DNA of 64,000 bases from positions 1 to 64,000 of IMG/VR virus record IMGVR_UViG_3300042484_002275; one strand, given 5' to 3'. The translations under genes were made by a program, and so were the position numbers. How positions within the stretch are numbered: the first letter of the stretch is position 1; the number at the start of each line of letters is the position of its first letter. Positions 1-64,000 of this stretch are shown piece by piece. Under the pieces are notes generated by a model. The model ran no database searches. It was given only the letters and a program-made list of their open reading frames with translations, and had not been told where the DNA came from. Source of the DNA: a virus.

Positions 1-1
1 T

Positions 2-37
2 GTAAATAAAATTATAGAATCAATTGATAAACAATAA
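2..37 (+). CDS. C-terminal tail of an upstream gene (partial)
   Basis: Eleven codons open from the window edge end in TAA thirteen bases before the next ATG. The residues VNKIIESIDKQ resemble the C-terminal end of the following kinase-like gene (SKIINQI), so this may be a related upstream gene. Too little is visible to name it. Confidence 0.35.
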   Translation, partial: VNKIIESIDKQ

Positions 38-49
38 TAAAATATAACT

Positions 50-481
50 ATGATATACTGGTTTACAGGACAGCCATCACATGGTAAGACCATTTTAGCA
101 GATTTGTTAAAAGAAACTCTACTTCCTAACGCATATAGAGTAGATGGAGATGATTTAAGAGATTTATTTACTAATAAGGATTTTTCAATTAAAGGAAGAA
201 TCATGAATGTTGATGCTGCACAGAAGATATCACATTATCTACATAACCAAGGACATGACGTTATAGTATCGCTAGTATCTCCGTATATTGATCAGAGAGA
301 AGAATTCAAACAACTATTAGGAAATACTATTGTAGAAATTTACATACACACATCAGAACCTAGAGAAAGAGATAATTTTGCAGTAAAAGGGTATCAAGCA
401 CCTTTAGAAAATTTTATAGATATTGATACAACAGAAGATGCTCCTGAACAATCAGTATCAAAAATAATAAATCAAATTTAA
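50..481 (+). CDS. adenylylsulfate (APS) kinase-like P-loop kinase
   Basis: Predicted nucleotide kinase of the CysC type, which phosphorylates adenylylsulfate to PAPS. A Walker A motif GQPSHGKT lies at residues 7-14 and the APS-kinase-like VDGDDLRDLF follows at 31-40. At 143 residues it is shorter than usual CysC (about 180-200), so the true substrate could be another nucleotide or sugar. The stop overlaps the start of the next gene by one base (TAATG). It heads a tight four-gene group with a HAD protein, a nucleotidyltransferase and a DUF2061-like membrane protein, which suggests a common pathway. Family placement is fairly safe; substrate is inference. Confidence 0.75.
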   Translation: MIYWFTGQPSHGKTILADLLKETLLPNAYRVDGDDLRDLFTNKDFSIKGRIMNVDAAQKISHYLHNQGHDVIVSLVSPYIDQREEFKQLLGNTIVEIYIHTSEPRERDNFAVKGYQAPLENFIDIDTTEDAPEQSVSKIINQI

Positions 482-819
482 TGGAAAAAAATAATACCTA
501 CTTTGTAGACATAGACGGAACCATTTTTATATACCGCAAATTTGAAACATATAAAACTAGTAAGGTCCAAGTCATTGATTCTACAAAACAATATCTTCAA
601 GAAAAGCATCAACAAGGACATTGTATTGTTTTAACAACAGCAAGACCTGAGTATTTAAGAGAACATACTATACAAGAATTAAAAGAAAATGATATACCAT
701 TCAATCAACTTGTAATGGGGATTGAAAGAGGACCTAGATATTTACTTAATGATATGGATCCAAACAACCCAGGAGAACGAGCAATAGCAATTAACTTAGA
801 AAGAAATAAAGGAATATGA
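481..819 (+). CDS. HAD-superfamily phosphatase-like protein
   Basis: The N-terminal VDIDGTIF (residues 9-16) is HAD motif I, with the nucleophilic and general-acid aspartates. TTAR near residue 52 fits motif II (Ser/Thr) and NDMD near residue 91 fits the acidic motif IV. At 112 residues it is a minimal HAD without an obvious cap, like small phage phosphatases. The start overlaps the preceding kinase-like gene and the stop overlaps the next start (ATGA), so the genes are translationally coupled. Substrate unknown; a sugar or nucleotide monophosphate is likely. Confidence 0.7.
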   Translation: MEKNNTYFVDIDGTIFIYRKFETYKTSKVQVIDSTKQYLQEKHQQGHCIVLTTARPEYLREHTIQELKENDIPFNQLVMGIERGPRYLLNDMDPNNPGERAIAINLERNKGI

Positions 820-1214
820 AAAAGTATTTAGCACAAGCCGCATTTCAATCATCGTATAATGATATAAAATACTCAATGTACATAGGACGCTGGCAACCAT
901 GGCATTCAGGGCATCGATGGTTAATCGACCAAAGACTAGAGGAAGGTAAAAATGTTTTAATCTGTATTAGAGATATTGAACCTGATGAGAAAAATCCTTG
1001 GACAGCCCAAGAAGTAGTTTTAAATCTAAATGAAGAATTAAAAGATTTAATACAAGAGGGGAAAGTAAAGATTATTGTAATACCTGATATTGAATCTGTA
1101 AACATTGGAAGAGGAATAGGGTACGACGTAATAGAACATATACCACCAGATGCTATTAGAGAAGTATCTGCTACCAAAATCAGAAAACAAATGAAAGAAG
1201 ATGGTAGATTATAA
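816..1214 (+). CDS. HxGH nucleotidyltransferase (cytidylyltransferase-like)
   Basis: GRWQPWHSGH at residues 24-33 contains the HxGH signature of nucleotidylyltransferases (NMNAT, ATP sulfurylase, PPAT). SATKIRKQM near residue 118 matches the ISxTxxR-type nucleotide-binding motif at the other end of the fold. The length (132) fits a single catalytic domain. Next to an APS-kinase-like gene an ATP-sulfurylase-like role is attractive, but sequence alone cannot separate this from NMN adenylyl or CTP-glycerol-type transferases. An internal Met at residue 21 is a possible alternative start. Confidence 0.7.
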   Translation: MKKYLAQAAFQSSYNDIKYSMYIGRWQPWHSGHRWLIDQRLEEGKNVLICIRDIEPDEKNPWTAQEVVLNLNEELKDLIQEGKVKIIVIPDIESVNIGRGIGYDVIEHIPPDAIREVSATKIRKQMKEDGRL

Positions 1215-1407
1215 GAGACATTTACTTAAAACTATTACCTACAGAATATTAGGAACATTAACAACTATAATAGCTGCATACTGTATAGGAGGTTCTCTTA
1301 AAGTTGCTTCTTTATTAGGATTAGGGGAATTGATAATAAAACCAGTAATATACTTTCTACATGAAAGAGTATGGTATGGGTATATTAAATTCGGATTAAA
1401 AAAATAA
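1201..1407 (+). CDS. DUF2061-like small membrane protein
   Basis: A 68-residue protein with two hydrophobic stretches (about 14-30 and 36-52) and the pattern KTITYRILGTLTT characteristic of DUF2061. From general knowledge DUF2061 proteins often sit beside sulfate-activation genes, which agrees with the APS-kinase-like and nucleotidyltransferase neighbours. The start lies inside the previous gene (14-base overlap). Function unknown; probably inner membrane. Confidence 0.7.
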   Translation: MVDYKRHLLKTITYRILGTLTTIIAAYCIGGSLKVASLLGLGELIIKPVIYFLHERVWYGYIKFGLKK

Positions 1408-1435
1408 AATAAAATAAAATAAAATAAAATAAAAA
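1402..1435 (+). repeat. AAAAT pentanucleotide repeat
   Basis: About six tandem AAAAT units directly follow the DUF2061-like stop codon and run toward the first structural gene. Copy number may vary by slippage; a promoter-spacing role is possible. Confidence 0.7.
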
Positions 1436-1442
1436 ATACACA

Positions 1443-1450
1443 TATTTATA
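1443..1450 (+). promoter_or_regulatory. TATTTATA motif (candidate late promoter)
   Basis: TATTTATA followed by AATA, 16 bases before the ATG of the first tail-module gene. The same octamer recurs before sheath, tube, tape measure and other virion genes. No TTG 20 bases upstream, unlike the other promoter class. Confidence 0.4.
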
Positions 1451-1466
1451 AATAAAAACAAATACA

Positions 1467-1859
1467 ATGACAACATTTAATTGGACAATCTCAGCTACAG
1501 AAAGAGCTGTAAGTTTAGACGGATTACCGGACGTAATCCAAGTGGTACACTGGAGATACAGAGGTACAGATGAAAACGGTGTAACAGCTGAAACATATAG
1601 TGCAACAGCAGTAGGTGCTCCAAACCCACAAGACTTTACTCCATATGATGGAATAACAGCAGCAGATGTAGAGGGATGGTTAGAAAATCTTCTAGATGTA
1701 ACTACTATGCAAACAAGTTTAGAAGCACAAATAGCTTCACTTATCAACCCAACAACTATAACAGGACCACTTTACAGTGCTCCAGTAACAGGTTCAGTAG
1801 AGGTAATATTATTAGCAGAGGTAACAGGATCAGCAGATGTAACAGGATCAGTTGCATAA
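1467..1859 (+). CDS. conserved phage structural-region protein, unknown
   Basis: A 130-residue acidic protein beginning MTTFNWTI, with VVHWRYRG near residue 28. Similar small proteins occur in tail regions of other T4-like marine phages (recollection, not searched). The C-terminal third repeats V-TGS-V units (PVTGSVEV, VTGSADVTGSVA), typical of a beta-rich virion decoration or fibre-associated protein. It follows a TATTTATA motif, as other late genes do. Function not known. Confidence 0.6.
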   Translation: MTTFNWTISATERAVSLDGLPDVIQVVHWRYRGTDENGVTAETYSATAVGAPNPQDFTPYDGITAADVEGWLENLLDVTTMQTSLEAQIASLINPTTITGPLYSAPVTGSVEVILLAEVTGSADVTGSVA

Positions 1860-1882
1860 TTAAAAATAAGTTCATATATTAC
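1852..1882 (+). promoter_or_regulatory. TTG-N20-TATATTAC promoter
   Basis: TTG at 1852-1854, exactly 20 bases, then TATATTAC at 1875-1882, preceded by TTCA. The -33 element lies inside the end of the upstream gene. Drives the 1907 gene. Confidence 0.6.
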
Positions 1883-1906
1883 TAAATAAACACAAAATCG
1901 TTACAA

Positions 1907-2179
1907 ATGGAAACTAAAAAGTTATCACAAGAGGAATTGAAACAAATTCAAGACATTCAAAACAAAAGTCAAGCTATTACAGTAGAGTTTGGGCAAATTG
2001 AATTATTAAAAATTCAATTAAAATCAAGAAGAGCTAACGCAGAAGAATTCTTGAAAGAATTAGGACAAGAAGAAAAAACATTAGCTGAAGCATTAGAAGC
2101 TGCTTACGGAAAAGGGTCTATCAATCTAGAAAAAGGAGAATTTACTCCTTACGAAGAAGAAGCTGAAGTAGTAGAGTAA
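1907..2179 (+). CDS. small coiled-coil phage protein
   Basis: Ninety residues, nearly all helical and charged, with heptad-like Leu/Ile spacing from residue 7 to 65 and the conserved-looking YGKGSINLEKGEF near residue 68. Proteins of this type are common hypothetical genes beside tail genes of marine myophages. It sits between the TGS-repeat protein and the sheath gene and is followed by a terminator. No catalytic motif. Role unknown, perhaps a virion assembly factor. Confidence 0.6.
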   Translation: METKKLSQEELKQIQDIQNKSQAITVEFGQIELLKIQLKSRRANAEEFLKELGQEEKTLAEALEAAYGKGSINLEKGEFTPYEEEAEVVE

Positions 2180-2203
2180 TTTCTACTAAAAGTAAAAAGA
2201 ATA

Positions 2204-2227
2204 AAAGGAGGGTTTTGACTCTCCTTT
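2204..2227 (+). terminator. rho-independent terminator
   Basis: Inverted repeat AAAGGAG (2204-2210) / CTCCTTT (2221-2227) with a 10-base loop, just after the coiled-coil gene and before the sheath gene. Confidence 0.6.
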
Positions 2228-2286
2228 CCTATTTATTATGGAATACAGAACCTAGCACTATAGGGTGGTTTCCCAAAACCAGATGA

Positions 2287-2294
2287 TATTTATA
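2287..2294 (+). promoter_or_regulatory. TATTTATA motif before tail sheath
   Basis: TATTTATA 27 bases upstream of the sheath ATG, the same octamer as before other virion genes. Confidence 0.4.
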
Positions 2295-2321
2295 ATAAAT
2301 TAAAAAACAAATTTATAAAAC

Positions 2322-4448
2322 ATGGCAGAATCAATTATCTCTCCAGGAGTATATACAAGAGAAAACGACACCTCTTATATCACACCAGCACCAATTCAGG
2401 CAGGAGCAGCATTTGTTGGACCAACAGTTAAAGGGCCGGACAATCAGCCTCTTATTGTTACATCATATAGTGACTACGTAAGAAAGTTTGGTGAAACCTT
2501 TTTATCAGCTTCTAACAGACAGTATGAATTCCTTACTTCTGTAGCAGTAAAAAACTATTTTCAAAATGGTGGACAAACAGCTATAGTAACTAGAATTGTA
2601 TCAGGAACTTATGACGGAGCAACTAGTACAAATATCCAAAGTGGAATTCTTGCAACAACAGCTTCACTTACAATTAGTAGTGCAAGTTTAGCACCATTTA
2701 TTACACCAACAGGATCTTTCTCAATTAATGGAATTAACATTGCAGTAACAGGAAGCACTCCTCCAGCAAATACACCAACAACTCTTTTTGTAGCTTCAGG
2801 ATCAACACCAGCAGATTCAATAACAGCAATTGTAACAGCTTTTAATTTTAGCTCATCAGTAGCACTATACAGTGCATCACTTGGGAATATTAAAGCAGCA
2901 GCATCTGGAACTACAGGATTGCTTTTCAATACGACTGCTTCTTTAGTAGGAACTAACACTTTATCAAGTACACTAAACGGATATACAAGTGTAGTTGGGG
3001 CTACTACTACAAACTTCAGTGGAGCAACAGGAACAACTACTATAGCAATAAAAACTTTAGGAAAAGGAATTCTTTACAATAACTCTACATCAGCTACAGA
3101 CTCAGGAGCACTAAACTCAGACGGATCTTTAGTATCAGGATCAGCAGATAACGTAAGATGGGAAATTGCAAATGTAAATAATGCATTAGGAACATTCTCA
3201 ATACTAGTAAGACAGGGAAATGATAGTACAAATAACAAAACTATACTAGAGACATTTAATGTAAACCTTGATCCAAACTCAGATAATTATATTGAGAAAG
3301 TAATTGGTAACCAACATATTGAAGTAGGTACAGATGGTTCAACATCTTATAACTACCCAGTAGGTGAGTATCCAAATGCTTCTAACTATATTAGAGTATC
3401 AGCAGTTAATTTACCAACTAACTACTACCTAGCAAATGACGGTATCACAGTTAATACAGATGCTAACGGTATTACTTTTGCAGCATCTTTACCGCAAGTA
3501 AACTCAGGATCATTTCAAGGAGCACTAGGAGCAGTAAAAGCAGGAGCTAAATTCTTTGGAGATATTACAAATGGATCTACAGATGCACAAGGATTAGTAG
3601 CAGCAAACTATACAGTAGCTCTATCATTACTTGCAAATAAAGATGAATATCAATTCAACATAGTATCAACACCGGGTTTAATCTACAAAAATAGTGCTTT
3701 CACTTCAACAGTAAACGCATTTATTGCTTTAGCAGAAAATAGAGGAGATTGTATTGCAGTAGTAGACTTAGTAGAACAGGGAGAGGTAGTAGCTAACGTA
3801 ACAACAGAAGCAGCTTCATTGAATAGTTCATATGCAGCAACTTACTGGCCTTGGTTACAAATCAAATCTGCTACAGGTAGAAACGAATGGACTCCAGCAG
3901 GAACAGTAATTCCAGGAGTATATGCATTCACAGATGCTTCATCAGCACCATGGTTTGCACCAGCAGGATTAGTAAGAGGAGGAATCGGAGGAGTAATTCA
4001 AGCAGAAAGAAAATTAACTAAAGGTGATAGAGATACTCTTTACTCAGCTAAAGTTAATCCAATTGCTACATTCCCAGGATCAGGTATATCAGTATTCGGA
4101 CAAAAAACATTACAAACTAAAGCATCAGCATTAGATAGAGTTAACGTAAGACGTTTACTTATAGAACTTAAGAAGTTCATTGGTGACCAAGCAAGAAACT
4201 TAGTATTTGAACAAAATACTATAGCAACTAGAAATAAGTTCTTAGCGACGGTTAATCCATATCTTGAATCAGTAGTACAAAGACAAGGTCTTTATGCATA
4301 CAGAGTTGTAATGGACGATACTAACAACACAGCAGATGTAGTTGATAGAAATCAATTAATAGGACAGATATTTATCCAACCAGCTAAAACAATTGAATTT
4401 GTTGTATTAGATTTCACAATCGAACCAACAGGAGCAACGTTCGGATAA
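2322..4448 (+). CDS. contractile tail sheath protein (gp18-like)
   Basis: Forms the contractile outer tail tube. The N-terminus MAESIISPGVYTRENDTS matches the conserved start of phage sheath proteins (SPGVYxxExD), and the C-terminus with LLIELKKFIGDQARNLVFEQN, then NRNQLIGQIFIQPAKTIEFVVLDF, is the conserved sheath core. At 708 residues it is in the T4 gp18 range, with a variable Ser/Thr/Ala-rich central insertion (about 90-260). The tail tube gene follows directly, the standard order. Confidence 0.95.
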   Translation: MAESIISPGVYTRENDTSYITPAPIQAGAAFVGPTVKGPDNQPLIVTSYSDYVRKFGETFLSASNRQYEFLTSVAVKNYFQNGGQTAIVTRIVSGTYDGATSTNIQSGILATTASLTISSASLAPFITPTGSFSINGINIAVTGSTPPANTPTTLFVASGSTPADSITAIVTAFNFSSSVALYSASLGNIKAAASGTTGLLFNTTASLVGTNTLSSTLNGYTSVVGATTTNFSGATGTTTIAIKTLGKGILYNNSTSATDSGALNSDGSLVSGSADNVRWEIANVNNALGTFSILVRQGNDSTNNKTILETFNVNLDPNSDNYIEKVIGNQHIEVGTDGSTSYNYPVGEYPNASNYIRVSAVNLPTNYYLANDGITVNTDANGITFAASLPQVNSGSFQGALGAVKAGAKFFGDITNGSTDAQGLVAANYTVALSLLANKDEYQFNIVSTPGLIYKNSAFTSTVNAFIALAENRGDCIAVVDLVEQGEVVANVTTEAASLNSSYAATYWPWLQIKSATGRNEWTPAGTVIPGVYAFTDASSAPWFAPAGLVRGGIGGVIQAERKLTKGDRDTLYSAKVNPIATFPGSGISVFGQKTLQTKASALDRVNVRRLLIELKKFIGDQARNLVFEQNTIATRNKFLATVNPYLESVVQRQGLYAYRVVMDDTNNTADVVDRNQLIGQIFIQPAKTIEFVVLDFTIEPTGATFG

Positions 4449-4464
4449 TATTTAGAAAAACAGA

Positions 4465-4472
4465 TATTTATA
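4465..4472 (+). promoter_or_regulatory. TATTTATA motif before tail tube
   Basis: TATTTATA 20 bases upstream of the tail tube ATG. Confidence 0.4.
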
Positions 4473-4492
4473 ATTAAATAAGTAAAAATAAA

Positions 4493-4981
4493 ATGGCAGT
4501 ATTAGATCCGAATGAAATAATGTTCAGAGCCTTCGAACCAATGGTTCAACACAGGTTCGTAATGTATATAGACAATATCCCAGCCTTCATGATTAAAAAC
4601 GTGAAAGCTCCTAACTTCACAGATTCAGAGATCAAACTTGATCACATTAACTCTTACAGAAAAATAAGAGGAAAAAGAAACTGGGAGAATATGGATATGA
4701 CTTTATACTCACCAATCACACCTTCAGGTGCTCAAGCAGTAATGGAATGGGCTCGTCTAGGATACGAATCAGTAACAGGTAGAGCTGGATATTCAGATTT
4801 CTATAAGAAAGATTTAACTCTTAATATTCTAGGACCTGTAGGAGATATCGTAGGGGAATGGATTATCAAAGGAGCTTTCTTAACAAAAGGAGATTTTGGA
4901 CAATTTGACTGGACTTCTGCTGACGGAGTAGTAGAGATAGGAATCTCAATAGCAATGGATTATTGTGTATTGAATTACTAA
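4493..4981 (+). CDS. tail tube protein (gp19-like)
   Basis: Inner tail tube monomer, 162 residues, matching gp19 length. It contains FEPMVQHRFVMYIDNIPAFMIK near the N-terminus and LYSPITPSGAQAVMEWARL in the middle, both typical of the T4-like tube family (PF06841-type). Located immediately after the sheath gene and followed by a terminator. It likely polymerises with the sheath around the tape measure. Confidence 0.92.
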   Translation: MAVLDPNEIMFRAFEPMVQHRFVMYIDNIPAFMIKNVKAPNFTDSEIKLDHINSYRKIRGKRNWENMDMTLYSPITPSGAQAVMEWARLGYESVTGRAGYSDFYKKDLTLNILGPVGDIVGEWIIKGAFLTKGDFGQFDWTSADGVVEIGISIAMDYCVLNY

Positions 4982-5003
4982 TAAAATTCAAATAAAAATT
5001 AAC

Positions 5004-5034
5004 AAGCCTGGCAATCGTCAGGCTTTGTTGTTTT
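5004..5034 (+). terminator. terminator after tail tube
   Basis: AAGCCTG (5004-5010) / CAGGCTT (5019-5025) hairpin followed by a T-rich run. The -33 TTG of the next promoter lies in that T-rich run. Confidence 0.75.
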
Positions 5035-5058
5035 AAAAAAGTTTTATTCATATATTTA
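5028..5058 (+). promoter_or_regulatory. TTG-N20-TATATTTA promoter
   Basis: TTG at 5028-5030, 20 bases, TATATTTA at 5051-5058. It overlaps a TATTTATA octamer (5053-5060), so both promoter classes may act on the chaperone-like gene at 5091. Confidence 0.6.
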
Positions 5059-5090
5059 TATATAGAAAAAGTTACTAACAAATAAAATTT

Positions 5091-5840
5091 ATGGAAAACA
5101 AATTTAACCTACCAACCGAAACGGTAGACCTTCCTTCAAAAGGACTTCTTTATCCAAAAGATTCCCCACTAGCAGAAGGTAAAATTGAAATGAAATATAT
5201 GACCGCTAAGGAAGAAGATATTTTAACAAATTCAAATTACATTAGACAAGGAGTAGTTATTGATAAATTACTACAATCACTAATCATCTCACCAATCAAC
5301 TACTCAGACCTGCTTATAGGGGATAAGGATGCAGTTATGATGGCTGCACGTATTTTAGGGTACGGAAAAGATTATGACTTTCAATACGCAGGAGAAAAAG
5401 TAACAGTAGATTTATCTACATTACAGCTTAAAGAATTAGACGAAAGTATAATAAAAGAAAAAGGTAAGAATGAGTTTGAATATAAACTTCCAAATACAGA
5501 TAATAATATCACCTTCAGGCTATTAACACAAAAAGACGATAGAGATATTGATGCTGAATTAGAGGGATTAAAAAAACTAAACAAGAACGCTAATAACGAA
5601 TTGACAACACGTCTAAAGTATATGATATTGTCAATCAACGGAAACTACGAAAGAGGTACAGTGAGACAGTTTGTAGATACAGCCTTCTTAGCTAGAGACT
5701 CTAGAGCATTCAGAGAATACTATGCTCAGATATCCCCAGGAGTAGAAACAAAAATTAAATTTGAAACAGAGTTTGGTGAAGAGGAGGACATCAACATTCA
5801 ATTTAATTCTAACTTTTTTTGGCCTGAGTCCGGAAACTAG
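5091..5840 (+). CDS. gp26-like baseplate/tail-assembly protein
   Basis: 249 residues with LPSKGLLYP near residue 14 and YMTAKEEDIL near residue 36, signatures of the T4 baseplate gp26-type family (PF12322-like). It sits between tail tube and tape measure, where other phages encode the tail-assembly chaperone pair. It ends FNSNFFWPESGN. A run of seven T at 5814-5820 allows +1 or -2 slippage into the frame that continues GLSPETRGNIF, so this is probably the short product of a frameshifted pair. Confidence 0.8.
   Translation: MENKFNLPTETVDLPSKGLLYPKDSPLAEGKIEMKYMTAKEEDILTNSNYIRQGVVIDKLLQSLIISPINYSDLLIGDKDAVMMAARILGYGKDYDFQYAGEKVTVDLSTLQLKELDESIIKEKGKNEFEYKLPNTDNNITFRLLTQKDDRDIDAELEGLKKLNKNANNELTTRLKYMILSINGNYERGTVRQFVDTAFLARDSRAFREYYAQISPGVETKIKFETEFGEEEDINIQFNSNFFWPESGN
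5814..5820 (+). promoter_or_regulatory. putative +1/-2 frameshift site
   Basis: AAC TTT TTT TGG in the zero frame. Shifting +1 (or -2) over the seven-T run gives TTT GGC CTG AGT, entering the downstream frame with no stop. The downstream frame has no ATG before its conserved region. Confidence 0.65.
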
Positions 5841-6093
5841 AGGAAACATTTTTAGGCAAATACATGAAATAGTCTTTCATGGACAAGGAGGTTATGATTG
5901 GGAGGCAGTTTACAATATGCCAGTATGGTTAAGGAGATTTACCTTCAGCACACTGCAAGAACATTACGATAAGTTAAATGCAGAAAATGATGATGAACTT
6001 AAACCAGTTAAAAACGGCAATAAAGTAGCACCACCAGATATTGTTCAAAAAGCAATGACACCAACATACAGTACGAAGGCATCTAATAAATGA
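5821..6093 (+). CDS. frameshift extension domain (gp51-like / tail chaperone T part)
   Basis: From the T-run to the stop this frame encodes about 90 residues beginning GLSPETRGNIFRQIHEI, with YNMPVWLRRFTF, a motif I associate with gp51-like and small tail-chaperone proteins. The only upstream start in this frame is a TTG at 5761, and the residues between it and the T-run look like an out-of-frame shadow of the gp26-like gene. The first true Met is deep inside the domain (YNMPVW). It is therefore most likely expressed only as a fusion with the 5091 gene, as in lambda G/GT. The sequence directly precedes the tape measure. Confidence 0.65.
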   Translation, partial: GLSPETRGNIFRQIHEIVFHGQGGYDWEAVYNMPVWLRRFTFSTLQEHYDKLNAENDDELKPVKNGNKVAPPDIVQKAMTPTYSTKASNK

Positions 6094-6103
6094 TGCCTTT
6101 TGC

Positions 6104-6111
6104 TATTTATA
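6104..6111 (+). promoter_or_regulatory. TATTTATA motif before tape measure
   Basis: TATTTATA 15 bases upstream of the tape measure ATG. Confidence 0.35.
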
Positions 6112-6126
6112 TGTATATAAAACACT

Positions 6127-8817
6127 ATGGCAAATCAAGGACCGCAAAAGACTTTTGACGACTATGCAAAGGCAATAGAAGCCTTAAACAAAAAAATTAT
6201 AAGTTTAGATGGAAATGGATTCCCAAATCTAACTAACGAGCTAAAGGGAATGCAAGGCGACACCGCTAGAGCTACGAAGCTATTTGAACTAATGTCTAGG
6301 GAGGCTCATGATTTAGAAGATGTCTTTGGAGCAATATCCACTACAATAAAAAACGTAGTAGCAGATTTAGATAAGTCAACAAAGGCAACTACTCTTTTTA
6401 AAAGAGGGTTAAATAGCGTAGAGGGGATAGCTAGGAAATTAGCAGATCATAAAAATGATGAGAACGTACTTACTGTAAAGCAGTTAGGTAATCTGAATAA
6501 GCAGTTAGGTTTAGAAATACAAAGCTTAGACAAAGCTCGAGAAAGAGCATCTGAAGAACAGAAAGCACTGCAGACAAAGATAAGGTACGGTAAAGCTTCC
6601 GCAGCAGAGATAAGATACTCTGAAGAACTATCCAACTACACCAAAGAAATAAACTCAGCTTTAAATCTAAAGAATAGTTACCTTGATAAAATTGTAAAGC
6701 ATTCTGAAAGAGAAATCCAAATTGAAAGAGATATTCAAAAGACAATTGGACTTACTGGAATGGCTTTTAAAGGAATTGCAGGAACACTTCAAAAAATAGG
6801 AGTAGAGTCTCAAGCTATAGAAGATCTTAATAAAAAAATTCGAGATACAGCAAAAGAAACTGGAAGTGCTTGGAAGACAGCAGGAACAGCAATTAAAGGG
6901 ACTTTTCAAATGGTAGGAGAAAGTTTAAGAGATCCTGCTGTTCAAATCGCCTTTGTAACAAAGTATTTTAAGACTCTATATGAAATAGGTTCACAGTTTA
7001 GTGCAAGAACTTTTGAAATACAAAAATCATTAGGACTTTCTACTTCTGCAGCAAAAGCTATGAACCAGGAGTTCTACAACATGCAGCAAAGTACAAATAA
7101 CATATATGCAAACTACAAAGACCTAGCAGCTGCAAATGCAAACCTAAATGAATCTTTAGGAACATCAGTAACTTTTTCTGCAGATATGCTTACAACACAG
7201 GCTAAGTTGATGGAGGTAACAGGATTAACCTCTGAAGAGTCTGCTAAAATTTACGAATACTCACTTCTTACTGGGCAATCTCAAGAACAGGTCTATAACT
7301 CAATGGGTAAGACAAATAAAGGAGTCCTTAGTAATAAGAAAGTAATGCAAGAAGTCCTAAAAACAAGTGGACAATTAGCAGCACAATATAAAAACAACCC
7401 AGAATTACTTGGAAAAGCAGTTGTACAGGTACAGAAGTTAGGAATTAGCCTACAGCAAGCTAAGAATATGTCTAGCGGGTTACTAAACTTTGAAGATTCA
7501 ATCTCTTCAGAATTAGAAGCAGAATTACTAACAGGACAAGAACTTAACTTAGAAAAGGCAAGAGCACTAGCTCTTCAAGGAAAGACAGCAGAAGCAGCAT
7601 CAGAAATGCTAAGACAAACAGGAGGTTTAGCTAAGTTCCAAAGCATGAATGTTCTCCAGCAGGATGCATTAGCTAAATCTATGGGAATGTCTACAGATGA
7701 ATTAGCAGATTCATTAGTAAAAGCAGAACAGTTAAATAAACTAGACGGTGTTCAAAAAAGAGCATTAGATGAAAGAGTAAGTGCACTGAAGAAAGCAGGA
7801 GAATTTGAAAAAGCATCTCAATTAGAAAAACTAGTACTACAGGATAAGACCGTTACACTAGCGGAACAAGAATTAGACACCCAGAGTAAAATTGACAAAT
7901 CAGTAAGCTCTATTAAAGAATCTTTAAAATCAGCAATTGCAGGACCTCTCGCTAGTGTAACAGATAAACTGGCAAGTGTATTAGCAGCAATGGCAGCCAA
8001 TCCTGTAATAAAAGCAATGCTAGGAGTAGCAGGAGGAGCAGCAGCTATTTTAGCAGGGGTTATGGCAGGAGCAATGGCTATAAGTGCTGCAAAGAGTATG
8101 TTATTTGGAAGTAGAGGTTCAAGCGTAGGTAGACCAATGTTTACCAAAGACGTAAGCGGTGGCGGTGGAGCTGCATCTACAATAGGGGATGTATCTGAAT
8201 CTTTAGGAGGAGGAAAAAGTGCAGGAATGGGAAAACAACTTAAAACTTTAGTTAAAAATCCAAAAGCAATGGGAAGAGCTCTAAGACGTTCCGGCGGAGG
8301 AAGCATGATGAAGGGATTAGGAAAAGGTTTACTAAAGGGTGGTCTAAAGAGTATTCCAATGTTAGGTGCACTAATAGGAGGAGGAATGGAAATAGCCGAA
8401 GGAGGCTTTAATGTAGAATCACTAAGTAGAGCAGCACTATCAGGAGGTGGAGCTTTCCTTGGCGGACTAGCAGGTTCAGCAGTAGCACCAGGAGTAGGTA
8501 CAGTCGCAGGCGGAATTGGAGGAAGCATGGCTGGAGACTGGTTAGGAGATAAAATCTTTGGAGAAAGAGGAGAGAAACCAGAAGAGATGCAAGACTTTAT
8601 ACTACGTCCAGGACAAAAACCTCTTAAATTTAGAAAAGACGATGTAATAATGGGTGGAACTAGTCTAACAGGAAACGCAACTGGCGGTACTGGAGGAGGA
8701 AATGTAGAAGCTTTATTAAGAGAGTTGATAGCAGCAGTTAAAGAAGGAGGTAATATAAGCATAGGGGCAAATAAACTAAATGAAGCTATAGGTATCAACC
8801 TACATCCAATGAGATAA
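6127..8817 (+). CDS. tail tape measure protein
   Basis: At 896 residues one of the two longest proteins of the tail module, largely alpha-helical, with long charged coiled-coil regions (about 130-260 and 560-650). A hydrophobic Gly/Ala-rich stretch (about 610-665) and Gly-rich segments near 720-810 are typical of tape measures that set tail length and contact the host membrane. The position after the chaperone pair and before the baseplate genes is the canonical one. No lytic domain is recognisable. Confidence 0.88.
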   Translation: MANQGPQKTFDDYAKAIEALNKKIISLDGNGFPNLTNELKGMQGDTARATKLFELMSREAHDLEDVFGAISTTIKNVVADLDKSTKATTLFKRGLNSVEGIARKLADHKNDENVLTVKQLGNLNKQLGLEIQSLDKARERASEEQKALQTKIRYGKASAAEIRYSEELSNYTKEINSALNLKNSYLDKIVKHSEREIQIERDIQKTIGLTGMAFKGIAGTLQKIGVESQAIEDLNKKIRDTAKETGSAWKTAGTAIKGTFQMVGESLRDPAVQIAFVTKYFKTLYEIGSQFSARTFEIQKSLGLSTSAAKAMNQEFYNMQQSTNNIYANYKDLAAANANLNESLGTSVTFSADMLTTQAKLMEVTGLTSEESAKIYEYSLLTGQSQEQVYNSMGKTNKGVLSNKKVMQEVLKTSGQLAAQYKNNPELLGKAVVQVQKLGISLQQAKNMSSGLLNFEDSISSELEAELLTGQELNLEKARALALQGKTAEAASEMLRQTGGLAKFQSMNVLQQDALAKSMGMSTDELADSLVKAEQLNKLDGVQKRALDERVSALKKAGEFEKASQLEKLVLQDKTVTLAEQELDTQSKIDKSVSSIKESLKSAIAGPLASVTDKLASVLAAMAANPVIKAMLGVAGGAAAILAGVMAGAMAISAAKSMLFGSRGSSVGRPMFTKDVSGGGGAASTIGDVSESLGGGKSAGMGKQLKTLVKNPKAMGRALRRSGGGSMMKGLGKGLLKGGLKSIPMLGALIGGGMEIAEGGFNVESLSRAALSGGGAFLGGLAGSAVAPGVGTVAGGIGGSMAGDWLGDKIFGERGEKPEEMQDFILRPGQKPLKFRKDDVIMGGTSLTGNATGGTGGGNVEALLRELIAAVKEGGNISIGANKLNEAIGINLHPMR

Positions 8818-8831
8818 TAAAATAAACAAAC

Positions 8832-8839
8832 TATTTATA
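8832..8839 (+). promoter_or_regulatory. TATTTATA motif
   Basis: TATTTATA 21 bases before the ATG at 8861, after the tape measure stop. Confidence 0.4.
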
Positions 8840-8860
8840 ATAAAATAAAAAACAATTAAT

Positions 8861-9085
8861 ATGGGACTATTAGATTTACTACCAACATCTAACTTAGGGT
8901 TAGACGGAGCAACACCAACACGTATACCAAGTGCTAATCCAGCATCAACCCTACACTATCAATCATCAATTACCGATGTACCAAACATCGATCAAAGCCC
9001 TTCTGCATTAGACATAAACGGTATCAAACCAACTATCTCTCCTACAGGACAACAACTTCCATATTTGGATCATTTACCTAGATAA
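8861..9085 (+). CDS. small tail-module protein, unknown
   Basis: 74 residues rich in Pro, Ser, Thr and Leu (MGLLDLLPTSNLGLDG) with no predicted helix bundle, membrane segment or catalytic motif. It has its own TATTTATA motif and ends nine bases before the next baseplate gene, so it is probably a late virion component. Not recognised. Confidence 0.55.
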   Translation: MGLLDLLPTSNLGLDGATPTRIPSANPASTLHYQSSITDVPNIDQSPSALDINGIKPTISPTGQQLPYLDHLPR

Positions 9086-9093
9086 GAAGCTAA

Positions 9094-10782
9094 ATGGCAA
9101 GCGGACTAATTACAAAGAACACAGACCTTAAAAGTCTGAAGTATGGCTCTATGCCTCTTGGAAGTGATAAACCTTATGTTACTAAAAACATAGGAGATGC
9201 ACCAAGTAGCCAAATAGGGTCAGAAATTTCACATCGCATTGACGATGTTTCCCGTATTGCCCAAATGCTTGTAAATAAGCCGGGAATAAAATACCTACTA
9301 AACGAAGCATTACTACAGCAAGTAAACGTAGGTCAAAGAATTAAAAAAGCACAACAGGGAGGAAAATCTTTAGTTGGAGCAGTTTTACAGCAAGCTGGAA
9401 GCACACTTCTTACAACAGTAAAAATTGCAGGATCAACTCTAGCACAAGTTCCTGTAAATGGAACAGGTACACATTTCTTAAAAGGATTTAGAACCGACAC
9501 ATATTTACGACCAGGTGCAAATGAAAAAATACCAGGAGCATTTGCTTCATTTTTTGGAGCAGGTGGAGTAGAAGGAGCACAGTATGCCCTAAGAGGAGAA
9601 ACTGTACCAACTAATGTACAGACACAGTTCTATAAAGAAGGAAGTACTGTTAATAACGGAGACATTAAGAACCCTACAACAGGTAAACCTTCAACCCTTT
9701 CTTATGATGCAAAAGTATTTACAGAAGATTACGGAACAGTAAATACTAACATAGTAGATAACACACCGCTACCAGAAGGAGATGCAAACAGACTAGCTGC
9801 ATATAATGCAACAGCAGGGCAGGTAATAACAGTTACCCCATCAGGTAGTGCGTTAAGGCAGACCACAGCCAGCCCAGGAAACTTAGGTATATCAAACTTA
9901 ACAGCTACAGGTAGTTATGGTCCAGATACTCTTAAGATATTTCAACCAACAACCTCAAAATACTCAGGACCAGAAACCGGTTCATATCTTGAGCAAGAAA
10001 AGAAATTTGGAACTTTAAACAGAAATGTAACAAAAGAATTTAGAATAAAATTAGGAGATCAAGGAGATGCGCTTGATGATAAAAAAGCAGCAAGAAGGAA
10101 AAACGAGTACTGGTTCATATCAGATGTAGATAAACGTAATCCAAGCGGATCTTTAGCGATTGATCAGATGAATCTAATAGGTGTGAAGGATGCAAAAGTA
10201 GATGGAAACACAGCTGGTAGAGATCTAATTAAATTTAGATTTCATATTCTTACAGCAGATGGAGAAGAAAAAATATTATACTTCAGAGCCTTCCTAGACT
10301 CGTTCGCAGATAACTACTCAGGACAATGGAACCCAGTAAAGTATTTAGGTAGAGCAGAAGATTTTCAAATCTATGGTGGCTTTCAAAGAAAAATTTCACT
10401 ATCTTTTAAAATAGCAGCAGCTACTAGGTCAGAGATGAAACCATTGTATCAGAAAATGATTTGGCTAGCCTCAGCAACTGCTCCAACATATGCAAATGAA
10501 GGACAGTTTATGAGAGGAACTATTACAAAAATAACAGTAGGAGATTATATTTATGAACTGCCCGGAGTCTTAAATAGTGTAAATTATACTTGGAATACAG
10601 AATATCCTTGGGAAATAGCAATGCTAGAGCCAGAAGGAGTACAAGGAGATGCAGAAATGCAGGAATTGCCAATGATAATGGATTGTAGTATAGACTTTAC
10701 CCCAATTCATACATTTACACCTGAGACAGGACTTAAGAAATTCTTCACAGCAGGAACAAGGTCGGAAAATACATACATATAG
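9094..10782 (+). CDS. baseplate / tail-tube-initiator-like protein
   Basis: 562 residues. The C-terminal 220 (FRAFLDSFADNYSGQWNPV, then RKISLSFKIAAATRSEM and ATAPTYANEGQFMRG) resemble the tube-like fold of T4 gp48/gp54-type tube-initiation proteins. The N-terminal half is low in motifs and rich in Gly/Thr. It lies between the tape measure and the gp53-like gene, matching a baseplate-tube junction protein. The identification rests on pattern and position, not on a search. Confidence 0.6.
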   Translation: MASGLITKNTDLKSLKYGSMPLGSDKPYVTKNIGDAPSSQIGSEISHRIDDVSRIAQMLVNKPGIKYLLNEALLQQVNVGQRIKKAQQGGKSLVGAVLQQAGSTLLTTVKIAGSTLAQVPVNGTGTHFLKGFRTDTYLRPGANEKIPGAFASFFGAGGVEGAQYALRGETVPTNVQTQFYKEGSTVNNGDIKNPTTGKPSTLSYDAKVFTEDYGTVNTNIVDNTPLPEGDANRLAAYNATAGQVITVTPSGSALRQTTASPGNLGISNLTATGSYGPDTLKIFQPTTSKYSGPETGSYLEQEKKFGTLNRNVTKEFRIKLGDQGDALDDKKAARRKNEYWFISDVDKRNPSGSLAIDQMNLIGVKDAKVDGNTAGRDLIKFRFHILTADGEEKILYFRAFLDSFADNYSGQWNPVKYLGRAEDFQIYGGFQRKISLSFKIAAATRSEMKPLYQKMIWLASATAPTYANEGQFMRGTITKITVGDYIYELPGVLNSVNYTWNTEYPWEIAMLEPEGVQGDAEMQELPMIMDCSIDFTPIHTFTPETGLKKFFTAGTRSENTYI

Positions 10783-10791
10783 GGTAGGTTT

Positions 10792-11088
10792 ATGAAAAGA
10801 TACGAGAACATAAAAGTAGTACAATCACCAGAAGGAAAGCAGTATAGAACAACAACAATCTATCCAGAAACTCCTATAAGTGAAAATGACTATTATATTA
10901 TTACAACTGCAGGAGATCGTTATGATAATCTAGCAGATCAATTCTACAGTGATCATACACTTTGGTGGGTAATAGCATCAGCAAATAATTCAGAAAGAGC
11001 TTCTTTAATTGTAGAACCAGGAATTCAACTTAGAATACCAGGAAATATAGATACAATCATAAACAATTACAATAAGGTAAATAAGTAA
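10792..11088 (+). CDS. baseplate wedge gp53-like protein with LysM-type fold
   Basis: 98 residues. YDNLADQFYSDHTLWWVIASANN followed by VEPGIQLRIPGNID is the LysM-like arrangement of T4 gp53 and related wedge proteins (Tyr-Asp, Leu-Trp-Trp, then Pro-Gly before the last strand). It starts ten bases after the tube-initiator-like gene and ends five bases before the hub gene. Probable baseplate role rather than peptidoglycan binding. Confidence 0.8.
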   Translation: MKRYENIKVVQSPEGKQYRTTTIYPETPISENDYYIITTAGDRYDNLADQFYSDHTLWWVIASANNSERASLIVEPGIQLRIPGNIDTIINNYNKVNK

Positions 11089-11092
11089 AAAA

Positions 11093-13774
11093 ATGGCGGA
11101 TGGTAAAATCATAGGAGGACCCTTCAGCAAGGAAGTTATAGCACAGTTAGCTTTACGAAGTAAGATTGTTTCTAAAGCCACTAGAGAGAATAAGGAACTC
11201 ATATATTTAACATCAAAAACAGGATGGGTAAAACTAACCTCAGGAGTTAATGTAGGAGGTTCTTCTGCTTTAGCCAAGAAGTATATAATGGTTGGCGGTG
11301 TTAAAGGAAGAACCGGTACAGATACTTATAGTAATTTTTCAGGAGAAAATGGAAAAGGTTTTAGACCAATGCCAGGTATAACTGGAGTTCAAATAAACTC
11401 ATTAGGGCAATTCGGACAATTAAAAGAAGCTACAGTCACTTTTAACTGTTGGGATAGATCTCAAATAACAGAACTAGAACTTCTTTTTATGAGACCTGGA
11501 TTTACAGCATTACTTGAATGGGGACATACTGTCTATGCAAAATTAGAAGGTGAGTTTGAGAAAACTCCAAAAACTGTTGGATCTTTTTTTGATGCAGGCA
11601 CTTCCAAAGAGCAGCTCTACAATGAAATAAAAGCCTTAAGGAAAGAAAGCGGATGTAACTACGAAGGTATGTTCGGCTTTATAAAAAACTTTTCATGGAC
11701 CTATCGACAAGATGGAGGATATGACTGTACAACTAGTTTAGTTTCTATAGGAGAAATTATGGAATCTCTAACAATAGATGTAGATACTCCGGCACTTACA
11801 ACCATAGTAGGAGATAAAACAAAAATAATACCTGCTACAATGCTGCAGAATGTTTTAAAGACCATTAAAGAAAGCCCTACAAATGGTTCTTGGAAAGACA
11901 TAAAAACCAAATTCCCACAATTTGCTTCTAAGCACATAACAGTGGGGGGACGTGATACTTTAGATGTAGTAAAATTCTTTTTAAGGAGCATAAAAACAGG
12001 AGAAACAATAAACACAGATACAGGGCAGAGTTTTAGCTACATGTCACTGAAGAGCTTCTGTGAATTAGTCAATACAGTTATTATAGTAGATAATAACAAA
12101 AAAAACGTGATAAGGCTAAATACAGACATACTTAAGTTAAATAGTCAAGGTGGGGATAATACAAAAATACCTACCTGCAGATTTAGAACTTACAAGAACC
12201 ATACATCAAGTGATCCAGGAGTTTGTATGTTAATGACCGACGGGTCTAAGAACTGGCCTTATGAGGAGAACCTTTTTGCTAAAATGCGATCAAACGCAGA
12301 AGGCTCTACTGATGAAATTTTAAATATTTACGTAAATGTAAACCTTCTTGAAAGTGCAATGACAAACCTACTTGCAATGCCAGAGAAGGGCGATAGGAAT
12401 TTACTAAACTTAATGAACCCAATCTTTGCAGAAATAAACTCTGTACTAGGAGATATTAACGATATAGGTTTACAGTATGAAGAAGAGGAGTTTACCTACT
12501 ACATAGTAGACAGAAAAGTGCAAGTTGAGACAAAGGACGTTTCGATCCTAAATGTTACAGGACTTAAATCAACTGTTTCACAATTCAACTTTACAACCAA
12601 GCTATCTCCAGCCATTACAACTATGTGTGCAATTTCAGCACAAGCAGGAGCAACAGATGTAGGACTAGAAGCAGGAGCATTACTAAGATGGAATGAAGGG
12701 TTAGAGGATCGAATTATTACTAAGAAGTCTATGAAGGTAGACGAACCAGCCTTTCCAACTGTTCCAACAACTTTTCCAATAGCAGGAGTTCCACTACCTA
12801 CAGCAGCTGTACAGCCAACACCGGAACAACAAAGAGATGTTCAGCAGACCGATAGAAGAAATACAATTAAAGATGCACTAGCACAAGTATATAATTCTGG
12901 ACAATACGACAGTGAAGCAATAGCAGTTGCAAGAGCTCAATTTGGACCATATTCAACAAACTACGTACAATTCTATGCAGAGGATAAAGTCAATGTGGGA
13001 AATGCAGGACCAGCAGGCATCATACCTTTCCAGGTAGGAATTGAAATGGATGGAATCTCAGGTATAAAAATTGGACAAGCCTTTAAAATTAACGAAGGAA
13101 TAATGCCAGCAAAATACGATGGAGTAGTTGGATTTATAGTAACAGGAATTGATCATAACATTGCAGGGAATAGATGGGTAACTAATCTTAAAGCTCAAAC
13201 TATTGTACTAAAAGGTACAACAGAGAAACTAAGCGTTCCAACATACTCAGATGGCTTTACAGGAACAGGAGTTTCAACAACTGAAGTAGCCGGACTAACT
13301 CCTATAACAAACTTTAAAGCAGAGAATGGACCTGCTAAAGTAGCAGCAGAACAGTACTTAGGGAGAAACCTTAGTGATACAGAGTGGAATCAACTGGTAA
13401 GAGCAACCTTTGCAGAAGCAGGAGTAAATCAAACAGAGAGAGCTTACGTAATGGCAACTATTTTAAATAGAACTCGTGTAGCTAAATCTACAGTAACATC
13501 TATATTAACAGCCAAGAATCAATTTCAATCAGTAACAGGGACTGCAAGTAACGGACGTCAGCCAAGTTCTAATTACAGAAATGGACCAGATAAGGTAAAT
13601 GAAAAGAACATTTACGGTGCTGCAACAGGTATTTTAAAGAATGTACCTAAAACCATTATAAACTTTACAGCAGCAAATAGAGCAGCATATGGAGCAGGAA
13701 CTAATATAGCATATCTTGACACATTGAAAAAGAAAGGTGGAATACAGATAGGACAGACAGTCTTCTCATCATAG
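11093..13774 (+). CDS. baseplate hub protein fused to a SleB-like cell-wall hydrolase
   Basis: 893 residues. The first about 700 form a hub-like structural protein (GQFGQLKEATVTFNCWDRS, LLEWGHTVY and FVTGIDHNI-type segments). The last 135 (759-893, from NLSDTEWNQL) look like the SleB / Hydrolase_2 fold: FAEAGVN with the catalytic-type Glu, then AYVMATILNRTR and NQFQSV, matching ExxGE...VA.VILNR...FS. This would be the tail-tip muralytic enzyme, analogous to the lysozyme domain of T4 gp5. Residue 742-758 forms a short linker. Domain assignment is by motif; the exact glycosidase or amidase specificity is unknown. Confidence 0.8.
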   Translation: MADGKIIGGPFSKEVIAQLALRSKIVSKATRENKELIYLTSKTGWVKLTSGVNVGGSSALAKKYIMVGGVKGRTGTDTYSNFSGENGKGFRPMPGITGVQINSLGQFGQLKEATVTFNCWDRSQITELELLFMRPGFTALLEWGHTVYAKLEGEFEKTPKTVGSFFDAGTSKEQLYNEIKALRKESGCNYEGMFGFIKNFSWTYRQDGGYDCTTSLVSIGEIMESLTIDVDTPALTTIVGDKTKIIPATMLQNVLKTIKESPTNGSWKDIKTKFPQFASKHITVGGRDTLDVVKFFLRSIKTGETINTDTGQSFSYMSLKSFCELVNTVIIVDNNKKNVIRLNTDILKLNSQGGDNTKIPTCRFRTYKNHTSSDPGVCMLMTDGSKNWPYEENLFAKMRSNAEGSTDEILNIYVNVNLLESAMTNLLAMPEKGDRNLLNLMNPIFAEINSVLGDINDIGLQYEEEEFTYYIVDRKVQVETKDVSILNVTGLKSTVSQFNFTTKLSPAITTMCAISAQAGATDVGLEAGALLRWNEGLEDRIITKKSMKVDEPAFPTVPTTFPIAGVPLPTAAVQPTPEQQRDVQQTDRRNTIKDALAQVYNSGQYDSEAIAVARAQFGPYSTNYVQFYAEDKVNVGNAGPAGIIPFQVGIEMDGISGIKIGQAFKINEGIMPAKYDGVVGFIVTGIDHNIAGNRWVTNLKAQTIVLKGTTEKLSVPTYSDGFTGTGVSTTEVAGLTPITNFKAENGPAKVAAEQYLGRNLSDTEWNQLVRATFAEAGVNQTERAYVMATILNRTRVAKSTVTSILTAKNQFQSVTGTASNGRQPSSNYRNGPDKVNEKNIYGAATGILKNVPKTIINFTAANRAAYGAGTNIAYLDTLKKKGGIQIGQTVFSS

Positions 13775-13798
13775 AGTTTAAAAATTAAATATAGTAGA

Positions 13799-14464
13799 AT
13801 GTACATACCTAAATCGAGATATAAAAAACCTAAATCAACTGACGGTACAGAGTTTGTAGAAGTTAAGTCTAGAAAACTGTATAAGGGTTTTTATATAGAA
13901 ACTTATAAAGGAAAGTTTTTTGCAGGAAAAACACCTGAAGAGGGAGGAGTTGAATTAGAAAAAATTAAAAAGGATATAAAATTTCCGCTAGGTCTTTTAG
14001 GACTTCTAGCAGGATTCTTTTTAAAAAAACCAACTCAATCTGAAAAAGATAAAGGAGTAACAAAAAGAAATTTTATACAGGATAAAAACAACAACAAAAT
14101 AATAGAAACAGATCCAGACACATATGCCCAGGCTAAAGAAAGTCTTGTAAATAGTGCATTTGCAGAAATAGATTGGATTATAGGAGGACCAGCCAATGAT
14201 GTAATGTTTGGAGAATATTTATATGAAGGAGCAGAATCTAAGAATAAAAAAACAATTCAAGCTCTAGAGACTACATTACCGGGAATCTCTACCTTTGTAA
14301 CCGATTATACCTACCTGGTGGAAGATACTACAACTACTACTACAACAGTAGAAAATCTAGCAGTATCTCAATCGGCCTTAGATCAAGCACAAACCTTCCT
14401 AATACAAGATCCAGATATACAACTAGAAAATTTTCGAAAAGCAAATTTCGATTTAAGAAAATAA
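13799..14464 (+). CDS. tail-module protein with one hydrophobic segment, unknown
   Basis: 221 residues, Lys-rich N-terminus (MYIPKSRYKKPKS), one hydrophobic stretch FPLGLLGLLAGFFL at about 61-74, and a seven-Thr run (about 177-183). It starts 24 bases after the hub gene and is followed by a strong terminator, so it closes the tail operon. It may be a baseplate or membrane-contacting virion protein; no family recognised. Confidence 0.6.
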   Translation: MYIPKSRYKKPKSTDGTEFVEVKSRKLYKGFYIETYKGKFFAGKTPEEGGVELEKIKKDIKFPLGLLGLLAGFFLKKPTQSEKDKGVTKRNFIQDKNNNKIIETDPDTYAQAKESLVNSAFAEIDWIIGGPANDVMFGEYLYEGAESKNKKTIQALETTLPGISTFVTDYTYLVEDTTTTTTTVENLAVSQSALDQAQTFLIQDPDIQLENFRKANFDLRK

Positions 14465-14471
14465 AACATAT

Positions 14472-14499
14472 AAGGCTTGCTTTTGCAGGCCTTTTTTCT
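14472..14499 (+). terminator. terminator closing the tail module
   Basis: AAGGCTTGC / GCAGGCCTT hairpin (one G-T pair, TTTT loop) followed by TTTTTT. The ascending arm carries the -33 TTG of the next promoter. Confidence 0.8.
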
Positions 14500-14507
14500 T
14501 ATATTAA
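14477..14507 (+). promoter_or_regulatory. terminator-embedded TTG-N20-TATATTAA promoter
   Basis: TTG 14477-14479 in the terminator stem, 20 bases, TATATTAA 14500-14507 right after the T-run. Serves the gene at 14525. Confidence 0.65.
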
Positions 14508-14524
14508 AGAAAAGGTTATAAGAT

Positions 14525-15850
14525 ATGTTCTATATTATAGAGACAGAGGAGCAAATACAGCTTCTAAAAAATTTAGGCAGGAAAGGAGGGTATGTGGAAG
14601 TCATTTCTTCAAATGATAACTATCATCCACTTCTTACAACTACCGTAGCAGTCTACTTAAGACCTTTAGATCACCCTGAAGGGTATATTATTCCAATAAG
14701 TCATGATGAAGGATTAAATCTAACAAAAGACTGTGTCTCTGACATATTAAAAGAATACACAACACTTTATACATTTGATAAGAAAGAATTGATGTACCAC
14801 TTCATATTACCTTCTGTCATAGATCTTTCCTTGCTTCATTCAATGACTTCTTATAATAGACTTGAACTTCCAAGATCTAACTCAACTTGCAATTGGTATT
14901 ACAATCGTTTTTATGATTTTAAAGAAATAAATGCTATAATTCCTATATCAAAGTTATTTGAAAAATGTGAAGAGAATTATAAGTCTTTAGGGAAGATATT
15001 GCATATTGCAATACCCAATGGCTTTGATTTTTACAATAAGACTGCAACGTCTGTTTTCTTTATGATTGAAAGAGCTGGATTGAGAATAACCTATCAATCT
15101 TTTTTAGAATTATTTAAACCAAACAATCCTGTTTATAGTATTGATAACAATATCATATATACTTCGTATAATTTATATAATACAACTTCTCGTCCAACAA
15201 ATGCTTTTAATTCAGTAAATTTTGCAGCAATTCCAAAAGCACCTGAGTTTAGAAAAGCAATTATTCCTCAGAACGATGTTTTTGTTGAAATGGACTTTGA
15301 TGGATATCATTTAAGATTATTATGCGAGCAAATCGGATATGAATTAACAGATGAGTCAGCTCACGTTCAATTGGCAAGACTTTACTTTGGAAAGGATGAA
15401 ATAGCTGAAGATGAGTATGCAAAAGCAAAACAAATTAACTTCCATGCCATTTACGGAAAGATTCCACCTGAGTATGCTTTCCTAGAAATCTTTGATAAGA
15501 TACAGAATTATATAAACGGTCTTTGGAAGCAATTTAAAGAACAAGGATACGTAGAGGATCCAATATCAGGAAAAAGATTTACACAAGATCTTCCAGAAAT
15601 GCATCCGCAGAAGCTTATGAATTATATGATGCAAAGCTTGGAAACCTCAAGAAATATTCTTATATTAAAAGATGTGCTTATGTTTCTTCAAGATAAGAAA
15701 AGCAGCTTAGCACTTTATACTTACGATGCCTTTGTATTTGATTTTGACAAAGAGGATGGAAAAGAGACGTTAGAATCTCTAGAAAAAATAATGAATCAGG
15801 GAGGAAAGTACCCTATAAAATTCAAATACAGTAGTAACTTAGTTTTGTAA
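14525..15850 (+). CDS. divergent family-A DNA polymerase-like protein
   Basis: 441 residues with a polymerase-A-type palm. Motif A-like VEMDFDGYHLRLL (about 256) keeps the metal-binding Asp. Motif B-like AKAKQINFHAIYG (about 302) keeps Lys, Phe and Tyr but lacks the first Arg. Motif C-like TYDAFVFDF (about 400) keeps Asp but replaces HDE with YDA. There is no recognisable 3'-5' exonuclease. A complete PolA is encoded at 59165, so this is a second, reduced copy that may be a primase-like, repair or inactive accessory subunit. It is preceded by its own promoter and begins the replication region. Confidence 0.6.
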   Translation: MFYIIETEEQIQLLKNLGRKGGYVEVISSNDNYHPLLTTTVAVYLRPLDHPEGYIIPISHDEGLNLTKDCVSDILKEYTTLYTFDKKELMYHFILPSVIDLSLLHSMTSYNRLELPRSNSTCNWYYNRFYDFKEINAIIPISKLFEKCEENYKSLGKILHIAIPNGFDFYNKTATSVFFMIERAGLRITYQSFLELFKPNNPVYSIDNNIIYTSYNLYNTTSRPTNAFNSVNFAAIPKAPEFRKAIIPQNDVFVEMDFDGYHLRLLCEQIGYELTDESAHVQLARLYFGKDEIAEDEYAKAKQINFHAIYGKIPPEYAFLEIFDKIQNYINGLWKQFKEQGYVEDPISGKRFTQDLPEMHPQKLMNYMMQSLETSRNILILKDVLMFLQDKKSSLALYTYDAFVFDFDKEDGKETLESLEKIMNQGGKYPIKFKYSSNLVL

Positions 15851-15869
15851 AATAAAAACATATTTATAA

Positions 15870-16325
15870 ATGATACAAATAGATGTAGCGCCAACAATGT
15901 TCGATTACGATATCGAATCAAATTACAATTACGCTGACATGAGCAACAAACTTTTCTGTACATTCTCCTCAGAAGAAAATCTTGAGGAAATATTAAGTAC
16001 GATACAGGGCAAATACAAGATCATTTATAATAAAATTTTCGTTCTTTATTCAAAGAGCCAAGATGAATATATCTGTACATATAACGTAGAATTCGGAAAC
16101 GTTTCTAATTTTCTAGAAAATACTATTTTAGTTCATAGAAAAAAAGAATCAAATACCCTATACACAATCAATTCATTAAATCGACTAATTGAATCTCTAA
16201 ACGGAGGAGTATTAGATACAAACTTCAGAGTTGAATGGAATGACTATCAAAACTGTATACTTTTAACAAAAGGAGCAGAATTAAAAAGAGTCAACACAAA
16301 ATTATTTAGAATATTAGAATTATAG
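15870..16325 (+). CDS. unknown protein upstream of SSB
   Basis: 151 residues, mixed alpha/beta, ending NYQNCILLTKGAELKRVNTKLFRILEL. No catalytic motif or membrane segment. A TATTTATA octamer ends two bases before the ATG, which would give a near-leaderless message if functional. It lies between the PolA-like gene and the SSB gene, suggesting a replication-associated accessory protein. Not recognised. Confidence 0.55.
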   Translation: MIQIDVAPTMFDYDIESNYNYADMSNKLFCTFSSEENLEEILSTIQGKYKIIYNKIFVLYSKSQDEYICTYNVEFGNVSNFLENTILVHRKKESNTLYTINSLNRLIESLNGGVLDTNFRVEWNDYQNCILLTKGAELKRVNTKLFRILEL

Positions 16326-16356
16326 TTGGAATATTAAAATATTCTTCTTATCTTAT
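16326..16356 (+). promoter_or_regulatory. TTG-N20-TATCTTAT promoter
   Basis: TTG 16326-16328, 20 bases, TATCTTAT 16349-16356, preceded by TTCT. Drives the SSB gene. Confidence 0.6.
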
Positions 16357-16391
16357 ATAAATAAAAGTTTTAATTAAAAATCAGTTACATT

Positions 16392-17243
16392 ATGGATTTA
16401 AACGCAATTAAATCAAAGTTAGCCGCTCTAAACAGTGGTGGAAATCAAGACCGTGAGAAAGTAGACTTCGATAAGATTTACTGGAGACCGGCAAACGGAA
16501 AATCAACTATTAGAATCGTACCTTCGGCATTCAATGCTGCAGATCCTTTCACAGAGTTGAAACTACACTACAACATCGGGAAATTTCCTATGATGTCTCT
16601 TTCAAACTACGGAAAACAAGATCCAATCGAAGAATTCGTAAAAGAATTAAGAAAAACATCTGACAAAGACAATTGGTCTCTTTCAGGAAAACTATCACCT
16701 AAATCTAGATTCTTTGCTCCTGTTGTTGTAAGAGGAGAAGAAGAAAAAGGAGTTCGTCTTTGGTCATTCGGAGTTAACATCTACAAAGCATTATTGGCTT
16801 TAGCAGAGGATGAAGACATTGGAGATTTTACAGACGTAATGAGTGGATGGGATATGGTTGTTGAAAACACACCAGCTGCAGGACCAGGTCAGTTCCCAAC
16901 TACTACGGTTCGTATCAAACCAAAACAAACTACATTATCAGATGACGATAGTAAAGTGAACTCTTGGCTAAAAGACCAACCAAACGCTTTAGAAGTACAA
17001 ACTCAGTACGACTATGAATACATCAAGAAAAAATTACAAGAGTACTTAAATCCAGGAGAAGAAGTAGCATCAGCAGCTCCAGTAGCAGCAGAATCAATTG
17101 CACCAGTATCTACTCCATCAGCAGTAGCTGAACCAACTGACTTAGATAGAGCTTTAGGAAGCAATAAGACAGACTTTACTTTAGAGACTGCAGTTGAGGG
17201 TAACAAAAGTACAGTAAATAAATTCGACGATTTATTCAACTAA
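16392..17243 (+). CDS. single-stranded DNA-binding protein (gp32-like)
   Basis: 283 residues. KVDFDKIYWRPANGKSTIRIVPS (about 23-45) is the conserved OB-fold entry of T4 gp32-like proteins, and the C-terminus is acidic with Ala/Pro spacer (VASAAPVAAE, then FDDLFN), the usual protein-interaction tail. It coats ssDNA and coordinates UvsX and the helicase encoded just downstream. Three bases separate it from uvsX. The zinc-finger cysteines of T4 gp32 are absent, as in many marine relatives. Confidence 0.88.
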   Translation: MDLNAIKSKLAALNSGGNQDREKVDFDKIYWRPANGKSTIRIVPSAFNAADPFTELKLHYNIGKFPMMSLSNYGKQDPIEEFVKELRKTSDKDNWSLSGKLSPKSRFFAPVVVRGEEEKGVRLWSFGVNIYKALLALAEDEDIGDFTDVMSGWDMVVENTPAAGPGQFPTTTVRIKPKQTTLSDDDSKVNSWLKDQPNALEVQTQYDYEYIKKKLQEYLNPGEEVASAAPVAAESIAPVSTPSAVAEPTDLDRALGSNKTDFTLETAVEGNKSTVNKFDDLFN

Positions 17244-17246
17244 GAA

Positions 17247-18326
17247 ATGGCAGTTAGAAAAACAGCCCCTAAAACCGCTAGCGAGATAATCAAAGGCGGT
17301 TTCAGTCTCGATAACTTTAAGAAAAACAAAGGGTTTAGTAATTCTTCTGTAAAATTTAAAGAACAAGACTGGATTAAAGTCTCAGATGCTTTTTCAGAAG
17401 TAACATCCCTTAAAGGAATACCTATGGGGCATATTACCCTCTTAAGAGGACATTCTGATACAGGAAAAACTACTCTACTATTAGAAGCAGCAGTTGAAGC
17501 ACAAAAGAGACAAGTACTTCCGGTATTCATTATTACCGAGATGAAATGGTCTTGGCCTCATGCTCAAATGATGGGTCTTCAAGTTGAAGAGGTAGTTGAT
17601 GAGGAAACAGGAGAAATAACTGACTACAAAGGATTTTTCTTATATGCAGATAGAGGAACTCTAAATACCATAGAAGATGTAGCAGTTTATATCTTGGACT
17701 TAATCGATGAACAAAAGAAAGGAAATCTTCCTTACGATTTATGTTTCTTCTGGGATTCAGTTGGATCAGTACCAAGTGATTTATCAGTAAGATCAAATAA
17801 GAATAATAACGAATGGAATGCTGGAGCAATGTCTACTCAATTTGGAAATAACGTAAATCAAAAGATTATGTTATCAAGAAAAGAAGCAAGCAAGTATACA
17901 AACACTCTAGTAGCAATCAATAAAGTTTGGACTGCAAAACCTGAACATCCAATGGGTCAACCTCGATTGGAGAATAAAGGAGGAAAAACAATGTGGTATG
18001 ATGCAACAGTTATTATTACCTTCGGAAATATTACAAATTCAGGAACAAGTAAGATCAAAGCCGTTACAAAAGGTAAAGAGTTTGAATTTGCTAAAAGAAC
18101 CAAAGTTCAGATAGAAAAGAACCACATCGATGGTATTCAATCTAGAGGAGCAATCATTATGACCAGTCATGGATTTATTGCAGACGATAAGAAAGCAATT
18201 GATACATATAAAGACACTCATAAAGGATCTTGGGCAAATACGTTAGGGTCAACAGACTTTACAGTAACAATCGAAGCCGAAGTAGGAGAAGACTTAAGAA
18301 CTGATATGGAAATGCTCGATGAGTAG
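17247..18326 (+). CDS. uvsX: UvsX/RecA-like recombinase
   Basis: 359 residues. Walker A LLRGHSDTGKTTL at about 65-77 and Walker B-like LCFFWDSVGSVPS near 170 are typical of RecA/UvsX. FGNNVNQKIMLSRKE and AINKVW follow. It catalyses strand invasion for repair and recombination-dependent replication on gp32-coated ssDNA. The stop overlaps the next gene by eight bases, consistent with co-translation with the 5' nuclease. Confidence 0.9.
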   Translation: MAVRKTAPKTASEIIKGGFSLDNFKKNKGFSNSSVKFKEQDWIKVSDAFSEVTSLKGIPMGHITLLRGHSDTGKTTLLLEAAVEAQKRQVLPVFIITEMKWSWPHAQMMGLQVEEVVDEETGEITDYKGFFLYADRGTLNTIEDVAVYILDLIDEQKKGNLPYDLCFFWDSVGSVPSDLSVRSNKNNNEWNAGAMSTQFGNNVNQKIMLSRKEASKYTNTLVAINKVWTAKPEHPMGQPRLENKGGKTMWYDATVIITFGNITNSGTSKIKAVTKGKEFEFAKRTKVQIEKNHIDGIQSRGAIIMTSHGFIADDKKAIDTYKDTHKGSWANTLGSTDFTVTIEAEVGEDLRTDMEMLDE

Positions 18327-19341
18327 TTATTTAGATATACTAAATAAAATCGAACAAAAACCAGACAGAAAACTAAACGACCATGTTTTGATTGTAGATA
18401 GTATGAATACCTTTATAAGGTCTTTTGCAATGCTACAGTCTATGAATCCACAAGGCCATCACACCGGTGGTCTTGTTGGTTTTTTAAGGTCATTAGGTTT
18501 TCTAAATAGAACAATTGACCCTACTAGAATCATTTGCGTATTTGACGGACAAGCTTCCTCTTCAAGTAGAAAGAATATTGATCCTGAATACAAAGCAAAT
18601 AGAAATATTAAGAGGATTACCAATTGGGAAATATTCGATGATAAAGATGACGAGTTCCAAAGCATGACAATGCAAATGGGACGATTGGTTGAATACTTAC
18701 AGTGCTTACCTCTAACTCTAATCTCTATTGATAAGATAGAAGCAGATGATACTATATCTTATCTAGCTCAGAAATTTGCAGCTAATAATAAAAAGGTAAC
18801 AATTGTTTCTTCTGATAAAGATTTTTTACAGATAGTGGATGAAAATATAGAAGTTTATTCCCCTATCAAGAAAAAAACCTACGGAAAAAAAGAGGTACAG
18901 GAAGAAATAGGAATGATCCCTGAGAATTATTTAATAATGAAAGCACTATTAGGTGATAACTCAGATAACCTTACAGGTATAAAAGGATTAGGACCTAAGA
19001 CACTCATAAAAGAATTCCCAGGACTAGTAAAAGATCCTTTATTTGAATTAAGTGATATTCAGAAAATTTGTAATGAAAAATTACAGACTAAGAAAATATT
19101 CGCACAAATACTGTATGATTGGAATAAAGTAAAAACTAACTATGAATTGATGAATCTTTTAGAGCCAAGGTTGGGAGATTACGAAATAGTTCATATATTA
19201 GATAAGATAAAAGAGCCAATACCTGCTTTACAGGTTGTTACTTTTTTAAAAATGTTAGAGGCAGATCAAATCGAAGCTCTAAACAAAAACGTTGAAGGAT
19301 GGTTAGAGATTTTTAGACCGCTTTCAACATATCAAAAATAA
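18319..19341 (+). CDS. 5'-3' exonuclease / RNase H-like flap nuclease
   Basis: 340 residues. HVLIVDSMNTFIRSF (about 21-35) gives the first catalytic Asp, RIICVFDGQ (about 72) the second, and IEADDTISYLAQK plus VTIVSSDKDFLQIV the PIN/FEN acidic clusters. GDNSDNLTGIKGLGPKT (about 213) is the helix-hairpin-helix DNA clamp. This matches T4 RNase H-type enzymes that remove RNA primers and flaps. It overlaps uvsX and is followed by the helicase gene. Confidence 0.88.
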   Translation: MSSYLDILNKIEQKPDRKLNDHVLIVDSMNTFIRSFAMLQSMNPQGHHTGGLVGFLRSLGFLNRTIDPTRIICVFDGQASSSSRKNIDPEYKANRNIKRITNWEIFDDKDDEFQSMTMQMGRLVEYLQCLPLTLISIDKIEADDTISYLAQKFAANNKKVTIVSSDKDFLQIVDENIEVYSPIKKKTYGKKEVQEEIGMIPENYLIMKALLGDNSDNLTGIKGLGPKTLIKEFPGLVKDPLFELSDIQKICNEKLQTKKIFAQILYDWNKVKTNYELMNLLEPRLGDYEIVHILDKIKEPIPALQVVTFLKMLEADQIEALNKNVEGWLEIFRPLSTYQK

Positions 19342-19361
19342 GTTATAATAAAATAAGTTAC

Positions 19362-20714
19362 ATGACATCATTAGCAAAATTATCTTCCTACGGAAAAGGA
19401 TTCCAATTAAAAGTATTGGGAGCATTACTAACAGACAAAAAATTCTTGCTTAACACAAGAGATTTACTACAACCAGATTATTTTGATTCAGATGCACATA
19501 AGTGGATCCTAGAAACTACTATCAAGTATTATGATAAGTATCATACTACAATTTCATTGGAAGCATTGAAAATTGAATTACAGAAAGTAGAGAATGATAT
19601 CTTACAAGTAGCAGTTAAAGCAGAATTAAGAAACTGTTACGAAGCCACTCAAGAGGATCTAGCATACGTTGTAGAAGAATTTACTACCTTTGCCAAAAAC
19701 CAAGAACTTAAAGCAGCATTACTAAACTCAGCAGACCTATTAAATCAAGGAGACTTTGATGGAATTAGAGGATTGATTGAAAGAGCTATGAGAGCTGGTA
19801 TGGATAAGAATATGGGTCATGAATATAATAAGGATGTAGAGAGTCGTTATAGAGAAAACTACAGACCAACTATTCCAACACCTTGGCCGATTATGAATGA
19901 AACCATTGGAGGTGGTTGGGGCCCTGGCGATTTAATTATTATGTTTGGTAATCCTGGAGGAGGAAAGTCTTGGACGATGGTGGCAGCAGCAGCACATGCA
20001 GTACTAATGGGATTCAATGTAAACTTCTATACTCTAGAACTAGGAGAAGATTATGTAGGAAAACGTTTTGACTGTTACTTCACAGGACATGGAATTGAAG
20101 AAGTAAATAAACATAGAGGAGAGGTTGAGAAGATTGTAGGTAAATTAAAAGGAAAATTAATTGTAAAAGAGTATCCACCAAAAGGAGCTTCAATCAATAC
20201 AATTAAATCTCACATCCAGAAATGTATCGATATGGATCACAAACCAGATATGGTTATTATTGATTATGTCGATTATTTAAAAGCACCTTCTAAATCTCGT
20301 TTCACAGAGAGAAAAGATGAAATAGATGATGTGTTTATTGGAGCAAAAGGACTAGCTAAGGAACTTCAAATTCCTATTCTAACACCATCTCAAGTTAATA
20401 GAATGGGTGCTAAGGATTCTGTTATCGAAGGAGATAAAGCAGCAGGTTCTTACGACAAGATGATGGTAGCAGATATTTGTTTATCTCTTTCTAGAATGAA
20501 AGAAGATAAGGTTTTAGGAACGGGAAGAATTCACGTTATGAAGAACAGATATGGAATGGATGGTATGACCTGGGATGCAAAAGTAGATACAAATAATGGT
20601 CATATTGAGATTTTAGGAAACATGTTACTAGACGAATCTGGCGACAAACCTAAAGGAAGTTATAAAGAAATAGCTAACAAGTTCTTTGAGTTGGAGAGTC
20701 AAGTTCCATTCTAA
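19362..20714 (+). CDS. DnaB-like replicative helicase (gp41-like)
   Basis: 450 residues. The RecA-type core has Walker A MFGNPGGGKSWTM (about 194) and Walker B-like MVIIDYVDYL near 300, then PILTPSQVNR and the arginine-finger-like KNRYGMDG. The N-terminal 150 residues match the DnaB/gp41 helical domain (LLTDKKFLLN, QPDYFDSDAHKWI). It unwinds DNA 5'-3' at the fork. No primase gene is visible in this window. Confidence 0.88.
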   Translation: MTSLAKLSSYGKGFQLKVLGALLTDKKFLLNTRDLLQPDYFDSDAHKWILETTIKYYDKYHTTISLEALKIELQKVENDILQVAVKAELRNCYEATQEDLAYVVEEFTTFAKNQELKAALLNSADLLNQGDFDGIRGLIERAMRAGMDKNMGHEYNKDVESRYRENYRPTIPTPWPIMNETIGGGWGPGDLIIMFGNPGGGKSWTMVAAAAHAVLMGFNVNFYTLELGEDYVGKRFDCYFTGHGIEEVNKHRGEVEKIVGKLKGKLIVKEYPPKGASINTIKSHIQKCIDMDHKPDMVIIDYVDYLKAPSKSRFTERKDEIDDVFIGAKGLAKELQIPILTPSQVNRMGAKDSVIEGDKAAGSYDKMMVADICLSLSRMKEDKVLGTGRIHVMKNRYGMDGMTWDAKVDTNNGHIEILGNMLLDESGDKPKGSYKEIANKFFELESQVPF

Positions 20715-20768
20715 AAGCCTATTTATTTCTACAGTCATAATCTATAACGAATATTAAAAAAAGCGAAT

Positions 20769-21746
20769 ATGAGTCTAAAAGACGAACGCATAGTTTACAA
20801 ACCATTTGAATACCCACAAGCACACGATTACTGGCTTAAAGCGCACCAAGCGCACTGGTTACATACAGAAGTTCCAATGTCACAAGACGTAACAGATTGG
20901 AATTCGAACTTAAAACCACACGAAAAAAATGTTATAGGCGGAATCCTAAAAGGATTTGCTCAAACAGAAACAGTTGTAAACGATTACTGGACATCTTTAG
21001 TAACAAAATGGTTTAGAAAACCAGAAGTTATCATGATGGCAGTTACTTTTGGAGCTTTCGAAACAATCCATGCTGAAGCATATGCTCTACTAAACGAGCA
21101 ATTAGGATTAGATAATTTTGCAGAATTCTTAGAAGACGAATCAACAGCAGCTAAAATTCAATCTTTACTGGATGTTAGAGACGGAAATGCAGGAGAAACA
21201 GATTGGCATGAAGCAGCTAGATCTCTAGCAATATTCTCAGCATTTACCGAAGGAGTAAATCTATTCTCTTCTTTTGCGGTACTATTATCATTTAAGATGA
21301 GAAATAAGTTAAAAGGAGTAGGTCAAATAGTTGAATGGTCTGTAAGAGATGAATCACTTCACTCAGAAGCAGGATGTTGGTTATTTAGAACTTTAATGGA
21401 AGAATATCCAGAACTAAAAACAGAAAAACTTATCAACGATATTAGAGAAGCAGCAACACTTGCTCTTCAACTAGAATTTAACTTTATCGATAAGATATTT
21501 GAAATGGGAGATTTAGAGAATTTATCTAAAAACGAACTAAAAAACTTTATTAAACACAGAGTAAATACTAAGATGGGAGATTTAGGATTAAAACCTTTAA
21601 TACCTTCAGATCAAATCGATAAAGGAGCTTTAAAACAAATGTTATGGTTTGATGCAGTAGTAGCAGGTAAACAACATACAGATTTTTTCGCATCAAGAGT
21701 AACGAATTATGCCAAAGGGCATATGGATTGGGACAACGCATTTTAA
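20769..21746 (+). CDS. nrdB: ribonucleotide reductase class I, small (beta) subunit
   Basis: 325 residues. Di-iron ligands are visible: Glu in FAQTETVVNDY, Glu and His in GAFETIHAEAY with the radical Tyr four residues after His (class Ia/b spacing), Glu in FTEGVNLF, and Glu/His in VRDESLHSEAG. The C-terminal tail (MDWDNAF) binds the large subunit. It supplies the tyrosyl radical for NDP reduction. Nine bases separate it from nrdA; the beta-before-alpha order is unusual but known in phages. Confidence 0.93.
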   Translation: MSLKDERIVYKPFEYPQAHDYWLKAHQAHWLHTEVPMSQDVTDWNSNLKPHEKNVIGGILKGFAQTETVVNDYWTSLVTKWFRKPEVIMMAVTFGAFETIHAEAYALLNEQLGLDNFAEFLEDESTAAKIQSLLDVRDGNAGETDWHEAARSLAIFSAFTEGVNLFSSFAVLLSFKMRNKLKGVGQIVEWSVRDESLHSEAGCWLFRTLMEEYPELKTEKLINDIREAATLALQLEFNFIDKIFEMGDLENLSKNELKNFIKHRVNTKMGDLGLKPLIPSDQIDKGALKQMLWFDAVVAGKQHTDFFASRVTNYAKGHMDWDNAF

Positions 21747-21755
21747 TTTAATTTT

Positions 21756-23465
21756 ATGGGAGTAGATTACAGTGCCTGGAAACCAGGCGTAGATTATCCG
21801 GAATGGATGAATGAAGTATCTTTGGCAACAATTTCAAACGGATATTTACTTCCGGATGAAAATCCAAAGAAGGCTTATAGAAGAGTTGCTGATGCAGTAG
21901 CTAAAAGATTAGATCGTCCTGATCTAGCAAACAAGTTTTTTAAATACATGTGGAAGGGTTGGCTAAACCTAGCTTCACCTGTACTCTCAAACACTGGAAC
22001 TGACAAAGGACTTCCAATCTCATGTTTCGGTATAGATACTCCTGATTCAATCAGAGGTATTGGATTAACCAATGCAGAACTGATGAGACTTACCTCTTTA
22101 GGAGGAGGAGTAGGAATTGGACTAGGAAGAGTTAGAGGAAGAGGAAAAAAGATTGCCAATGGCGATACAGGTAACTCAGAAGGAATTATACCTTGGGCTA
22201 AGATCTATGATTCAACTATCATTGCTACAAATCAAGGATCAGTTCGTAGAGGAGCAGCTTCTGTAAATCTAGACATCAATCATATTGATATAAAAGAGTT
22301 CTTACGTATTAGAAGACCACAAGGAGATCCAAACCGTCAGTGTTTAAATTTACACCAATGTGTTTCTATCGATGATAAGTTCATGAAGAGATTAGAGCAT
22401 AGAGATCCTGAAGCAATGGAACTATGGGTTGAGATTCTTAAATCAAGAGTTGAGACAGGAGAGCCTTACATTATGTTTAAGGATAATGTTAATAACGCTA
22501 ATCCACCTGCATACGTTAAAAATAACTTAGATGTTACAATGACTAACATATGTTCGGAGATTGCTTTACATACTGACGAAGAGCATTCATTTGTATGTTG
22601 TTTATCTTCTTTAAATATTACAAAATACGAAGAGTGGAAAGATACTGATTTAGTTGAAACGGCAATTTATTTCTTAGATGGAGTATTAGAAGAGTTCTTA
22701 GTTAAGACAAATGGTAAAGATTCTTTAATTAGAGCACACCGTTCTGCTAAGAAAGGAAGAGCATTAGGATTAGGAGTTTTAGGATGGCATTCATTCTTAC
22801 AATCAAAAGGATTACCTTTTAATTCAATCGCATCTACTTCTTGGACAAATAGAATATTTGCACAGATTAAAACACAAGCAGAAGCAGCTTCTAGAAAATT
22901 AGCTGAAGAGTATGGTGAACCAATCTGGTGTAAAGGAACAGGAATGAGAAATACGCATTTAATTGCTATTGCTCCAACAGTTTCTAATTCAACAATCTCA
23001 GGAGGAGTATCAGCAGGTATTGAACCAATTCCAGCAAACGTTTATACTTTCAATTCATCTAAAGGAACTTTCATTAGAAAGAATCCAGTATTAGAAAAAT
23101 ACTTAGAAGACAAAGGACACAATACAGAAGAGGTATGGCAGCAAATTTTAAAGGATAGAGGATCAATTGCAAATCTACCTGAAGACATTATGCCGTTTGA
23201 TGATAAAGAAGTATTCTTAACATTTGCAGAAATAAACCAATTGGCTTTAGTAGAACAAGCTTCGGTAAGACAGAAGTATGTTGACCAGGCTCAATCACTA
23301 AACTTAGCATTCGATCCGGGAGATAGTCCTAAATTTATAAACCTTGTTCACCAGACAGCTTGGAAACTTGGATTAAAAACGTTATATTATTTAAGAACCG
23401 ATTCTGTCATAAATGGGGATATCGGGAGTAGAACTTCTGAAGACTGTTTAAGCTGTGATGGATAA
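21756..23465 (+). CDS. nrdA: ribonucleotide reductase class I, large (alpha) subunit
   Basis: 569 residues, well below the usual 750 or more, because the N-terminal ATP-cone is missing; dATP feedback inhibition is probably lost (inference). Active-site cysteines are present in PISCFGID and FVCCLSSLN, and TNICSEI supplies the Asn-Cys-Glu triad. APTVSNSTISGG is the phosphate-binding loop. The C-terminal SEDCLSCDG has the CxxC pair that exchanges with thioredoxin, and a thioredoxin gene lies at 30130. Confidence 0.93.
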   Translation: MGVDYSAWKPGVDYPEWMNEVSLATISNGYLLPDENPKKAYRRVADAVAKRLDRPDLANKFFKYMWKGWLNLASPVLSNTGTDKGLPISCFGIDTPDSIRGIGLTNAELMRLTSLGGGVGIGLGRVRGRGKKIANGDTGNSEGIIPWAKIYDSTIIATNQGSVRRGAASVNLDINHIDIKEFLRIRRPQGDPNRQCLNLHQCVSIDDKFMKRLEHRDPEAMELWVEILKSRVETGEPYIMFKDNVNNANPPAYVKNNLDVTMTNICSEIALHTDEEHSFVCCLSSLNITKYEEWKDTDLVETAIYFLDGVLEEFLVKTNGKDSLIRAHRSAKKGRALGLGVLGWHSFLQSKGLPFNSIASTSWTNRIFAQIKTQAEAASRKLAEEYGEPIWCKGTGMRNTHLIAIAPTVSNSTISGGVSAGIEPIPANVYTFNSSKGTFIRKNPVLEKYLEDKGHNTEEVWQQILKDRGSIANLPEDIMPFDDKEVFLTFAEINQLALVEQASVRQKYVDQAQSLNLAFDPGDSPKFINLVHQTAWKLGLKTLYYLRTDSVINGDIGSRTSEDCLSCDG

Positions 23466-23476
23466 AAAATAAAAAT

Positions 23477-23926
23477 ATGGTATACTTTATAGTAGTAGTA
23501 CTTCTAGTAATTGGAGCACTAGTTTATATTACAAACATAGCAAAAGCTGAAGTAAAAAGATTAGAACAGGTTATAGTTGAAAAAGAACTAGAACTGGTTG
23601 AAGAGATTAAGAAAGCAAGGAAAGATTCAACATTTAGATCCTCAGCAGTTAACTGGGGTAAGACAATTGAACACTTTGTTCCTTTCATGACTAAGTTTCC
23701 AGTACCACCTGAAGATGTAGTCTTTTTAGGAATGCCAATTGATTATGTAGGATTTACTAATACAGATAGCAAAACTAAATGTGAGGTACATTTCATTGAA
23801 GTAAAATCAGGAAATGCATTCTTAATGGGTAAGCAGAAAAACATTAAGCAAGCAATTCTAGACGGAAGAGTTCACTGGCATGAAATTGCAGTAGACGGTA
23901 ACAGAGCAGAGATCACAGAAGAATAG
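23477..23926 (+). CDS. Holliday-junction-resolvase-related endonuclease, membrane-anchored
   Basis: 149 residues. An N-terminal transmembrane segment (residues 2-20) and a charged coiled coil precede a PD-(D/E)xK-like core: GMPIDYVGF with the metal Asp and VHFIEVKSG with ExK. RVHWHEI follows. This pattern matches the Endonuc_Holl family (PF10107-like). It may resolve recombination intermediates or process DNA at the membrane. Follows nrdA by eleven bases. Confidence 0.75.
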   Translation: MVYFIVVVLLVIGALVYITNIAKAEVKRLEQVIVEKELELVEEIKKARKDSTFRSSAVNWGKTIEHFVPFMTKFPVPPEDVVFLGMPIDYVGFTNTDSKTKCEVHFIEVKSGNAFLMGKQKNIKQAILDGRVHWHEIAVDGNRAEITEE

Positions 23927-23939
23927 CTATTTATATGAA

Positions 23940-24938
23940 ATGAATATACTAGCCAAAATAGTAAAATTGTTATACCCTCTACTAATACTAGGGGGTATTT
24001 TATCTACACAGAGTCAAACCTTTACGCACTCAGGATATATCTATGGTTCAAATGCAGTAGGCATATCTGGTATACCAGTTTACCTGTATAAAAGAACAAC
24101 ACCAACATTAACAGGATTTACATCTCAGAATAACTACAACGGTCATTCCTACTATAGGTCAACAGGTTCTATGACCTGGACTGCTGCAAGACAGGCTTGT
24201 TTAAATATGGGAGGACATTTAGTAACTGTAACAACAGCAGCTGAAAATACTTTTATATTTAACCTATGGCCTAATGGATGGATTGGATTAACAGATGAAG
24301 CAGTAGAAGGGCAATGGAGATGGGTAACTGGGGAAACCTTTTCTTGGGCTAATTGGAATGGAGGTGAACCTAATAATTCCAATAATGAAGACTATATACA
24401 ATTTGTAGGAGGAGGGAAGTGGAATGATTTACCAAATACATCACTTCCTTATGTATTGGAATTTGAGTATATAGTAGACTATACACCTTGGACTTTATTA
24501 ACAACTTCAACAACAGATGCTTCGGGTAGATATTCTTTCTCTACATCAACAAACCCCTCAATAGAATACTACATTACTTTTACTCCACCCTCCTTACCAT
24601 CTTTAATTAACCTAGATGCTCAAACCTCTAATACCTTAGTAACAAATCCTCTTCTAATGAGAAGTAAAGATTTCTATAGATTTGATGTTAATAGTGATGG
24701 AAAAGTAACCATATCAGACACCTACTTAATATATGCTAAAAAGAATGGATTATTTACATCATTCCCTGCCTCACCGCCGGATAGTAGAATATTCACCACA
24801 ACACAATGGAGTACATTTAGTAACAGTACAGTAAATCAAAAGATAGCATATCCTGGAGTACAGTCTATAACAATCAATACACCAACCTCAGGAGGAGCAT
24901 CTTCATTCTATATTACAAGAGTGGGGTACACTAACTAA
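23940..24938 (+). CDS. secreted C-type lectin protein with dockerin-like C-terminal module
   Basis: 332 residues. A signal peptide (1-24, ending STQSQT) is followed by a C-type lectin domain (about 62-180): WTAARQACLNMGGHLVTV, WIGLTD, GEPNN and KWNDLP, including the EPN calcium/sugar motif of mannose-type lectins. The C-terminal about 110 residues contain FDVNSDGKVTISDTYLI, a dockerin/EF-hand-like calcium loop, and a segment shared with the next protein (25015). It is exported and probably binds glycans on the cell surface. A TATTTATA octamer precedes the start. No T9SS tail is seen on this one. Confidence 0.8.
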   Translation: MNILAKIVKLLYPLLILGGILSTQSQTFTHSGYIYGSNAVGISGIPVYLYKRTTPTLTGFTSQNNYNGHSYYRSTGSMTWTAARQACLNMGGHLVTVTTAAENTFIFNLWPNGWIGLTDEAVEGQWRWVTGETFSWANWNGGEPNNSNNEDYIQFVGGGKWNDLPNTSLPYVLEFEYIVDYTPWTLLTTSTTDASGRYSFSTSTNPSIEYYITFTPPSLPSLINLDAQTSNTLVTNPLLMRSKDFYRFDVNSDGKVTISDTYLIYAKKNGLFTSFPASPPDSRIFTTTQWSTFSNSTVNQKIAYPGVQSITINTPTSGGASSFYITRVGYTN

Positions 24939-25014
24939 AAACTTACAATATTTATTATAGACAAAGTGCAAGAGCACCAGGTTTTATTAAAAAAAATAAC
25001 TTAAAAAAAAAGAA

Positions 25015-26106
25015 ATGAAGAAATTACTTTTAATGTTAAGTTTAGTTTTAGTAACACTTACTGGGTATTCACAAACTATTGCACCAGATGCTACTAAACC
25101 TTACTTAATTTTTGATCAAGCCTACAACCTACAACCAGTTGGGGCAGCAACACCAACATCTGTTGCAATCTACTACGATAATGCAGGATCTACTGCCATT
25201 AAAGCAGTACAGTTTAGATTATGGTACGACAAGACCGTATTTGATTCACCTACCGTAACTTACGTAGGATCAGAAATAAACAACTATTTCCAAACTCTAG
25301 TAAACACAACAGAAGGTAGCGTAACAGTTACATGGGTTTATACAGGAGCAAATGCTTCATTCGACTTAACTGATGGGCAAATGTTTAATGTAGCTCTTCC
25401 TTTTAAAGCATCTTACACAAATGGTGCAGTAGCATCAATGGCTTTTACAGGAGCAACAGCTTATCCATCTTATGGAACTTTAGCCAATGGAACTGATACA
25501 GTATTAGGATTACAAAACTATGGTGGAGCATTTACAGAACCAGTATTTAACTATGCAGCTACATTCCTAAACGACCCAACCAATCCTGCAACAGACGTAC
25601 CAGTTATCTTACAGAAATCTTCAAACGGAACAGTTTGGACTGATGTAATGACTGTACCAACTCTAGCAACAGGAGTAGCAGCATTTACAACAAACCTAGA
25701 TCAGACATACTGGCAAATTAGAGTAAAAGTAGCACCAGGCTTAACAGCACCAGCTGCTTTATCTACAGCAGATTCTAATATGATTGCTCAAATGGCTACA
25801 GGAATTCAAACACCAACAGGTACTCAATTCTATACAGCTAACCCTAATCAAGCAAACAATATAACAATCTCGGATTCATATACAGTATTCTCTAGATTAG
25901 CTCAAGGTAATTCAACTTACCCAAACAATCCAGATGTATTATTCTTTACAGAAGCTCAATATACTTCAATAGCAGCATCTGCTACAAGTTTAGAGGCTAC
26001 AATCCCAGGTCAAGTAACATTCCTATCAGCTAACATCAATAACACAGTTGCTGCTAATTACTATTTACTGGTACTAGGAGATGTAAACGGAACAGGACGT
26101 AACTAA
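25015..26106 (+). CDS. secreted protein with cohesin-like domain and dockerin-like module
   Basis: 363 residues with a clear signal peptide (MKKLLLMLSLVLVTLTGYSQ). Residues about 40-145 (VQFRLWYDKTVFDSPTVTY, FNVALPFKASY) look like a cohesin-type beta sandwich. The C-terminal 110 residues share ISDSY...FSRL, FFTEAQY and IPGQ with the lectin at 23940, and the protein stops at GDVNGTGRN, the beginning of a dockerin calcium loop. It starts 76 bases after the lectin gene and ends one base before the next start, so these secreted genes are co-expressed. Confidence 0.7.
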   Translation: MKKLLLMLSLVLVTLTGYSQTIAPDATKPYLIFDQAYNLQPVGAATPTSVAIYYDNAGSTAIKAVQFRLWYDKTVFDSPTVTYVGSEINNYFQTLVNTTEGSVTVTWVYTGANASFDLTDGQMFNVALPFKASYTNGAVASMAFTGATAYPSYGTLANGTDTVLGLQNYGGAFTEPVFNYAATFLNDPTNPATDVPVILQKSSNGTVWTDVMTVPTLATGVAAFTTNLDQTYWQIRVKVAPGLTAPAALSTADSNMIAQMATGIQTPTGTQFYTANPNQANNITISDSYTVFSRLAQGNSTYPNNPDVLFFTEAQYTSIAASATSLEATIPGQVTFLSANINNTVAANYYLLVLGDVNGTGRN

Positions 26107-26107
26107 T

Positions 26108-26839
26108 ATGATACGTTGGATAGTAATATTATTTATATCCATAAACTCACTCTACTCCCAGGTACAATTTCAAGTGCCTGGGATTACTGTGTTACCTACT
26201 CAGACTATTGAACTACCTGTAACTGTTTTAACAAATGGAAATACAGTAGGTAGTTTAGAATTTGCTTTAAACTATGATCAAAGCATACTACAATTCTCAG
26301 AGATAGTACTATCGGAACAAGCACAAACCTGGGTATCATATACAATGGATGCAGGTAATGGAAAAGTAAGATGGGGTGGTTATGATAAATCCCACGGAGG
26401 ACATTCTATAACTACACCTTCAGAATTATTTATACTTAAGTTTATAGTACTAAATCCAAACTGGATTATAACTCCAATCACGGTTGGAAGAAAAACAGCA
26501 GGAGATGTACAGGGATGGGATATAGCAGTAACAAATACTAATGGGTATATCAATTATAATAGAACTGCAATACCTATCGATGAAACAAAAATAAACGGTA
26601 TAGTACATCCAAATCCAACAGATGGACTTGTAACAGTAGATTTAATACTACCAACAAGTGATTACTATAGAGTATCAGTAGTAAACATGTCAGGTACAGA
26701 GTTAAGAAGGAGAGTTGAACATTATATAAAAGGAGCCAATATAACAGAAGAAGATCTTAGTTCTTACTCAAGTGGCACCTATTTATTAAATATAACCAGT
26801 AAGAACTTTACTAAAACATTTAAAATAATTAAAAAATAA
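26108..26839 (+). CDS. secreted cohesin-like protein with type IX secretion sorting domain
   Basis: 243 residues. Signal peptide (1-17, ending SLYSQ), a cohesin-like domain (about 20-150: VGSLEFALNYDQSILQFSE, FILKFIVLN), then a C-terminal domain from HPNPTDGLVTVDL through SGTYLLNITS to KTFKIIKK. This matches the Por-secretion tail family (TIGR04183 type) that directs proteins through the Bacteroidetes T9SS to the cell surface. A phage gene carrying this tag implies delivery to the outside of the infected cell. Family match is by pattern only. Confidence 0.78.
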   Translation: MIRWIVILFISINSLYSQVQFQVPGITVLPTQTIELPVTVLTNGNTVGSLEFALNYDQSILQFSEIVLSEQAQTWVSYTMDAGNGKVRWGGYDKSHGGHSITTPSELFILKFIVLNPNWIITPITVGRKTAGDVQGWDIAVTNTNGYINYNRTAIPIDETKINGIVHPNPTDGLVTVDLILPTSDYYRVSVVNMSGTELRRRVEHYIKGANITEEDLSSYSSGTYLLNITSKNFTKTFKIIKK

Positions 26840-26842
26840 ATC

Positions 26843-27160
26843 ATGTCAGAAGAAACAAACGAAGGTGGATTATCAGGATTGAAAAAAACAATCTTAGGAA
26901 CTTTAACAACTATTGTAACAGCAGGAGGAGTTTGGTTAACAACTCATTTATTTGGAGGAGAAGCTACAGATAAAGAAGAAGTAAAAACTGAAGTAGCAGC
27001 ACCAGCAGCTGCAGCACCAGTTATCATCAACTTATCAAACAATAACACCAACCAACAAAAACAACAATCAAACAATTCCAATTCAGCTAAAGCAGCACCT
27101 GCACCAGTTCAACAAACAACTCCGGTACAAGCAGCACCAGCTCAAAAAGAATCATGGTAA
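26843..27160 (+). CDS. small single-pass membrane protein with Ala/Pro/Gln tail
   Basis: 105 residues. One transmembrane segment (about 15-35, LGTLTTIVTAGGVWLTTHLF) is followed by an acidic stretch and a low-complexity Ala/Pro/Asn/Gln tail (about 50-105). It lies inside the exported-protein operon and its stop overlaps the start of the CsgG-like gene. The layout (one TM plus flexible periplasmic tail) suggests a tether or spanin-like linker, but no family is recognised. Confidence 0.6.
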   Translation: MSEETNEGGLSGLKKTILGTLTTIVTAGGVWLTTHLFGGEATDKEEVKTEVAAPAAAAPVIINLSNNNTNQQKQQSNNSNSAKAAPAPVQQTTPVQAAPAQKESW

Positions 27161-27867
27161 AAAAAATACTATTCATATTATTTCTACTAGCAAGTATAAT
27201 AGGCTCTGCTCAAAAAGTAGGGTCTGTTAAAACGGAGGTCTACCAAGCTGATTTTGAAAAGAAACAGTCATTAGCTGTAGTGTCTGATTATACAGGAGAC
27301 ATAGTGATACCTATTCAGATACTTAAGATTGGTATCAATGAGGAACTATATGAAATATACCCTGAACTAAAAGACAAAAGAGTTGGTTTAGGAGTTGCAA
27401 ATATAGTACTAGAATATTTAGAGTCAACTGATAGATTCAAATTTACAGAAGACAGAGAAGAAATAAAACAAAAAATGATAGCCCAGCACATAGCTTCTTC
27501 TAAGGGTATATCAGAAAATAAAATAGTTGTAAAGGGAAATGTTATACTTGCAAAATATTTTGTTTACATAGAAGTATATGATTTCAGTATTGGAGAGGAT
27601 GAAGAAGTTACAACCTCAGGAGCTGAAATAAGACAAAAAACAATATTAGGGTTACAAATAAGATTTGTGGATGCACAAACTGGTGAAATTATTACTGGAT
27701 CAGGATCCGGTGAAGCAGTTACAGTGAAGAAAGCAAGCCTATTAGACGGACTCGATGATATTAAATTTAACCAATCCACAATCGGAGTATCTACCAAAAA
27801 GTCATTAGAAACTGCCTCTTCAAGAGTAGTATCAAAATTGATTAAAAAGGGGATATTTCCGAACTAA
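27154..27867 (+). CDS. CsgG-like outer-membrane secretion pore protein
   Basis: 237 residues. Signal peptide (1-20, IIGSAQ). The body follows the CsgG/HfaB pattern: YQADFEKKQ, RVGLGVANIVLEYLESTDRFKFTED, KQKMIAQ, KIVVKGNVILAKYFV, RFVDAQTGEIITGS and a helical C-terminus. CsgG proteins form the curli export channel. The usual lipoprotein Cys at the cleavage site is missing (SAQ instead). The flanking genes encode exported proteins that could be its substrates or partners. Confidence 0.75.
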   Translation: MVKKILFILFLLASIIGSAQKVGSVKTEVYQADFEKKQSLAVVSDYTGDIVIPIQILKIGINEELYEIYPELKDKRVGLGVANIVLEYLESTDRFKFTEDREEIKQKMIAQHIASSKGISENKIVVKGNVILAKYFVYIEVYDFSIGEDEEVTTSGAEIRQKTILGLQIRFVDAQTGEIITGSGSGEAVTVKKASLLDGLDDIKFNQSTIGVSTKKSLETASSRVVSKLIKKGIFPN

Positions 27868-29294
27868 TGAAAAAATGGATTTCTTTATTTACTTTATTAT
27901 TAACTCTGACATCGTTAGCACAGTCAGGGTACAACTACAGTTTTACAGATCCATGTACTCTATCTGTAAGGAGCGTATTCGTTCCTACTGGTAGCGGAGT
28001 AGTAGTTAATTATTTTGACAACTACAGTACATTCTCTTCTACAGACTTCTCATCAGGAGTCTTCGATGCTTGGATAGCTCAAGTATCTCAACAAAACTCA
28101 TCATCACCTTGTCAATCTGTAACAACTACAGTAACAAATAATGTAACATCAGCTGTAGTAGCAAATACAGTTGGCATAGTAACAAATGTTGTAGCAATAT
28201 CATCACTAGCACAATCTATGGCTAGTTTAAGTAGCTCAATAGGAAGCTCAATGTCAGCCACAGCAGGAGGTATCTCAAACATGGGAACTGGTAATGCAGT
28301 GGATAATAACCAAAGCAATTCAAATGGAAAATCAGATAACAAAAGCGGAGGAAGTACTGGAGGTACTCAAACAAACAACCAAAATGAAGGAAGCACTACC
28401 CCTAGTACAACAACTGGAGGAAATACTAATCCAGCAGGAGGAACAAGTACAGGCCAAGGAGGAAACACTCCTAGTACAAATCAACCAACTCAAGGAGGAG
28501 AACAAACGTCTCAACCATCTGTAGAAGGAGGCTCTACATCAGGTGCTTCTGGTAGCACTGCTAACTCAATTTCTAACTCTATAGATGGAGGAGGAAGCGA
28601 AGGTGGAAGCTCATCAGGAAGCGGATCACCAAGCTCTAAAAAACAAGCAGCAGCTAAAACATCTTCAGGAAGTCTAATTGCTTCAGGAGATATGGTTGCA
28701 ATATCAAATGCTGATGGAGTAACAGCAAATCAATATAAGATAGTAGCAAGTATTACTCACGCTAATACTAGAGGTACAAGAATTAAAGGAGTACTATTCA
28801 ACTTCACAACAGGAGTTAATAACGTAAATGTAACTTTATACAAATCATATATTAATAAATCAAGAAGTTTAAATACCATTGTAGCAAATTCAACTATGAT
28901 GGATTTTGAAAAGAATATCTTCAATACTACAACTGCTTTAGAATCATACAAAGTAAATAAAACCTTAACAGGAATGTTTGGTTTGAATTTTACAGCAGGT
29001 AAAATGGGAGAAAGAGGTTTTTATAATTTATCAGCAGTAGGAGGAGGTCATGTTAGTGTAAAAGTAACTGAGAGAACTTCAACTAGCTTTTTGGTTTTAG
29101 CAATTTATTCACCATTCACTCAATTTTATGATGGGAAATGGTTTGGAGCAGGAATATTATTCGTACCATTTAGTTCATGGGATTTTAAAATAACAAAGAC
29201 GTTCAAATACAATGTAAGTTTGACAGGAGTTTATGAGATGAATCAAAGTTTTCTTAACTATCAAATATTAACAGGAGGCAAAATATCATTCTAA
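27867..29294 (+). CDS. exported Ser/Gly-rich protein with beta-rich C-terminus
   Basis: 475 residues. Signal peptide (1-19, SLAQS), a Val/Thr/Ser helical region (about 85-135), then about 130 residues of Gly/Ser/Asn/Thr low complexity (about 135-265). The C-terminal 200 residues alternate hydrophobic and polar strands with many aromatics and end in ILTGGKISF, typical of outer-membrane barrels. The start overlaps the CsgG-like stop by one base. It may be a surface fibre or barrel partner of the pore. No family recognised. Confidence 0.6.
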   Translation: MKKWISLFTLLLTLTSLAQSGYNYSFTDPCTLSVRSVFVPTGSGVVVNYFDNYSTFSSTDFSSGVFDAWIAQVSQQNSSSPCQSVTTTVTNNVTSAVVANTVGIVTNVVAISSLAQSMASLSSSIGSSMSATAGGISNMGTGNAVDNNQSNSNGKSDNKSGGSTGGTQTNNQNEGSTTPSTTTGGNTNPAGGTSTGQGGNTPSTNQPTQGGEQTSQPSVEGGSTSGASGSTANSISNSIDGGGSEGGSSSGSGSPSSKKQAAAKTSSGSLIASGDMVAISNADGVTANQYKIVASITHANTRGTRIKGVLFNFTTGVNNVNVTLYKSYINKSRSLNTIVANSTMMDFEKNIFNTTTALESYKVNKTLTGMFGLNFTAGKMGERGFYNLSAVGGGHVSVKVTERTSTSFLVLAIYSPFTQFYDGKWFGAGILFVPFSSWDFKITKTFKYNVSLTGVYEMNQSFLNYQILTGGKISF

Positions 29295-29296
29295 TC

Positions 29297-29749
29297 ATGA
29301 AAAAACTACTATTACTACTACCGCTTTTATTCTTATTATCATCAGATACTCCTAAGGAGTGTTACAAAGTAACCAAAGTTACAACTCTAGTGGAAGCACC
29401 TGAGATGAAAAAAGAAAGAATCTTATTTGGAATTAAACAAATGACTGAAGAAGTATTATCTGAAAAAGTAGGACTATGTGAAGATGGACTTCCAGTTGAA
29501 GTTGAAGTAATGTCTATTGAAGCTCCAACCACATCTACTTCCTTTGGACCATTTGCAAAAGAGAAAAAAGAAACCATTGTAAAACTTAGAATCATAATTG
29601 GAAAGGATGATTACTGGGGACAGGGTAAGGCAAACGTTACAGTTCAGTCTACATTCTTAGACCTAAATGACGATAATTTACCATTTAGTAAGACTGCATT
29701 CTCAGGAGCAGTTAAAAAAGCTTTAGTGGAAGCCGTTGGAGAAATGTAA
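29297..29749 (+). CDS. exported small protein of the CsgG-like operon, unknown
   Basis: 150 residues with a strong signal peptide (MKKLLLLLPLLFLLSSDTP). The mature part has two Cys (PKECYK, GLCEDG) that could form a disulfide, and alternating beta-strand/helix character, ending VKKALVEAVGEM. Two bases after the Ser/Gly-rich gene. Probably a periplasmic accessory of the export system; function unknown. Confidence 0.6.
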   Translation: MKKLLLLLPLLFLLSSDTPKECYKVTKVTTLVEAPEMKKERILFGIKQMTEEVLSEKVGLCEDGLPVEVEVMSIEAPTTSTSFGPFAKEKKETIVKLRIIIGKDDYWGQGKANVTVQSTFLDLNDDNLPFSKTAFSGAVKKALVEAVGEM

Positions 29750-29766
29750 AAAAGTTCGTATCTTTA
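29736..29766 (+). promoter_or_regulatory. TTG-N20-TATCTTTA promoter
   Basis: TTG 29736-29738 inside the end of the upstream gene, 20 bases, TATCTTTA 29759-29766; the ATG follows at 29771, so the transcript leader is very short. Confidence 0.55.
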
Positions 29767-29770
29767 CGAT

Positions 29771-29974
29771 ATGAATAAGCACTCTTTCAAATTCAAAAAT
29801 AAAATTTACGAACTTACAGATCTCTGGGAAGAGACTTGTATAAATGACTCCAAGGACTTTCAAATGGAGCAGTTCAACTATTTGCTAAAGATAAAAGACT
29901 TTACTACGATGGAAAATAGGGTAAATAATCAAATAATGCTTGGATATTTAAAAGAAAGTTCGTATATTAAATAA
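29771..29974 (+). CDS. small unknown protein
   Basis: 67 residues, Lys/Glu/Asn-rich, no membrane segment or motif (MNKHSFKFKNKIYELTDLW). Has its own promoter and carries the next promoter within its 3' end. Early-type accessory gene; not recognised. Confidence 0.5.
   Translation: MNKHSFKFKNKIYELTDLWEETCINDSKDFQMEQFNYLLKIKDFTTMENRVNNQIMLGYLKESSYIK
29940..29970 (+). promoter_or_regulatory. TTG-N20-TATATTAA promoter
   Basis: TTG 29940-29942, 20 bases, TATATTAA 29963-29970, inside the end of the 29771 gene. Drives the 29993 gene and thioredoxin. Confidence 0.6.
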
Positions 29975-29992
29975 TAATCAAAAATCAAATTT

Positions 29993-30130
29993 ATGTCAAA
30001 GAATTCAGCAAAAAGAATTTATCAGTCGGTAATGGAATGGATCCCAACCTTAAATCGACCAAAAGAAGTAAAAGAGCAATCAGCAACTAAGTTTTCTAAA
30101 GCAGATCACTACAAATCAAAAGGAGCATAA
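29993..30130 (+). CDS. 45-residue protein upstream of thioredoxin
   Basis: A basic 45-residue protein (MSKNSAKRIYQSVMEWIPTL to KSKGA). It has its own promoter and its TAA overlaps the thioredoxin ATG (TAATG), so it is very likely translated and coupled. No motif recognised. Confidence 0.55.
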   Translation: MSKNSAKRIYQSVMEWIPTLNRPKEVKEQSATKFSKADHYKSKGA

Positions 30131-30396
30131 TGTCTAAGAAAGTTATTAAGTTTTTCGCCGATTGGTGTGGACCTTGTAAAGTCTATGCACCAACTTTTGA
30201 ATCAGTAAAGCAAGAACTACAAAGCGATGAAATTGAATTTGTAGAAATCAATGTTGAGAATGATCCTGATAACTTAGCAGGAGAATACGGAGTAAGAGGA
30301 ATTCCTCATACAGTAATTCTAGAAGAAGGAGCAGAAACAAGAGCTGCATCAGGAAGACTAGGAGAGGAAGAGTTAAAAGAATTTATTTTAAACTAA
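30130..30396 (+). CDS. thioredoxin
   Basis: 88 residues with the active site WCGPC at 12-16, GIPHTVIL with the cis-Pro at about 58, and the usual alternating strands. Slightly short versus about 105. It can reduce the C-terminal CxxC of the phage NrdA and may also serve as a polymerase processivity factor as in T7 (possibility only). Confidence 0.9.
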   Translation: MSKKVIKFFADWCGPCKVYAPTFESVKQELQSDEIEFVEINVENDPDNLAGEYGVRGIPHTVILEEGAETRAASGRLGEEELKEFILN

Positions 30397-30406
30397 AATT
30401 AAGAAA

Positions 30407-30718
30407 ATGTTACGAAATCCAAACACAATACCAGCAGGTGATACAGTTATAGAAGATCCACAAATGGAACCTTTCTTTATTACTCATTCCTCATCAGGAG
30501 GATATACAGTTTACGAAAGAGTAAATAGAGGGAAAGACGATAAAGCGTACCTACGAACTGTATGTTATCCATCTACATTTAATCATGCACTTAAAACTGT
30601 TTCAAAAGAGTTACTAAACATAAATGGTAATAAACACTTTAGGACAATAAAAGAGTATATTGAAACTTGGAACTCTATCGAACAGAGTATGAAGACAATG
30701 ACTACAATAGACGCATAA
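30407..30718 (+). CDS. unknown 103-residue protein
   Basis: 103 residues, alpha/beta (ITHSSSGGYTVYERVNRGK, then a helical C-terminus EYIETWNSIEQSM). No signal or membrane segment. Eleven bases after thioredoxin. Similar small proteins occur in phage accessory regions; function not recognised. Confidence 0.5.
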   Translation: MLRNPNTIPAGDTVIEDPQMEPFFITHSSSGGYTVYERVNRGKDDKAYLRTVCYPSTFNHALKTVSKELLNINGNKHFRTIKEYIETWNSIEQSMKTMTTIDA

Positions 30719-30720
30719 AG

Positions 30721-30864
30721 ATGGGAGAAGTTATAGGACACCTTTGCGGGACTTGTGGAGAAAATCATCCAAGTCTATTAACTCTACCTGCACTTTTAGT
30801 TGTATTCGGAGGATATTATTCGTATATTAAGTGTAAAATAAAATCATTATGGAAAAAAAATTAG
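30721..30864 (+). CDS. small CxxC membrane protein
   Basis: 47 residues starting MGEVIGHLCGTCGENH: a CGTC pair precedes a hydrophobic segment (LLTLPALLVVFGGYYSYI) and a basic tail. I chose the ATG at 30721 because upstream codons overlap the previous gene. Possibly a redox-active or metal-binding membrane peptide. Confidence 0.5.
   Translation: MGEVIGHLCGTCGENHPSLLTLPALLVVFGGYYSYIKCKIKSLWKKN
30800..30830 (+). promoter_or_regulatory. TTG-N20-TATATTAA promoter
   Basis: TTG 30800-30802, 20 bases, TATATTAA 30823-30830, inside the CxxC membrane gene; drives the 30849 gene. Confidence 0.55.
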
Positions 30865-31190
30865 TATTACATCAAGTAAAATTCTCACCTAGTTCAATCT
30901 TCAGTAAAGAAGATGTATTGAGAATAGTTGACAGTGTCGACGAAAATCCAATCAAAGTTTATAAAATAGAAACAGTTATGACAGAAGATCCAGCAGAGAA
31001 ATTAGTCTCTTTATTTGAATACCTAGGCCGTGCTGCAGGTACTGAATTAGGAAAACAAGTTGCTACAGCAGCAACAAGGGCCCATGAAACAATGGACATT
31101 AGAATAGTGAATACAAAAACCTACAAAGGAAAGGTAATGCTTTACAGAGAGATATTCCTAGATGAATATTTTCAGAAAAAAAGAGCATAA
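30849..31190 (+). CDS. unknown 113-residue protein
   Basis: 113 residues, alpha/beta, with AAGTELGKQVATAATRAH near the centre and a C-terminal RIVNTKTYKGKVMLYREIF. Overlaps the previous gene by 16 bases. No recognisable family. Ends 54 bases before queC; that gap holds a short AGGGT/ACCCT hairpin (near 31195-31213). Confidence 0.5.
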   Translation: MEKKLVLHQVKFSPSSIFSKEDVLRIVDSVDENPIKVYKIETVMTEDPAEKLVSLFEYLGRAAGTELGKQVATAATRAHETMDIRIVNTKTYKGKVMLYREIFLDEYFQKKRA

Positions 31191-31244
31191 TAAAAGGGTT
31201 TGCCTATACCCTATTAATACCTGGCACAAATTAAATTATAAATT

Positions 31245-32108
31245 ATGTCTAAAAAACATGTTGTAGTATCCTTAAGTGGAGGAATGGACTCAAGTACTTT
31301 ATTACTTAGATGCCTAAAAGAGTATGACACAGTTACTGCTATTAGCTTTGACTATGGTCAAAAACACAGAGTAGAGCTAGAGAGAGCTCAATCATTGGTA
31401 AACTATATTGGAGAAGAATCATCATCACAGACTGAATTACGTTATCGTCAAATTAAACTAGACGGATTAGTTGATCTATTAGATTCAGCTTTAGTAACTG
31501 GGGGTAAAGATGTACCAGAAGGTCATTACGAGCAAGACAATATGAAAGAAACAGTTGTTCCTAACAGAAACAAGATGTTCGCTTCTATTGCTCAAGCAGT
31601 AGCTTTATCGGTTGCAAATCGTACAGGAGAGACTTGTGATATTGCAATGGGAATTCATGCAGGTGATCATGCTGTTTATCCAGACTGTAGACAAGAATTT
31701 AGAGATGCAGATGATAATGCCTTCAGAATGGGTAACTGGGATGCTGAAAGAGTAGGTTATTTTACACCTTATCTTGATACAGACAAATTCGGTATCTTAC
31801 AGGATGGAGAAGTTTTATGTAAAGAGTTGTATTTAGATTTTGATGAAGTTTATTCAAGAACTAATACTTCTTATAAACCAATATGGATACCAGGACCTGA
31901 AAGTAAATCAAGAGTAGAAGAAACTCACAGAACAAAATGGGGTGAATGGTACTCAGATTATAAATCAGCATCTTCAGTAGAACGTATCGAAGCATTTATC
32001 AAACTAGGAAGAAAAGATCCAGTTGCTTATGCAGACGAAACAGGACCAGTAACATGGGAAGTAGCAAGAGATGCAGTTCAAAAAGTATTAACAGAACATA
32101 ATAATTAA
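31245..32108 (+). CDS. queC: QueC-like 7-cyano-7-deazaguanine synthase
   Basis: 287 residues. The PP-loop SLSGGMDSST at about 9-18 binds ATP; FDYGQKHRVELE and VVPNRNKMFASIA are QueC signatures. It converts CDG to preQ0. The C-terminal zinc site of classical QueC (four Cys) is not visible: the TxSCY position reads TNTSYKP and the CxxC pairs are replaced by HRTKWGEW. It may be a zinc-independent phage branch. The rest of the pathway is at 51434-58824. Confidence 0.88.
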   Translation: MSKKHVVVSLSGGMDSSTLLLRCLKEYDTVTAISFDYGQKHRVELERAQSLVNYIGEESSSQTELRYRQIKLDGLVDLLDSALVTGGKDVPEGHYEQDNMKETVVPNRNKMFASIAQAVALSVANRTGETCDIAMGIHAGDHAVYPDCRQEFRDADDNAFRMGNWDAERVGYFTPYLDTDKFGILQDGEVLCKELYLDFDEVYSRTNTSYKPIWIPGPESKSRVEETHRTKWGEWYSDYKSASSVERIEAFIKLGRKDPVAYADETGPVTWEVARDAVQKVLTEHNN

Positions 32109-32112
32109 GATC

Positions 32113-32562
32113 ATGAATGAAACGACAACAACCTTAAATGGTTATTCAGGAACAACAACAAGTAACCACTCGGGAATAACCACAGGCCTCTATACAGGTA
32201 ACATAGGAATGGGAACCTGTAATCCCTCTGAAAGACTAACAGTATCGGGTAACCACTCTAATGGAATAGGAGCAATAGGTACAGCGGTAACACCGGGATT
32301 ACAATTATCAGGAAATGCAACAATTATTTATTCAACAAATCAATTTCAAAATAACATGACACCAAAACAAGTAAACGTAGCAGTATTCACAATCACAAGA
32401 GATGAAGATACAAATGAAATCAATTCAACTAAATTCTTAAAAGAATTATGGATTGAACAAAAAAACGGAACATCAATTGATTTATTAGTTGCAAAACAAT
32501 TAGGAAATGATTTTGATCCTGAACTTACTATTATTAAAACTCTTTCTATAGTAAATTTCTAG
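32113..32562 (+). CDS. tail-fibre-like small protein
   Basis: 149 residues. The Thr/Gly/Ser-rich N-terminus contains GNIGMGTCNPSERLTVSGNH, close to the GNVGIGTxxPxxKLxVxG repeat of phage fibres and tailspikes. The C-terminal half is a plain alpha/beta segment. At this size it could be a fibre fragment or an adaptor. It lies far from other virion genes, so its role is uncertain. Confidence 0.5.
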   Translation: MNETTTTLNGYSGTTTSNHSGITTGLYTGNIGMGTCNPSERLTVSGNHSNGIGAIGTAVTPGLQLSGNATIIYSTNQFQNNMTPKQVNVAVFTITRDEDTNEINSTKFLKELWIEQKNGTSIDLLVAKQLGNDFDPELTIIKTLSIVNF

Positions 32563-32570
32563 TAAAAAAG

Positions 32571-32601
32571 TTGGAGAAGTAAATTAAAGTTCGTATATTT
32601 A
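32571..32601 (+). promoter_or_regulatory. TTG-N20-TATATTTA promoter
   Basis: TTG 32571-32573, 20 bases, TATATTTA 32594-32601, preceded by TTCG. Drives the lipoprotein gene. Confidence 0.65.
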
Positions 32602-32627
32602 AGTATTATTAATAAAAGTAAATAAAA

Positions 32628-32789
32628 ATGAAAAAAGTATTTTTAACATTAGCCTTAGTGGCTTTAGTGGCAGTAAGTTGTAACAAGGTGACTCCGTCAT
32701 CAAAATTAACAACAGTAGATTCAACAGCAGTTCAAACTGATTCAGTATCAGTTGACACAGCTGCAGTAGATACTACAACTGTAAAATAA
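32628..32789 (+). CDS. small lipoprotein
   Basis: 53 residues. A signal peptide ending VAVSC (Cys18) forms a lipobox, followed by a Ser/Thr/Val/Asp-rich tail with DS and DT repeats. Own promoter 27 bases upstream. Small phage lipoproteins often act in superinfection exclusion by blocking receptors (family-level knowledge); here that is only a hypothesis. Confidence 0.65.
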   Translation: MKKVFLTLALVALVAVSCNKVTPSSKLTTVDSTAVQTDSVSVDTAAVDTTTVK

Positions 32790-32794
32790 AACAC

Positions 32795-33086
32795 CCCCCA
32801 GTAGATAGGTCCGCCAAGAAAGTCTTTAAACAACGTGGGAACTGCGGCTCTCCCAATGTGGCTGGAATGTTTTATAAAATACCAATGCTCGCTGTTAATT
32901 GATGATGGTGTTAAACGGATGAAAAAGGGTTTATAGTAATCTAGAGTACAAGCAAATCATCAATCAGAAACCCTGAAAGACCAAGGTTGGTAAAAAAAGA
33001 ATAGGTTGGTGTCAACGGGAAAGTTCCTGCTAGGGTTAACATGGACGATAAGTCTGGATGAAGGTTCGAATCCTTCACCTATTCCA
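32795..33086 (+). ncRNA. structured RNA ending in a tRNA-like domain
   Basis: About 290 bases with no credible ORF. Visible helices: AACACC/GGTGTT near 32791 and 32908, AGGGTTT/AAACCCT near 32928 and 32971, TGGGA/TCCCA near 32848. The last part (33000-33084) is tRNA-like: AATAGGT pairs with ACCTATT, and GAAGG-TTCGAAT-CCTTC is a perfect T-arm. The segment after the acceptor reads GGTGTCAACGGG, resembling the tmRNA D-loop more than a tRNA D-arm, but no tag ORF is visible. It could be a tmRNA-like or degenerate tRNA-derived RNA. Confidence 0.4.
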
Positions 33087-33097
33087 AATTTTAAGAT

Positions 33098-33430
33098 TAC
33101 CGTTCTTTGAATTTAAAAAAAACAAAACTATGGAACAAATTTTAGCATTTGTTTTAGGTGTTGGTGCAGTTGCCTTTGTATGGGCAGTTGTGGTAGCGTT
33201 TAAGACAACGAAAAAAGTAAAACAGATTGAATATTCAATCACAGGACATCGAGAATGGATTCAAAACAACGATGCAATGGTTAACAGAAGAATTGATCAA
33301 GAAATTGATCGAGTAGATCTAATCTACACAAATGTATTATCAACTATAGATTCTAGGTTAGATAAATTAGAAGCAAAGATTACAAAAGAAAAACAAGTAC
33401 TAAAAGGATAAATTAACGCAAAGAACGGTA
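33098..33430 (+). repeat. 12-bp inverted repeat flanking the 33130 gene
   Basis: TACCGTTCTTTG at 33098-33109 is repeated as its exact complement CAAAGAACGGTA at 33419-33430, enclosing a whole small gene. The right copy also carries an AAGAA/TTCTT hairpin followed by TTTT, so it may terminate. Confidence 0.6.
33130..33411 (+). CDS. membrane-anchored coiled-coil protein
   Basis: 93 residues: an N-terminal transmembrane helix (about 3-24, ILAFVLGVGAVAFVWAVVV) and a charged coiled coil (NRRIDQEIDRVDLIYTN to LDKLEAKITKEKQVLK). I use the ATG at 33130; upstream codons run into the structured RNA. Flanked by a 12-bp inverted repeat. Role unknown. Confidence 0.55.
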   Translation: MEQILAFVLGVGAVAFVWAVVVAFKTTKKVKQIEYSITGHREWIQNNDAMVNRRIDQEIDRVDLIYTNVLSTIDSRLDKLEAKITKEKQVLKG

Positions 33431-33450
33431 TTCTTTTTAAACAATATACC

Positions 33451-33458
33451 TATTTATA
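33451..33458 (+). promoter_or_regulatory. TATTTATA motif
   Basis: TATTTATA 15 bases before the ATG at 33474, hinting at late expression. Confidence 0.35.
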
Positions 33459-33473
33459 GGAAAATACATATCA

Positions 33474-33995
33474 ATGAAAAAATCACAACTAGTACAATTA
33501 ATAAAAGAATCTTTAAATGAATCATCTAAAGATAGTATAGCTCAGAAAGAATTCAAAATGAATTACAGTCAACTGGGTGCAAAAGAAAAGGAATGGGTTG
33601 ATGATGAAATCGATAACATCGAATACAAAAAGAAAAAGAAAGTTCTTAAAGAAGAAAAATCAGTAGATCAATTAATGACTGATTTAGGAGATGCAATTCT
33701 TGCAGACAACAATGCAGCAATGAAAATTGCTTTCAAGAATTTGAAAACAGGATTGATAGGAAGAATAAAAAATAAATTAGAAAAAAAATATACAAACGAG
33801 AACTACGAAGAAGTAGATGATAAGTATGATACAGGGGGATACGTTGAAGCAATGGGTCCTGAACTTGACAAACATATAAAAGCAATTGCAGGTATATTCC
33901 AGGAATGGGAGGAAGGTCCAGCAACTGAACCGGGAATGGTAGGATATGCTACGTACGATTTAATAGAGTACATCAAAAGAGCAATAAGAAGATAA
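33474..33995 (+). CDS. unknown 173-residue protein, possible virion-associated
   Basis: Begins MKKSQLVQLIKESLNES, an N-terminal motif common in structural or prohead-associated proteins of T4-like marine phages (recollection). Lys/Glu-rich helical middle, then AMGPELDKHIKAIAGIFQEW. Its TATTTATA motif also suggests a late gene. No catalytic signature. Confidence 0.5.
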   Translation: MKKSQLVQLIKESLNESSKDSIAQKEFKMNYSQLGAKEKEWVDDEIDNIEYKKKKKVLKEEKSVDQLMTDLGDAILADNNAAMKIAFKNLKTGLIGRIKNKLEKKYTNENYEEVDDKYDTGGYVEAMGPELDKHIKAIAGIFQEWEEGPATEPGMVGYATYDLIEYIKRAIRR

Positions 33996-34020
33996 AGCAA
34001 AAAAATAAATCAACCATTAG

Positions 34021-34051
34021 TTGGTTCGGAAAGGAAAAGTTCATATATTTA
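34021..34051 (+). promoter_or_regulatory. TTG-N20-TATATTTA promoter
   Basis: TTG 34021-34023 in the descending side of an AACCA/TGGTT hairpin, 20 bases, TATATTTA 34044-34051. Confidence 0.6.
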
Positions 34052-34070
34052 TATATAGAAAGCAATTAAA

Positions 34071-34226
34071 ATGAAAGCACAACAAAACATACATCAATTA
34101 AATCGCACAGCAGAAAGAGCACTGATATTATCAGCCAGTTCGTTATGGAGTGATATTATATTTGAAGGAAGTGTTATTGGCTTTACGTATAATAATCAAC
34201 CGAAACAAGGTGGTACCGAGGTATGA
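34071..34226 (+). CDS. small unknown protein before the tRNA array
   Basis: 51 residues (MKAQQNIHQLNRTAERALIL...), preceded by a promoter and followed by a terminator. No motif recognised. Confidence 0.5.
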   Translation: MKAQQNIHQLNRTAERALILSASSLWSDIIFEGSVIGFTYNNQPKQGGTEV

Positions 34227-34260
34227 TATAGAGATATAACATATAAATTCTAATAAGAAG

Positions 34261-34293
34261 CTCGGATCAAATAAAAAGATTCGAGTTTTTTTT
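34261..34293 (+). terminator. terminator before the tRNA array
   Basis: CTCGGATC / GATTCGAG hairpin (one G-T pair) with an A-rich loop, then eight T. Confidence 0.8.
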
Positions 34294-34303
34294 TACAAAA
34301 GAG

Positions 34304-34334
34304 TTGCTAGAAAGAATAAAAGTTCGTATATTTA
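34304..34334 (+). promoter_or_regulatory. tRNA array promoter 1
   Basis: TTG 34304-34306, 20 bases, TATATTTA 34327-34334, preceded by TTCG; the first tRNA begins 49 bases later. Confidence 0.7.
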
Positions 34335-34382
34335 GGTATAAGAAATAAGAATAAGAGTTCATTGACATATTGGATAAAATTT

Positions 34383-34466
34383 GGAAGGCGGCCGAATGGA
34401 CGAGGAGCTTGTCTTGAAAACAAGTAGCGGGTAACACCGTTGTGGGTTCGATTCCCATGCCTTCCT
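34383..34466 (+). tRNA. tRNA-Ser(UGA)
   Basis: Acceptor GGAAGGC/GCCTTCC, anticodon loop CTTGAAA, T-loop TTCGATT, GG in the D-loop. The 3' CCA is not encoded, as for the other tRNAs here. Confidence 0.88.
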
Positions 34467-34472
34467 CAATAT

Positions 34473-34543
34473 TGCCCGTTCGTATAAAAGTAGTACACAT
34501 GTCTTTGACACATGCGGAGAAGGAGCGTTACCTTCATGGGCAA
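34473..34543 (+). tRNA. tRNA-Gln(UUG), non-canonical T-loop
   Basis: Acceptor TGCCCGT/ATGGGCA, anticodon stem CATGT/ACATG with loop CTTTGAC. The T-stem GAAGG/CCTTC is perfect but its loop is AGCGTTA instead of TTCGANT, and the D-loop TAAAAGTAG lacks GG. It is the only Gln tRNA in the window. Confidence 0.8.
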
Positions 34544-34554
34544 CAAATTAAATT

Positions 34555-34627
34555 TCTAGTAGCGAAGCTAGGTTACATGCCTCACTTGGACTGAGGAGTA
34601 CGCAGGTTCGAATCCTGCCTATTAGAC
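34555..34627 (+). tRNA. tRNA-Pro(UGG)
   Basis: Acceptor TCTAGTA/TATTAGA, anticodon stem CCTCA/TGAGG with loop CTTGGAC, T-loop TTCGAAT, GG in the D-loop. Confidence 0.88.
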
Positions 34628-34631
34628 AATC

Positions 34632-34702
34632 GCCCTCTAGGCTTTAAAGTGAAGCACCTAGCTTTTAACTAGGGTAAGAAGGAGCATTACCTTCAGGGGG
34701 TA
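34632..34702 (+). tRNA. tRNA-Lys(UUU), non-canonical T-loop
   Basis: Acceptor GCCCTCT/AGGGGGT, D-stem GCTT/AAGC with loop TAAAGTG (no GG), anticodon CCTAG/CTAGG with loop CTTTTAA, T-stem GAAGG/CCTTC with loop AGCATTA. Confidence 0.8.
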
Positions 34703-34719
34703 CACGGATGAGATTGTTA

Positions 34720-34757
34720 CTAATTCATAGAACTGCATGGTGTGAGCGTAGAATTAG
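34720..34757 (+). other. hairpin spacer in tRNA array
   Basis: CTAATTC (34720-34726) pairs with GAATTAG (34751-34757), enclosing 24 bases between tRNA-Lys and tRNA-Val. Confidence 0.4.
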
Positions 34758-34761
34758 ATTT

Positions 34762-34832
34762 GCCTCGTTGGCGTAATGGGAGCGTATTTCTTTTACATGG
34801 AAATGGCAGTGGTTCGATTCCACTACGAGGTA
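34762..34832 (+). tRNA. tRNA-Val(UAC)
   Basis: Acceptor GCCTCGT/ACGAGGT, anticodon stem TTTCT/GGAAA with loop TTTACAT, T-arm GTGG-TTCGATT-CCAC. Confidence 0.85.
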
Positions 34833-34833
34833 C

Positions 34834-35029
34834 TAAGTAAGTTAATATGCTGTGAAAGCTTCAATGAGCGCAAGTTGAAGTTAGGTGGGTTCGAGCCCCT
34901 CTACTGTAGTAATAGCCTAAGTCGGAGGCAGCCAAGTAGCAGATAACATATTATAGCCGATTTGGGTTGTGCACCTCGTCCGAGAAGCCCTAATAGTTCC
35001 TAATAGTTCGGTATGGAACAACTTACTTA
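34834..35029 (+). ncRNA. 196-base structured spacer RNA
   Basis: A perfect 10-bp terminal helix TAAGTAAGTT (34834-34843) / AACTTACTTA (35020-35029), with inner AATATG/CATATT and a CTTCAA/TTGAAG hairpin. No ORF and no complete cloverleaf, though one GGTTCGAGCC block is T-arm-like. May be a degenerate tRNA or an independent phage RNA. Confidence 0.45.
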
Positions 35030-35033
35030 AAAT

Positions 35034-35104
35034 GGGGACAACAGGCAAGGTGCCGAGCAGCTCTGTAAAAGCTCACTGGGTAGGTTCGATTCCTACTGGC
35101 CCCA
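35034..35104 (+). tRNA. tRNA-Tyr(GUA)
   Basis: Acceptor GGGGACA/TGGCCCC (one A-G mismatch), anticodon loop CTGTAAA, T-loop TTCGATT. The long variable arm usual for bacterial tRNA-Tyr is missing. Confidence 0.78.
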
Positions 35105-35106
35105 CA

Positions 35107-35143
35107 AAGTCATGGCATCAAATCCCGGTAGGGGTGCTGACTT
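35107..35143 (+). other. hairpin spacer
   Basis: AAGTCA/TGACTT outer helix with GCATC/GGTGC inner helix between tRNA-Tyr and tRNA-Phe. The rest of the gap to 35210 shows no clear structure. Confidence 0.4.
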
Positions 35144-35210
35144 AAAATAAACAACGATGGTGAAAATGGAGTCCTGCAGGCTAACCAGAAGTAACAACGA
35201 GGGGATAATT

Positions 35211-35283
35211 GGGGATTAAGCTAATCTAGTGAAAGCGCTAGCCTGAAGAGTTAGAGAGATCGGAGCGTAACCGATAGTCCCCA
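35211..35283 (+). tRNA. tRNA-Phe(GAA), non-canonical T-loop
   Basis: Acceptor GGGGATT/AGTCCCC, anticodon stem CTAGC/GTTAG with loop CTGAAGA, T-stem ATCGG/CCGAT with loop AGCGTAA. D-loop AATCTAGTGAA has no GG. Only Phe tRNA present. Confidence 0.8.
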
Positions 35284-35289
35284 CAATAT

Positions 35290-35364
35290 TGGTCTGAAGC
35301 TTAAGAGGTATACAGCGGAGGTTTGTTAAACCTAGGATAGCAGGTTCGAGTCCTGTCAGACCAG
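35290..35364 (+). tRNA. tRNA-Asn(GUU)
   Basis: Acceptor TGGTCTG/CAGACCA perfect, anticodon loop TTGTTAA, T-loop TTCGAGT, GG in the D-loop. Confidence 0.87.
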
Positions 35365-35366
35365 CA

Positions 35367-35426
35367 AAACTACTGAAATTGAATGACACGAGCTTCATAC
35401 GTTCGAAAGGAGTCATGCAGTAGTTT
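35367..35426 (+). ncRNA. 60-base hairpin RNA spacer
   Basis: AAACTACTG (35367-35375) pairs perfectly with CAGTAGTTT (35418-35426), with an inner ATGAC/GTCAT helix. It sits precisely between two tRNA genes. Confidence 0.45.
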
Positions 35427-35431
35427 AAAAT

Positions 35432-35585
35432 GTTCGTATAGATGTGCTGTGGATACGCAGGGAACACATCGAGTGGGTTAATGATGGTAGTAGGTACACA
35501 ACACTCCTTAATACTAGGATTGGAGCGAAGGGTTGATGCATACTGCAGGTAATTAACAAGACTGGTTCGATTCCAGTTACGGGCG
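35432..35585 (+). tRNA. interrupted or expanded tRNA, identity unclear
   Basis: The 3' end ACTGG-TTCGATT-CCAGT followed by TACGGGC is a perfect T-arm plus acceptor strand. The best 5' partner is GTTCGTA at 35432 (7 pairs, two G-T), giving 154 bases, about twice a tRNA. GATGTG/CACATC and GAGTG/CACTC helices lie between. It looks like a tRNA with about 80 inserted bases, or a remnant T-arm fused to a structured spacer. The anticodon cannot be read safely. Confidence 0.4.
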
Positions 35586-35590
35586 CAATT

Positions 35591-35662
35591 TCTCCTATAG
35601 TAGAATGGTTAGCACACATCTCTGATAAGGATGAAATGGAAGTTCAATTCTTCCTAGGAGTA
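35591..35662 (+). tRNA. tRNA-Ile(GAU)
   Basis: CTCCTA/TAGGAG acceptor (T1-T72 unpaired), anticodon stem CATCT/GGATG with loop CTGATAA, T-arm GGAAG-TTCAATT-CTTCC. Confidence 0.82.
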
Positions 35663-35664
35663 CA

Positions 35665-35770
35665 AAAGTTACCACGCTTGTTCCGTCAGTGGTTGTAAAG
35701 TCGAATCAATAAACGGAACCCCAAATGGAGGTCTTGCCTTAGTAGACTAAAGATTCTAAACGACAACTTT
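35665..35770 (+). ncRNA. 106-base structured spacer RNA
   Basis: AAAGTT/AACTTT terminal helix, GTTCCGT (35680-35686) with ACGGAAC (35713-35719), and a CTTAGT/ACTAAAG hairpin. Lies between tRNA-Ile and tRNA-Ser(GCU). Confidence 0.4.
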
Positions 35771-35774
35771 AAAT

Positions 35775-35857
35775 GGAAAGTAAATCAACTAGGAGTTGAG
35801 ACCGCTTGCTAAGCGTATCGTGCCTTCGGGCATGGGGTTCGATACCTCTACTTTCCT
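35775..35857 (+). tRNA. tRNA-Ser(GCU)
   Basis: Acceptor GGAAAGT/ACTTTCC, anticodon loop TTGCTAA, long variable arm TGCC-TTCG-GGCA as expected for Ser, T-loop TTCGATA. The anticodon stem is weak (three pairs). Confidence 0.8.
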
Positions 35858-35870
35858 CTTTAAAAACCTG

Positions 35871-35994
35871 GTCCCTGTCCTCATAAAGTGTTTAAGGAAC
35901 ACAGGAGTTGAATGTGCATTCGGGGCGGATAGTGGTGGGACACTGATAAATAAAATCTTAAGCACAAAGATAAGTTAACGGGTTCTTATCAACT
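35871..35994 (+). other. structured spacer region
   Basis: GTCCC (35871) / GGGAC (35937), a GTGTT/AACAC hairpin and a GATAAG/CTTATC hairpin lie between two tRNAs; no ORF or cloverleaf is convincing. Confidence 0.3.
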
Positions 35995-36063
35995 ACCGAC
36001 TTGATCTAGGATCGAAAATATCTCATAAGTATTTTCAGACAAGAGCGTAACTTGTAGTCGGTA
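35995..36063 (+). tRNA. tRNA with CAU anticodon (Met or Ile2), non-canonical T-loop
   Basis: Acceptor ACCGACT/AGTCGGT perfect, anticodon stem AATAT/GTATT (extendable to eight pairs) with loop CTCATAA, T-stem ACAAG/CTTGT with loop AGCGTAA. The D-arm is reduced to GATC-TAG-GATC, a three-base loop. One of three CAU tRNAs. Confidence 0.75.
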
Positions 36064-36067
36064 CAAA

Positions 36068-36144
36068 GCTAAAGTGGTGAAATTGGTAAACACTCCCATC
36101 GAGAGATGGTGCGGATTTTGTAGGTTCGAGTCCTACCTTTAGTG
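36068..36144 (+). tRNA. tRNA-Leu, probable GAG anticodon
   Basis: The Leu-like 5' half (GCTAAAGTGGTGAAATTGG) and T-arm GTAGG-TTCGAGT-CCTAC are clear. The anticodon arm CCCATCGAGAGATGG can form CCAT/ATGG around CGAGAG, a six-base loop, so GAG is the likely but not certain anticodon. Confidence 0.7.
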
Positions 36145-36149
36145 TATAT

Positions 36150-36221
36150 GGTGTTTCTAGCTTAATCGGTAAAGTGCTTCACTGTGAATGAAGAGAACAG
36201 GGTTCGAAACCCGGAAACACA
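36150..36221 (+). tRNA. tRNA-His(GUG)
   Basis: Acceptor GTGTTTC/GAAACAC with an extra 5' G at 36150 as tRNA-His needs, anticodon stem CTTCA/TGAAG with loop CTGTGAA, T-loop TTCGAAA. Confidence 0.87.
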
Positions 36222-36316
36222 CGACGACGCCCAAAGGACGATCGACCTGGCCAGAGACTAGTTCTTGCAAACTCAATGCCTAAAGTTGAGCGGCCAATCT
36301 ATGGGATTGGCTTTAC
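36222..36316 (+). other. structured spacer with two hairpins
   Basis: CTCAA/TTGAG hairpin near 36271-36290 and a perfect 7-bp GCCAATC (36293-36299) / GATTGGC (36305-36311) hairpin precede tRNA-Leu(UAA). Confidence 0.35.
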
Positions 36317-36389
36317 ATCCCTGTGGTGAAACGGTAAACACAACGAGTTTAAGCCTCGTAAGCTGCAGGTTCGACTCCTGTCAGGGATA
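36317..36389 (+). tRNA. tRNA-Leu(UAA)
   Basis: Acceptor ATCCCTG/CAGGGAT, anticodon stem ACGAG/CTCGT with loop TTTAAGC, T-loop TTCGACT. The variable loop is only about five bases, unusual for Leu. Confidence 0.85.
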
Positions 36390-36394
36390 CAAAT

Positions 36395-36467
36395 GGTCTT
36401 GTAGCATAAATGGAAATGCACTTGAATACGAATCAAGAGATTGTAGGCTCGAATCCTACCAGGACTT
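36395..36467 (+). tRNA. tRNA-Arg(ACG)
   Basis: Acceptor GGTCTTG/CAGGACT, anticodon stem CTTGA/TCAAG with loop ATACGAA, T-stem GTAGG/CCTAC with loop CTCGAAT (CTC in place of TTC). Confidence 0.83.
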
Positions 36468-36472
36468 CAATT

Positions 36473-36544
36473 GCCCTATTAGTTAAACGGATATAACGAA
36501 TCTCTTCTAAAGATTAATTCTAGGTTCGATTCCTGGATGGGGTA
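36473..36544 (+). tRNA. tRNA-Arg(UCU)
   Basis: Acceptor GCCCTAT/ATGGGGT, anticodon stem AATCT/AGATT with loop CTTCTAA, T-loop TTCGATT. Confidence 0.87.
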
Positions 36545-36551
36545 CAAAAAA

Positions 36552-36603
36552 ATCGTATTGGAAGAAAGTTTGATCAACTTTCGTAGGTTAAGCGATATCC
36601 TAC
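36552..36603 (+). other. hairpin spacer
   Basis: GAAAGTT (36564-36570) / AACTTTC (36576-36582) perfect hairpin, framed by ATCG/CGAT and followed by GTAGG/CCTAC; between tRNA-Arg and tRNA-Trp. Confidence 0.4.
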
Positions 36604-36607
36604 AAAT

Positions 36608-36678
36608 GCAGGTCACAGACAAGGTGTCGGTACGGTCTCCAAAACTGCTACGGGTAAGTTCGATTCTTACGGTCTGCG
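36608..36678 (+). tRNA. tRNA-Trp(CCA)
   Basis: Acceptor GCAGGTC/GGTCTGC, anticodon loop CTCCAAA, T-arm GTAAG-TTCGATT-CTTAC. Confidence 0.86.
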
Positions 36679-36710
36679 CAAAATAAATTGTTTCATTTAA
36701 AATTAAAATC

Positions 36711-37217
36711 ATGAGTAAGTACCAAAGAACACTGGTAATTGATTCAAGCTTTATGGCAAGATCTATTATCTCTACCGAAAGAGCTTTCGTGATTTCGTAT
36801 AAGGGTAATGCAGAAGTTATAGCTGAACATCCAGAAACATTCGGATTAGTAAATCCGGATTTAAAAATTAATAAACCTTCAATCATTAGGGTTTACAAAT
36901 ACGTAAAACAAGACATTCAAAAAGTTCCTCTAACAAGAGAGAACATTTATCGAAGAGATAATTACGAATGTGTTTATTGTGGATCAAGTTACTTGAAGTC
37001 ACTAACACTTGACCATGTCATCCCACAATCAAAAGGTGGAGCAAATGCTTGGGATAATTTAGTAACAGCATGTAGAACTTGCAATTCAGAAAAAGCAGAT
37101 TTAACTCTTGAGGAATATGGTAAAGACATAGTAGAACCAAAAAGACCTCATTATCTAATGCTTATGAAACAGTTAACATACATTCCAAAAGAATGGGAAA
37201 CATTTTTATTTTTCTAG
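36711..37217 (+). CDS. HNH endonuclease within the tRNA array
   Basis: 168 residues. The C-terminal half carries a typical HNH domain: NIYRRDNYECVYCGSS (first CxxC), LTLDHVIPQSKGGANAWDNL (HNH core) and ACRTCNSEK (second CxxC). The N-terminal 85 residues are unassigned. It is a stand-alone gene between two tRNA blocks, a usual position for homing-type endonucleases that mobilise tRNA regions; it may also be a Bacteroidetes-type HNH without homing activity. Confidence 0.85.
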   Translation: MSKYQRTLVIDSSFMARSIISTERAFVISYKGNAEVIAEHPETFGLVNPDLKINKPSIIRVYKYVKQDIQKVPLTRENIYRRDNYECVYCGSSYLKSLTLDHVIPQSKGGANAWDNLVTACRTCNSEKADLTLEEYGKDIVEPKRPHYLMLMKQLTYIPKEWETFLFF

Positions 37218-37226
37218 TAAAAAAAG

Positions 37227-37257
37227 TTGCTAGAAAGAAATAAAGTTCGTATCTTTA
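37227..37257 (+). promoter_or_regulatory. tRNA array promoter 2
   Basis: TTG 37227-37229, 20 bases, TATCTTTA 37250-37257, preceded by TTCG. Restarts transcription after the HNH gene. Confidence 0.68.
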
Positions 37258-37273
37258 AGTATAAGAAAGAAAC

Positions 37274-37335
37274 ATCACCTACTACGTAACGCACGATCGA
37301 CGACACGTACTGTCTGGCAGGTCAGGCTAGGTGAT
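37274..37335 (+). ncRNA. 62-base structured spacer RNA
   Basis: Perfect 8-bp terminal helix ATCACCTA (37274-37281) / TAGGTGAT (37328-37335), ending five bases before tRNA-Cys. Confidence 0.42.
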
Positions 37336-37339
37336 AAAT

Positions 37340-37409
37340 GGGCAGGGTGGTCTTGGAGGCCGGTGGCATTGCAACAGCTACAGACAGAGTTCGATTCTCT
37401 GCTTGCCCT
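37340..37409 (+). tRNA. tRNA-Cys(GCA)
   Basis: Acceptor GGGCAGG/CTTGCCC, anticodon loop TTGCAAC, T-arm CAGAG-TTCGATT-CTCTG. Confidence 0.82.
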
Positions 37410-37423
37410 CATTGAAGGTTCGA

Positions 37424-37468
37424 CCCTCTACCATCTTGTATTACACCTACAGATGGATATCGAGAGGG
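37424..37468 (+). other. nested hairpin spacer
   Basis: CCCTCT (37424-37429) / AGAGGG (37463-37468) outer and CCATCT (37431-37436) / AGATGG (37451-37456) inner helices. An ACCGC/GCGGT hairpin follows before tRNA-Leu(UAG). Confidence 0.45.
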
Positions 37469-37505
37469 AGCTACCGATTGATAAGTGACCGCACATGCGG
37501 TAAAT

Positions 37506-37578
37506 GCCCGAGTGGTGGAACGGTAGACACGCTAGTCTTAGGAACTAGATACTGAGGGTTCGAATCCCTCCTTGGGTA
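37506..37578 (+). tRNA. tRNA-Leu(UAG)
   Basis: Acceptor GCCCGAG/CTTGGGT, anticodon stem CTAGT/ACTAG with loop CTTAGGA, T-arm GAGGG-TTCGAAT-CCCTC; short variable loop. Confidence 0.86.
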
Positions 37579-37583
37579 CGATA

Positions 37584-37649
37584 GTAGGACCGGGTTACCG
37601 GATATGGGTTCCTTAATTGGACAGAAGGACTGGAGTCCTAGTCGCCTAC
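37584..37649 (+). other. cloverleaf-like spacer RNA
   Basis: GTAGG/CCTAC terminal helix enclosing CCGG-GTTA-CCGG and AGGAC-TGGA-GTCCT hairpins. Loops do not match any tRNA consensus. Confidence 0.35.
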
Positions 37650-37657
37650 AAAATAAA

Positions 37658-37726
37658 ATTAGAGTTCGCTTATAGTAAAGCAGCAGGGGCTAACCTGCAG
37701 AAGGGATTCCAACACCCACTCTAATT
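37658..37726 (+). ncRNA. tRNA-sized cloverleaf RNA, non-canonical
   Basis: Acceptor ATTAGAG/CTCTAAT inside a 10-bp helix, D-arm GCTT-ATAGTA-AAGC (no GG), anticodon arm GCAGG-GGCTAA-CCTGC with a six-base loop, T-arm with loop TTCCAAC flanked by A-A mismatches. Full cloverleaf geometry, but no U33 and a short anticodon loop, so it may be a degenerate or specialised tRNA. Confidence 0.45.
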
Positions 37727-37731
37727 TACTT

Positions 37732-37805
37732 GCTCTCGACGCACAAATGGTGGTGCACCGGATTTGTAACCCGGAATAGAGCCAGTTCGATCCTGGCCGA
37801 GAGCT
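37732..37805 (+). tRNA. tRNA-Thr(UGU)
   Basis: Acceptor GCTCTCG/CGAGAGC perfect, anticodon loop TTTGTAA, T-arm GCCAG-TTCGATC-CTGGC. Confidence 0.87.
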
Positions 37806-37813
37806 CAATAAAT

Positions 37814-37886
37814 GCGAATGTCGTATAACGGCTCATTACTCTTGACTTCCAATCAAGGAATGAGGGTTCGATTCCCTCCATTCGCT
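37814..37886 (+). tRNA. tRNA-Gly(UCC)
   Basis: Acceptor GCGAATG/CATTCGC perfect, anticodon stem CTTGA/TCAAG with loop CTTCCAA, T-loop TTCGATT. Confidence 0.9.
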
Positions 37887-37892
37887 CAAAAT

Positions 37893-37964
37893 GGCCCTAT
37901 CGTCTATCGGTTAGGACACATGGTTTTCATCCATGAAAGTCGGGTTCGACTCCCGGTGGGGCTA
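37893..37964 (+). tRNA. tRNA-Glu(UUC)
   Basis: Acceptor GGCCCTA/TGGGGCT, anticodon stem CATGG/CCATG with loop TTTTCAT, T-loop TTCGACT. Confidence 0.9.
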
Positions 37965-37969
37965 CAATT

Positions 37970-38041
37970 GGGGCTATAGTATAACGGCTATTACAATGGT
38001 TTTGCAAATCATAAATTGGAGTTCGATTCTCCATAGCTCCA
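37970..38041 (+). tRNA. tRNA-Ala(UGC)
   Basis: Acceptor GGGGCTA/TAGCTCC, anticodon loop TTTGCAA, T-arm TGGAG-TTCGATT-CTCCA. Confidence 0.9.
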
Positions 38042-38046
38042 CAAAA

Positions 38047-38118
38047 GGTCTATTCGTTCAACGGCTAGGACACTACCCTGTCACGGTAGGGATGAGAGTT
38101 CGATTCTCTCATAGACCG
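38047..38118 (+). tRNA. tRNA-Asp(GUC)
   Basis: Acceptor GGTCTAT/ATAGACC perfect, anticodon stem CTACC/GGTAG with loop CTGTCAC, T-loop TTCGATT. Confidence 0.92.
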
Positions 38119-38124
38119 CTATAT

Positions 38125-38198
38125 CGCGAGTTGGTAGAAGATGGTATCTCGCTAGGCTCATAACCTAGAGGTCGGGGGTTCGAATCCCTCACTCGCTA
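38125..38198 (+). tRNA. initiator tRNA-fMet(CAU)
   Basis: C1 faces T72 (unpaired, the initiator hallmark), then GCGAGT/ACTCGC. Anticodon stem CTAGG/CCTAG with loop CTCATAA, followed by AGGTC as in bacterial initiators; T-loop TTCGAAT. The anticodon stem has two rather than three G-C pairs next to the loop. Confidence 0.82.
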
Positions 38199-38203
38199 CT
38201 AAT

Positions 38204-38278
38204 GTCCTTTTAGCTCAGCCCGGTTAGAGCAGCTCGCTCATAACGAGAAGGTCACAGGTTCGAATCCTGTATAGGACA
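38204..38278 (+). tRNA. tRNA-Met(CAU) elongator or tRNA-Ile2
   Basis: Acceptor GTCCTTT/ATAGGAC (one T-T mismatch), canonical D-arm with GG, anticodon loop CTCATAA, T-loop TTCGAAT. If lysidine is added it would read AUA as Ile. Confidence 0.85.
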
Positions 38279-38308
38279 CAAAAATTTTATCCAATAAAAA
38301 TAAAAGTT

Positions 38309-38749
38309 ATGAGAAGAGAGCCTGATTTTAAAGACTTAAATTACCAATTGGGAATGTATGTTGGAGAACATATTACGTTTAAATATCTTCCAGTACTATC
38401 TACAGATGCACTAAGAACAAATACAATAGTACCAGTATCTGAAGAAGATGCTGAAAGACATAGAATTGTAGATGATACGCTATACAGTTGCAAAACAGAC
38501 AGGCAAAAAAAGTTCGCAGTCTATAAAGCTCTAAACAATGAACTTGCTAGAAAATATCTCTCAGAAAAATTAGATTGCATAGTACCTAAAGTCTATCCAA
38601 CAGATATGGATAAATTTAAAGAAGGACTAATGGATCAGTTATGGGATACAGATTTATCTCATTATCTTCCAGAAGATGACTTCTATCAAGTGGGACATGA
38701 AATGGGTTGGGCAGATCATATTATACTTACTTTAAAAATAAATGATTAA
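38309..38749 (+). CDS. unknown 146-residue protein
   Basis: Soluble, acidic, largely helical protein (MRREPDFKDLNYQLGMYVG; PEDDFYQVGHEMGWADHII). First gene after the tRNA array, 30 bases downstream, so possibly co-transcribed with it. No family recognised. Confidence 0.5.
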   Translation: MRREPDFKDLNYQLGMYVGEHITFKYLPVLSTDALRTNTIVPVSEEDAERHRIVDDTLYSCKTDRQKKFAVYKALNNELARKYLSEKLDCIVPKVYPTDMDKFKEGLMDQLWDTDLSHYLPEDDFYQVGHEMGWADHIILTLKIND

Positions 38750-38753
38750 AAGT

Positions 38754-38784
38754 TTGGATATTAAAAATATTGTTCGTATATTAA
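38754..38784 (+). promoter_or_regulatory. TTG-N20-TATATTAA promoter
   Basis: TTG 38754-38756, 20 bases, TATATTAA 38777-38784, preceded by TTCG; drives the 38807 gene. Confidence 0.62.
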
Positions 38785-38806
38785 ATAAAAATAAAAGATC
38801 ATAGTT

Positions 38807-39718
38807 ATGAAAAATTCATTAGCAGCAAAAGGGTTATCAATGTCACAAGCACAATCAATCTCAAACTTGTGCAATCAACGTTCAAAAGATATTACAGCAC
38901 AATTGGCTGATATCAATAACGTTTCAAAAGAATTAGTAATAGGTTCAGATACCTATACTGAGGTTAAAGGAAATCCAATTCCAGCAAACGTAGTTGAATT
39001 ATTAACTGCTAAAGCAAGATTATCTGCCACTCAAGCATTCTTGATGGAGAACATCAAGGCTAAGGACGAATTGATTAACAAAATCAAATACGAAGGATTT
39101 CAGTACTCAGTAGAGGCTCCAGTTCGTCCACAAACAATCTCAGAAAACATTCCAACAGAAGTGGATGAGGATTTTGGTTGGGATACTTTAACAACAGCCG
39201 AATACAATGAATTTATAGAGGCAGAGGCTTATGCTTCACATATTGGACAATTTATCCACAAAGGAGGTAAATTGGATCGATTGAGAGCAGAACTTCCTAC
39301 CATTAAAACTTTAGAGTTTATGGAAATTGAAGTAGGAAAGAAAACTCCACTTAAAATAACTATTCATCATACTGCAGCACAATTGCTTACAATCCATGAG
39401 GAGTTAGCAGCATTACACAGAGGGTATGAGCAAAAAGTGAATTACTTCAAATCTAAGATTAAAAATGCTACTACTTCTGAGAATGCTAAAATTCAGAAAG
39501 AGAGAGGAGAAATTCAAGCAAGAGTTAACCAACAAAACTCAGACCTAGCAAATGCTTATAAATTAGCATATGAGCAATGGACTGCAGAGCAACGTAAAGC
39601 TCAACACGAGTTTGAAGAAAAACGTCAAGCAAAAATTCAAGATGCTGTCAATTTAAAAATTGAAGTAGCAGAAAGATTTCAATCTGTAGTAGATGAATTT
39701 TTAAATCAATTAAAATAA
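38807..39718 (+). CDS. unknown coiled-coil protein
   Basis: 303 residues, strongly helical. N-terminal SMSQAQSISNLCNQRSKDI, a middle LTTAEYNEFIEAEAYASHIG and a long C-terminal coiled coil (about 195-300, rich in Lys/Glu/Gln). Monocistronic with its own promoter and followed by a structured non-coding region. No catalytic motif. Function unknown. Confidence 0.5.
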   Translation: MKNSLAAKGLSMSQAQSISNLCNQRSKDITAQLADINNVSKELVIGSDTYTEVKGNPIPANVVELLTAKARLSATQAFLMENIKAKDELINKIKYEGFQYSVEAPVRPQTISENIPTEVDEDFGWDTLTTAEYNEFIEAEAYASHIGQFIHKGGKLDRLRAELPTIKTLEFMEIEVGKKTPLKITIHHTAAQLLTIHEELAALHRGYEQKVNYFKSKIKNATTSENAKIQKERGEIQARVNQQNSDLANAYKLAYEQWTAEQRKAQHEFEEKRQAKIQDAVNLKIEVAERFQSVVDEFLNQLK

Positions 39719-40057
39719 TTTGGTGCTAAGAAGGTAAGCACAAGCTGATCCTTCAGAGCTTTATGCTGGGATAGTAGGGTTTTAAATATAAACTATATGA
39801 TATATTCAATATTCAACTACAGACATAAACACCTCCGGGTGTTTGTAAACTCGCTTCCCTACAAACTTAAACCAAAACTGAGATAGAACTCAACAGCTAG
39901 ACAGGTTACATCCCGTAAAGGGTGATTGGCTAGCGACTCTAGACTTAGTTTTTGTCCTTGCCCTTGTGGTAGTGGAAGGTTTTTGACTTTGATTTTGCAT
40001 TTGACATCGTCTATATGCTTTACATCCCAGCAACATTTTTTAAAAATAATTAACAAA
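39719..40057 (+). ncRNA. structured non-coding region
   Basis: About 340 bases without a credible ORF. Hairpins: AACACC-TCCG-GGTGTT near 39829, GTTTGT/ACAAAC near 39841 and 39860, a long helix CAAAACT/AGTTTTTG enclosing GCTAG/CTAGC near 39896 and 39930. Base composition is less AT-rich than the surrounding genes. Looks like a stable phage RNA of unknown class. Confidence 0.4.
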
Positions 40058-40081
40058 AAGCTTGCTTACGCAGGCTTTTAT
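40056..40081 (+). terminator. terminator before the RNA-repair genes
   Basis: AAAGCTTGC / GCAGGCTTT hairpin followed by T-rich sequence; contains the next promoter's TTG. Confidence 0.7.
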
Positions 40082-40092
40082 TCGTATATTTA
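40062..40092 (+). promoter_or_regulatory. terminator-embedded TTG-N20-TATATTTA promoter
   Basis: TTG 40062-40064 in the terminator stem, 20 bases, TATATTTA 40085-40092. Drives the phosphoesterase-kinase-ligase operon. Confidence 0.66.
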
Positions 40093-40110
40093 GGTATAAG
40101 AAAAAGAGAT

Positions 40111-40761
40111 ATGAAAATTACATTAGAAAAAGATCAAAGAATCTTCTTTACATCAGACACACATTACGCTCACTCAAACATCTGTAGTGCTACTACAAAC
40201 TGGACTGAGTCTTCGAACTTGACAAGAGAATTCAATTCACTTGATCATATGAACCAAGTACTTGTTGATAACATCAACAACATGGTTGGTGAAGATGATA
40301 TCTTAATTCATTTAGGAGATTTTAGCTTTGGAGGATTTGATAAGATACAAGAATTCAGAAGTAGAATCCTTTGTAAAAACATTCACTTGGTACTTGGAAA
40401 TCATGATCACCACATTGAAAGAAACAAAGAAGGAGTTCAAAAACTATTCTCTTCAGTACAAAACTACTTGAGATTAGAAGTAAGAAAGCCAATTAATAAG
40501 GCATTAACAGACAAGCATATTTTCGTTTGTATGCACTATCCAATTGCGTCATGGCATGATATGAACCAAGGAGTAATTCACTTGCATGGCCACGTGCATT
40601 TACCTTCACACCTACGAATAGCAGAGGGTAAAGCAATGGATGTTGGAGTAGATGGAAATGGTTTAGAGCCTTTATCACTAGGAGAGATCCTTATGATTAT
40701 GAAAGACCAACCAATTAGAAAATTAGAGTTACCAAAGGATCATCACGAAAAAAGAATCTAA
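40111..40761 (+). CDS. calcineurin-like metallophosphoesterase
   Basis: 216 residues with the full set of metal motifs: FFTSDTHYAH (D-x-H), IHLGDFSF (GD), VLGNHDHH (GNHD), CMHYPI and HGHVHLPS (GHxH). Followed at one base by a P-loop kinase and then an RNA ligase, it is likely the 2',3'-phosphatase component of an end-healing set like bacterial Pnkp. Substrate is inference. Confidence 0.85.
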   Translation: MKITLEKDQRIFFTSDTHYAHSNICSATTNWTESSNLTREFNSLDHMNQVLVDNINNMVGEDDILIHLGDFSFGGFDKIQEFRSRILCKNIHLVLGNHDHHIERNKEGVQKLFSSVQNYLRLEVRKPINKALTDKHIFVCMHYPIASWHDMNQGVIHLHGHVHLPSHLRIAEGKAMDVGVDGNGLEPLSLGEILMIMKDQPIRKLELPKDHHEKRI

Positions 40762-40762
40762 T

Positions 40763-41149
40763 ATGAAAGAGTTATTTTTATTAAGAGGATTACCTGGATC
40801 AGGTAAATCAACATTTGCAAAGGCATTAACAGGTGTTTATACTATAGAAGCAGATAAGTACTTTATGGATGGAGATGAATATAAATTTGATCCGTCTAAA
40901 CTAAAAGATGCACATGCTTGGTGTCAAAATACTACACGGGTTTGGATGACAACTGGTGTAAAAAGAATCACAATAGCAAACACATTTACTCAGGAATGGG
41001 AAATGCAACCATACTACGATTTAGCTAAAGAGTACGGATACAGAGTTTACTCTTTGATTGTAGAAAATAGACATGAAGGGGTAAATGAACATGGAGTACC
41101 AGAAGAAAAATTAGTACAAATGAAAAATAGATTCGAGATCAAGCTATGA
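40763..41149 (+). CDS. P-loop polynucleotide-kinase-like protein
   Basis: 128 residues. LLRGLPGSGKSTFAK at about 6-20 is a Walker A of the AAA_33/polynucleotide kinase type; IEADKYF at about 30 and TTGVKRITIANTF near 71 fit the family. Only the kinase domain is present. Lies between a phosphoesterase and an RNA ligase, matching the kinase module of Pnkp but as a separate protein. Stop overlaps the next start (ATGA). Confidence 0.78.
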   Translation: MKELFLLRGLPGSGKSTFAKALTGVYTIEADKYFMDGDEYKFDPSKLKDAHAWCQNTTRVWMTTGVKRITIANTFTQEWEMQPYYDLAKEYGYRVYSLIVENRHEGVNEHGVPEEKLVQMKNRFEIKL

Positions 41150-41364
41150 GAGTAGTAGAAGAGTTTGATGTTCAAGGAAGAGTTATTAAACAAAAAATAG
41201 CAGGCCCTTACTATGATTCTATTTGGACTTACGAGTATCAAGGAGATACAGTCATTGAAAAAAGAAGTGATGCTGTTTGGACTAAAATTATAAATCATAA
41301 GGATAAGACATCTAAATTAGTTTATCCTGATAAAAAAGAATACAATATAACTTATAATACATAA
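41146..41364 (+). CDS. small unknown protein in the RNA-repair operon
   Basis: 72 residues, beta-rich with repeated Ile/Lys/Tyr strands (KQKIAGPYYDSIWTYEYQG), no motif. Translationally coupled to the kinase gene and three bases before the ligase gene. Confidence 0.5.
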   Translation: MRVVEEFDVQGRVIKQKIAGPYYDSIWTYEYQGDTVIEKRSDAVWTKIINHKDKTSKLVYPDKKEYNITYNT

Positions 41365-41367
41365 GAA

Positions 41368-42510
41368 ATGGAAAATAATAACAGTGTTTGCTTTATAGCA
41401 AAAATAAATGAAGTAAGAGCAATTGAAGGAGCAGATAACATCGAACTTGTAATCGCAGGTGGGTGGAATGCTATTACTAAAAAAGGTGAATTTAAAGTAG
41501 GTGATGAAACAATCATTGCAACTACTGATGCAGTTATACCAGAATCTCTTTCTGAGGAAATGGGAGTTGCTTCTTACCTAAGAAAAGGAGGTAGAGTAAG
41601 AACTGTTAAACTAAGAGGAGTTTATTCTGAATGTTTAATCATTCCAATGACTTACCTTAGGGGTAAAGCCACAATGGGGGATTGGGATTTAAAAGAAGGA
41701 AGTGACTGCATGGAACTATTAGGTATCACCAAATACGAACCACCAGTTAAACAAATTCAACTTGCTTCAGGTAGAAAAATCAAATGGAGAGACAATCAAA
41801 ACTTCCATATCTATTACAAATTCCCAAACCTTAAAAACGTTGATGGAATGTTTACAGAAGAAGATACAGTAGAGATTTCTCGTAAAATTCATGGTACAAA
41901 TGCTAGATACGGTATTGTAAAAAAGACTAAATTGTCATTCTGGGATAAAGTAAAAAAATTCTTTAGATTAGCTGATAAGTGGATTAACTACGAATACATT
42001 TACGGTTCACATAACTGTGAGAAAGGATCTGACTCTCAAGGATTTTATTCTGAAGATGTTTGGAAAACAATTGCTGAGAAGTATGATATTAAAGCTAAGC
42101 TTTGGAAATATGTTAAAGATACAGCTAATATTGTAGACATTGGAAGTGGTATAGTACTCTATGGAGAAATTTATGGAGCAGGTATTCAAAAGAACTATGA
42201 CTATGGATTGGATGATATTAAATTTATAGGATTTGATACAACTATGAAAGGTGACTATAATTCACCAGCGGGTACTTACGGTGCATTTCATTCACTAGAC
42301 TTACCTTATATTGAAGTACTTTATTTTGGACTTTGGAATCAAGAAGTACAGGATAAGTTTGTATTTAACAACTTCATTGAAGGAACAAAAGTACCACATG
42401 AAGGAATTGTAATCAAACACAGTTCAGGAGATAGAAAAAAAGTAGCAAAGGTAATCAATCCAGACTATTTGATCTACGGAGAGAAGAATGATGTAGGAGA
42501 TTCACATTAA
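41368..42510 (+). CDS. RNA ligase (DRB0094/Rnl5-like)
   Basis: 380 residues. Nucleotidyltransferase motif I is SRKIHGTNARYG with the adenylated Lys; LYGEIYG is motif III-like, HEGIVIKHS motif IV and VAKVIN motif V. The first about 130 residues (KINEVRAIEGADNIELVIAG and so on) form an OB-like N-terminal domain as in the DRB0094 ligase family. It would seal 3'-OH/5'-phosphate RNA ends produced by the two upstream enzymes. A tRNA array lies just upstream. Confidence 0.85.
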   Translation: MENNNSVCFIAKINEVRAIEGADNIELVIAGGWNAITKKGEFKVGDETIIATTDAVIPESLSEEMGVASYLRKGGRVRTVKLRGVYSECLIIPMTYLRGKATMGDWDLKEGSDCMELLGITKYEPPVKQIQLASGRKIKWRDNQNFHIYYKFPNLKNVDGMFTEEDTVEISRKIHGTNARYGIVKKTKLSFWDKVKKFFRLADKWINYEYIYGSHNCEKGSDSQGFYSEDVWKTIAEKYDIKAKLWKYVKDTANIVDIGSGIVLYGEIYGAGIQKNYDYGLDDIKFIGFDTTMKGDYNSPAGTYGAFHSLDLPYIEVLYFGLWNQEVQDKFVFNNFIEGTKVPHEGIVIKHSSGDRKKVAKVINPDYLIYGEKNDVGDSH

Positions 42511-42522
42511 AATAATTGTTAA

Positions 42523-42549
42523 AAGGCTTGTTTATATGAGCCTTTTTTC
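42523..42549 (+). terminator. terminator after RNA ligase
   Basis: AAAGGCT / AGCCTTT hairpin followed by a T-run; the TTG of the next promoter lies at the top of the ascending arm. Confidence 0.75.
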
Positions 42550-42558
42550 TTATCTTTA
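42528..42558 (+). promoter_or_regulatory. terminator-embedded TTG-N20-TATCTTTA promoter
   Basis: TTG 42528-42530, 20 bases, TATCTTTA 42551-42558. Confidence 0.65.
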
Positions 42559-42576
42559 AGTATTAAAATAAAGGTT

Positions 42577-42747
42577 ATGAGAGGAAGAAGAGTTTATTGT
42601 GAAGATATATCTCCGGTTCTAAAATCAATTAGAACGTCTAAGAAACACGGAAAGACAGTAGAAATCAACGGTCTACAGTACGAACATATAGGAGATGATA
42701 TGTTGTATTGTTTAAAGACTTCAACCATTAAAAAGTTGGAGAATTAG
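42577..42747 (+). CDS. small unknown protein
   Basis: 56 residues (MRGRRVYCEDISPVLKSIRT ... STIKKLEN), basic, two Cys. Own promoter upstream; the next promoter's TTG lies in its 3' end. Confidence 0.5.
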   Translation: MRGRRVYCEDISPVLKSIRTSKKHGKTVEINGLQYEHIGDDMLYCLKTSTIKKLEN

Positions 42748-42766
42748 AATAAAGTTCGTATATTTA
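42736..42766 (+). promoter_or_regulatory. TTG-N20-TATATTTA promoter
   Basis: TTG 42736-42738 inside the previous gene, 20 bases, TATATTTA 42759-42766, preceded by TTCG. Confidence 0.65.
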
Positions 42767-42795
42767 GGTATTAGAAATTTAAAACAAAAAAGGTT

Positions 42796-42927
42796 ATGGA
42801 AATAGTTTGGCATTGGAATTTTTTAGAAACACTAGGAGCTATAGTTTTGGTAATTATTGCTGCATGGGTAATACTACCCATAGTGGGTGTAATTTTCGTA
42901 AATGGAAAATTTAAAGGTTGGTGGTAA
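42796..42927 (+). CDS. small membrane protein
   Basis: 43 residues with one hydrophobic span (about 12-35, LGAIVLVIIAAWVILPIVGV) and a basic, Trp-rich end. Own promoter. Possibly holin-like or a membrane modulator, not identifiable. Confidence 0.5.
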   Translation: MEIVWHWNFLETLGAIVLVIIAAWVILPIVGVIFVNGKFKGWW

Positions 42928-42945
42928 AATTTAAAAAGAAATAAG

Positions 42946-43023
42946 ATGAAACAAGTAAAAACATTTGCAATCACATTTGTAGCAGCATTAGTATTAATGA
43001 TCGTAGTAGTAAATTTAAGATAA
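42946..43023 (+). CDS. 25-residue membrane peptide
   Basis: MKQVKTF followed by a single hydrophobic span. It ends one base before the next ATG, which supports translation. Very short, so uncertain. Confidence 0.35.
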   Translation: MKQVKTFAITFVAALVLMIVVVNLR

Positions 43024-43024
43024 C

Positions 43025-43642
43025 ATGGAAGACTTTTTCGAAGATTTAAAAAACAGACCAAGACCAAACTTATTCAGAAGAATATACCTTTGGTGGGCAC
43101 ATGATGGAAAGTATTATCACAAATACTTCAAACAAGGAGTAAAGAATCTATGGTACTGGTTTCCAATCATCTGGAAGGATAGAGATTGGGATGGTCATTA
43201 CATCTTTGAGATACTACAGCACAAATTGGAAGCACAAGCCAATTACATTGGAAGAAGAGATCTTCACACAAGAGCACAGCTTGATGCTAAAAGAATGAGA
43301 CTTTGCATCTCTTTAATTAAGAAAGTGCAAGAGGAAGACTACACAATGGAGTATATGGACTACCATAAGGACAGAGTTTGGTTTACAGATGTTGAAGACA
43401 GACCAGGAAATTCTCTATATAATTCAGAAGAAGTATGGGAAAAGTATGATGAATATTTTGCTAAATATCCTTTAGTTTATAAAAGAGTAATGAAAGGAGA
43501 TGGAGTATTTACTTTAGATGGTAGAAATGAATCTGATATAAAAAGAGTCATTGCAATGAATATTGCTCACCTTAATCACGACAGAGCAAGAAAATTGTTA
43601 TTTAAAATAATGGAAGAGAACATCGAGGGTTGGTGGGACTAA
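43025..43642 (+). CDS. unknown 205-residue protein
   Basis: Rich in Trp, Tyr, His and Arg (FRRIYLWWAHDGKYYHKYF; DRDWDGHYIFEILQHKLEA), mostly helical and soluble. Several His/Asp pairs could bind metal, but no family is recognised. Looks like a conserved phage protein of the accessory region. Confidence 0.55.
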   Translation: MEDFFEDLKNRPRPNLFRRIYLWWAHDGKYYHKYFKQGVKNLWYWFPIIWKDRDWDGHYIFEILQHKLEAQANYIGRRDLHTRAQLDAKRMRLCISLIKKVQEEDYTMEYMDYHKDRVWFTDVEDRPGNSLYNSEEVWEKYDEYFAKYPLVYKRVMKGDGVFTLDGRNESDIKRVIAMNIAHLNHDRARKLLFKIMEENIEGWWD

Positions 43643-43653
43643 AAACAAAAGAA

Positions 43654-44061
43654 ATGAAAAAGAAAATATACTTAGATGATGTAAGAACACCTAAAGATTC
43701 ATCTTGGACCGTAGTAAGAAACTACGAGCAATTTGTTGACACAGTTACTTACATTGGATTGGAAAACATAGATGTAATCTCCCTAGATCACGATTTAGGA
43801 GATACAGCAATGGCTGAATGGCATAAAAATGTTTACCATAATTACGAATTAAATTATGATAATATTACAGAGAAGACTGGAATGGATTGCACTAAATGGT
43901 TGGTCAATCAATGGTTGGATGGAGCTCCTATTGTGGATGTTGTAATACATTCTGCAAATGCAGTTGGTAGTGGAAACATGATGGGATACATAAATAACTA
44001 CAGACATATTCACAGATTACCTCAGAATTGTGTAAGAGTACAAATAGAACATACAGTATAA
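43654..44061 (+). CDS. cREC-like (cyclic-phosphate-processing receiver) domain protein
   Basis: 135 residues. KKIYLDDVRTPKDSSW and VISLDHDLGDTAM match the LDDxRxP ... DHDLG pattern of receiver-like cREC domains predicted to act on RNA with cyclic phosphates. I chose the ATG at 43654; an upstream start in the same frame would overlap the previous gene. Fits the RNA-repair neighbourhood (40111-42510). The domain assignment is by motif only. Confidence 0.6.
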   Translation: MKKKIYLDDVRTPKDSSWTVVRNYEQFVDTVTYIGLENIDVISLDHDLGDTAMAEWHKNVYHNYELNYDNITEKTGMDCTKWLVNQWLDGAPIVDVVIHSANAVGSGNMMGYINNYRHIHRLPQNCVRVQIEHTV

Positions 44062-44255
44062 TGAATAAGGTAAAAGCATTCTTTGATGCAACAGGAGCAT
44101 TCTTTCTTTGGTGTTGGAAATATCCAACAACTCCAATTGAAAATTTTCAAGATGCAAGATTTAGATATCAAGCACAAACTGATCCTGAACTTAAAGAAAC
44201 ATTTGATGAACTTGAAAAATTAATAAGAGAACATGACACTAAAGGAGAAGTTTAA
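44061..44255 (+). CDS. small unknown protein
   Basis: 64 residues; the ATG overlaps the previous stop (TAATG). Begins MNKVKAFFDATGAFFLWCW and ends in a charged helix. Possibly membrane-associated through its aromatic N-terminus. Confidence 0.5.
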   Translation: MNKVKAFFDATGAFFLWCWKYPTTPIENFQDARFRYQAQTDPELKETFDELEKLIREHDTKGEV

Positions 44256-44460
44256 ACAATGGTTAGATACTGACCCAAGACTTCAAATAAGAGAAGTACA
44301 ACTTGAAGTAATAGCAGAAGAATTTGCTATTGGGTTTGCAGATTGGATCTCAGAACAACCAGAAGTAAAGATTATAAAAAAATCAGGATTAGATAATTGT
44401 TATATAAAAATGACTTCAAAAGAACTATTAAAAATTTACAAAGAAGAAAAAGGATTATGA
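44233..44460 (+). CDS. small unknown protein
   Basis: 75 residues, helical (MTLKEKFKQWLDTDPRLQ), overlapping the previous gene by 23 bases. No motif. Confidence 0.5.
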   Translation: MTLKEKFKQWLDTDPRLQIREVQLEVIAEEFAIGFADWISEQPEVKIIKKSGLDNCYIKMTSKELLKIYKEEKGL

Positions 44461-44813
44461 TAGGAGGAGCACAACCAAAAGTATTATTAAAGCTAAATGA
44501 TAGTAATGAACTATTATTAGATGAAATGTTTGTACAAATTTATGGAAAAGAAGAAGATCATAAATACAAACTAGTTCGAGAAAGAGATGGTCTAACAAAA
44601 ACATCTATGGATGTAAAATGGTTAGAGTTTGGAGAAGACGGAAGATATAAAGCAGACCTTCCAGAAATAGCAGTTGGAAGAAGTTTAATTATGTCTCCTT
44701 TTAATCATTCATTTACCTGGCAAACAACATCAGTAACAGAGATTGTAGAGCAGAGAGACGGTTATATTAAATTTAAAACAGAAAACAGTAACTACGAATT
44801 ATTTAAACTTTAG
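44457..44813 (+). CDS. unknown 118-residue protein
   Basis: Start taken at the ATG that overlaps the previous stop by four bases (ATGA). Beta-rich (QPKVLLKLNDSNELLLDEMF; SFTWQTTSVTEIVEQRDGYI), suggesting a small beta-barrel domain. Function unknown. Confidence 0.5.
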   Translation: MIGGAQPKVLLKLNDSNELLLDEMFVQIYGKEEDHKYKLVRERDGLTKTSMDVKWLEFGEDGRYKADLPEIAVGRSLIMSPFNHSFTWQTTSVTEIVEQRDGYIKFKTENSNYELFKL

Positions 44814-44816
44814 ATT

Positions 44817-45047
44817 ATGATTTGGATTTTATTACTTTACGTTTTACCATTAGTACTTAGTATACTAGGAGCATATCTTATGGTAAAAAGAGATGGAGGA
44901 TCAGTAACGGAGTTTTTAGAACCACTTCCTTTCCTCTTTATTCCATTAATTAATATACTATTCATAGTAGCTGGAATATATTTTTCAATAGAAAAGTGGA
45001 TGAAAAATGATGAGTCAGTACAAAACTTTTTAAATAAAAAGCTATAA
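44817..45047 (+). CDS. two-span membrane protein
   Basis: 76 residues with two hydrophobic helices (about 2-22 and 37-58) separated by a short charged loop (KRDGGSVTEF). Topology is compatible with a holin or a PLD-nuclease N-terminal-type membrane domain; function not established. Confidence 0.5.
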   Translation: MIWILLLYVLPLVLSILGAYLMVKRDGGSVTEFLEPLPFLFIPLINILFIVAGIYFSIEKWMKNDESVQNFLNKKL

Positions 45048-45092
45048 TGAAACAATACAAACTAATAAAAGAAAGATTAAATTTAAAATAAA

Positions 45093-45605
45093 ATGAAACT
45101 AAGTAAATTACTAAAACAATGGATGTTAGAAGGATTAGTTTCTACTGATAAATTAGAAACTGAGTATTTTGAATTAAACGAATTAAACATAGACTCTTTA
45201 AATAGCTATGAATACGAAGAAATTAAACTTCCAATTTATACCAAATCCTACAAATTTAATGATAGATGCGGTAACGAACTAGTAGTAGTTTACACAAAAG
45301 GCATTGATGAGTTTAAAAGTGGGTATAGAGTTAAAGGAGTTGATAGTTTAGTTTTTGATCCTACAAAATTTTTAAATATAGAGGATGGAGTTAAACCCTG
45401 TCCTGATGATAAAAGGATCAATACTGTATATAAAATTCTATTGGAAGAAATAGTACCTGAGTATCTATTAAAGAAGAAACCTAGTAAAATTTATTTTAAT
45501 CCAATTTCAGCTTCAAGAGATAAACTAACAGGTATTCTTATAAGTAAGATAATTAAAGTTCACCCTCAATTAATAACAAGTAACAATTACTTAGTAAATA
45601 AATAA
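45093..45605 (+). CDS. unknown 170-residue protein
   Basis: Begins MKLSKLLKQWMLEGL, similar in style to the KK/L-rich starts of other phage proteins here. Alpha/beta body with KINTVYKILLEEIVPEYLL-type helix and KPSKIYFNPISASRDKLTG. No family recognised. Confidence 0.5.
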   Translation: MKLSKLLKQWMLEGLVSTDKLETEYFELNELNIDSLNSYEYEEIKLPIYTKSYKFNDRCGNELVVVYTKGIDEFKSGYRVKGVDSLVFDPTKFLNIEDGVKPCPDDKRINTVYKILLEEIVPEYLLKKKPSKIYFNPISASRDKLTGILISKIIKVHPQLITSNNYLVNK

Positions 45606-45606
45606 A

Positions 45607-46329
45607 ATGAAAACACGCATCACGATTCTGTCCGATACACATACAAGACATGGATTGATCCCTCTTACAGATCTACCTGGAGGCGACATTCTTATCCATG
45701 CAGGAGACATAATGAACTCAGGATACAACAAAAATGATATCTGGGATTTCTGTCATTGGTTTCAATCACTAAAGCAATATGAAGATAAAGTATTCATAGC
45801 AGGTAACCATGATCGCATGTTTCAAAATCATCCTGAGGATGTGAAAGAATGGGTAGACAAGTTTGGAGATATAATCTATCTTCAAGATGACGACTTCGTT
45901 ATCTACGGTGATGGACCAGAAGGAAATTCTCCTCAAGACAACATTCGTATTTACGGTTCACCTTGGCAACCAGAATTTTATTCTTGGGCATTCAATTTAC
46001 CAAAAAATGGAATTGAGATAGCAGCAAAGTGGGAAGGTATTCCTTCAAACACAGACATCTTAGTTACACATGGTCCAGCATTTGGAACCTTAGATACAGT
46101 AGTAGGAAGACCTTGGGATGGATTAGGATGCGAGTTATTAGCTCAAAGAATTGAAGTTATTAAACCAAAAATCCACATCTGTGGCCACATTCATTCAGGA
46201 TATGGTTATGAGTTTAAAGATGGTACACACTTCTTCAATGCATCAGTATTGGATGAGGCTTACGAGTACACTCAAAAGCCAATAACCTTTGATTGGGATA
46301 AGGAAAAAAATACAGTAACATTTATTTAA
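45607..46329 (+). CDS. metallophosphoesterase (MPPED-like)
   Basis: 240 residues. ILSDTHTRH (D-x-H), LIHAGDIMNSG (GD), IAGNHDRMF (GNHD), LVTHGPAFG and ICGHIHSGYG (GHxH) are all present. The overall length and YGSPWQPEF segment resemble the MPPED1/2-type branch. Second such enzyme in the window; substrate unknown. Confidence 0.85.
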   Translation: MKTRITILSDTHTRHGLIPLTDLPGGDILIHAGDIMNSGYNKNDIWDFCHWFQSLKQYEDKVFIAGNHDRMFQNHPEDVKEWVDKFGDIIYLQDDDFVIYGDGPEGNSPQDNIRIYGSPWQPEFYSWAFNLPKNGIEIAAKWEGIPSNTDILVTHGPAFGTLDTVVGRPWDGLGCELLAQRIEVIKPKIHICGHIHSGYGYEFKDGTHFFNASVLDEAYEYTQKPITFDWDKEKNTVTFI

Positions 46330-46334
46330 GAAAA

Positions 46335-46357
46335 GTTGGCTCTTCGGAGCCTTTTTC
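46335..46357 (+). terminator. terminator after phosphoesterase
   Basis: GGCTC-TTCG-GAGCC hairpin followed by TTTTT; TTG of the next promoter lies at its 5' base. Confidence 0.78.
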
Positions 46358-46366
46358 TTATCTTTA
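46336..46366 (+). promoter_or_regulatory. terminator-embedded TTG-N20-TATCTTTA promoter
   Basis: TTG 46336-46338, 20 bases, TATCTTTA 46359-46366, preceded by TTCT. Confidence 0.66.
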
Positions 46367-46384
46367 AGTATAATTAAAAAGGTT

Positions 46385-46621
46385 ATGGAAGATCAAGGTA
46401 CATTATTAGAACAAGCATCATTTATATTCTCACAAGATGCTAATTGTCTATCAGACAGGGATGAGTATGAATCTTTAGAGATAGAAGCACGTTCAAGTAT
46501 AGGAATTGATAGAGACGAGGATTGTTTCTTTATACTAAAAACAGACAAATGGTCAGTAGGTTCAATAGAGGAACTAGAAACATTATTTGATAGAATAAGA
46601 CAAGTAGTAATTAAAAAATAA
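46385..46621 (+). CDS. small unknown protein
   Basis: 78 residues, acidic, alpha/beta (MEDQGTLLEQASFIFSQDAN). First of seven tightly packed small genes leading to thyA. No motif. Confidence 0.5.
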   Translation: MEDQGTLLEQASFIFSQDANCLSDRDEYESLEIEARSSIGIDRDEDCFFILKTDKWSVGSIEELETLFDRIRQVVIKK

Positions 46622-46626
46622 AGGTT

Positions 46627-46971
46627 ATGTTTAAAAGATTTTTCAAGTACACACCAACATCACAGGAGCAACAATTCATAGATATTGTTAACAAGTTATT
46701 AGTACATCCTAAAACATCCTTAAGGATGACACCTCTAACAGATAAGTATTTTCTTATCAATGAACAGAAGCATTACTATATCTTACTTCAGAACACAGGT
46801 ATTCAATTAACAAATTCAAAATTCTCATTTTGTAAGTCTTTGCATCCAAAAGCATATGATATGGTTATAGAAAATATCCATACACATATTGAAGCAAACA
46901 GACAAGCACTAGAGGATAAGTTATTTAGAAACGAAACAAATATGCTGGAGACAGTATTAAATAATTTATAA
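46627..46971 (+). CDS. small unknown protein
   Basis: 114 residues. The central YFLINEQKHYYILLQNTGIQL suggests a small beta-sheet domain. Stop shares a base with the next start (TAATG). Confidence 0.5.
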   Translation: MFKRFFKYTPTSQEQQFIDIVNKLLVHPKTSLRMTPLTDKYFLINEQKHYYILLQNTGIQLTNSKFSFCKSLHPKAYDMVIENIHTHIEANRQALEDKLFRNETNMLETVLNNL

Positions 46972-47210
46972 TGGAACTAAACCGTCATATAACACTATTT
47001 CTCCTTAAGAATGGATTTTTAAAAAAAACAGAAGGTGGTATCTATACTAACCCAAAATGTACTGTTACAGTTTTAGACGACTGTTATAAAATTAATTATG
47101 ATCATCCAGAACATGGAGAAGTTTCAACATACACAGACTCTTGGTCAATCCCTCATTTAGTAGGAGTATTAACTTGGCACGATTTAATAGATAAAAATTA
47201 TAATAAATGA
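46971..47210 (+). CDS. small unknown protein
   Basis: 79 residues, beta-rich (YTNPKCTVTVLDDCYKINYD), coupled to both neighbours by overlapping start and stop codons. Not recognised. Confidence 0.5.
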   Translation: MELNRHITLFLLKNGFLKKTEGGIYTNPKCTVTVLDDCYKINYDHPEHGEVSTYTDSWSIPHLVGVLTWHDLIDKNYNK

Positions 47211-47425
47211 AACAATTCTTAGCATCAACCATTGTAAATGGTAATGAAATTAAATTAGTAAAAGAAAACAATGGATACTTTATCTATTGGGGAGAAGAAG
47301 GTAGAGCTAAGGCAAAACAAGAACTACTAACACCAAAAGGAAGAAAACCTTCACAAAACTCAGCACATAAGAAATTCTTAGAGGCAGTAGAGTCAACACG
47401 ATATTTAAAATTTAGTAAACTATAA
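47207..47425 (+). CDS. small basic unknown protein
   Basis: 72 residues with a basic C-terminal half (KGRKPSQNSAHKKFLEAVE), possibly nucleic-acid binding. Overlaps neighbours by ATGA and TAATG. Confidence 0.5.
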   Translation: MKQFLASTIVNGNEIKLVKENNGYFIYWGEEGRAKAKQELLTPKGRKPSQNSAHKKFLEAVESTRYLKFSKL

Positions 47426-47610
47426 TGGCAGCACTAACAGACAACAAGTACGACGTATACAATTGGATTAAAAAAGTAATTGATTCTTGTACAACATATT
47501 TCCACTTCATTAGAGCATACAACCTTATAAATAACTTTAACGACAGATACCAGGATTGGGAGATGTCAGGAAGCTTACGAAACTATTTACATGATAAACA
47601 ATTTAGATAA
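47425..47610 (+). CDS. small unknown protein
   Basis: 61 residues, aromatic-rich and helical (YDVYNWIKKVIDSCTTYFHF). Coupled to the previous gene (TAATG). Confidence 0.48.
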   Translation: MAALTDNKYDVYNWIKKVIDSCTTYFHFIRAYNLINNFNDRYQDWEMSGSLRNYLHDKQFR

Positions 47611-47611
47611 A

Positions 47612-47806
47612 ATGGGAGGATTATTTGATATGATGGATGATGCCATCGTACAGGAATTAGGAGTTGATCTTTATACTTACATTAAAATAATAGATCATAA
47701 ATGTACTGAAGAAGAAGCAAACTTTATTATTCTGACTATAATGGAAGAAGATGTTGATAATCTAGAAAAAGCAAAAGAAATGTTTAATAAGTATTTAGAT
47801 GAATAA
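47612..47806 (+). CDS. small acidic unknown protein
   Basis: 64 residues starting MGGLFDMMDDAIVQELG; acidic helical. I chose the ATG two bases after the previous stop over one inside the previous gene. Its 3' end overlaps thyA by eight bases. Confidence 0.5.
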   Translation: MGGLFDMMDDAIVQELGVDLYTYIKIIDHKCTEEEANFIILTIMEEDVDNLEKAKEMFNKYLDE

Positions 47807-49079
47807 ACTAGATAAACAATACACAGACCTTCTTCAAGACATTCTTGACAACGGAGTAAAGAAACAAGACAGAACAGGTACAGGAACAATCTCAGTATTC
47901 GGAAGACAAATACGTCACGATATGAAAGATGGTTTTCCACTTCTGACTACCAAAAAGATGCCATTCAAAACAATAGTAACAGAACTACTTTGGTTCTTAC
48001 GAGGTGATACAAATATCAAATGGTTAATTGAAAATGATTGCCATATTTGGACAGGAGATGCTAAAAAGAGATATGATGAAAGTTATTCAGAGTACTGGAC
48101 AGCAGGAAACAATTCACCAAAGTTTGTTAATATCTCTACTAAGGAATTTGAAAAACGAATTATAAATAGTGATGAGTTTGCTAGGAAGTGGGGTGATTTA
48201 GGTCCAATTTATGGTAAGCAATGGAGAAGTTGGGAAAATATTCAAACACAAGACTATACAATGTCAAGTGGATTAAATTCAGTCCGTAATGTAAAAACTC
48301 AAATAGACCAAATCCAAAATCTAATCAACAACCTTAAAACAAATCCAGACTCAAGACGATTAATGGTTAATGCTTGGAATGTTGGAGAATTAGACCAAAT
48401 GGTTCTTCCACCTTGTCATTATGGATTTCAAGTTTATACAAGAGAGTTGAGTAGAGAGGAGCGATACAACTTAACGCCTTCCACAACAGGACACTCAGAA
48501 AAAAATATAGAGACTAGAAAGAAAATAAATAATTGTAAAGGTAATATTCCTGGAGTATCGTATCACGAGGAATGGTTGGACAGTTTTAATATTCCAACCA
48601 GAGCAATCTCTTTAATGTGGAATCAACGTTCAGTAGATACATTCTTAGGTTTACCATTCAACATTGCTTCTTATGGATTGTTATTAGAGATACTAGCAAA
48701 AGAAGTTAATATGGTTCCTGATGAGTTGATTGGAAATCTTGGAGATGTTCATTTGTATTCAAATCATATTGAACAAGCAAAAGAGCAAATTGGAAGAGAT
48801 TTAAAATTCCCAGAAAGGGCAGAAATGTTAAAAGATAAAATGGGTGAGGAGCAATACAATAAAGTAGTTGATGAATTAATGCCATTTGGTGGAGGTATGA
48901 GTGAGTATTTTGAAACTTATAACATTCCATACAGTACTAGTAAACCTTTTCCATTACCGACACTAAAATTTAATCCTTGTCCTATAACAGGAATTGATAT
49001 GGAGTATCAAAGCATAGCTCAATTTGAAATAGAGAACTATCAATCACATCCAGCAATTAAAGCACCTCTTTCAAATTAA
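47799..49079 (+). CDS. thyA: thymidylate synthase with insertions
   Basis: 426 residues against about 264 for typical ThyA. Core motifs are intact: QDRTGTGTISVFG, LLWFLRGDTNIKWL, DLGPIYGKQWRSW, the catalytic LPPCHYGFQVY, LMWNQRSVDTFLGLPFNIASY and LGDVHLYSNH. The extra length is an insertion of about 60 residues after the catalytic Cys (RELSREERYNLTPS to NIPTRAISL), one of about 30 near residue 90, and a long tail. Makes dTMP from dUMP with methylene-THF. The insertion after the active site is unusual. Confidence 0.93.
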   Translation: MNKLDKQYTDLLQDILDNGVKKQDRTGTGTISVFGRQIRHDMKDGFPLLTTKKMPFKTIVTELLWFLRGDTNIKWLIENDCHIWTGDAKKRYDESYSEYWTAGNNSPKFVNISTKEFEKRIINSDEFARKWGDLGPIYGKQWRSWENIQTQDYTMSSGLNSVRNVKTQIDQIQNLINNLKTNPDSRRLMVNAWNVGELDQMVLPPCHYGFQVYTRELSREERYNLTPSTTGHSEKNIETRKKINNCKGNIPGVSYHEEWLDSFNIPTRAISLMWNQRSVDTFLGLPFNIASYGLLLEILAKEVNMVPDELIGNLGDVHLYSNHIEQAKEQIGRDLKFPERAEMLKDKMGEEQYNKVVDELMPFGGGMSEYFETYNIPYSTSKPFPLPTLKFNPCPITGIDMEYQSIAQFEIENYQSHPAIKAPLSN

Positions 49080-49083
49080 TATC

Positions 49084-49091
49084 TATTTATT
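49084..49091 (+). promoter_or_regulatory. TATTTATT motif before the fibre-like gene
   Basis: Late-type octamer 13 bases upstream of the ATG at 49105. Confidence 0.35.
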
Positions 49092-49104
49092 AGAAAATAC
49101 TTAA

Positions 49105-50208
49105 ATGGCAACATATACAGCAGCACAAATGTATGGAACAGGATCTCAGGGTGAAACAATCACAGGAGCTACTTTATTTACATTTATCAATCCAGGACCT
49201 TCCTCATACTTTACATTTGAAACAATTCCAAATAGAACTGGAAGCTTTGTAGGTAAGCCAACATGTGCACAAGGGGCTTGGTTACCATCAACTCCGTACA
49301 TGGGAGTTATTTCATCATCATATGTAGCATCAGCAGTAGTACAGCCAGGAACATCTTCAGTCTATTTTAATCCTTCCTCATCAGTTGCAGGAACTGATTA
49401 CAATTTTAGAGGTACAGGAACTTTTACGATGACCACTTTTAATCCTTCTGGATCTTTATTTGCAGCAGGAGAAAAAGGAGTTTGGTTTGATGCAGGAGAT
49501 TTATCAACACTATTTCAAGATGTAGCAGGAACTATTCCTGTAACAGCAGTAGGTCAATTTGTAGGTAAGTGGTTAGATAAATCAGGTAATGGAAAACATG
49601 CTGTAGCATCAGCAAATGATACTACTCGACCAAAATATCAAATAGATGATGAAGGAAATCCAAACGTAACCTTCACTAGAGCAGCAACCACTCAACTGGT
49701 TACTCCTTCAATTGACTTTACAGGAACAGCTCAAATGACAGTTTGTGCAGGATTACACGTATTAGAATCAGGTTCTGCAGGAGTCGCACTTGAACTAGGA
49801 ACATCTGTTGCTACAGTCAATGGAACTTTTTCAATTGGTGCTCCAAGTTCAACAGCAGACCATAGTATAAATTTAAGAGGAACCTCGACAGTAAATGCAA
49901 GAGTAGCCAATGTAGTAGACGGTGATGACATCATTACTGGCTTATTTGATCTATCTCAAGCTACAAGAGTTCTTCAAGTTATTCCTCGCTTGAATTATAT
50001 ACAAATCCCAGATGCTCAAATTACATGGACAGGTACTACAGCAGGTGGAGGAAATTTTAGTAACTTACCTTTGTACATAGGTTCAGAAGGTGCATCAAAA
50101 ACACTTCCGTTTGGAGGAAAAATATATCAAATTATAGTTAGAGGAGTCTTATCAACAGCAACTCAGGTCTACCAAATAGAAACATTTACAGATTCTAAAT
50201 TAGATTAA
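49105..50208 (+). CDS. probable receptor-binding / tail-fibre protein with lectin-like domain
   Basis: 367 residues, Thr/Ser/Gly-rich. From about 128 the sequence GVWFDAGDLSTLFQD, then VGKWLDKSGNGKHA, resembles the jelly-roll (LamG/concanavalin-like) domains of fibres and minor tail proteins. It ends in a predicted strand-rich tail. It is preceded by the octamer seen before virion genes and stands alone before a terminator. Adhesin role is inferred. Confidence 0.62.
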   Translation: MATYTAAQMYGTGSQGETITGATLFTFINPGPSSYFTFETIPNRTGSFVGKPTCAQGAWLPSTPYMGVISSSYVASAVVQPGTSSVYFNPSSSVAGTDYNFRGTGTFTMTTFNPSGSLFAAGEKGVWFDAGDLSTLFQDVAGTIPVTAVGQFVGKWLDKSGNGKHAVASANDTTRPKYQIDDEGNPNVTFTRAATTQLVTPSIDFTGTAQMTVCAGLHVLESGSAGVALELGTSVATVNGTFSIGAPSSTADHSINLRGTSTVNARVANVVDGDDIITGLFDLSQATRVLQVIPRLNYIQIPDAQITWTGTTAGGGNFSNLPLYIGSEGASKTLPFGGKIYQIIVRGVLSTATQVYQIETFTDSKLD

Positions 50209-50234
50209 AAATATTATTAAAAATAATTAAAGAA

Positions 50235-50260
50235 AAGCTTGCTTCGGTAAGCTTTTTTTC
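50235..50260 (+). terminator. terminator after fibre-like gene
   Basis: AAAGCTT / AAGCTTT hairpin with a GCTTCGGT loop, followed by TTTTT. Confidence 0.78.
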
Positions 50261-50269
50261 GTATATTAT
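50239..50269 (+). promoter_or_regulatory. terminator-embedded TTG-N20-TATATTAT promoter
   Basis: TTG 50239-50241 in the terminator stem, 20 bases, TATATTAT 50262-50269, preceded by TTCG. Confidence 0.64.
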
Positions 50270-50286
50270 AATATCAAATAAGAGTT

Positions 50287-50601
50287 ATGAAAGCACAAAA
50301 GCTAAAAGTAAGAAAGATAATAAGAGAATACAAAGCAGCTACCACAAAAGAAATTTGGGAAGGAGTAAGAGACAATTTTACTTTTGGATTCATAGGAGCA
50401 ACTCTAGTAGTCTTCATAGCTACAAGAGCCGATATGGCAGTACTATTAGGATATCTAATATACTATAACTTTATGGGCACAATTGTTAACAGACCAAAAT
50501 ACGTAACAGACCTAGGAAAGCTAATAGTATTCCCAATACCTTCAGCACTTGGAGCATTTGCAGGATATAAACTATCATACATCTTACTACAGTACATATG
50601 A
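50287..50601 (+). CDS. small membrane protein
   Basis: 104 residues with basic N-terminus and about three hydrophobic spans (FGFIGATLVVFIA, VLLGYLIYYNF, IPSALGAFAGYKLSYILL). Stop overlaps the next start (ATGA). Function unknown. Confidence 0.5.
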   Translation: MKAQKLKVRKIIREYKAATTKEIWEGVRDNFTFGFIGATLVVFIATRADMAVLLGYLIYYNFMGTIVNRPKYVTDLGKLIVFPIPSALGAFAGYKLSYILLQYI

Positions 50602-50936
50602 ATTTTATAACAGGACTACTGTACGGTATATTAGCACAAATATTTACATTCATACAATTGCAAGGACAGTTTAGATGGGAATGGGCTAAGTCTCATCCAT
50701 TTATGATGTCACTTATGGGTATACCTTTATCTCTCCTATACTTAGGATCAGTCAAACATATGGTAGCACATTTTGATGGACAGCTTTGGCCATCACGTCT
50801 TCTAGGCTTTGCAATAGGGGCAATAGTTTTTACAGCAATGTCTTGGATGTGGTTCAAAGAACCAATGACTTTAAAAACTTTAATCTGCCTGGGGTTAGCA
50901 CTTTGTATAATGGGCATACAATTATTTTGGAAATGA
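50598..50936 (+). CDS. four-span small membrane protein
   Basis: 112 residues, four predicted helices (about 2-20, 33-50, 65-83, 91-110), resembling half of a DMT/EamA-type transporter unit. WSRLLGFAIGAIVFTAMSWMW-like segment at the third span. Coupled with the preceding membrane gene; could form a hetero-oligomer. Confidence 0.5.
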   Translation: MNFITGLLYGILAQIFTFIQLQGQFRWEWAKSHPFMMSLMGIPLSLLYLGSVKHMVAHFDGQLWPSRLLGFAIGAIVFTAMSWMWFKEPMTLKTLICLGLALCIMGIQLFWK

Positions 50937-51235
50937 AAAACTTAGAAACATGTCATCACTGCGGTGAAGAAAAAGAGGATTGTTATCACGGATTTATAGC
51001 AATGTGTCTTCCAATTCCTGAAGCAGAAGCTAAGATTGAGAAGTGGGGAAGAAAAGATTGGTGGAAGAATCTAGAAAGAATAGATCTTACTCAGGATGAA
51101 ATGTTAGAACTTGATAACCTTTCTTACTACGATCAACTGTTAAATACAGTTGGAAAAGGAGTTCAGTGCAATGACTGCGGAAAGAAAGAAGCAGAGCTAT
51201 ATAAAAAATATTATCCAGAAAATTTGGAATCTTAA
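50933..51235 (+). CDS. small zinc-ribbon-like protein
   Basis: 100 residues with two CxxC pairs, CHHCGEE near residue 7 and CNDCGKK near 83, typical of a zinc ribbon, flanking a charged helical middle. Start at the ATG that overlaps the previous stop. Possibly nucleic-acid or protein binding. Confidence 0.55.
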   Translation: MKNLETCHHCGEEKEDCYHGFIAMCLPIPEAEAKIEKWGRKDWWKNLERIDLTQDEMLELDNLSYYDQLLNTVGKGVQCNDCGKKEAELYKKYYPENLES

Positions 51236-51254
51236 AATAAATTTCGTATATTAA
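51224..51254 (+). promoter_or_regulatory. TTG-N20-TATATTAA promoter
   Basis: TTG 51224-51226 in the end of the zinc-ribbon gene, 20 bases, TATATTAA 51247-51254; ATG follows at 51259. Confidence 0.58.
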
Positions 51255-51258
51255 TGCT

Positions 51259-51432
51259 ATGAGACAATTAAATAATCACATCAAAGAAGTTATGGAAATA
51301 ACTCCTACTAAGAAATCAACTGCACCTAAGAAGGTAAAAGTGAAAACAGACTACACTAAATCCATTGTTTGGATTAGTGCAGGAGCAATCACAGTATTGC
51401 TATGGACAATAATTTACAACTTAATATTTTAA
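51259..51432 (+). CDS. small tail-anchored membrane protein
   Basis: 57 residues: basic N-terminal half and a C-terminal hydrophobic span (about 38-56). Ends one base before queD. Function unknown. Confidence 0.52.
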   Translation: MRQLNNHIKEVMEITPTKKSTAPKKVKVKTDYTKSIVWISAGAITVLLWTIIYNLIF

Positions 51433-51433
51433 T

Positions 51434-51895
51434 ATGAAATTTCAATCAACAAAAGTATTTGATGGATACTCTACAGTATTTCGTCAATGGAGAGCAGAAG
51501 GTACTCATTGTAGTTTTCTTCACGGTTATGGCATTTCTTTCAAAATTATATTTGAAGGAGACCTAGACGAAAGAAACTGGGTGTGGGACTTTGGAGGAAT
51601 GAAAAGAGCTAAGAACACTATTGATGGTATGGCTCCTAAAGCATGGATGGACTATATGTTCGATCATACATATATCATTGCATTAGATGATCCTTTTCTA
51701 TATAAAGCACATGCAATGCACGACGAAGGTATAGCTCAAGTCCGGGTAGTTCCAGCTACAGGAGCAGAACAATTTGCAAAATTTATTTATGATAAAGTAT
51801 CTGAGTTTATTAAAATTGAGACAAATAATAGAGTAAGAGTAGAGAGTGTAGAATTTAAAGAACATAGTAAAAACTCAGCAATATATGGAGAGTAA
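51434..51895 (+). CDS. queD: QueD-like 6-carboxytetrahydropterin synthase
   Basis: 153 residues of the PTPS fold: FRQWRAEGTHCSFLHGYG corresponds to the Cys...HGH region, WDFGGMKRA follows as usual and FDHTYIIAL contains the catalytic-type DH. The classic HGH zinc pair reads HGY, so one zinc ligand differs. It makes CPH4 from dihydroneopterin triphosphate. The stop overlaps queE by eleven bases. Confidence 0.85.
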   Translation: MKFQSTKVFDGYSTVFRQWRAEGTHCSFLHGYGISFKIIFEGDLDERNWVWDFGGMKRAKNTIDGMAPKAWMDYMFDHTYIIALDDPFLYKAHAMHDEGIAQVRVVPATGAEQFAKFIYDKVSEFIKIETNNRVRVESVEFKEHSKNSAIYGE

Positions 51896-52670
51896 ATTGA
51901 AAAGAATAGAAGATTATAACAAAACACTTCCCATTGTAGAGCTTTATACAGCAGTGCAATCAGAAGGAAGTAGAGCAGGCTATCCAACGGTAGTAATCAG
52001 AACAACAGGCTGTACTCACAGATGTTGGTTTGGTGATGGTGGATGGTGCGACAGTTGGTACACCAGTATTCATCCTGAAAAAGGACATATTAGTTTCCAA
52101 GACATCATAAACATGTATGATGCAAATCCTCACATCACAGAGATGATGTTAACAGGAGGATCACCTACAATGCATCCAGCATTAGTAAACGAATTAACAC
52201 ATTTTGCACATGAAAGAAATATTTTCATTACGATTGAGACCGAAGGAAGTCATTTTCTTGAAACGGATTACCCAATTAATCTATTATCAATCTCCCCTAA
52301 GTTTTCTAACTCTGTCCCTAAGGTTGGTATTCTTACACCTCAAGGAGATGTGGTTGACGATAAAATGGTTAAGCAACACAACAAATTAAGACTTAACTTT
52401 GATGCAATGTCTAAATCAATTTCATATCATTCTGACTATCATTTAAAGCCAGTATGGGATGGAGAGGATCAAGAAGCATTGAAAGAGATATTAGGATTAA
52501 TAAAAGTTCTAGATATACCTCAGGACAAAGTCTGGTTCATGCCAGCAGGAGATTCAAGAGAGGCTTTATTCAAATCATATCCAAAAATGTTTGATTGGGT
52601 GAGAGATAATGGTTATAGATTAACCTGGAGACCTCACATCATTGCATTTGAAGACCAAAGAGAAGTATAA
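51885..52670 (+). CDS. queE: QueE-like 7-carboxy-7-deazaguanine synthase (radical SAM)
   Basis: 261 residues. The cluster motif reads CTHRCWFGDGGWC, i.e. C-x3-C-x7-C rather than C-x3-C-x2-C, then DSWYT. QSEGSRAGYPTVVIRTTGC precedes it, LTGGSPTMHP is the SAM-binding GGEP-like motif, and LSISPKFSNS is a QueE signature. Converts CPH4 to CDG. The five-residue longer loop before the third Cys is a family variant. Confidence 0.88.
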   Translation: MESKLKRIEDYNKTLPIVELYTAVQSEGSRAGYPTVVIRTTGCTHRCWFGDGGWCDSWYTSIHPEKGHISFQDIINMYDANPHITEMMLTGGSPTMHPALVNELTHFAHERNIFITIETEGSHFLETDYPINLLSISPKFSNSVPKVGILTPQGDVVDDKMVKQHNKLRLNFDAMSKSISYHSDYHLKPVWDGEDQEALKEILGLIKVLDIPQDKVWFMPAGDSREALFKSYPKMFDWVRDNGYRLTWRPHIIAFEDQREV

Positions 52671-52671
52671 C

Positions 52672-52857
52672 ATGAGACCAGCAACTACAGTAGAAACATT
52701 GTACACTCTTCATACACTATGGAGAAAGGGACAGATACAAACAGCACAGGTAAAGCATTTAATTAAAACTAGCTGCTTCCTAGAACTAACAAGCATAACA
52801 AACGGAGGCATCACAGCCGAATCCATAGACGGTAAAACTAAATATTCAATTAAATAA
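52672..52857 (+). CDS. small unknown protein
   Basis: 61 residues (MRPATTVETLYTLHTLWRKG), basic helical N-terminus. One base after queE stop. Not recognised. Confidence 0.48.
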   Translation: MRPATTVETLYTLHTLWRKGQIQTAQVKHLIKTSCFLELTSITNGGITAESIDGKTKYSIK

Positions 52858-52863
52858 ACAAAA

Positions 52864-53157
52864 ATGACGTTACAGGAACTAATTACTTTAGCAGGAGATA
52901 GAGATCTATCAAAATCATATCCAAAAGCAGATGGCCTTTACATCTGGGATTATAAATTACAATTCAATCAGGACTTTGAATTAGACTTAGTACTAATACC
53001 AAGCGATTCAGGAAAGACAGGATTCAAAGACAAAGTGTCAATTCAGGAGTTGGTAACCTATACATTAGGTGAACACAGTCAGGAACTCTCATCAGAACAA
53101 ATATTATCGGAATTACAAATTGTAGGTGTTGAAGGTATAACAGTAGCAAAAGTATAA
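52864..53157 (+). CDS. small unknown protein
   Basis: 97 residues, acidic (MTLQELITLAGDRDLSKSYP; LSEQILSELQIVG-type end). Soluble, no motif. One base before the secreted nuclease gene. Confidence 0.48.
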   Translation: MTLQELITLAGDRDLSKSYPKADGLYIWDYKLQFNQDFELDLVLIPSDSGKTGFKDKVSIQELVTYTLGEHSQELSSEQILSELQIVGVEGITVAKV

Positions 53158-53158
53158 C

Positions 53159-53737
53159 ATGAAAAAGTTTTTATTATTACTTTTACTTCCGCTAATAGGC
53201 TTTGGACAACTAAGAGATAGCATTTACGTAAAGACAGACATCTACGAAGTAATGTACTCTGAAACATTGGAACAACCATTATGGGTAAAGTATACAGTGG
53301 CTTGTACCGGAGCAGGAGCATCTAGAAAAGGAATGGACTTTTATACAGATAAAACAATCCATACCTCAGATGCAAAAGATTATGCATTCAATGTTTACGA
53401 TAAAGGACATTGTGCACCTGCAGCAGATTTTAATTGTACTAGAGAGATGTTATTTAAAACATTCTCATATTTGAACTGCACCCTTCAGAACGAAAGATTA
53501 AACAGAGTGCATTGGAGATTGTTGGAAGATTATGAAAGATTACTAGCATATACCGAAGGACCAGTCAATGTTGAAATAAAAATAGTATTTGACAAAAGTC
53601 CCAAGAGAGTACCTGCAGGTGCAGCTATCCCTACCGCTTTCTATAAAATTATTAAAACAAAGAATAAGTCACTTAAGTTTTTCTTTAAGAATGAACAACC
53701 AACCAAGCCGACGTTTGTCGACTATCAAATCAAATAG
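53159..53737 (+). CDS. secreted DNA/RNA non-specific endonuclease (NUC1-like)
   Basis: 192 residues. Signal peptide MKKFLLLLLLPLIGFGQ. The core YDKGHCAPAADF corresponds to the DRGH motif (Arg replaced by Lys; catalytic His kept), then YLNCTLQNERLNRVHW supplies the metal-binding Asn and the NxxxW pattern, with LLEDYER following. Export implies periplasmic or extracellular action on nucleic acids. A DNA-scavenging or superinfection-exclusion role is possible. Confidence 0.82.
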   Translation: MKKFLLLLLLPLIGFGQLRDSIYVKTDIYEVMYSETLEQPLWVKYTVACTGAGASRKGMDFYTDKTIHTSDAKDYAFNVYDKGHCAPAADFNCTREMLFKTFSYLNCTLQNERLNRVHWRLLEDYERLLAYTEGPVNVEIKIVFDKSPKRVPAGAAIPTAFYKIIKTKNKSLKFFFKNEQPTKPTFVDYQIK

Positions 53738-53739
53738 TT

Positions 53740-54135
53740 ATGGCATTAAAAATAGGAAATAAGATATTCATAAGCTGGGATGATATGAACATCCTAGTTG
53801 ATGAACTCTGCAGTACGATTTCAAAATCAGGAGCAGAAATTAAATCAATTACAGGAATTGAAAGAGGAGGATTAATACCAGCGGTAATGATCTCACATAA
53901 GCTAAACATTCCTTATGTAACGAAAATCAATAAGTATACTCTTGTTGTAGATGATATTTGTGATACCGGAGAGACGTTAAAAAAGACTGTAGCAGGTTTT
54001 ACAGCAACACTTCATTATAAGAAGACAGCAATCTTTACACCGGACTTCTATTCAAAAGAAGTAGGAACAGAGTGGATTGTTTACCCTTGGGAAAGAAATG
54101 ACTCAGAAACTATTCAAGATTATTTGAAAAAATAG
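53740..54135 (+). CDS. phosphoribosyltransferase-like protein
   Basis: 131 residues. YTLVVDDICDTGETL (about 66-80) is the PRPP-binding loop of type I phosphoribosyltransferases and GIERGGLIPAVMIS the preceding strand-loop. Short relative to HPRT/XPRT (about 150-180). Substrate, perhaps xanthine or hypoxanthine, is not defined. Lies beside purine and deazapurine genes. Confidence 0.8.
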   Translation: MALKIGNKIFISWDDMNILVDELCSTISKSGAEIKSITGIERGGLIPAVMISHKLNIPYVTKINKYTLVVDDICDTGETLKKTVAGFTATLHYKKTAIFTPDFYSKEVGTEWIVYPWERNDSETIQDYLKK

Positions 54136-54166
54136 TTGTAGGATAGAATAAAAAATGTTATATTAA
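54136..54166 (+). promoter_or_regulatory. TTG-N20-TATATTAA promoter
   Basis: TTG 54136-54138, 20 bases, TATATTAA 54159-54166. The only member lacking TTC just before the -7 box. Drives folE. Confidence 0.55.
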
Positions 54167-54206
54167 ATAAAACGGAGTCGTAGAACCTCCATAAAAACAA
54201 TCTTAT

Positions 54207-54917
54207 ATGTCAAATAAAAAATTTATCGACGGTACAGAATTAGTACAAGCCGGATTCGCTAATGGTATTTCATCTCAATTAGCTAAAAAACAATTAACAG
54301 ATGGTCCAGAGGCAAGACTAACTGAAGTAGAAAAGCAACACATAATCGAAGATGCAGCAGAAGCATTTGGTAACTTCTTAACAGCTTTAGGTACTGATTG
54401 GAAGAATGATCCAAATTCATCTGATACTCCAAAGAGAGTTGCAAAGGCTTATGTAAATGATCTATGGGCAGGAAGGTATGCACCACTTACTCAAATCACA
54501 GCATTTCCTTCAGATGGATATGATGGAATAGTTCAAGAGAGTAACATACCAGTTACTTCAATGTGTTCACATCACCACCAAACAATCTCCGGAGAGGTAA
54601 GCATAGCTTATATTCCCTCTAAAGATGGAAAGGTAGTTGGGCTTTCAAAACTAAATAGAATTGTAGAGCAGTTTGCTAGACGTGGAGCAATCCAAGAACA
54701 GTTAACAGTTGCAATTCATAATGCAGTAGATAAAATCTGTGAAGGGAATCTAGGAGTAGCAGTAGCAATCTCAGCAACACATAACTGCGTATCATGTAGA
54801 GGAATTAAACATCAAGGAGCTTCAATGCAAACAGCAAAGCTAACAGGATGTTTCTTAGAAGAAGATTCAGCAAGAGCAGAATTCTATTCAAATATTAAAC
54901 TCGGAAAAAATAACTAA
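54207..54917 (+). CDS. folE: GTP cyclohydrolase I
   Basis: 236 residues. Zinc and catalytic residues are in TSMCSHHHQTISGEV (Cys, His) and NCVSCRGIKHQGA (Cys). VGLSKLNRIVEQFARR is the conserved GTP-binding helix. It turns GTP into dihydroneopterin triphosphate, the entry to preQ0/preQ1. Own promoter, suggesting separate control from queD/queE. Confidence 0.93.
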   Translation: MSNKKFIDGTELVQAGFANGISSQLAKKQLTDGPEARLTEVEKQHIIEDAAEAFGNFLTALGTDWKNDPNSSDTPKRVAKAYVNDLWAGRYAPLTQITAFPSDGYDGIVQESNIPVTSMCSHHHQTISGEVSIAYIPSKDGKVVGLSKLNRIVEQFARRGAIQEQLTVAIHNAVDKICEGNLGVAVAISATHNCVSCRGIKHQGASMQTAKLTGCFLEEDSARAEFYSNIKLGKNN

Positions 54918-54928
54918 AATCAAACAAA

Positions 54929-55126
54929 ATGGATTATTGGCAAGTAACAGTGCAATTGGAGCACGAAAACGACAGAGGTCGTATTCAGAAAGTAAGAGAA
55001 CTTTATTTAGTAGATGCAATTTCAGCAACAGAAGCTGAAGCTAAAATCTATGTAGAGTTCGAAGGAGAGTCTAACTTCACAGTAGTAGGAGTTAATCAAT
55101 CTAAAATATTAAAAGTATTGGAATAA
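54929..55126 (+). CDS. small unknown protein
   Basis: 65 residues (MDYWQVTVQLEHENDRGRIQ), a single beta-alpha-beta-like domain with VDAISATEAEAKI. Eleven bases after folE; a similar small protein class accompanies phage metabolic genes. No function assigned. Confidence 0.5.
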   Translation: MDYWQVTVQLEHENDRGRIQKVRELYLVDAISATEAEAKIYVEFEGESNFTVVGVNQSKILKVLE

Positions 55127-55130
55127 AAAG

Positions 55131-55153
55131 TTGGACCTTCGGGTCCAATTTCT
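55131..55153 (+). terminator. terminator after folE operon
   Basis: TTGGACC-TTCG-GGTCCAA perfect hairpin followed by TTTCT; the first three bases are the next promoter's TTG. Confidence 0.75.
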
Positions 55154-55161
55154 TATATTAA
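55131..55161 (+). promoter_or_regulatory. terminator-embedded TTG-N20-TATATTAA promoter
   Basis: TTG 55131-55133, 20 bases, TATATTAA 55154-55161, preceded by TTCT. Drives the 55179-58824 gene group. Confidence 0.66.
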
Positions 55162-55178
55162 TAAAAAAGTAAAAAGTT

Positions 55179-55703
55179 ATGATAACAGATCCAAAAGTAC
55201 CTTTTATTGATGAGGTAGAAGAGTTTAATGCCGTAATGGGCAAACCTAACAACTATGAACCAACTATCCCCGAAAGAAAAGAATGGGAGTTTGTATACAA
55301 TTTCATCCTTGAGGAATTGGAAGAATATAGAGAAGCTTGCGAAAGAGGAGACATCGTTGAGGTTTTGGATGCTTTGTGCGATATTGCTTATGTTTCCCTT
55401 GGGAACGGTACTATGTTACATGGCCTTAAGGATAAGATATGGCCAGCATATCAAGAAGTACAGGCATCAAATATGTCTAAAGCTTGCAAAACAGAAGACG
55501 AAGCTTTACAGACTGTCATTAAGAGAGCGCTCGAACAGAATGAAGCATGTCATCATGAAAAAGTTGGAGACTATTATATCGTCTATAGAACAAGAGATAG
55601 AAAAGTAATGAAGAACGTTAACTATTTCCGTCCGGACTTAAAACAATTCTTTACAGATAAAGAACTTCAGAAGTCATATTTAAAACAACTAACAGGAGAG
55701 TAG
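55179..55703 (+). CDS. MazG-like NTP pyrophosphohydrolase
   Basis: 174 residues. LEELEEYREACERGD followed by VLDALCDIAYVSLG gives the ExxE...ExxD metal pattern of the all-alpha NTP-PPase superfamily. The C-terminal 60 residues carry RPDLKQFF, seen in phage members. Likely hydrolyses non-canonical or canonical dNTPs, perhaps sanitising the pool for DNA modification (inference). Confidence 0.82.
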   Translation: MITDPKVPFIDEVEEFNAVMGKPNNYEPTIPERKEWEFVYNFILEELEEYREACERGDIVEVLDALCDIAYVSLGNGTMLHGLKDKIWPAYQEVQASNMSKACKTEDEALQTVIKRALEQNEACHHEKVGDYYIVYRTRDRKVMKNVNYFRPDLKQFFTDKELQKSYLKQLTGE

Positions 55704-55704
55704 T

Positions 55705-55902
55705 ATGCAAAAAGCATTAGACCATTTAGAGAAGCATAAAGTCTTTATTGAGACTTTAGGAACAGATATGATACCTTTATCGGAAGCTTACAAGGCAGTG
55801 GAGTTATCAATCGATGAACAATTACAGGACACTTTATCTTTACTACAGGAACAACTCGGAGGATTGACAGAAGAACTAGAAATACCAGAAGAAAATGATT
55901 AA
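55705..55902 (+). CDS. small unknown acidic protein
   Basis: 65 residues, helical (MQKALDHLEKHKVFIETLG), with an acidic C-terminus. Overlaps the DpdA-like gene by eight bases, hinting at a functional link. Confidence 0.5.
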   Translation: MQKALDHLEKHKVFIETLGTDMIPLSEAYKAVELSIDEQLQDTLSLLQEQLGGLTEELEIPEEND

Positions 55903-56689
55903 GATAGCTCACGAATCACCAAAAAGCATATTCAAACAGGTACAGAGTGTAACTGACTATGACTATGCACTTGTACATTTATTTGAAGAAGATCCTGAAT
56001 ACCTACAGCAATTTCAAGAGGCAAAGGAAAAAGGAAGAGAGATTATTCTAGATAATTCTATCTTTGAATTAGAAGAAGCTTTTGATGCAGAGAAGTTTGC
56101 AGGATGGGTATTAGAGTTACAACCAGATTGGTATATAGTTCCTGATGCTTTAGAGGATGCAAAGAAGACTTGCTCACAAATGGCAAATTGGATAAACAAA
56201 TATAAAAATCTTCCAGGAAAGAAGATAGGAGTTGTTCAAGGAACAACCTATCAGCAGATTAAATCTTGTTACGAATACATGGATAAGATTGCTGAAGTTG
56301 ATATGATTGCAATTTCATTTGACTATTCTTACTATGTTAAATCAGTTCCGCATCCAAACAAATATGTTTCCTGGATGATGGGTAGAGTAAAACTATTAGG
56401 AGATTTATTAAAGGATGGAATAATAAATGAGAATAAGAAGCATCACTTATTAGGATGCGGATTACCTCAAGAGTTTGCTTTCTATTCAGATTATAAATGG
56501 ATATACTCTTTAGATACTTCCAATCCAGTTGTTCACGGAATAAAAGGAATTGAATACAGAGAAGACGGACTATGGTCAAAAGAATCTCAGAAGTTATTTG
56601 AATTAATAAATCATCAGGTAGAAGATATTAATCCAATACTATATAATATCAATAAGTTCAAATGGTTTACAAATGGAAGCAAAGTATAA
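55895..56689 (+). CDS. dpdA: DpdA-like TGT-fold DNA transglycosylase
   Basis: 264 residues with the TGT-like barrel pattern of phage DpdA: IILDNSIFELEEAFD (catalytic-type Asp), PDWYIVPDALEDAKKT, VVQGTTYQ, MIAISFDYSYY and HHLLGCGLPQEFAFYS. Such proteins swap guanine in DNA for preQ0 or preQ1. The zinc cysteines of tRNA TGT are absent, as in phage DpdA. With FolE, QueD, QueE, QueC and QueF in the same genome this predicts a modified virion DNA. Confidence 0.78.
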   Translation: MIKIAHESPKSIFKQVQSVTDYDYALVHLFEEDPEYLQQFQEAKEKGREIILDNSIFELEEAFDAEKFAGWVLELQPDWYIVPDALEDAKKTCSQMANWINKYKNLPGKKIGVVQGTTYQQIKSCYEYMDKIAEVDMIAISFDYSYYVKSVPHPNKYVSWMMGRVKLLGDLLKDGIINENKKHHLLGCGLPQEFAFYSDYKWIYSLDTSNPVVHGIKGIEYREDGLWSKESQKLFELINHQVEDINPILYNINKFKWFTNGSKV

Positions 56690-56849
56690 AGTAGGACAAA
56701 AAGTTGATATTAATCGTGATAATGAAATACTAGAAGTACAGATATTCGGACATTTTAAAATGAGAGAAAGAGTACTTTACAGTGTTAGATCAGAAGGAAA
56801 GTTTCACGTAATAGAAGAATCAGAAATATTAGAAAGAGTAAATGATTAG
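56673..56849 (+). CDS. small unknown protein
   Basis: 58 residues (MEAKYKVGQKVDINRDNEIL), a beta-rich SH3-like layout. Overlaps both neighbours (16 and 8 bases), which supports it as a real coupled gene. Confidence 0.55.
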   Translation: MEAKYKVGQKVDINRDNEILEVQIFGHFKMRERVLYSVRSEGKFHVIEESEILERVND

Positions 56850-57369
56850 ACCTTGGATAGCATTTTTTAGTCAAACAGGATCAGAGATCGTAGAAGTATC
56901 AAAGCTTCTAGGAAGATGGCCTGATATGATAGTAACAAACGAAAGACCAGAACATCTTAGAAAGATTCATCCGGCTTTAGAGAACAAGCATTTAATCTTC
57001 GTAGATAATAAACCTTCAGAAGAAGAATTAGGACTAATATTAGGTCACTATAAAGAACCTTTAGTAACTCTTCATGGATGGTTAAGAGTTATGCCTCCGG
57101 ATATCTGTAATAGGTTTGAAATCTATAATGGACATCCAGGACTTATAACTGAACATCCAGAACTAAAAGGAAAAGATCCACAACAAAAAGCTTTTGACTT
57201 AGGATTAGAATCTTCCGGATGTGTTATTCATAGAGTAACAGAAGGAGTTGATGAAGGAGAGATACTTCGAAGTAGAAAAGTTTCTATAAAAGGGTTGGAA
57301 ATAGGAGAATTATTTCATATCTTACATAGTATATCAGTAAGTCTTTGGGTAGACTTCTTAAAAAATTAG
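56842..57369 (+). CDS. formyltransferase-like protein
   Basis: 175 residues. LHGWLRVMPPDICNRF and EIYNGHPGLITEH carry the Asn-His of the formyltransferase active site (NxHPxLL), and SGCVIHRVTEGVDEGEILR contains the catalytic-type Asp. It resembles PurN/GART-type 10-formyl-THF enzymes, slightly short. Substrate could be a nucleotide precursor or modified base. Confidence 0.78.
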   Translation: MIRPWIAFFSQTGSEIVEVSKLLGRWPDMIVTNERPEHLRKIHPALENKHLIFVDNKPSEEELGLILGHYKEPLVTLHGWLRVMPPDICNRFEIYNGHPGLITEHPELKGKDPQQKAFDLGLESSGCVIHRVTEGVDEGEILRSRKVSIKGLEIGELFHILHSISVSLWVDFLKN

Positions 57370-57371
57370 TT

Positions 57372-57896
57372 ATGAAAAGAATAGCATTAGTAGGAGCATC
57401 ATCAGTAGGTAAGACTACGGTATATGAATTACTTAAAAGTAAATTACCTGAGTATGATTTCATAAATGAATCAACAAGAACGGTTGGTAAATTTGGATTT
57501 CCTATTAATGAAGCAGGAACTTCTGAAACACAGCTTGCTATTTCTTCTTTCCATTTAGAAGCTCTATTAGCTCCTAAGGATGTAATCTTAGATAGATGTT
57601 ATTTGGATTTGGTAGTATACTCTACTTATATGGATAAGTTATCTACTAGCGCATATGATTACATATTAGATACTTGGGTAAGAGTTAGGCATCAGTATAC
57701 ACATTTTATTTACTTCCCTATCGAATTTGCATCAGTAGACGATGGAGTAAGAAGTGTAAACGAAGAATGGAGAGAGGCAATTGATAAGCAGTTTGAAATT
57801 AACTTAAAAGCAATTAAATTTGCTGGAGGAGATTATTTAACAGTAACAGGAAGTCCTAATCAAAGAGTTGAACAAATATTAAACTACATAAAATAA
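57372..57896 (+). CDS. AAA_28-type nucleotide kinase-like protein
   Basis: 174 residues. LVGASSVGKTTVYELL (about 5-20) is a Walker A; ILDRCYLDLVVYS provides the DR..D lid pattern and FINESTR follows the P-loop strand. Similar to NadR-like/AAA_28 kinases in phages. I chose the ATG after the previous stop. Substrate unknown, perhaps a nucleoside. Confidence 0.75.
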   Translation: MKRIALVGASSVGKTTVYELLKSKLPEYDFINESTRTVGKFGFPINEAGTSETQLAISSFHLEALLAPKDVILDRCYLDLVVYSTYMDKLSTSAYDYILDTWVRVRHQYTHFIYFPIEFASVDDGVRSVNEEWREAIDKQFEINLKAIKFAGGDYLTVTGSPNQRVEQILNYIK

Positions 57897-57897
57897 T

Positions 57898-58824
57898 ATG
57901 ACACAAGAATTAAATCAAGCAGAAGTTGTAAAGATTGCAGGAAAGCATCTAGGACAAGTAGGTGGAGCAGGTTATAGCGATACTTATGATCCAAGCCTAT
58001 TGGTAGAAATTCCACGTTACTTGAATAGAGAAGCGTATGGAATTGATGATAACAGTTTACCATTCGTGGGAGGAGATGTATGGAATGCATACGAAGTATC
58101 TGCAATTACTACAAAAGGACTTCCAGTTGTTGGAATGTTAAAGATTTGGTATCCAGCAGATTCAAAACTTCACGTAGAGTCTAAATCAATTAAATTGTAT
58201 TTGAATTCATTCAATATGACTCAATTGGGAGAAACAGATCATGAATGTATCAAGTTACTAAAACAAAGAGTAAAGAAAGACTTATCTGACTTACTACAAA
58301 CAAAAGTACAGGTAGAGATGTTTACCTCAGAGCATTCTCCAAGCTATGCCTTCAAAGGATATGCACCACTAGATGCTTTAGTAGATCTAAATGCAATTGA
58401 ATTTACTTCTTACCATTCAGACGCTACACAATTGGAAACAGAAGAAGTAGATGAGGATGTTGAAATAGGAGAAATAAAAGTACAATCAAATCTTTTAAGA
58501 TCAAATTGTAGAGTAACAAATCAACCAGACTGGGGTGATGTATTTATTCACATCAAGCCTAAAGCAGGAGTTGTTCCTAATCTACAATCACTAGCAAAAT
58601 ATATTGTAAGTCATAGACAAGTAAGTCACTTCCATGAAGAGATTTGTGAAATGATCTACATGCACTTAAAAGAAGCTTACAATCCAGAAGAATTAATGGT
58701 AGCTTGTCTTTACACTCGTAGAGGAGGATTAGATATTAATCCAATTAGAGCTTCACATAAGAAACTAATACCAGGATTCTTTACAGACATTACTTGTAGA
58801 ATGGCTAAAACATTACGTCAATAA
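57898..58824 (+). CDS. queF: QueF-like preQ0 reductase
   Basis: 308 residues, the long (type II) form. SNCRVTNQPDWGDVFI holds the catalytic Cys and Asp, ESKSIKLYLNSFN the substrate/NADPH signature, SHFHEEICEMI and CLYTRRGGLDINP the rest. Reduces preQ0 to preQ1 with NADPH. In a phage this suggests that DNA carries preQ1 rather than preQ0. Confidence 0.9.
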   Translation: MTQELNQAEVVKIAGKHLGQVGGAGYSDTYDPSLLVEIPRYLNREAYGIDDNSLPFVGGDVWNAYEVSAITTKGLPVVGMLKIWYPADSKLHVESKSIKLYLNSFNMTQLGETDHECIKLLKQRVKKDLSDLLQTKVQVEMFTSEHSPSYAFKGYAPLDALVDLNAIEFTSYHSDATQLETEEVDEDVEIGEIKVQSNLLRSNCRVTNQPDWGDVFIHIKPKAGVVPNLQSLAKYIVSHRQVSHFHEEICEMIYMHLKEAYNPEELMVACLYTRRGGLDINPIRASHKKLIPGFFTDITCRMAKTLRQ

Positions 58825-59105
58825 TGTCAGAAGGTAGGCAGATAACTGAAATGCGATTCAGAGTAATTGCAAAAAGAGAAGCTCCAGGAGATAGATGGAG
58901 ACTAGTAGATGATAATCATAAACCTTCTGGAGAGATCATAGAAGGTTTAGTTGAGACTTTGTCAGCTTACATGAAAAAAACCGGACACAAAGAAGGTTAT
59001 CGATTGGAGCCTTTGAGAGGAACTTTGATGGCAATAGAGTGGGCAGAGCCAGAAGCAGTAATACCACCACCTCCAAAAACTTATGATCTTTACGGGGAAT
59101 TTTAA
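58824..59105 (+). CDS. small unknown protein
   Basis: 93 residues, basic N-terminus, Pro-rich end (VIPPPPKTYDLYG). Coupled to queF (TAATG) and followed by a terminator, so it closes this operon. Possible accessory of the modification system. Confidence 0.5.
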   Translation: MSEGRQITEMRFRVIAKREAPGDRWRLVDDNHKPSGEIIEGLVETLSAYMKKTGHKEGYRLEPLRGTLMAIEWAEPEAVIPPPPKTYDLYGEF

Positions 59106-59111
59106 TACAAA

Positions 59112-59137
59112 AGAGTTGTTTAATCGCAACTCTTTTC
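59112..59137 (+). terminator. terminator after queF operon
   Basis: AAGAGTTG / CAACTCTT hairpin followed by TTT; contains the next promoter's TTG. Confidence 0.77.
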
Positions 59138-59146
59138 TTATCTTTA
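59116..59146 (+). promoter_or_regulatory. terminator-embedded TTG-N20-TATCTTTA promoter
   Basis: TTG 59116-59118, 20 bases, TATCTTTA 59139-59146, preceded by TTCT. Drives polA. Confidence 0.66.
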
Positions 59147-59164
59147 TAGTATATAAAATCAGTT

Positions 59165-61498
59165 ATGCAAATAGAAAAAAAGTACTACCATGTTGACAGT
59201 ATCGAGACTGTTAATCTTCTTATCGAACATATTAATCAGTCAGAGGTTATTGCCTATGATACTGAGACAAGTGGCTTAAATGTTAGAAAAGGATCTATCG
59301 TAGGATGGTCCATATCAGGAGAAGAAGGAATAGGATTTTATCTCCCTACTCAGAAATGGAATACAGAAACAAATCAATTGGAAGAATGTAGTATTGGTGG
59401 CAAAGGAGCACATGGTATTACTAAAAAGTTACTCCCGCTGCTTAAGGGTAAGAAACTAGTAATGCACAATGCTTCTTTTGACTGCCGTTTTACAAAGAAC
59501 TATTACGGAGTATCTTTATTAGAAGATCTTTGGGTAGATACAGCTCTACTTGTTCATACAGTACAGGAAGAGGGAGCAGGTATGGGAGTATTTGGATTAA
59601 AAGCATTAGCAATCTCTATTCAGAAAGAGATTGGATTAGATGTACAAGAAGCAGCCAATAAGGAACAAGTAGAGTTAAAAGAATCTATTAAAGCAAACGG
59701 AGGATCAACCACGAAAGACCTCTATGAAATTTTCAAAGCAGATATGGCAATTCTGTCAAAGTATGCTGCAGCCGATACAGATTTAACCCTCAGGGTTTGT
59801 AATCACTTCCTAAAAGTGTTAAAGGCGGAAGGATTAGAGAAATTCTTCTTTGAAGAAGAAGTAATGCCTCTTTATAGAGAAGTAACTATTCCAATGGAAG
59901 AGTTAGGAGTAGCATTAGATCTTCCACTACTGGAAAAGACTAAAGAGGATATTACAAATGATTTACAGTCAAATAAAAAGATTGTAATCGATAGCATTTT
60001 AAGTATTCCAGAGGCCAAGGAATGGGTAGTCGATACAGCACTATATACTTATCCACCTTCGCATAAAGGAAACTGGGCACAGAATTTAATTATGCTTCAT
60101 TCACTTCCCCTAGAAAGAAGCGAGAAGACTAGAAAGTATTCTTTAACTAAGAAAGCTATTGACGAATTAGATGAGAGTAACATAAAACAATTTCTACTAA
60201 CAGGAGATTTATCTCTACTAGACGAAATGGAAGTTGTTAGAATCTCTATGTCAATGTGGAAGGAAGACAATGAAGGAGACTATTTGAATATACAATCAAA
60301 GAAACACTTAGGTGAGATTGCATTTAAGTATATGGGAATTAAACCTCTTACTCAGACTAAAAAAGGACAAGATCAATTCGATATGGATATGTTAGAGGAA
60401 CTAGCCAAGACATATGAATGGGCAAATAATCTTAGAACATATAATAAGTTACTAAAGATTAAATCAACCTACATCGATAGATTCCTAGACGGTCAAGAAG
60501 ACGGAAGATACTATTTCTATTATAAGCAGCATGGTACAGTATCAGGACGATATGGTTCAGATGCACAACAATTACCTAAACCTAAAGAAGAAGGAGAAGA
60601 TACCCCACTACTTGTAAAATATACAAATGTAGTAAGAGAGTTCTTAATTGCAGGAGAAGGAAGAAAGTTAATCGATAATGATTATACTTCTCTAGAACCT
60701 CACTGCTTTGCTTCTGTAGCAGGTGATATTAATCTTCAAGAGATCTTTAACAACGGATGGGATTTTTATTCTACTGTTGCCATAAGAACTGAGAAGCTAG
60801 ATCAAGATAAAGTAAAGTATCCAAATGGTGTTTCACCTGATACTAAATCTCCTATCTTCTTAAAGAAATTAGATCCAGTAAAAAGAAATCAAGCAAAGGC
60901 TTATTCATTAGGAATTGCATACGGAATGGAAGCATACGCATTGGCTAAAACTCTAGATATATCTCAGAAAGAAGCTGATACTCTTGTAGCAGGTTACCTA
61001 GATGGTTTTCCTCAATTAAAAGAGTGGAGAGTTAATTCTAGAGAGCAAGTAAAACAACATGGGTATATCCAAAATAAAGTAGGACGAATCAGACACTTAC
61101 CAAAAGTAAAACTTATCTTTGAGAAATTTGGAGATCAAGTATTGGATTGGAGATTTAGAAAGAGTCTAGAGAATCAATACGGAAAAGAGCCTGTAATGCA
61201 GATGTATAGAGATTATCGAAATGGATTGAACAACTGCTTGAATTATCAGCTACAGTCACTAGCAGCGGCGGTTGTGAATAGAGCAGCAGTACAGATCAAC
61301 AGAAAGGCAAAAGAGTTAGGAATAGATGCTAGAGTACAGGCACAGATTCATGATCAACTTATCATAAACATTAGAGAAGATCAAGCAGAAATGTTTATGC
61401 CTTATGTAAAAGAGCTAATGGAACTAACAACACAACTTCCAGGAGTAACTCTAAAGGCACCACCACAAATAGCAAATAACTTTGCAGAAGGTCATTAG
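59165..61498 (+). CDS. polA: DNA polymerase I family protein with 3'-5' exonuclease
   Basis: 777 residues. The DnaQ-like exonuclease begins VIAYDTETSGLNV (D-x-E) near 35, with MHNASFDCRF and AAADTDLTLRV completing its motifs. Palm motif A is DNDYTSLEPHCF (about 505), motif B AKAYSLGIAYG (about 578) with Leu at the position equivalent to E. coli Phe762, and motif C QIHDQLIINI (about 729) with Gln where HDE is usual. No 5' nuclease domain; the separate gene at 18319 covers that. Probably the main replicase. Confidence 0.92.
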   Translation: MQIEKKYYHVDSIETVNLLIEHINQSEVIAYDTETSGLNVRKGSIVGWSISGEEGIGFYLPTQKWNTETNQLEECSIGGKGAHGITKKLLPLLKGKKLVMHNASFDCRFTKNYYGVSLLEDLWVDTALLVHTVQEEGAGMGVFGLKALAISIQKEIGLDVQEAANKEQVELKESIKANGGSTTKDLYEIFKADMAILSKYAAADTDLTLRVCNHFLKVLKAEGLEKFFFEEEVMPLYREVTIPMEELGVALDLPLLEKTKEDITNDLQSNKKIVIDSILSIPEAKEWVVDTALYTYPPSHKGNWAQNLIMLHSLPLERSEKTRKYSLTKKAIDELDESNIKQFLLTGDLSLLDEMEVVRISMSMWKEDNEGDYLNIQSKKHLGEIAFKYMGIKPLTQTKKGQDQFDMDMLEELAKTYEWANNLRTYNKLLKIKSTYIDRFLDGQEDGRYYFYYKQHGTVSGRYGSDAQQLPKPKEEGEDTPLLVKYTNVVREFLIAGEGRKLIDNDYTSLEPHCFASVAGDINLQEIFNNGWDFYSTVAIRTEKLDQDKVKYPNGVSPDTKSPIFLKKLDPVKRNQAKAYSLGIAYGMEAYALAKTLDISQKEADTLVAGYLDGFPQLKEWRVNSREQVKQHGYIQNKVGRIRHLPKVKLIFEKFGDQVLDWRFRKSLENQYGKEPVMQMYRDYRNGLNNCLNYQLQSLAAAVVNRAAVQINRKAKELGIDARVQAQIHDQLIINIREDQAEMFMPYVKELMELTTQLPGVTLKAPPQIANNFAEGH

Positions 61499-61501
61499 AA
61501 G

Positions 61502-61532
61502 TTGTTTCCTTAGATATTTATTCATATATTAA
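61502..61532 (+). promoter_or_regulatory. TTG-N20-TATATTAA promoter
   Basis: TTG 61502-61504, 20 bases, TATATTAA 61525-61532, preceded by TTCA. Drives groES-groEL. Confidence 0.62.
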
Positions 61533-61561
61533 TAAAATAAGTTATAAATTAAAATCAGTTT

Positions 61562-63510
<1,949 letters not shown>

Positions 63511-63533
63511 TATTAATTAAACAAATAAAAAAA

Positions 63534-63701
63534 ATGAACAAGCAAGAATTATTCGAACAAATCGATGAATTGTATCAAAGTTTTGTAGCAAGCCATAACG
63601 GAACTACTAAAAAATCACAAGCAGGAGCAAGAAAATCTATTGGAGAGGTTAAGAAATTAATCACGGACTATAGAAAAGCTTCAACAGCAGAGAGTAAATA
63701 A
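63534..63701 (+). CDS. histone-H1-like (Hc1-type) small protein
   Basis: 55 residues. MNKQELFEQIDELYQSFV, then KKSQAGARKSIGEVKKLITD with YRKASTAESK resembles the short Bacteroidetes histone-H1-like proteins (KxAxxRARKxxxxIxKxxKEYRKxS). Basic and helical. It may bind or compact DNA. Lies 23 bases after groEL. Confidence 0.6.
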   Translation: MNKQELFEQIDELYQSFVASHNGTTKKSQAGARKSIGEVKKLITDYRKASTAESK

Positions 63702-63780
63702 GAAGGGACCGAGAGGGGAGGGGGCGTCAAAACCTCCTCACCGAAGGTGTCACGCGCAAAATTAACCAATTAACAAACAT
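63702..63780 (+). other. GC-rich hairpin region
   Basis: A G-run block (63711-63725) facing CCTCCTC (63733-63739) and a GCGT/ACGC pair give a stable stem in an otherwise AT-rich genome. Could be a terminator without a T-run, or a regulatory RNA element. Confidence 0.4.
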
Positions 63781-64000
63781 ATGACAATTTTAACATCATT
63801 TATTCTAGTAGTAGCTATCACAGCAATAGCTCTATTCATTGCATACAATGTGCAAAAAGGTACAAAAACCTTAAAAGAATTTAAAACAGACTTCGATAAC
63901 AACGAGGAAGCTCAAGAGTTAGTACAGTTATCTAAAGAATTGTATAACAAAGACCTACGTCCAGTTACAGCAAAGAAAGCACCTAAGAAAGAAAAGGTAG
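63781..64000 (+). CDS. membrane protein, truncated by window edge
   Basis: 73 codons open to the window end. One N-terminal transmembrane span (about 2-24, ILTSFILVVAITAIALFIAY), then a Lys/Glu-rich soluble part (TKTLKEFKTDFDNNEEAQEL; KKAPKKEKV). Not recognised. Confidence 0.5.
   Translation, partial: MTILTSFILVVAITAIALFIAYNVQKGTKTLKEFKTDFDNNEEAQELVQLSKELYNKDLRPVTAKKAPKKEKV

Follow-up and report, generated by a model that had tools for sequence, protein, structure and literature searches.

We identified a gp26-like gene whose product is very probably extended by a 90-residue domain through a programmed frameshift into the +1 frame, taking +1 and -2 shifts together. A true +1 ribosomal step at YUU-UGG probably makes this long chaperone. 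The sequence-only reading had proposed a +1/-2 programmed frameshift in the chaperone position; the conserved frame, the site and the upstream synonymous sites support this proposal and, of the two directions, +1 is favoured. If true, the finding shows how a large and mostly uncultivated T4-like phage group makes both tail-building chaperone forms, and does so by the less common direction of slippage. The window, the whole 64-kb stretch of DNA that was analysed, comes from a virus record of 150,740 bases, and the features of the locus within it are given in Table 1.

Table 1. Features of the predicted frameshifted chaperone locus, in window coordinates
Feature	Position	Strand	Remarks
Tail tube gene (context)	4493..4981	+	phrog_4542 E 3.1e-16
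gp26-like ORF, short form of tail assembly chaperone (TAC-N)	5091..5840	+	249 aa; PHROG, Pfam and fold matches
Upstream mRNA element, GAGGAGGA... to the C before TTT	5781..5813	+	Synonymous-site bias in relatives
Slip site TTT-TTT-T	5814..5820	+	Relatives also TTT-CTT-T, TTC-TTT-T
Proposed P-site codon UUU (5817-5819) and A-site codon UGG (5820-5822)	5817..5822	+	Putative assignment
Downstream domain, long form only, T-like, helical	5821..6093	+	90 residues; conservation; dN/dS 0.15
TGA closing the -1 frame at once	5825..5827	+	-1 stop falls on the third codon in 182/199
0-frame stop TAG of the short form	5838..5840	+	In relatives 3-7 codons from the TGG position in 198/199, 11 in one
Presumed tape measure gene (context)	6127..8817	+	Position; immuto 3-5A counterpart annotated tail tape measure protein

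Gene order and the two parts of the predicted chaperone

The sequence-only reading was right in its coordinates for the seven-T run (5814-5820) and for the gp26-like stop TAG (5838-5840), which starts 18 bases later, the 0-frame end of ORF 5091-5840 being ...AAC TTT TTT TGG CCT GAG TCC GGA AAC TAG. Read-through in the +1 frame gives, as it had also stated, NFFGLSPETRGNIF... and stays open until a stop at 6093, for a joined product of 333 aa. Its statement that the downstream part has no ATG of its own needs a refinement: no ATG lies ahead of the conserved domain, and a TTG is present upstream at 5761; locus L001, whose protein is 100 % identical to that of the window, has TTG, TTG and GTG at the matching +1-frame places. 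The placement between a tail tube gene (phrog_4542, upstream) and a tape measure gene holds, the latter by position only in the window, where the PHROG and Pfam family matches of ORF 6127-8817 itself reached no better than E 0.02. The large ORF that comes next in Flavobacterium phage immuto 3-5A carries a tape measure annotation.

The gp26-like protein of the window matches phrog_150 (E 3.2e-11) and, just below the cutoff of 24.5 bits, PF12322 (E 9.8e-5, 22.6 bits), which is matched by 40 of the 53 members of alignment A9 at E ≤ 0.1 (best 1.5e-28). By sequence the protein is assigned to the T4 gp26 family (PF12322). Its AF2 model (pLDDT 95.1) has as its closest PDB folds YqbN (3klu; Z 5.7, 88 aligned, rmsd 4.7), which we take to be a tail chaperone, and HK97 TAC (2ob9; Z 4.7, 81 aligned, rmsd 5.1), both over residues 1-96 only and with Z under 8, a level that may reflect a common arrangement. 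In a second structural look at 636 PDB chains four reached Z 2, those shown being YqbN, HK97 TAC and the actin capping protein 4akr (2.0). Foldseek with the same model returned nothing from the PDB at E ≤ 0.001 (2ob9 E 1.9), and the sole result of a PDB sequence search with the gp26-like profile was a de novo design (E 0.089). BFVD gave 53 matching phage models at E ≤ 0.001, of which many bear the names baseplate hub, baseplate protein or baseplate hub assembly protein. The weak resemblance of the model to known tail assembly chaperones suggests a chaperone-like fold, and the assignment of the gene as a tail chaperone is supported by PF12322 and phrog_150 together with the HK97 TAC and YqbN fold matches.

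The downstream domain has the consensus GLTPEYR..FxQIHEI.FHGxGGY..VYNMPIWLR and a helical model (pLDDT 77.9, pTM 0.49), for which BFVD held no match at E ≤ 0.001; the window's own copy matched no PHROG or Pfam family. It had been called gp51-like, and of this label only a weak match of the joined profile stands. The joined profile (104 of 150 sequences used) aligned colinearly with the gp51 profile over 206-295/161-246 at an hhalign E of 0.0078 and Prob 5, while the separate profiles were not significant (E 0.21 and 0.19). The window itself has no match to phrog_634, which is matched by two of 47 downstream-domain members (best 0.011) beside other weak matches of like strength. Nine of the 47 weakly match phrog_32580 'tail assembly chaperone' (best 0.014), unrelated families giving single matches as strong. 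The domain is a weak candidate for homology to the end of T4 gp51. BLAST-type searches, which a strongly diverged copy as in T4 would escape, detected neither part a second time in the 150,740-base virus record or in four Flavobacterium phage immuto records.

Frame relation among relatives

A first scan with the joined protein against viral contigs kept the best 80 of 597 related stretches, and four further scans added 182 loci (20, 2, 80 and 80), partly from the same contigs again; the totals are lower bounds. The resulting set holds at least 269 loci with a gp26-like part, including seven annotated phage records, with some contigs counted twice. The downstream part lies in the +1 frame at all 80 of the closest loci (the best 80 of 597). 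Among the matches listed, the 269 loci divide into 255 with the downstream part in +1, three with it in -1, four ending inside gp26 and seven without a profile match, so that the downstream domain is in the +1 frame at 255 of the 258 loci where it is detectable. Two of the seven (L227 and L232) are truncated at the contig end and the other five are distant phages, in which, read by eye, the +1 frame is open in LIS04, L111 and GXN1 and the -1 frame in RAS14 and LR756511. For counts at the site we used 199 representatives of the 255 +1-frame loci, obtained by greedy clustering at 90 % DNA identity.

Among named phages, Flavobacterium phage immuto 3-5A, with a TTTCTTT site and the one of the four immuto records that was read there, and Microcystis phage Mel-JY01 have the same frame relation, and Rhodothermus phage RM378, with 26.7 % identity to the L106 protein, has an open +1 frame at its TTT-TTT-TGG-AAT. 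Purifying selection acts on the downstream frame, with a median dN/dS of 0.15 over 964 non-independent pairs and 45 codons with no gaps allowed; the value of 0.56 for the upstream part is unreliable, gaps being disallowed. Homopolymers are error-prone, and an assembly or sequencing error or a decayed gene might be suspected. The same frame relation across contigs of many metagenomes and in immuto 3-5A, Mel-JY01 and RM378 argues against error, and the purifying selection on the downstream part against error or decay, which leaves this explanation a practically negligible probability. The long form escapes gene annotation: the immuto 3-5A record lists a 36-residue hypothetical protein (MW353176.1, L083:4854-4964) over part of the downstream domain and marks no frameshift.

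A separate gene for the downstream domain, with its own TTG, GTG or CTG start or expressed by coupled re-initiation, is realised in two relatives. At loci L102 and L106 the domain starts at its own ATG just after the gp26 stop, with no usable overlap; such relatives, named in the sequence-only reading as grounds for refuting a frameshift, make up two of the 258 loci, against 255 in the +1 frame, and their slip sites have changed as well. L102 has TTC-TTG-TAT-CCT, with an A-ending codon ahead of it and GAA-GAA upstream, and L106 has TTC-CTT-TGG-CCA, with GAG-GAG and GGG still present upstream. The upstream TTG of the window and the SD-like tract found upstream in many relatives would also fit a separate start. 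From the opening of the frame to 10 codons past the slip, however, ATG is absent at 177 of the 255 loci, and ATG, GTG and TTG are all absent at 94 of them and in 73 of the 199 representatives, just where a start would be needed. The +1-frame Leu codon immediately after the slip, where a CTG might serve, is CTA in 44 of the 199, and a start site leaves both the YTT-T conservation and that of the preceding codons unaccounted for. We therefore consider a separate start very unlikely as the general arrangement.

The third natural exception, L251, has the domain in the -1 frame, with the sequence A-AAT-TTC-TTC, a T preceding the site and changed upstream codons. It could be a switch of slip direction or a single-base error, and a possible A_AAT_TTC heptamer is present. 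These exceptions amount to three loci only. In the jumbo phages RAS14, XacN1 and PA5oct the -1 frame is open after a T run at the same FF.

Predicted slip site and upstream mRNA element

The three codons of the site are highly constrained among the 199 representatives. At codon 1, 191 have TTT and eight have TTC, the TTC being paired with TTT at codon 2 in every case (8/8). Codon 2 is TTT in 165, CTT in 32 and CTA in two, and so YTT in 197, and is never TTC, compared with about 20 % TTC among the Phe codons of the gene. TGG follows YTT in 191 of these 197 (163 TTT-TGG and 28 CTT-TGG), and YTT is followed by T or C, allowing +1 re-pairing of the codon-2 tRNA, in 197 of 199. The first base of codon 2 has changed about 10 times on the protein tree (Fitch count), so the slip motif has been kept through repeated changes.

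Conservation of the T run itself, which the sequence-only reading had named as a check, proved partial, T7 being present in 156 of the 199 representatives and the run being interrupted in 42. The T7 majority would suit transcriptional slippage giving mixed mRNAs. The interrupted sites, TTTCTTT (32), TTTCTAT (2) and TTCTTTT (8), have T runs of at most three or four and yet the same frame relation, which excludes a homopolymer artefact and makes transcriptional slippage extremely unlikely.

Slip options were scored with tRNA re-pairing rules. Of the 199 representatives, 197 suit a +1 slip at codon 2 and 191 a +1 slip at codon 1; a -2 slip is allowed at the 157 TTT-TTT sites. Codon-1 slippage (UUU-Y) as the general mechanism was rejected, as it fails on the eight TTC-TTT representatives; it is possible for the two CTA loci, L043 and L085, where CTA-T re-pairs poorly, a point against +1 at codon 2, and where a codon-1 slip (TTT->TTC) works. 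A -2 frameshift on the T run would reach the same frame with one more Phe (NFFFGLSPETR), and arteriviruses provide an example of such shifts. Others are described in passages of PMC5009743, for phage Mu decoding, and of PMC10885494, for GUU_UUU sites. At the eight TTC-TTT-T sites, however, the tRNA must pair with UCU after a -2 shift, and at the 34 TTT-CTN sites a Leu tRNA must pair with UUC, unlike the +1 slip at codon 2 that suits nearly all sites; we regard -2 as unlikely and favour +1 at codon 2. The window holds 18 tRNA genes clustered at 34383-38279, including three Leu tRNAs (gag, taa, tag), and no Phe or Trp tRNA gene was found within it.

The proposed A-site codon, UGG, is present in 192 of the 199 representatives, but L106 and L251, neither of which uses +1, retain W as well, and L106, with no frameshift, still encodes FLWPD. 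Since both still encode W-P in frame 0, conservation of TGG-CCT is partly due to protein coding. A stop at precisely the third codon closes the -1 frame in 182 of 199 representatives, compared with 12 % at control positions; it may protect against -1 products or may simply reflect dual coding, with W-P-D/E/K/N/R/S over G-L-T/S.

The 11 codons before the slip show a synonymous bias to G and C relative to the gene's own codon usage, with a sharp onset. At third positions the G-excess z is 9.7, 16.7 and 11.1 at -33, -30 and -27 and 18.6 at -9, and the C-excess z is 18.7 at -3. In the gene body (all columns except the last 22) the largest absolute z per column has a median of 2.3 and a 95th percentile of 5.2, the G-excess maximum is 5.5, and one invariant Arg column is an outlier at 12.3. 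Since these z-values assume independent relatives, their meaning lies in the contrast within the gene. GAG:GAA stands at 86:13 at -30 and 69:36 at -33 over a background of 550:2036, and a T directly before TTT, which would create a -1 heptamer, is seen in six of 199 representatives with about 101 expected. As the synonymous-codon signal in these 11 codons is far above that in the rest of the gene, the mRNA itself seems to be under selection upstream of the slip.

The window carries an SD-like GAGGAGG tract at 5781-5788, about 30 nt before the slip, kept through synonymous choice; in relatives the tract lies mostly at -33..-21. A duplex of -7 kcal/mol or better with the E. coli 16S 3′ end was found at -36..-18 in 138 of 199 representatives, and at the same threshold in 0, 2, 3 and 15 in four control bands, in 61 in a fifth, and in nine of 199 at -18..-3. 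Against the +1 reading stand an A site without a stop codon, a purine tract some 27-33 nt from the site, and the anti-SD that Bacteroidota ribosomes are said to hide. Column counts revealed no conserved internal start codon after the tract. A downstream partner for the tract was considered and rejected, the synonymous signal fading about five codons into the +1 frame, and these first codons overlap the 0-frame tail.

A stimulatory hairpin or pseudoknot was likewise rejected, none being found by fold z (66-67 representatives) or by a pair scan. The region downstream of the site gave a mean fold z of -0.78, with nine of 67 sampled representatives below -2, and control places gave -0.86 (15/66 below -2) and -0.31 (4/67); the pair scan around the site revealed no convincing helix. 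RNAalifold is uninformative here, as neither the real nor the shuffled sets gave any structure.

Proposed mechanism and known systems

In the mechanism we propose, the majority of ribosomes would terminate the short, gp26-like chaperone at TAG 5838, while a minority would slip forward by one base with YUU (in the window UUU, 5817-5819) in the P site and UGG waiting in the A site. The P-site tRNA would re-pair with the UUU one base downstream and translation would continue in the +1 frame, appending the extra domain to give the long chaperone. On the model of lambda gpG/gpGT, the tape measure may be coated by many copies of the short form and few of the long one, the extra domain recruiting tail tube subunits. 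With slightly more doubt than confidence, we suggest that the locus represents a distinct class of +1 element, having a YUU-UGG sense-codon site, no A-site stop, no detectable structure, an upstream driver of about 33 nt (an SD-like purine tract at a distance of about 30 nt, wobble bases biased to G/C and avoidance of T before the slip) and a -1 frame closed at once, conserved across a large T4-like clade, with other lineages slipping -1 or using a separate start at the same spot. As nature provides the same gene in +1, -1 and separate-start forms, what sets the direction of slippage becomes directly testable, and Flavobacterium phage immuto, already cultured, has a TTT-CTT-T site that tells the slip models apart.

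By its title, the study of T4-like phage tail chaperones by Vladimirov et al. 2022 (doi 10.1016/j.virol.2021.11.003) concerns a mechanism that is not frameshifting. The literature searched contained no account of a +1 frameshift in a chaperone of the gp26/gp51 type, nor of this site, its upstream element and its breadth, although that study may already describe such a case. Frameshifted tail chaperones, +1 included, are known, and the YUU-UGG site and the upstream element look new. According to passages of PMC5009743, the two chaperone forms of tailed phages arise by -1, -2 or +1 shifts, a scheme widely conserved 'except T4'. The PRFect training set, as given in part of PMC10885494, holds 350 forward compared with 2368 backward slip-site cases, and the same source, citing Vladimirov et al. 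2022, notes that in some T4-like phages the short and the long form each have a gene of their own instead.

As in lambda gpG/gpGT, described in part of PMC5009743, the gene lies before the tape measure gene, has a short and a C-terminally extended form and carries its site near the end of the short frame. Lambda, however, shifts by -1, whereas the shift predicted here is +1 at YUU-UGG and the N domain is of the T4 gp26 family. Membership of the gp26 family is shared with T4 gp26/gp51, gp51 being in our own reading the long one of the two T4 chaperone genes. In T4 genes 26 and 51 are separate and on opposite strands, whereas here there is one gene plus a predicted frameshift.

The site resembles that of prfB (CUU UGA) in that a P-site YUU would re-pair with UUU, the next base being U, and in its upstream purine tract. 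In prfB the SD-like tract lies about 3 nt before CUU. The site differs from prfB in having the sense codon UGG in place of the UGA stop and a tract about 27-33 nt away; the A site holds no stop, and a close duplex (-18..-3) occurs in only nine of the 199 representatives. The gp26-family chaperones of RAS14, XacN1 and PA5oct share the T run at the same FF position, but there the downstream frame is -1 (T_TTT_TTT or T_TTT_TTC) and here it is +1.

A further comparison is with the Vandenendeviridae and Andersonviridae, for which passages of PMC12846349 report a -1 GTTTTT frameshift in the myovirus tail chaperone and credit Vladimirov et al. 2022 with poly-T -1 signals in T4-like phages. The poly-T slip in a myovirus tail chaperone is common to both, the downstream frame there usually being annotated as a separate gene; unlike those -1 systems, as the same passages present them, the shift predicted here is +1.

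Follow-up and report, generated by a model that had tools for sequence, protein, structure and literature searches.

A PurN-fold formyltransferase in a phage 7-deazaguanine cassette predicts N-formyl-preQ1 as the DNA base

Which 7-deazaguanine base would a phage put into its DNA if it encodes both the route from GTP to preQ1 and a DpdA-like transglycosylase? The question is raised by IMG/VR virus record IMGVR_UViG_3300042484_002275 (150,740 bases), whose first 64,000 nucleotides form the stretch analysed here, the window. A preliminary description of the window proposed preQ1 itself. We found the route and DpdA to be well supported, with FolE, QueD, QueE, QueC and QueF matching their families, and all six named reading frames are open on the plus strand from the starts that had been given. 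The preQ1 end point is probably wrong, because the cassette includes a PurN-fold formyltransferase whose catalytic triad is intact and which accompanies DpdA through divergent phages; the predicted product is instead N-formyl-preQ1. We consider it likely that the phage makes this 7-deazaguanine base itself, puts it into its DNA and evades restriction. The virus belongs to the Immutovirus group of phages, and judged from these relatives its host is presumably a Flavobacterium.

The genes had also been called scattered over several operons. This applies only to queC, which precedes queD by about 19 kb, while queD to queF fall within 8 kb. From 55179 to 59105 the genes overlap or abut in an unbroken series, flanked by terminator-like hairpins at 55128-55151 and, 3' of the cassette on the plus strand, at 59109-59136; both are consensus matches only, seven such sites being found versus 3.3 expected from shuffles. 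Two enzyme-sized genes within the series had been overlooked, the formyltransferase gene (56842-57369) and a P-loop kinase gene (57345-57896). The cassette is not a chance assembly, since 90% of its 8.2 kb is 83% identical to Flavobacterium phage immuto, for which the depositors annotated the same enzymes.

For all five steps leading from GTP to preQ1, a Pfam match above cut-off is joined by one in PHROG. None of the five proteins reaches its stricter NCBIfam equivalog cut-off, which marks them as divergent family members. FolE, a GTP cyclohydrolase I of 236 aa (54207-54917, plus strand like all genes described here), matches Pfam GTP_cyclohydroI at 3.2e-45. In the radical SAM enzyme QueE (51885-52670, 261 aa; PHROG QueE 7.6e-53, Pfam Radical_SAM 3.7e-7), the three cysteines of the Cx3Cx7C motif (Cys43, Cys47 and Cys55) are invariant in all 22 aligned sequences, this one included. 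QueD (51434-51895, 153 aa; Pfam PTPS 1.8e-13, PHROG 8.8e-40) keeps Cys26, Asp77, His78 and Glu112, invariant in 15/15 aligned sequences and presumably catalytic as in E. coli QueD. Only one of the three histidines that presumably bind zinc is aligned (His30), with HGY replacing HGH. The QueD of Cellulophaga phi38:2, whose DNA is described as 7-deazaguanine-modified (PMC11515303), has the same form. QueC (31245-32108, 287 aa; Pfam QueC 3.5e-36; NCBIfam score 126 bits versus a cut-off of 150) retains the SGGxDS, YxQxHxxE, VPxRN and YPDC motifs as defined in PMC13329287, plus the tyrosine of the zinc region. Its C(x)8CxxCxxC zinc motif is missing, the four cysteines being replaced by S, D, S and S here and in six others of the 12 aligned sequences; across the fetched loci the motif is absent in 30 and present in 17. 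The zinc-less phage proteins form a subgroup that includes this QueC, which raises the question of what purpose the QueC zinc site serves. With QueC lacking this site, one of the features that define the enzyme, and QueD lacking two of the three zinc histidines, it is uncertain whether these variants make preQ0.

The last step of the route falls to QueF (57898-58824, 308 aa), the NADPH-dependent nitrile reductase, which matches Pfam QueF_N (8.9e-34) and QueF (6.5e-21) and, under the cut-off, its NCBIfam model (9.2e-79). Cys204 and Asp211 are retained in SNCRVTNQPDWG, as is the motif ESKSIKLYL; the two residues and ESKSxKLY are invariant in 39/39 sequences. In QueF reductases these two residues are catalytic and the ESK(S)xK motif serves NADPH. 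The best structure match is the 3bp1 reductase (1.9e-46), with which the active sites align.

What argues for a further step is the protein encoded at 56842-57369 (175 aa; Pfam 7e-13), the sole PF00551 match in the record. Its AF2 model (pLDDT 92.7) matches PurN in Foldseek at 4e-11, and its profile matches PurN structures at 1.4e-15. The names DpdN, for a preQ1 formyltransferase, and fdPreQ1 reportedly come from Cui et al. 2023 (NAR 51:9214), and this protein is a candidate DpdN. It shares with PurN, the GAR formyltransferase, the fold and the Asn-His-Asp triad (Asn96, His98 and Asp137), but differs from it in its size, an invariant LKGKDPQ block, a glutamate (Glu15) in place of the phosphate-loop asparagine, and its genomic context. 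The glutamate occurs in 19/19 DpdN sequences and disfavours a phosphoribosyl acceptor.

The distribution of the candidate dpdN gene supports its role in base modification. Scans baited by alignment with DpdA or QueF, each covering the best 80 loci, sampled 109 distinct DpdA proteins, and 102 of these had dpdN no more than 4.5 kb from their gene. With QueF as bait, dpdN was near 36 of the 38 loci that have a DpdA of this type and near none of the nine that carry a longer gene (439-463 aa) in place of this dpdA, some of the loci being near-duplicates. That most cassettes without DpdN have a different candidate N-acyltransferase, as described below, also speaks for this role. DpdN as bait returned 58 loci (36-100% identity), with DpdA in 55 and QueF in 54. 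The loci lacking either all lie at the ends of available stretches, except one (L059), which has DpdA and DpdN and no QueF match within its 16.5-kb stretch.

These data bear on two simpler readings. Plain dPreQ1 could be the main base, with the formyltransferase working elsewhere or on a small fraction; QueF is intact, and Dp-1 and HVTV-1 provide documented cases of dPreQ1 (PMC6884629). We regard this as unlikely, however, because across divergent phages the formyltransferase goes together with QueF and this type of DpdA, and its catalytic residues are invariant in 19/19 sequences. Less probable still, indeed very doubtful, is a role outside base modification, with the enzyme as an ordinary PurN that increases the purine supply for phage replication. 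The top structural and profile matches are indeed PurN, the immuto depositors labelled the gene phosphoribosylglycinamide formyltransferase, and genes so annotated occur in cyanophage records. Against this stand the phosphate-loop glutamate and the way this type tracks dpdA and queF. The NCBIfam PurN score of 51.5 bits, versus a cut-off of 150.1, is weak evidence, since the Que proteins here likewise fall under theirs.

DpdA is encoded at 55895-56689 (264 aa), and its identification as DpdA-like, as first described, rests on fold: the reading frame has no match in Pfam, PADLOC or NCBIfam and only unnamed ones in PHROG. AF2 models it (pLDDT 94.8) as a tRNA-guanine-transglycosylase barrel that superimposes on the archaeosine TGT 1iq8 (VIA Z 17.9, rmsd 3.0, 234 aligned) and on preQ1-bound TGT (VIA Z 17.6), with the DpdA structure 7ui4 among the Foldseek matches (E 2.6e-6). 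The barrel without the CxCxxC zinc motif of tRNA-TGT, found in none of 57 distinct DpdA proteins, marks the protein as DpdA-like. Asp53 and Asp207 are invariant in 27/27 sequences; judged by motif position, they may correspond to TGT Asp102 and Asp280. It is highly improbable that the route instead supplies tRNA queuosine, with this protein as the tRNA enzyme. The TGT fold and the 18 phage tRNAs, among them His-GTG and Asp-GTC, would fit this, but the zinc motif is missing, PF01702 has no match at E 0.001 anywhere in the record, queuosine could presumably not be made from N-formylated preQ1, and a DpdA homologue occurs in phages described as having highly modified DNA (PMC6884629). Hardly any weight falls on QueF being a QueF-L amidinotransferase that yields archaeosine (dG+) in DNA. 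According to PMC6884629, the two are hard to separate by sequence, and HVTV-1 DNA contains a little dG+ and dADG in addition to dPreQ1. But the protein has both modules of QueF and the ESKS motif, with the 3bp1 reductase as best match, and in the same paper Dp-1 has dPreQ1 without dG+ and HVTV-1 chiefly dPreQ1.

For N-formyl-preQ1, the gene set, folds, conserved catalytic residues and linkage across phages suggest the following pathway. FolE would convert GTP to H2NTP, QueD H2NTP to CPH4, QueE CPH4 to CDG, QueC CDG to preQ0, and QueF, with NADPH, preQ0 to preQ1. DpdN would then transfer a formyl group, probably from N10-formyl-tetrahydrofolate, to the aminomethyl nitrogen of preQ1, a likely acceptor that linkage does not prove, either on the free base or on DNA. 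By analogy with TGT and earlier work on DpdA, DpdA would act on replicated DNA, swapping guanine for the modified base by way of a covalent intermediate at Asp207. The extent of replacement may be gauged by analogy with the Campylobacter phages that carry the closest other DpdA found here, whose DNA is described as highly dADG-modified. The base would probably protect against restriction, a known kind of camouflage.

Further genes accompany these enzymes. An XPRT-like phosphoribosyltransferase (53740-54135; Pfam 3.8e-8, NCBIfam PRK09177 3.5e-14, below cut-off) is conserved among near relatives and may salvage the guanine freed by DpdA. A PRA-PH/MazG-like pyrophosphohydrolase (55179-55703; Pfam 9.2e-10) keeps its position upstream of dpdA in near relatives. 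The P-loop kinase between dpdN and queF is thymidylate-kinase-like (Pfam AAA_28 4.6e-13, PHROG thymidylate kinase 8.9e-25) and has 49 of 57 DpdA genes as neighbours at a distance of 4.5 kb or less. Three small ORFs had been proposed as tailoring or specificity factors; all exist, at 55705-55902 (overlapping the dpdA start), 56673-56849 (between dpdA and dpdN) and 58824-59105 (3' of queF); near relatives also have a small ORF at the first of these positions, and the third ORF recurs in them. They are poor candidates for tailoring enzymes, as tblastn (1e-4) recovered the second from near relatives only and from none of loci L027-L060, despite DpdN there. Homing endonucleases lie near this ORF in some relatives.

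Some relatives appear to use another final decorating enzyme. For six of the seven DpdA proteins without DpdN, the cassette contains a GNAT acyltransferase domain, in five layouts: exactly in the interval between dpdA and the kinase (L230), in that interval within a larger, HAD-like protein, whose C-terminal half it forms and which adjoins a VOC-fold protein (L089 type), as a fusion with the kinase (L126), in the gap from the kinase to queF (L159), or directly upstream of dpdA (L163). A sixth layout (L171) has a CxxCxxCC protein in common with Cellulophaga phi38:2. The GNAT domains suggest that the preQ1 amine is acylated in interchangeable ways. It is quite possible, though somewhat less likely than not, that the cassette has an interchangeable N-tailoring part and that undescribed N-acetyl- or other N-acyl-preQ1 bases in DNA are exchanged by gene swapping, perhaps outrunning restriction enzymes adapted to cut one variant. 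The replacement of the formyltransferase by GNAT in otherwise similar cassettes predicts new natural DNA bases, names contigs to examine, and suggests that DNA camouflage in this phage group diversifies through a change of the last enzyme.

Compared with known systems, phage QueF with measured dPreQ1 has been described (PMC6884629), and the match of Dp-1 QueF to ours is confined to residues 200-283; the 18 records from a DpdN search at E 0.001 include none from Streptococcus or a halovirus. Campylobacter phages of the CP220 type, with dADG as the reported base of their highly modified DNA (PMC6884629), encode a 258-aa protein of unassigned function that is 41-43% identical to our DpdA (14 of 15 Campylobacter records), a lead for the DpdA3 subfamily. 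In CP220 the same type of P-loop kinase follows it, the 12.7-kb CP220 stretch examined (L092) has no formyltransferase or QueF match, and CP220 QueC, unlike ours, keeps the zinc cysteines. The fdPreQ1/DpdN/DpdA3 system of Cui et al. 2023 reportedly combines a formyltransferase, DpdA and QueF, as our cassette does in gene content, with 2'-deoxy-7-(formylamino)methyl-7-deazaguanine as predicted base. Closest are the Flavobacterium phages vB_FspM_immuto_2-6A, 3-5A and 13-6C (Immutovirus), which have the same cassette, order and neighbours, with identities of 87.1% for DpdA, 90.9% for the formyltransferase, 80.7% for QueF, 86.3% for QueD and 75.9% for QueC; the block differs in its 83% DNA identity and in the small ORFs, which are not alike. 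Their depositors had already named DpdA, QueC, QueD, QueE, QueF and FolE, so most annotations of our cassette were known from these nearest phages. The immuto formyltransferase lacks the 7-deazapurine note that DpdA has there, and for the present phage our result is a precise chemical prediction, formyl-preQ1.

The preliminary description of this virus had predicted preQ1-modified DNA from five genes of a GTP-to-preQ1 route and a DpdA-like transglycosylase. An ORF check found all six on the plus strand, at 31245 (queC), 51434 (queD), 51885 (queE), 54207 (folE), 55895-56689 (dpdA) and 57898 (queF). QueC, QueD, QueE, FolE and QueF were identified by Pfam, over its cut-offs, and by PHROGs; none of the five reached the stricter NCBIfam equivalog cut-off, and we therefore regard them as divergent members. 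According to the excerpt consulted of PMC6884629, these enzymes yield preQ1 in established pathways. The genes had also been called dispersed, which holds for the remote queC and not for the block at 55179-59105, a compact run of overlapping or abutting genes with a terminator-like hairpin on either side. The window makes up the first 64 kb of an IMG/VR virus record of 150,740 bases. Among isolates in the phage collection, the Flavobacterium phages immuto come nearest, matching 90% of an 8.2-kb block at 83% DNA identity; DpdA, QueC-F and FolE are already named in their records, and the closest of them is immuto_2-6A (host Flavobacterium sp. LMO8). An XPRT-like phosphoribosyltransferase gene (53740-54135) lies between queE and folE and could recycle the guanine released by DpdA. 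Elsewhere, 18 phage tRNA genes occupy 34383-38279, with an HNH endonuclease-like ORF (36711-37217, HNH by eye) among them.

Pfam recognized two enzymes of the block that had been passed over: 56842-57369 encodes a formyltransferase and 57345-57896 a P-loop kinase. The formyltransferase, our DpdN candidate, reached a best E of 1.4e-15 in a profile comparison with PurN structures, and its model (pLDDT 92.7) matched PurN in Foldseek at 4e-11. The triad Asn96, His98 and Asp137 and the block LKGKDPQ were invariant in all 19 aligned DpdN members. An enzyme so linked to the making of preQ1 and to a DNA transglycosylase would most simply formylate the aminomethyl nitrogen of preQ1. The preQ1 interpretation stands insofar as the GTP-to-preQ1 genes are present; plain preQ1 as the end product was rejected because of the formyltransferase in the cassette. 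The observation is confirmed, and its interpretation was one step short. A base of this kind (fdPreQ1) was reportedly described by Cui et al. in 2023, with DpdN as the enzyme name, and DpdA3 is said there to be a subfamily allowing complete replacement; the literature that we searched, with most subscription papers outside it, gave no match for fdPreQ1, mdPreQ1 or DpdA3-type phage terms. At the place of the GSN phosphate loop of PurN, DpdN instead carries G-x-E with an invariant Glu15, which, we infer, would speak against a phosphoribosyl substrate. The 56842 product was the only PF00551 match in the whole 150,740-base record. A PurN for purine supply was rejected.

The 55895 product had no named family match (Pfam, PADLOC and NCBIfam were blank, and PHROGs gave no name), and PDB sequences searched with the single protein (phmmer) or with the profile of its alignment returned no tRNA-guanine transglycosylase (TGT), so that its identity rests on predicted structure. 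The AlphaFold2 model, from 27 aligned sequences, had a mean pLDDT of 94.8 and the TGT barrel. The 50 Foldseek matches listed were all TGTs except for the DNA preQ0 insertase DpdA (7ui4) at rank 34, and VIA-align gave Z scores of 17.9 against archaeosine TGT and 17.6 against preQ1-bound bacterial TGT. By its model, the product is a DpdA-like TGT-fold protein. Asp53 and Asp207 were invariant in 27 of 27 aligned DpdA, in motifs that we take to resemble the DSGGFQ and nucleophile regions of TGT. The tRNA-TGT motif CxCxxC occurred in none of 57 distinct DpdA relatives (from the best 80 of 556). Supply of queuosine to tRNA as the purpose of the route was rejected, as were the small ORFs at 55705, 56673 and 58824 as tailoring enzymes, a role suggested for them in the preliminary description.

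We examined the linkage of these genes in related loci from other virus contigs and phages (L-numbers). Searching with DpdN yielded 58 loci, at 36-100% identity; 55 of them carried DpdA and 54 QueF, and the misses all fell at ends of the stretches covered, L059 excepted. With DpdA as bait, 57 distinct, completely called proteins followed by at least 3.5 kb (from the best 80 of 556, a sample and not a census) had DpdN within 4.5 kb in 53 cases, QueF in 55, both in 52 and the kinase in 49; DpdN was the first recognised downstream gene in 51. The QueF bait (likewise a sample, the best 80 of 534) gave 47 loci with at least 3.5 kb before QueF, L188 (no QueF called) and the repeat loci L146, L151, L161 and L169 being set aside. 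This DpdA type was present in 38 of them, 36 with DpdN, and the other nine, all free of DpdN, had a 439-463 aa gene before queF; some of the loci are near-duplicates. The latter gene had no Pfam TGT match in the three examples scanned and showed DSGGLQ-like motifs by eye; we assume that it may be of the DpdA2 type. In the pool of loci found with DpdA or QueF and continuing for at least 2 kb after DpdA, DpdN lay within 4.5 kb of 102 of 109 distinct DpdA; a mixed count including DpdN-baited loci (128 loci, 120 with both) was not used.

Gene order varies, with dpdA-queF-dpdN instead of dpdA-dpdN-queF in L056 and L057. The QueF of L025 (7016-7921) is only 39% identical to that of the window, though DpdA and DpdN are 83% and 81% identical, and sequence comparison suggests that this queF may have been swapped independently of the other two genes. 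The kinase, which also adjoins the CP220 DpdA, perhaps phosphorylates a nucleotide or DNA base. L158 carries a tandem pair of DpdA genes (265 and 289 aa, around 6001) ahead of DpdN, and GIY-YIG and NUMOD3/HNH homing-endonuclease-like genes repeatedly adjoin dpdA (L089, by Pfam; L015, L018, L082, L136, L148 and L150, by eye and as family counts).

DpdN was absent near seven of the 109 distinct DpdA proteins of the pool, and six of these had a GNAT domain in their dpdA-queF cassette, in five layouts, two with the domain in the exact DpdN slot and three with it elsewhere. L230 (one contig) has a clear GNAT (4372-4821; Pfam 2.9e-11) exactly between dpdA and kinase. In L163 and L179, two contigs of one type, the GNAT (L163:5610-6017) directly precedes dpdA; their close relatives L180 and L181 (DpdA 80 and 77% identical) carry DpdN directly after dpdA. 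Three contigs (L082, L088 and L089) encode a 508-aa protein (L089:6918-8444) with a C-terminal GNAT after a weakly HAD-like part (0.0025, below the Pfam cut-off), plus a VOC-fold protein. In L126 (one contig, = L175) a GNAT-like domain is fused to the kinase (6123-7079), and in L159 (one contig) an amidoligase-like protein (weak match of 0.02, below the cut-off) occupies the slot and a GNAT-like protein (8557-9012) precedes queF; in both L126 and L159 the GNAT domain scores under the Pfam cut-offs, and its naming is weaker than for L089, L163 and L230.

The GNAT of L230 is akin to that of L089 (E 5e-18 in the search of the pool), although the DpdA of L230 shares no more than 48.7% identity with any other in the pool. 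The remaining GNATs are barely alike; recruitment into these cassettes was therefore probably repeated. Searched against all 8,902 pool ORFs, the five GNATs had matches at 1e-3 only in DpdN-less loci. As a control, the 147 loci that do carry DpdN supplied 416 ORFs of 100 aa or more located no further than 4.5 kb from DpdA, and 186 representatives of these were used. Pfam gave no GNAT among the families listed, 25 of the 92 matched in one batch and 25 of the 74 in the other, so that a match by a single ORF may have escaped the listing. With four GNATs as queries, phmmer gave one weak match, to an ORF of L105 (E 0.0024; 0.18 for its best domain). Acylation of amines is the usual activity of GNAT enzymes, and preQ1 has one amine, which supports this amine as the target, for DpdN too. 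The pattern predicts N-acyl preQ1 bases in the GNAT-bearing phages, from few contigs, with two GNATs below cut-off and three of five layouts off the slot. The swap was not found in the literature searched (most subscription papers outside it), and the six papers on 7-deazaguanine phages or transglycosylases among the matches listed held no mention of acetyltransferase.

By inspection, the 12.8 kb of L171 (one contig) contain neither DpdN nor GNAT. A CxxCxxCC (YkgJ-like) protein (L171:5337-6008; L173:4436-5089), possibly the preQ1 methyltransferase DpdM, adjoins DpdA in a cassette devoid of DpdN. It also occurs in Cellulophaga phi38:2, the L171 copy being 57.6% identical to gp53 over 177 residues, and 27 records of the phage collection have it (18 from Vibrio, 7 from Cellulophaga, and one each from Pseudanabaena and Mycobacterium).

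QueC of the window phage and its relatives retains SGGxDS, YxQxHxxE, VPxRN and YPDC. At the positions of its four zinc cysteines, seven of the 12 sequences aligned, that of the window (31245-32108) included, have S, D, S and S instead; over the loci surveyed, 30 QueC were zinc-less and 17 of the zinc form. DpdN co-occurs with both forms (zinc QueC in L038, L051 and L055), and L171 has a zinc-less QueC with DpdN absent. Y210 in the zinc region, invariant in 12 of 12, probably corresponds to the tyrosine of E. coli QueC whose mutation inactivates the enzyme, as stated in the portion consulted of PMC13329287. QueD (51434-51895) retains its catalytic residues and only one of three zinc histidines, and the phage family has HGY in 99 loci and HGH in 4. 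The QueD of Cellulophaga phi38:2, described in the excerpt consulted of PMC11515303 as 7-deazaguanine-modified, has the same form as that of the window.

The closest DpdA beyond Immutovirus in the phage collection was a CP220-type Campylobacter phage protein (41-43%). Campylobacter phages with this protein are linked to high dADG modification by a report cited in the excerpt consulted of PMC6884629, and high base occupancy in the window phage is plausible by analogy, since these relatives of its DpdA occur in highly modified phages. The window itself joins a known kind, and the tailoring swap in its relatives is the part worth following.

Follow-up and report, generated by a model that had tools for sequence, protein, structure and literature searches.

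Covariation supports an alternative elbow in a subset of tRNAs from phages and bacterial tRNA arrays

Four tRNAs in a phage tRNA array are probably real, selected tRNAs that use an alternative elbow, with a moderately likely role as a backup or damage-tolerant set in conflicts over tRNA cleavage. They are phage-encoded, their elbow is altered, and RNA-repair genes are adjacent. An alternative elbow structure is well supported by covariation, which shows paired alternatives at positions 18-55, 54-58, 17-59 and 19-56 and joint switching among them. The elbow would be built from A18 with G55, A54 with U58 (plus A60), a new Watson-Crick pair between 17 and 59, and the usual G19-C56 pair. Given the bases present, it is certain that these RNAs could carry no m5U54, pseudouridine 55 or Gm18; the initial annotation had already said so of the first two, and this follows directly from the sequence.

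The window, meaning the whole 64,000-nucleotide stretch that was analyzed, is part of a virus record of 150,740 bases. The virus is an uncultured one of Flavobacterium type; between its DNA polymerase and the one encoded by the cultured Flavobacterium phage vB_FspM_immuto_2-6A (genus Immutovirus), identity is 93.8%. A promoter-like motif, AAAGTTCGTATNTTTA, has 8 matches in the window versus 0.47 expected. ARAGORN reports 18 of the 26 tRNAs in the array; it misses all four variants as well as four canonical tRNAs (Asn at 35290, Tyr at 35034, Trp at 36607 and Ser-GCU near 35779). The 22 non-variant tRNAs, tRNA-Val among them, have a TTC or CTC T-loop and a D-loop GG, as the initial annotation had described; ARAGORN, Rfam and reading of the sequence bear this out, with the D-loop GG checked by reading in each case. 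There is no second copy of the Gln, Lys or Phe tRNA within the window. With the variant elbow in four of its 26 tRNAs, the array would be an odd outcome were one elbow-reading nuclease the sole pressure. The features of the array and its surroundings are given in Table 1.

Table 1. Positions of the tRNA array, the variant tRNAs and neighboring features in the window
Feature	Position	Strand	Details
Promoter-like motif AAAGTTCGTATATTTA	34319..34334	+	49 bases upstream of first tRNA
tRNA array	34383..38279	+	26 tRNAs, 22/26 with canonical elbow
tRNA-Gln(UUG), variant elbow	34473..34543	+	D-loop AAAAGTA (A18 G19), T-loop AGCGTTA; own cloverleaf scan
tRNA-Lys(UUU), variant elbow	34632..34702	+	D-loop TAAAGTG, T-loop AGCATTA
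tRNA-Phe(GAA), variant elbow	35211..35283	+	D-loop ..CTAGTGA.., T-loop AGCGTAA
CAU tRNA, variant elbow	35995..36063	+	D-loop TAG (3 bases), T-loop AGCGTAA
HNH endonuclease gene inside array	36711..37217	+	Gene neighborhoods of relatives
Promoter-like motif, second copy	37242-37257		Precedes second tRNA block
Calcineurin-like phosphatase, possible RNA-repair member	40111..40761	+	PF00149
Polynucleotide-kinase-like P-loop kinase	40763..41149	+	PF13671
RNA ligase, DRB0094/Rnl5 type	41368..42510	+	PF09414, PF21189
cREC protein (cyclic-phosphate processing receiver domain)	43630..44061	+	PF20274, 3.6e-21

The four tRNAs lie on the plus strand where they were initially placed; their T-loops read as first given, each on a perfect 5-bp T-stem, and the acceptor and anticodon stems are clean. 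A better cloverleaf with a canonical T-loop was looked for in all four variants and none was found. The T-loop consensus of the four is A54 G55 C56 R57 U58 W59 A60. The D-loop had been described as lacking GG; the doublet is indeed gone, with A18 in place of G18, but G19, the partner of C56, is retained in all four variants, and every D-loop contains W-A-G. Hence the G18-U55 and U54-A58 pairs are absent, and A18/G55 and A54/U58 are found in 4/4. The Gln and Lys tRNAs have acceptor, D, anticodon and T stems of 7, 4, 5 and 5 bp and a T-loop of 7; in tRNA-Lys, A8-U14 replaces U8-A14. Departures from standard cloverleaf lengths are a shorter D-stem in tRNA-Phe and an unusual D-arm in the CAU tRNA, where a single base joins the acceptor to a GATC/GATC D-stem and the anticodon stem can be extended to eight pairs. 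This D-stem is supported because relatives of the CAU tRNA covary between GATC/GATC and GGTC/GACC. The minimum-energy fold is a cloverleaf for Gln, Lys and CAU, tRNA-Phe being the only variant for which it is not. At its gathering threshold, Rfam RF00005 detects only Phe of the four (44.2 bits), and tRNA-Gln scores 42.1 bits in a narrower scan; the R1 model gives 76.9 bits for Gln and 78.2 bits for Lys, both of which are training members.

Does the elbow change as a unit in other tRNAs? IMG/VR was searched with patterns in which nothing but the anticodon loop and the T-loop was specified, and every cloverleaf in the fetched loci was read with our own scanner, giving 1,500 unique tRNAs in 1,121 clusters. 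The clusters comprise related viral and mobile tRNAs, and p-values computed on them are descriptive because the clusters are phylogenetically non-independent. U55 (with C56) accompanies GG in 750/759 clusters and G55 (with C56) accompanies AG in 287/292, mismatched intermediates being rare (U55 with AG in 4/759, G55 with GG in 1/292). Positions 54-58 are U-A in 876 clusters, A-U in 146, G-G in 52, A-A in 19 and C-A in 19, with any other combination in at most 2. The exchange of T-A for A-T at 54 and 58 together with T for G at 55, noted initially in the window alone, recurs as a joint switch across viral tRNA clusters, and the proposal of a coordinated elbow redesign is strongly supported: A54-U58, G55/A18, A60 and the 17-59 pair occur together in more than 100 of them. 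Orthologues can switch all elbow features at once while the remaining tRNA stays nearly unchanged. For example, orthologous tRNA-Val genes on two viral contigs have TTCGATT/GG and AGCATAA/AG, respectively, and differ elsewhere at 2 positions. Similarly, close relatives of the window Gln, Phe and CAU tRNAs have G18/U55 where the window has A18/G55.

The contact between positions 17 and 59 is the new element of the putative elbow. In the A54-U58/G55 class, 17-59 is A-U in 51 clusters, U-A in 41, U-U in 9 and A-A in none (descriptive Fisher p 7e-20), compared with no association in canonical tRNAs (descriptive p 1.0). In the G54-G58 class, the combinations are mainly C-C, U-A, U-U and A-U, and the extra covarying pair is confined to non-canonical 54-58 classes. 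At position 60 the A-U and G-G classes have A, and the U-A class has a pyrimidine. The 19-56 pair occurs in all four Watson-Crick forms; its rare classes have the expected partner in 30/31 (A-U), 7/8 (U-A) and 8/10 (C-G) clusters, and in 52/61 overall, where permutation gives 31 on average and 42 at most. Positions 8-14 switch likewise (U-A 615, A-U 46, A-A 20, G-G 16). Because parts of the T-loop were specified in the search itself, the 18-55, 54-58 and 17-59 tests were repeated after setting aside every cluster that matches a search pattern, which leaves 1,049. Among these, 54-58 is U-A in 864, A-U in 86 and G-G in 52, and the whole A54-U58 class has A-U 34, U-A 24, U-U 8 and A-A 0 at 17-59 (descriptive p 1.7e-11). 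Furthermore, 17 diverse variants align without gaps, with 98.7% paired cells versus 62.5% when shuffled, and their 17-59 pair is AU in 9, UA in 7 and something else in 1. The isotypes affected include Lys, Gln, Phe, Ile, Pro, Val, Gly, Asp, His and Cys. The variant elbow looks like an alternative state that has been reached repeatedly and without decay. Decay or pseudogenes are ruled out by the intact stems and covarying pairs, and chance T-loops are excluded because the variant recurs and covaries across unrelated tRNAs.

Variant elbows are found in cultured phages and in bacteria. Cultured Pseudomonas phage 16Q has a tRNA-Ile with AGCGTTA and a tRNA-Pro with AGCGTAA, and KIL phages have corresponding T-arm matches. 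Cultured Streptomyces phage Warpy has a tRNA-His with GGCGGTA, and the same match occurs in ~13 related phage records. At least one G55 tRNA is present in 155 viral loci of this set, and some loci have solely G55 or other non-TTC tRNAs, such as L553 (19 G55 tRNAs) and L559 (22). The Lys pattern matches 15 contigs in bacterial genomes, 12 of which are real by inspection and are mostly Verrucomicrobial tRNA arrays. In one Verrucomicrobial chromosome (5.96 Mb, a single contig), all 29 array tRNAs detected have G55 and most have A18, and 27 of the 28 housekeeping tRNAs sampled outside the array are TTC/GG. Strong matches occur in 2 of 144 other sampled Verrucomicrobia genomes, one of the two being this 5.96-Mb contig, and in 0 of 296 other sampled Bacteroidota genomes. 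An origin from housekeeping tRNAs of a Bacteroidota host was rejected, since the seed alone is a strong match among 297 Bacteroidota genomes.

The phosphatase, kinase, RNA ligase and cREC genes lie 2-6 kb downstream of the window array. The best PDB match of the ligase is a Naegleria RNA ligase, and its score against TIGR02306 is 94.5 bits, under the family cut-off. The HNH gene inside the array has relatives that neighbor tRNA arrays, both in Verrucomicrobia and on a Mycobacterium plasmid. The array on the 5.96-Mb chromosome adjoins an HNH gene, a sigma factor, RtcB and a slipin-like band-7 protein, and another Verrucomicrobial array (L219) lies near an RNA ligase as well as RtcB and an HD-kinase. 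A link between the tRNA array and an RNA ligase or RtcB was recorded in the window and at L219, L629 and L630. The cultured sister phage immuto has four annotated tRNAs in the corresponding region, those read being canonical, and the RNA ligase is absent. Among 27 polymerase-related records, several of them near-duplicates and with elbows read at best-match loci only, an RNA ligase is present in 8/9 records with AGC-elbow tRNAs versus 0/18 without; the exception, G006, has the elbow and no ligase. The near-duplicates and the reading of best-match loci leave the link between RNA ligase and AGC elbow suggestive only, and shared descent and array size are confounders.

How might these tRNAs be used? 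The variants would fold into the L shape and work in translation, and it is moderately likely that enzymes that read the normal elbow would handle them poorly. Phages, and mobile or chromosomal arrays in which RNA-repair enzymes are encoded as well, would keep the variant set, and translation could continue when ordinary tRNAs are cleaved. The variant tRNAs may escape nucleases, and the RNA-repair genes beside the window array and bacterial arrays lend escape indirect support. Cas12a3 contacts the T-arm backbone (PMC12851939). AriB remains active in a strain without pseudouridine 55, which counts against a resistance model (PMC12409363), and the literature search found no nuclease with a demonstrated requirement for the canonical elbow (G18, U54 or U55). 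More tentatively, phages and some bacteria could possess a second, elbow-recoded tRNA set, orthogonal to elbow-reading enzymes, that is activated alongside RNA ligases upon destruction of the ordinary tRNAs.

The same observations can be read in other ways. The elbow could be one that is stable without host m5U54, pseudouridine 55 and Gm18, with the missing stability supplied by the new 17-59 pair, and so suit fast bulk production of tRNA late in infection or under stress. The usual modifications are impossible at 54 and 55, and the extra covarying pair is found solely in non-canonical 54-58 classes, both of which fit; yet U55 is retained in the ATC and GTC T-loop classes, canonical tRNAs fold unmodified, and RNA-repair neighbors are not predicted, making this reading rather unlikely. 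A non-ribosomal or otherwise specialized role, in which the altered elbow reduces ribosome use and the tRNAs work in a different pathway or as decoys for nucleases, has a precedent in the Staphylococcus cell-wall tRNA-Gly. In addition, the 18-55 pair is important for translocation, according to the title of a 2006 Nat Struct Mol Biol paper cited in PMC4810234. Such a role is nevertheless very unlikely: many isotypes are affected, Gln, Lys and Phe are single-copy in the window, and pairing is restored instead of abolished.

The variants could also reflect compensated drift, with weakly constrained phage and mobile tRNAs losing and then regaining a tertiary pair, and the variants bringing no special benefit. 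The range of states (UA, AU, GG, CA and AA at 54-58, and all four 19-56 pairs) speaks for drift, as does the canonical elbow of most phage tRNAs. It too seems rather improbable, given how few mismatched intermediates there are, that near-identical orthologues differ by a joint switch of five T-loop positions, and that an entire array is converted on a Verrucomicrobial chromosome whose housekeeping tRNAs are not. The remaining alternative is structural: A18 may contribute not to a contact with G55 but to a 3-bp Watson-Crick D/T helix (G19-C56, A18-U58 and 17-59, with 57 bulged). Some selected suppressor tRNAs reportedly have a D/T helix or G54-G58, and A18 and U58 of the AGC class could pair in line with 17-59. 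This arrangement is disfavored, and on balance unlikely, because A18 follows G55 whether position 58 is U, G or A; its occurrence with G55 is no less strict when the class is G58 (GGC.G) or A58 (TGC.A).

Why does a selected alternative elbow matter? Few known RNA features are as conserved as the G18-Psi55/T54-A58 elbow, which RNase P, modification enzymes and the ribosome L1 stalk all read. Alternatives that occur naturally and covary amount to a comparative test of elbow requirements. The variant elbow explains why standard finders miss such phage tRNAs, it points to a possible new layer of tRNA-cleavage conflict, and the variants are ready-made tRNA scaffolds in which the elbow differs. Cultured Streptomyces phage Warpy and Pseudomonas phage 16Q make it testable now. 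A literature search, with subscription papers mostly outside its reach, found no report of A18/G55 tRNAs, 17-59 covariation or elbow-recoded phage or array tRNAs.

The Staphylococcus cell-wall tRNA-Gly has altered G18G19 and T54-Psi55; identity with it was rejected, there being no glycine anticodon among the four variants. With the canonical elbow (RF00005; G18-Psi55, G19-C56, T54-A58) the variants share the cloverleaf, the 7-base T-loop, G19-C56, G53-C61 and U33, and they differ from it in A18/G55, A54-U58, A60, the 17-59 pair and the unmodifiable positions 54 and 55. Elbows that depart from the canonical form have been described for tRNA-Pyl, tRNA-Sec and mitochondrial tRNAs (PMC7609411). 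tRNA-Pyl is without G18G19 and TPsiC, whereas the variants keep G19-C56. Like tRNA-Pyl, the CAU variant joins acceptor and D-stem by a single base, and its D-loop is small and its anticodon stem long (PMC7609411), but the Gln, Lys and Phe variants have near-normal cloverleaf lengths and all four have sense anticodons. Identity with tRNA-Pyl was rejected, as the anticodons are UUG, UUU, GAA and CAU and CUA is absent. In tRNA-Sec, a 16-59 contact (C16-C59 or U16-U59, PMC7609411) likewise joins a D-loop base 5' of G18 to position 59, and C-C and U-U also occur in the G54-G58 class here; unlike tRNA-Sec, the variants show Watson-Crick A-U/U-A covariation in tRNAs of ordinary length with non-canonical 54-58. 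Eukaryotic initiator tRNA-Met and tRNA-Ala with A54-A58 also replace 54-58 by a trans pair, and in the available parts of these sources no 18-55 change like that of the variants is described (PMC7912444, PMC7566577). The Anabaena trn operon is a silent, stress-induced array whose TrcR regulator is common to rtcB, an HNH gene and slipin (PMC10272220). It shares RtcB, HNH and slipin with the Verrucomicrobial array; elbow variants are unmentioned in that paper. Finally, host nucleases are evaded by phage tRNAs whose anticodon loop is altered (PMC10264068), and phage tRNAs can rescue infection from Retron-Eco7 and PARIS (PMC11555353, PMC12409363); like the variants, these are encoded by phages and proposed to resist or make up for tRNA-cleaving defense. 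In those nuclease-countering phage tRNAs it is the anticodon loop or the dosage that is changed, whereas here it is the elbow.

Across all loci, position pair 19-56 of the mobile tRNAs occurs as G-C and also as A-U, U-A and C-G, and the states of pair 8-14 include A-U and G-G. Nature thus offers abundant material here for studying covariation among tRNA tertiary contacts. Three stretches in the window carry a canonical TTCGA-type T-arm. For two of them an acceptor strand that matches lies a long way upstream, so these two may be split, intron-bearing or otherwise odd tRNA-like RNAs. The acceptor stem of tRNA-Trp(CCA) has an apparent A2-C71 mismatch.

The closest named relative of the Flavobacterium-type phage's tRNA-Lys is the Lys tRNA of Leptolyngbya phage Lbo-JY46 (L009), a phage that may truly come from a co-cultured bacterium instead of the stated cyanobacterial host. 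Its intergenic regions resemble Bacteroidota promoters. The 7.9-Mb MAG labeled Akkermansia muciniphila (L224/G029), which matches another Verrucomicrobial MAG, is seemingly far too large for that species; the label is likely wrong.

Features in the window and at other tRNA-array loci
Source	Feature	Coordinates	Remark
Window	Adenylylsulphate-kinase-like, HAD/PNKP-phosphatase-like, cytidylyltransferase-like genes	50-1214	Consecutive
Window	QueC	31245-32108	
Window	T-arm stretch	33000-33083	No recognisable nearby 5' half; acceptor match far upstream
Window	T-arm stretch	34840-34905	No recognisable nearby 5' half
Window	T-arm stretch	35434-35588	No recognisable nearby 5' half; acceptor match far upstream
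Window	tRNA-Trp(CCA)	36607-36678	
Window	HNH protein	36711-37217	At tRNA array
Window	Radical-SAM protein	51885-52670	QueE-like
Window	FolE	54207-54917	
Window	Protein	55895-56689	Position of immuto DpdA
L219	HNH protein	6811-7401	At tRNA array
L224	HNH protein	563-1306	At tRNA array
L569	HNH protein	6609-7103	At tRNA array
L629	HNH protein	12798-13361	At tRNA array

The consecutive genes at the window start possibly function in nucleotide or RNA-end processing. The QueC, QueE-like and FolE genes, together with the gene in the position of DpdA in the cultured Flavobacterium phage immuto, make 7-deazaguanine DNA modification probable for this virus. HNH proteins of similar layout lie within or next to tRNA arrays in a phage, in Verrucomicrobia and on a Mycobacterium plasmid.
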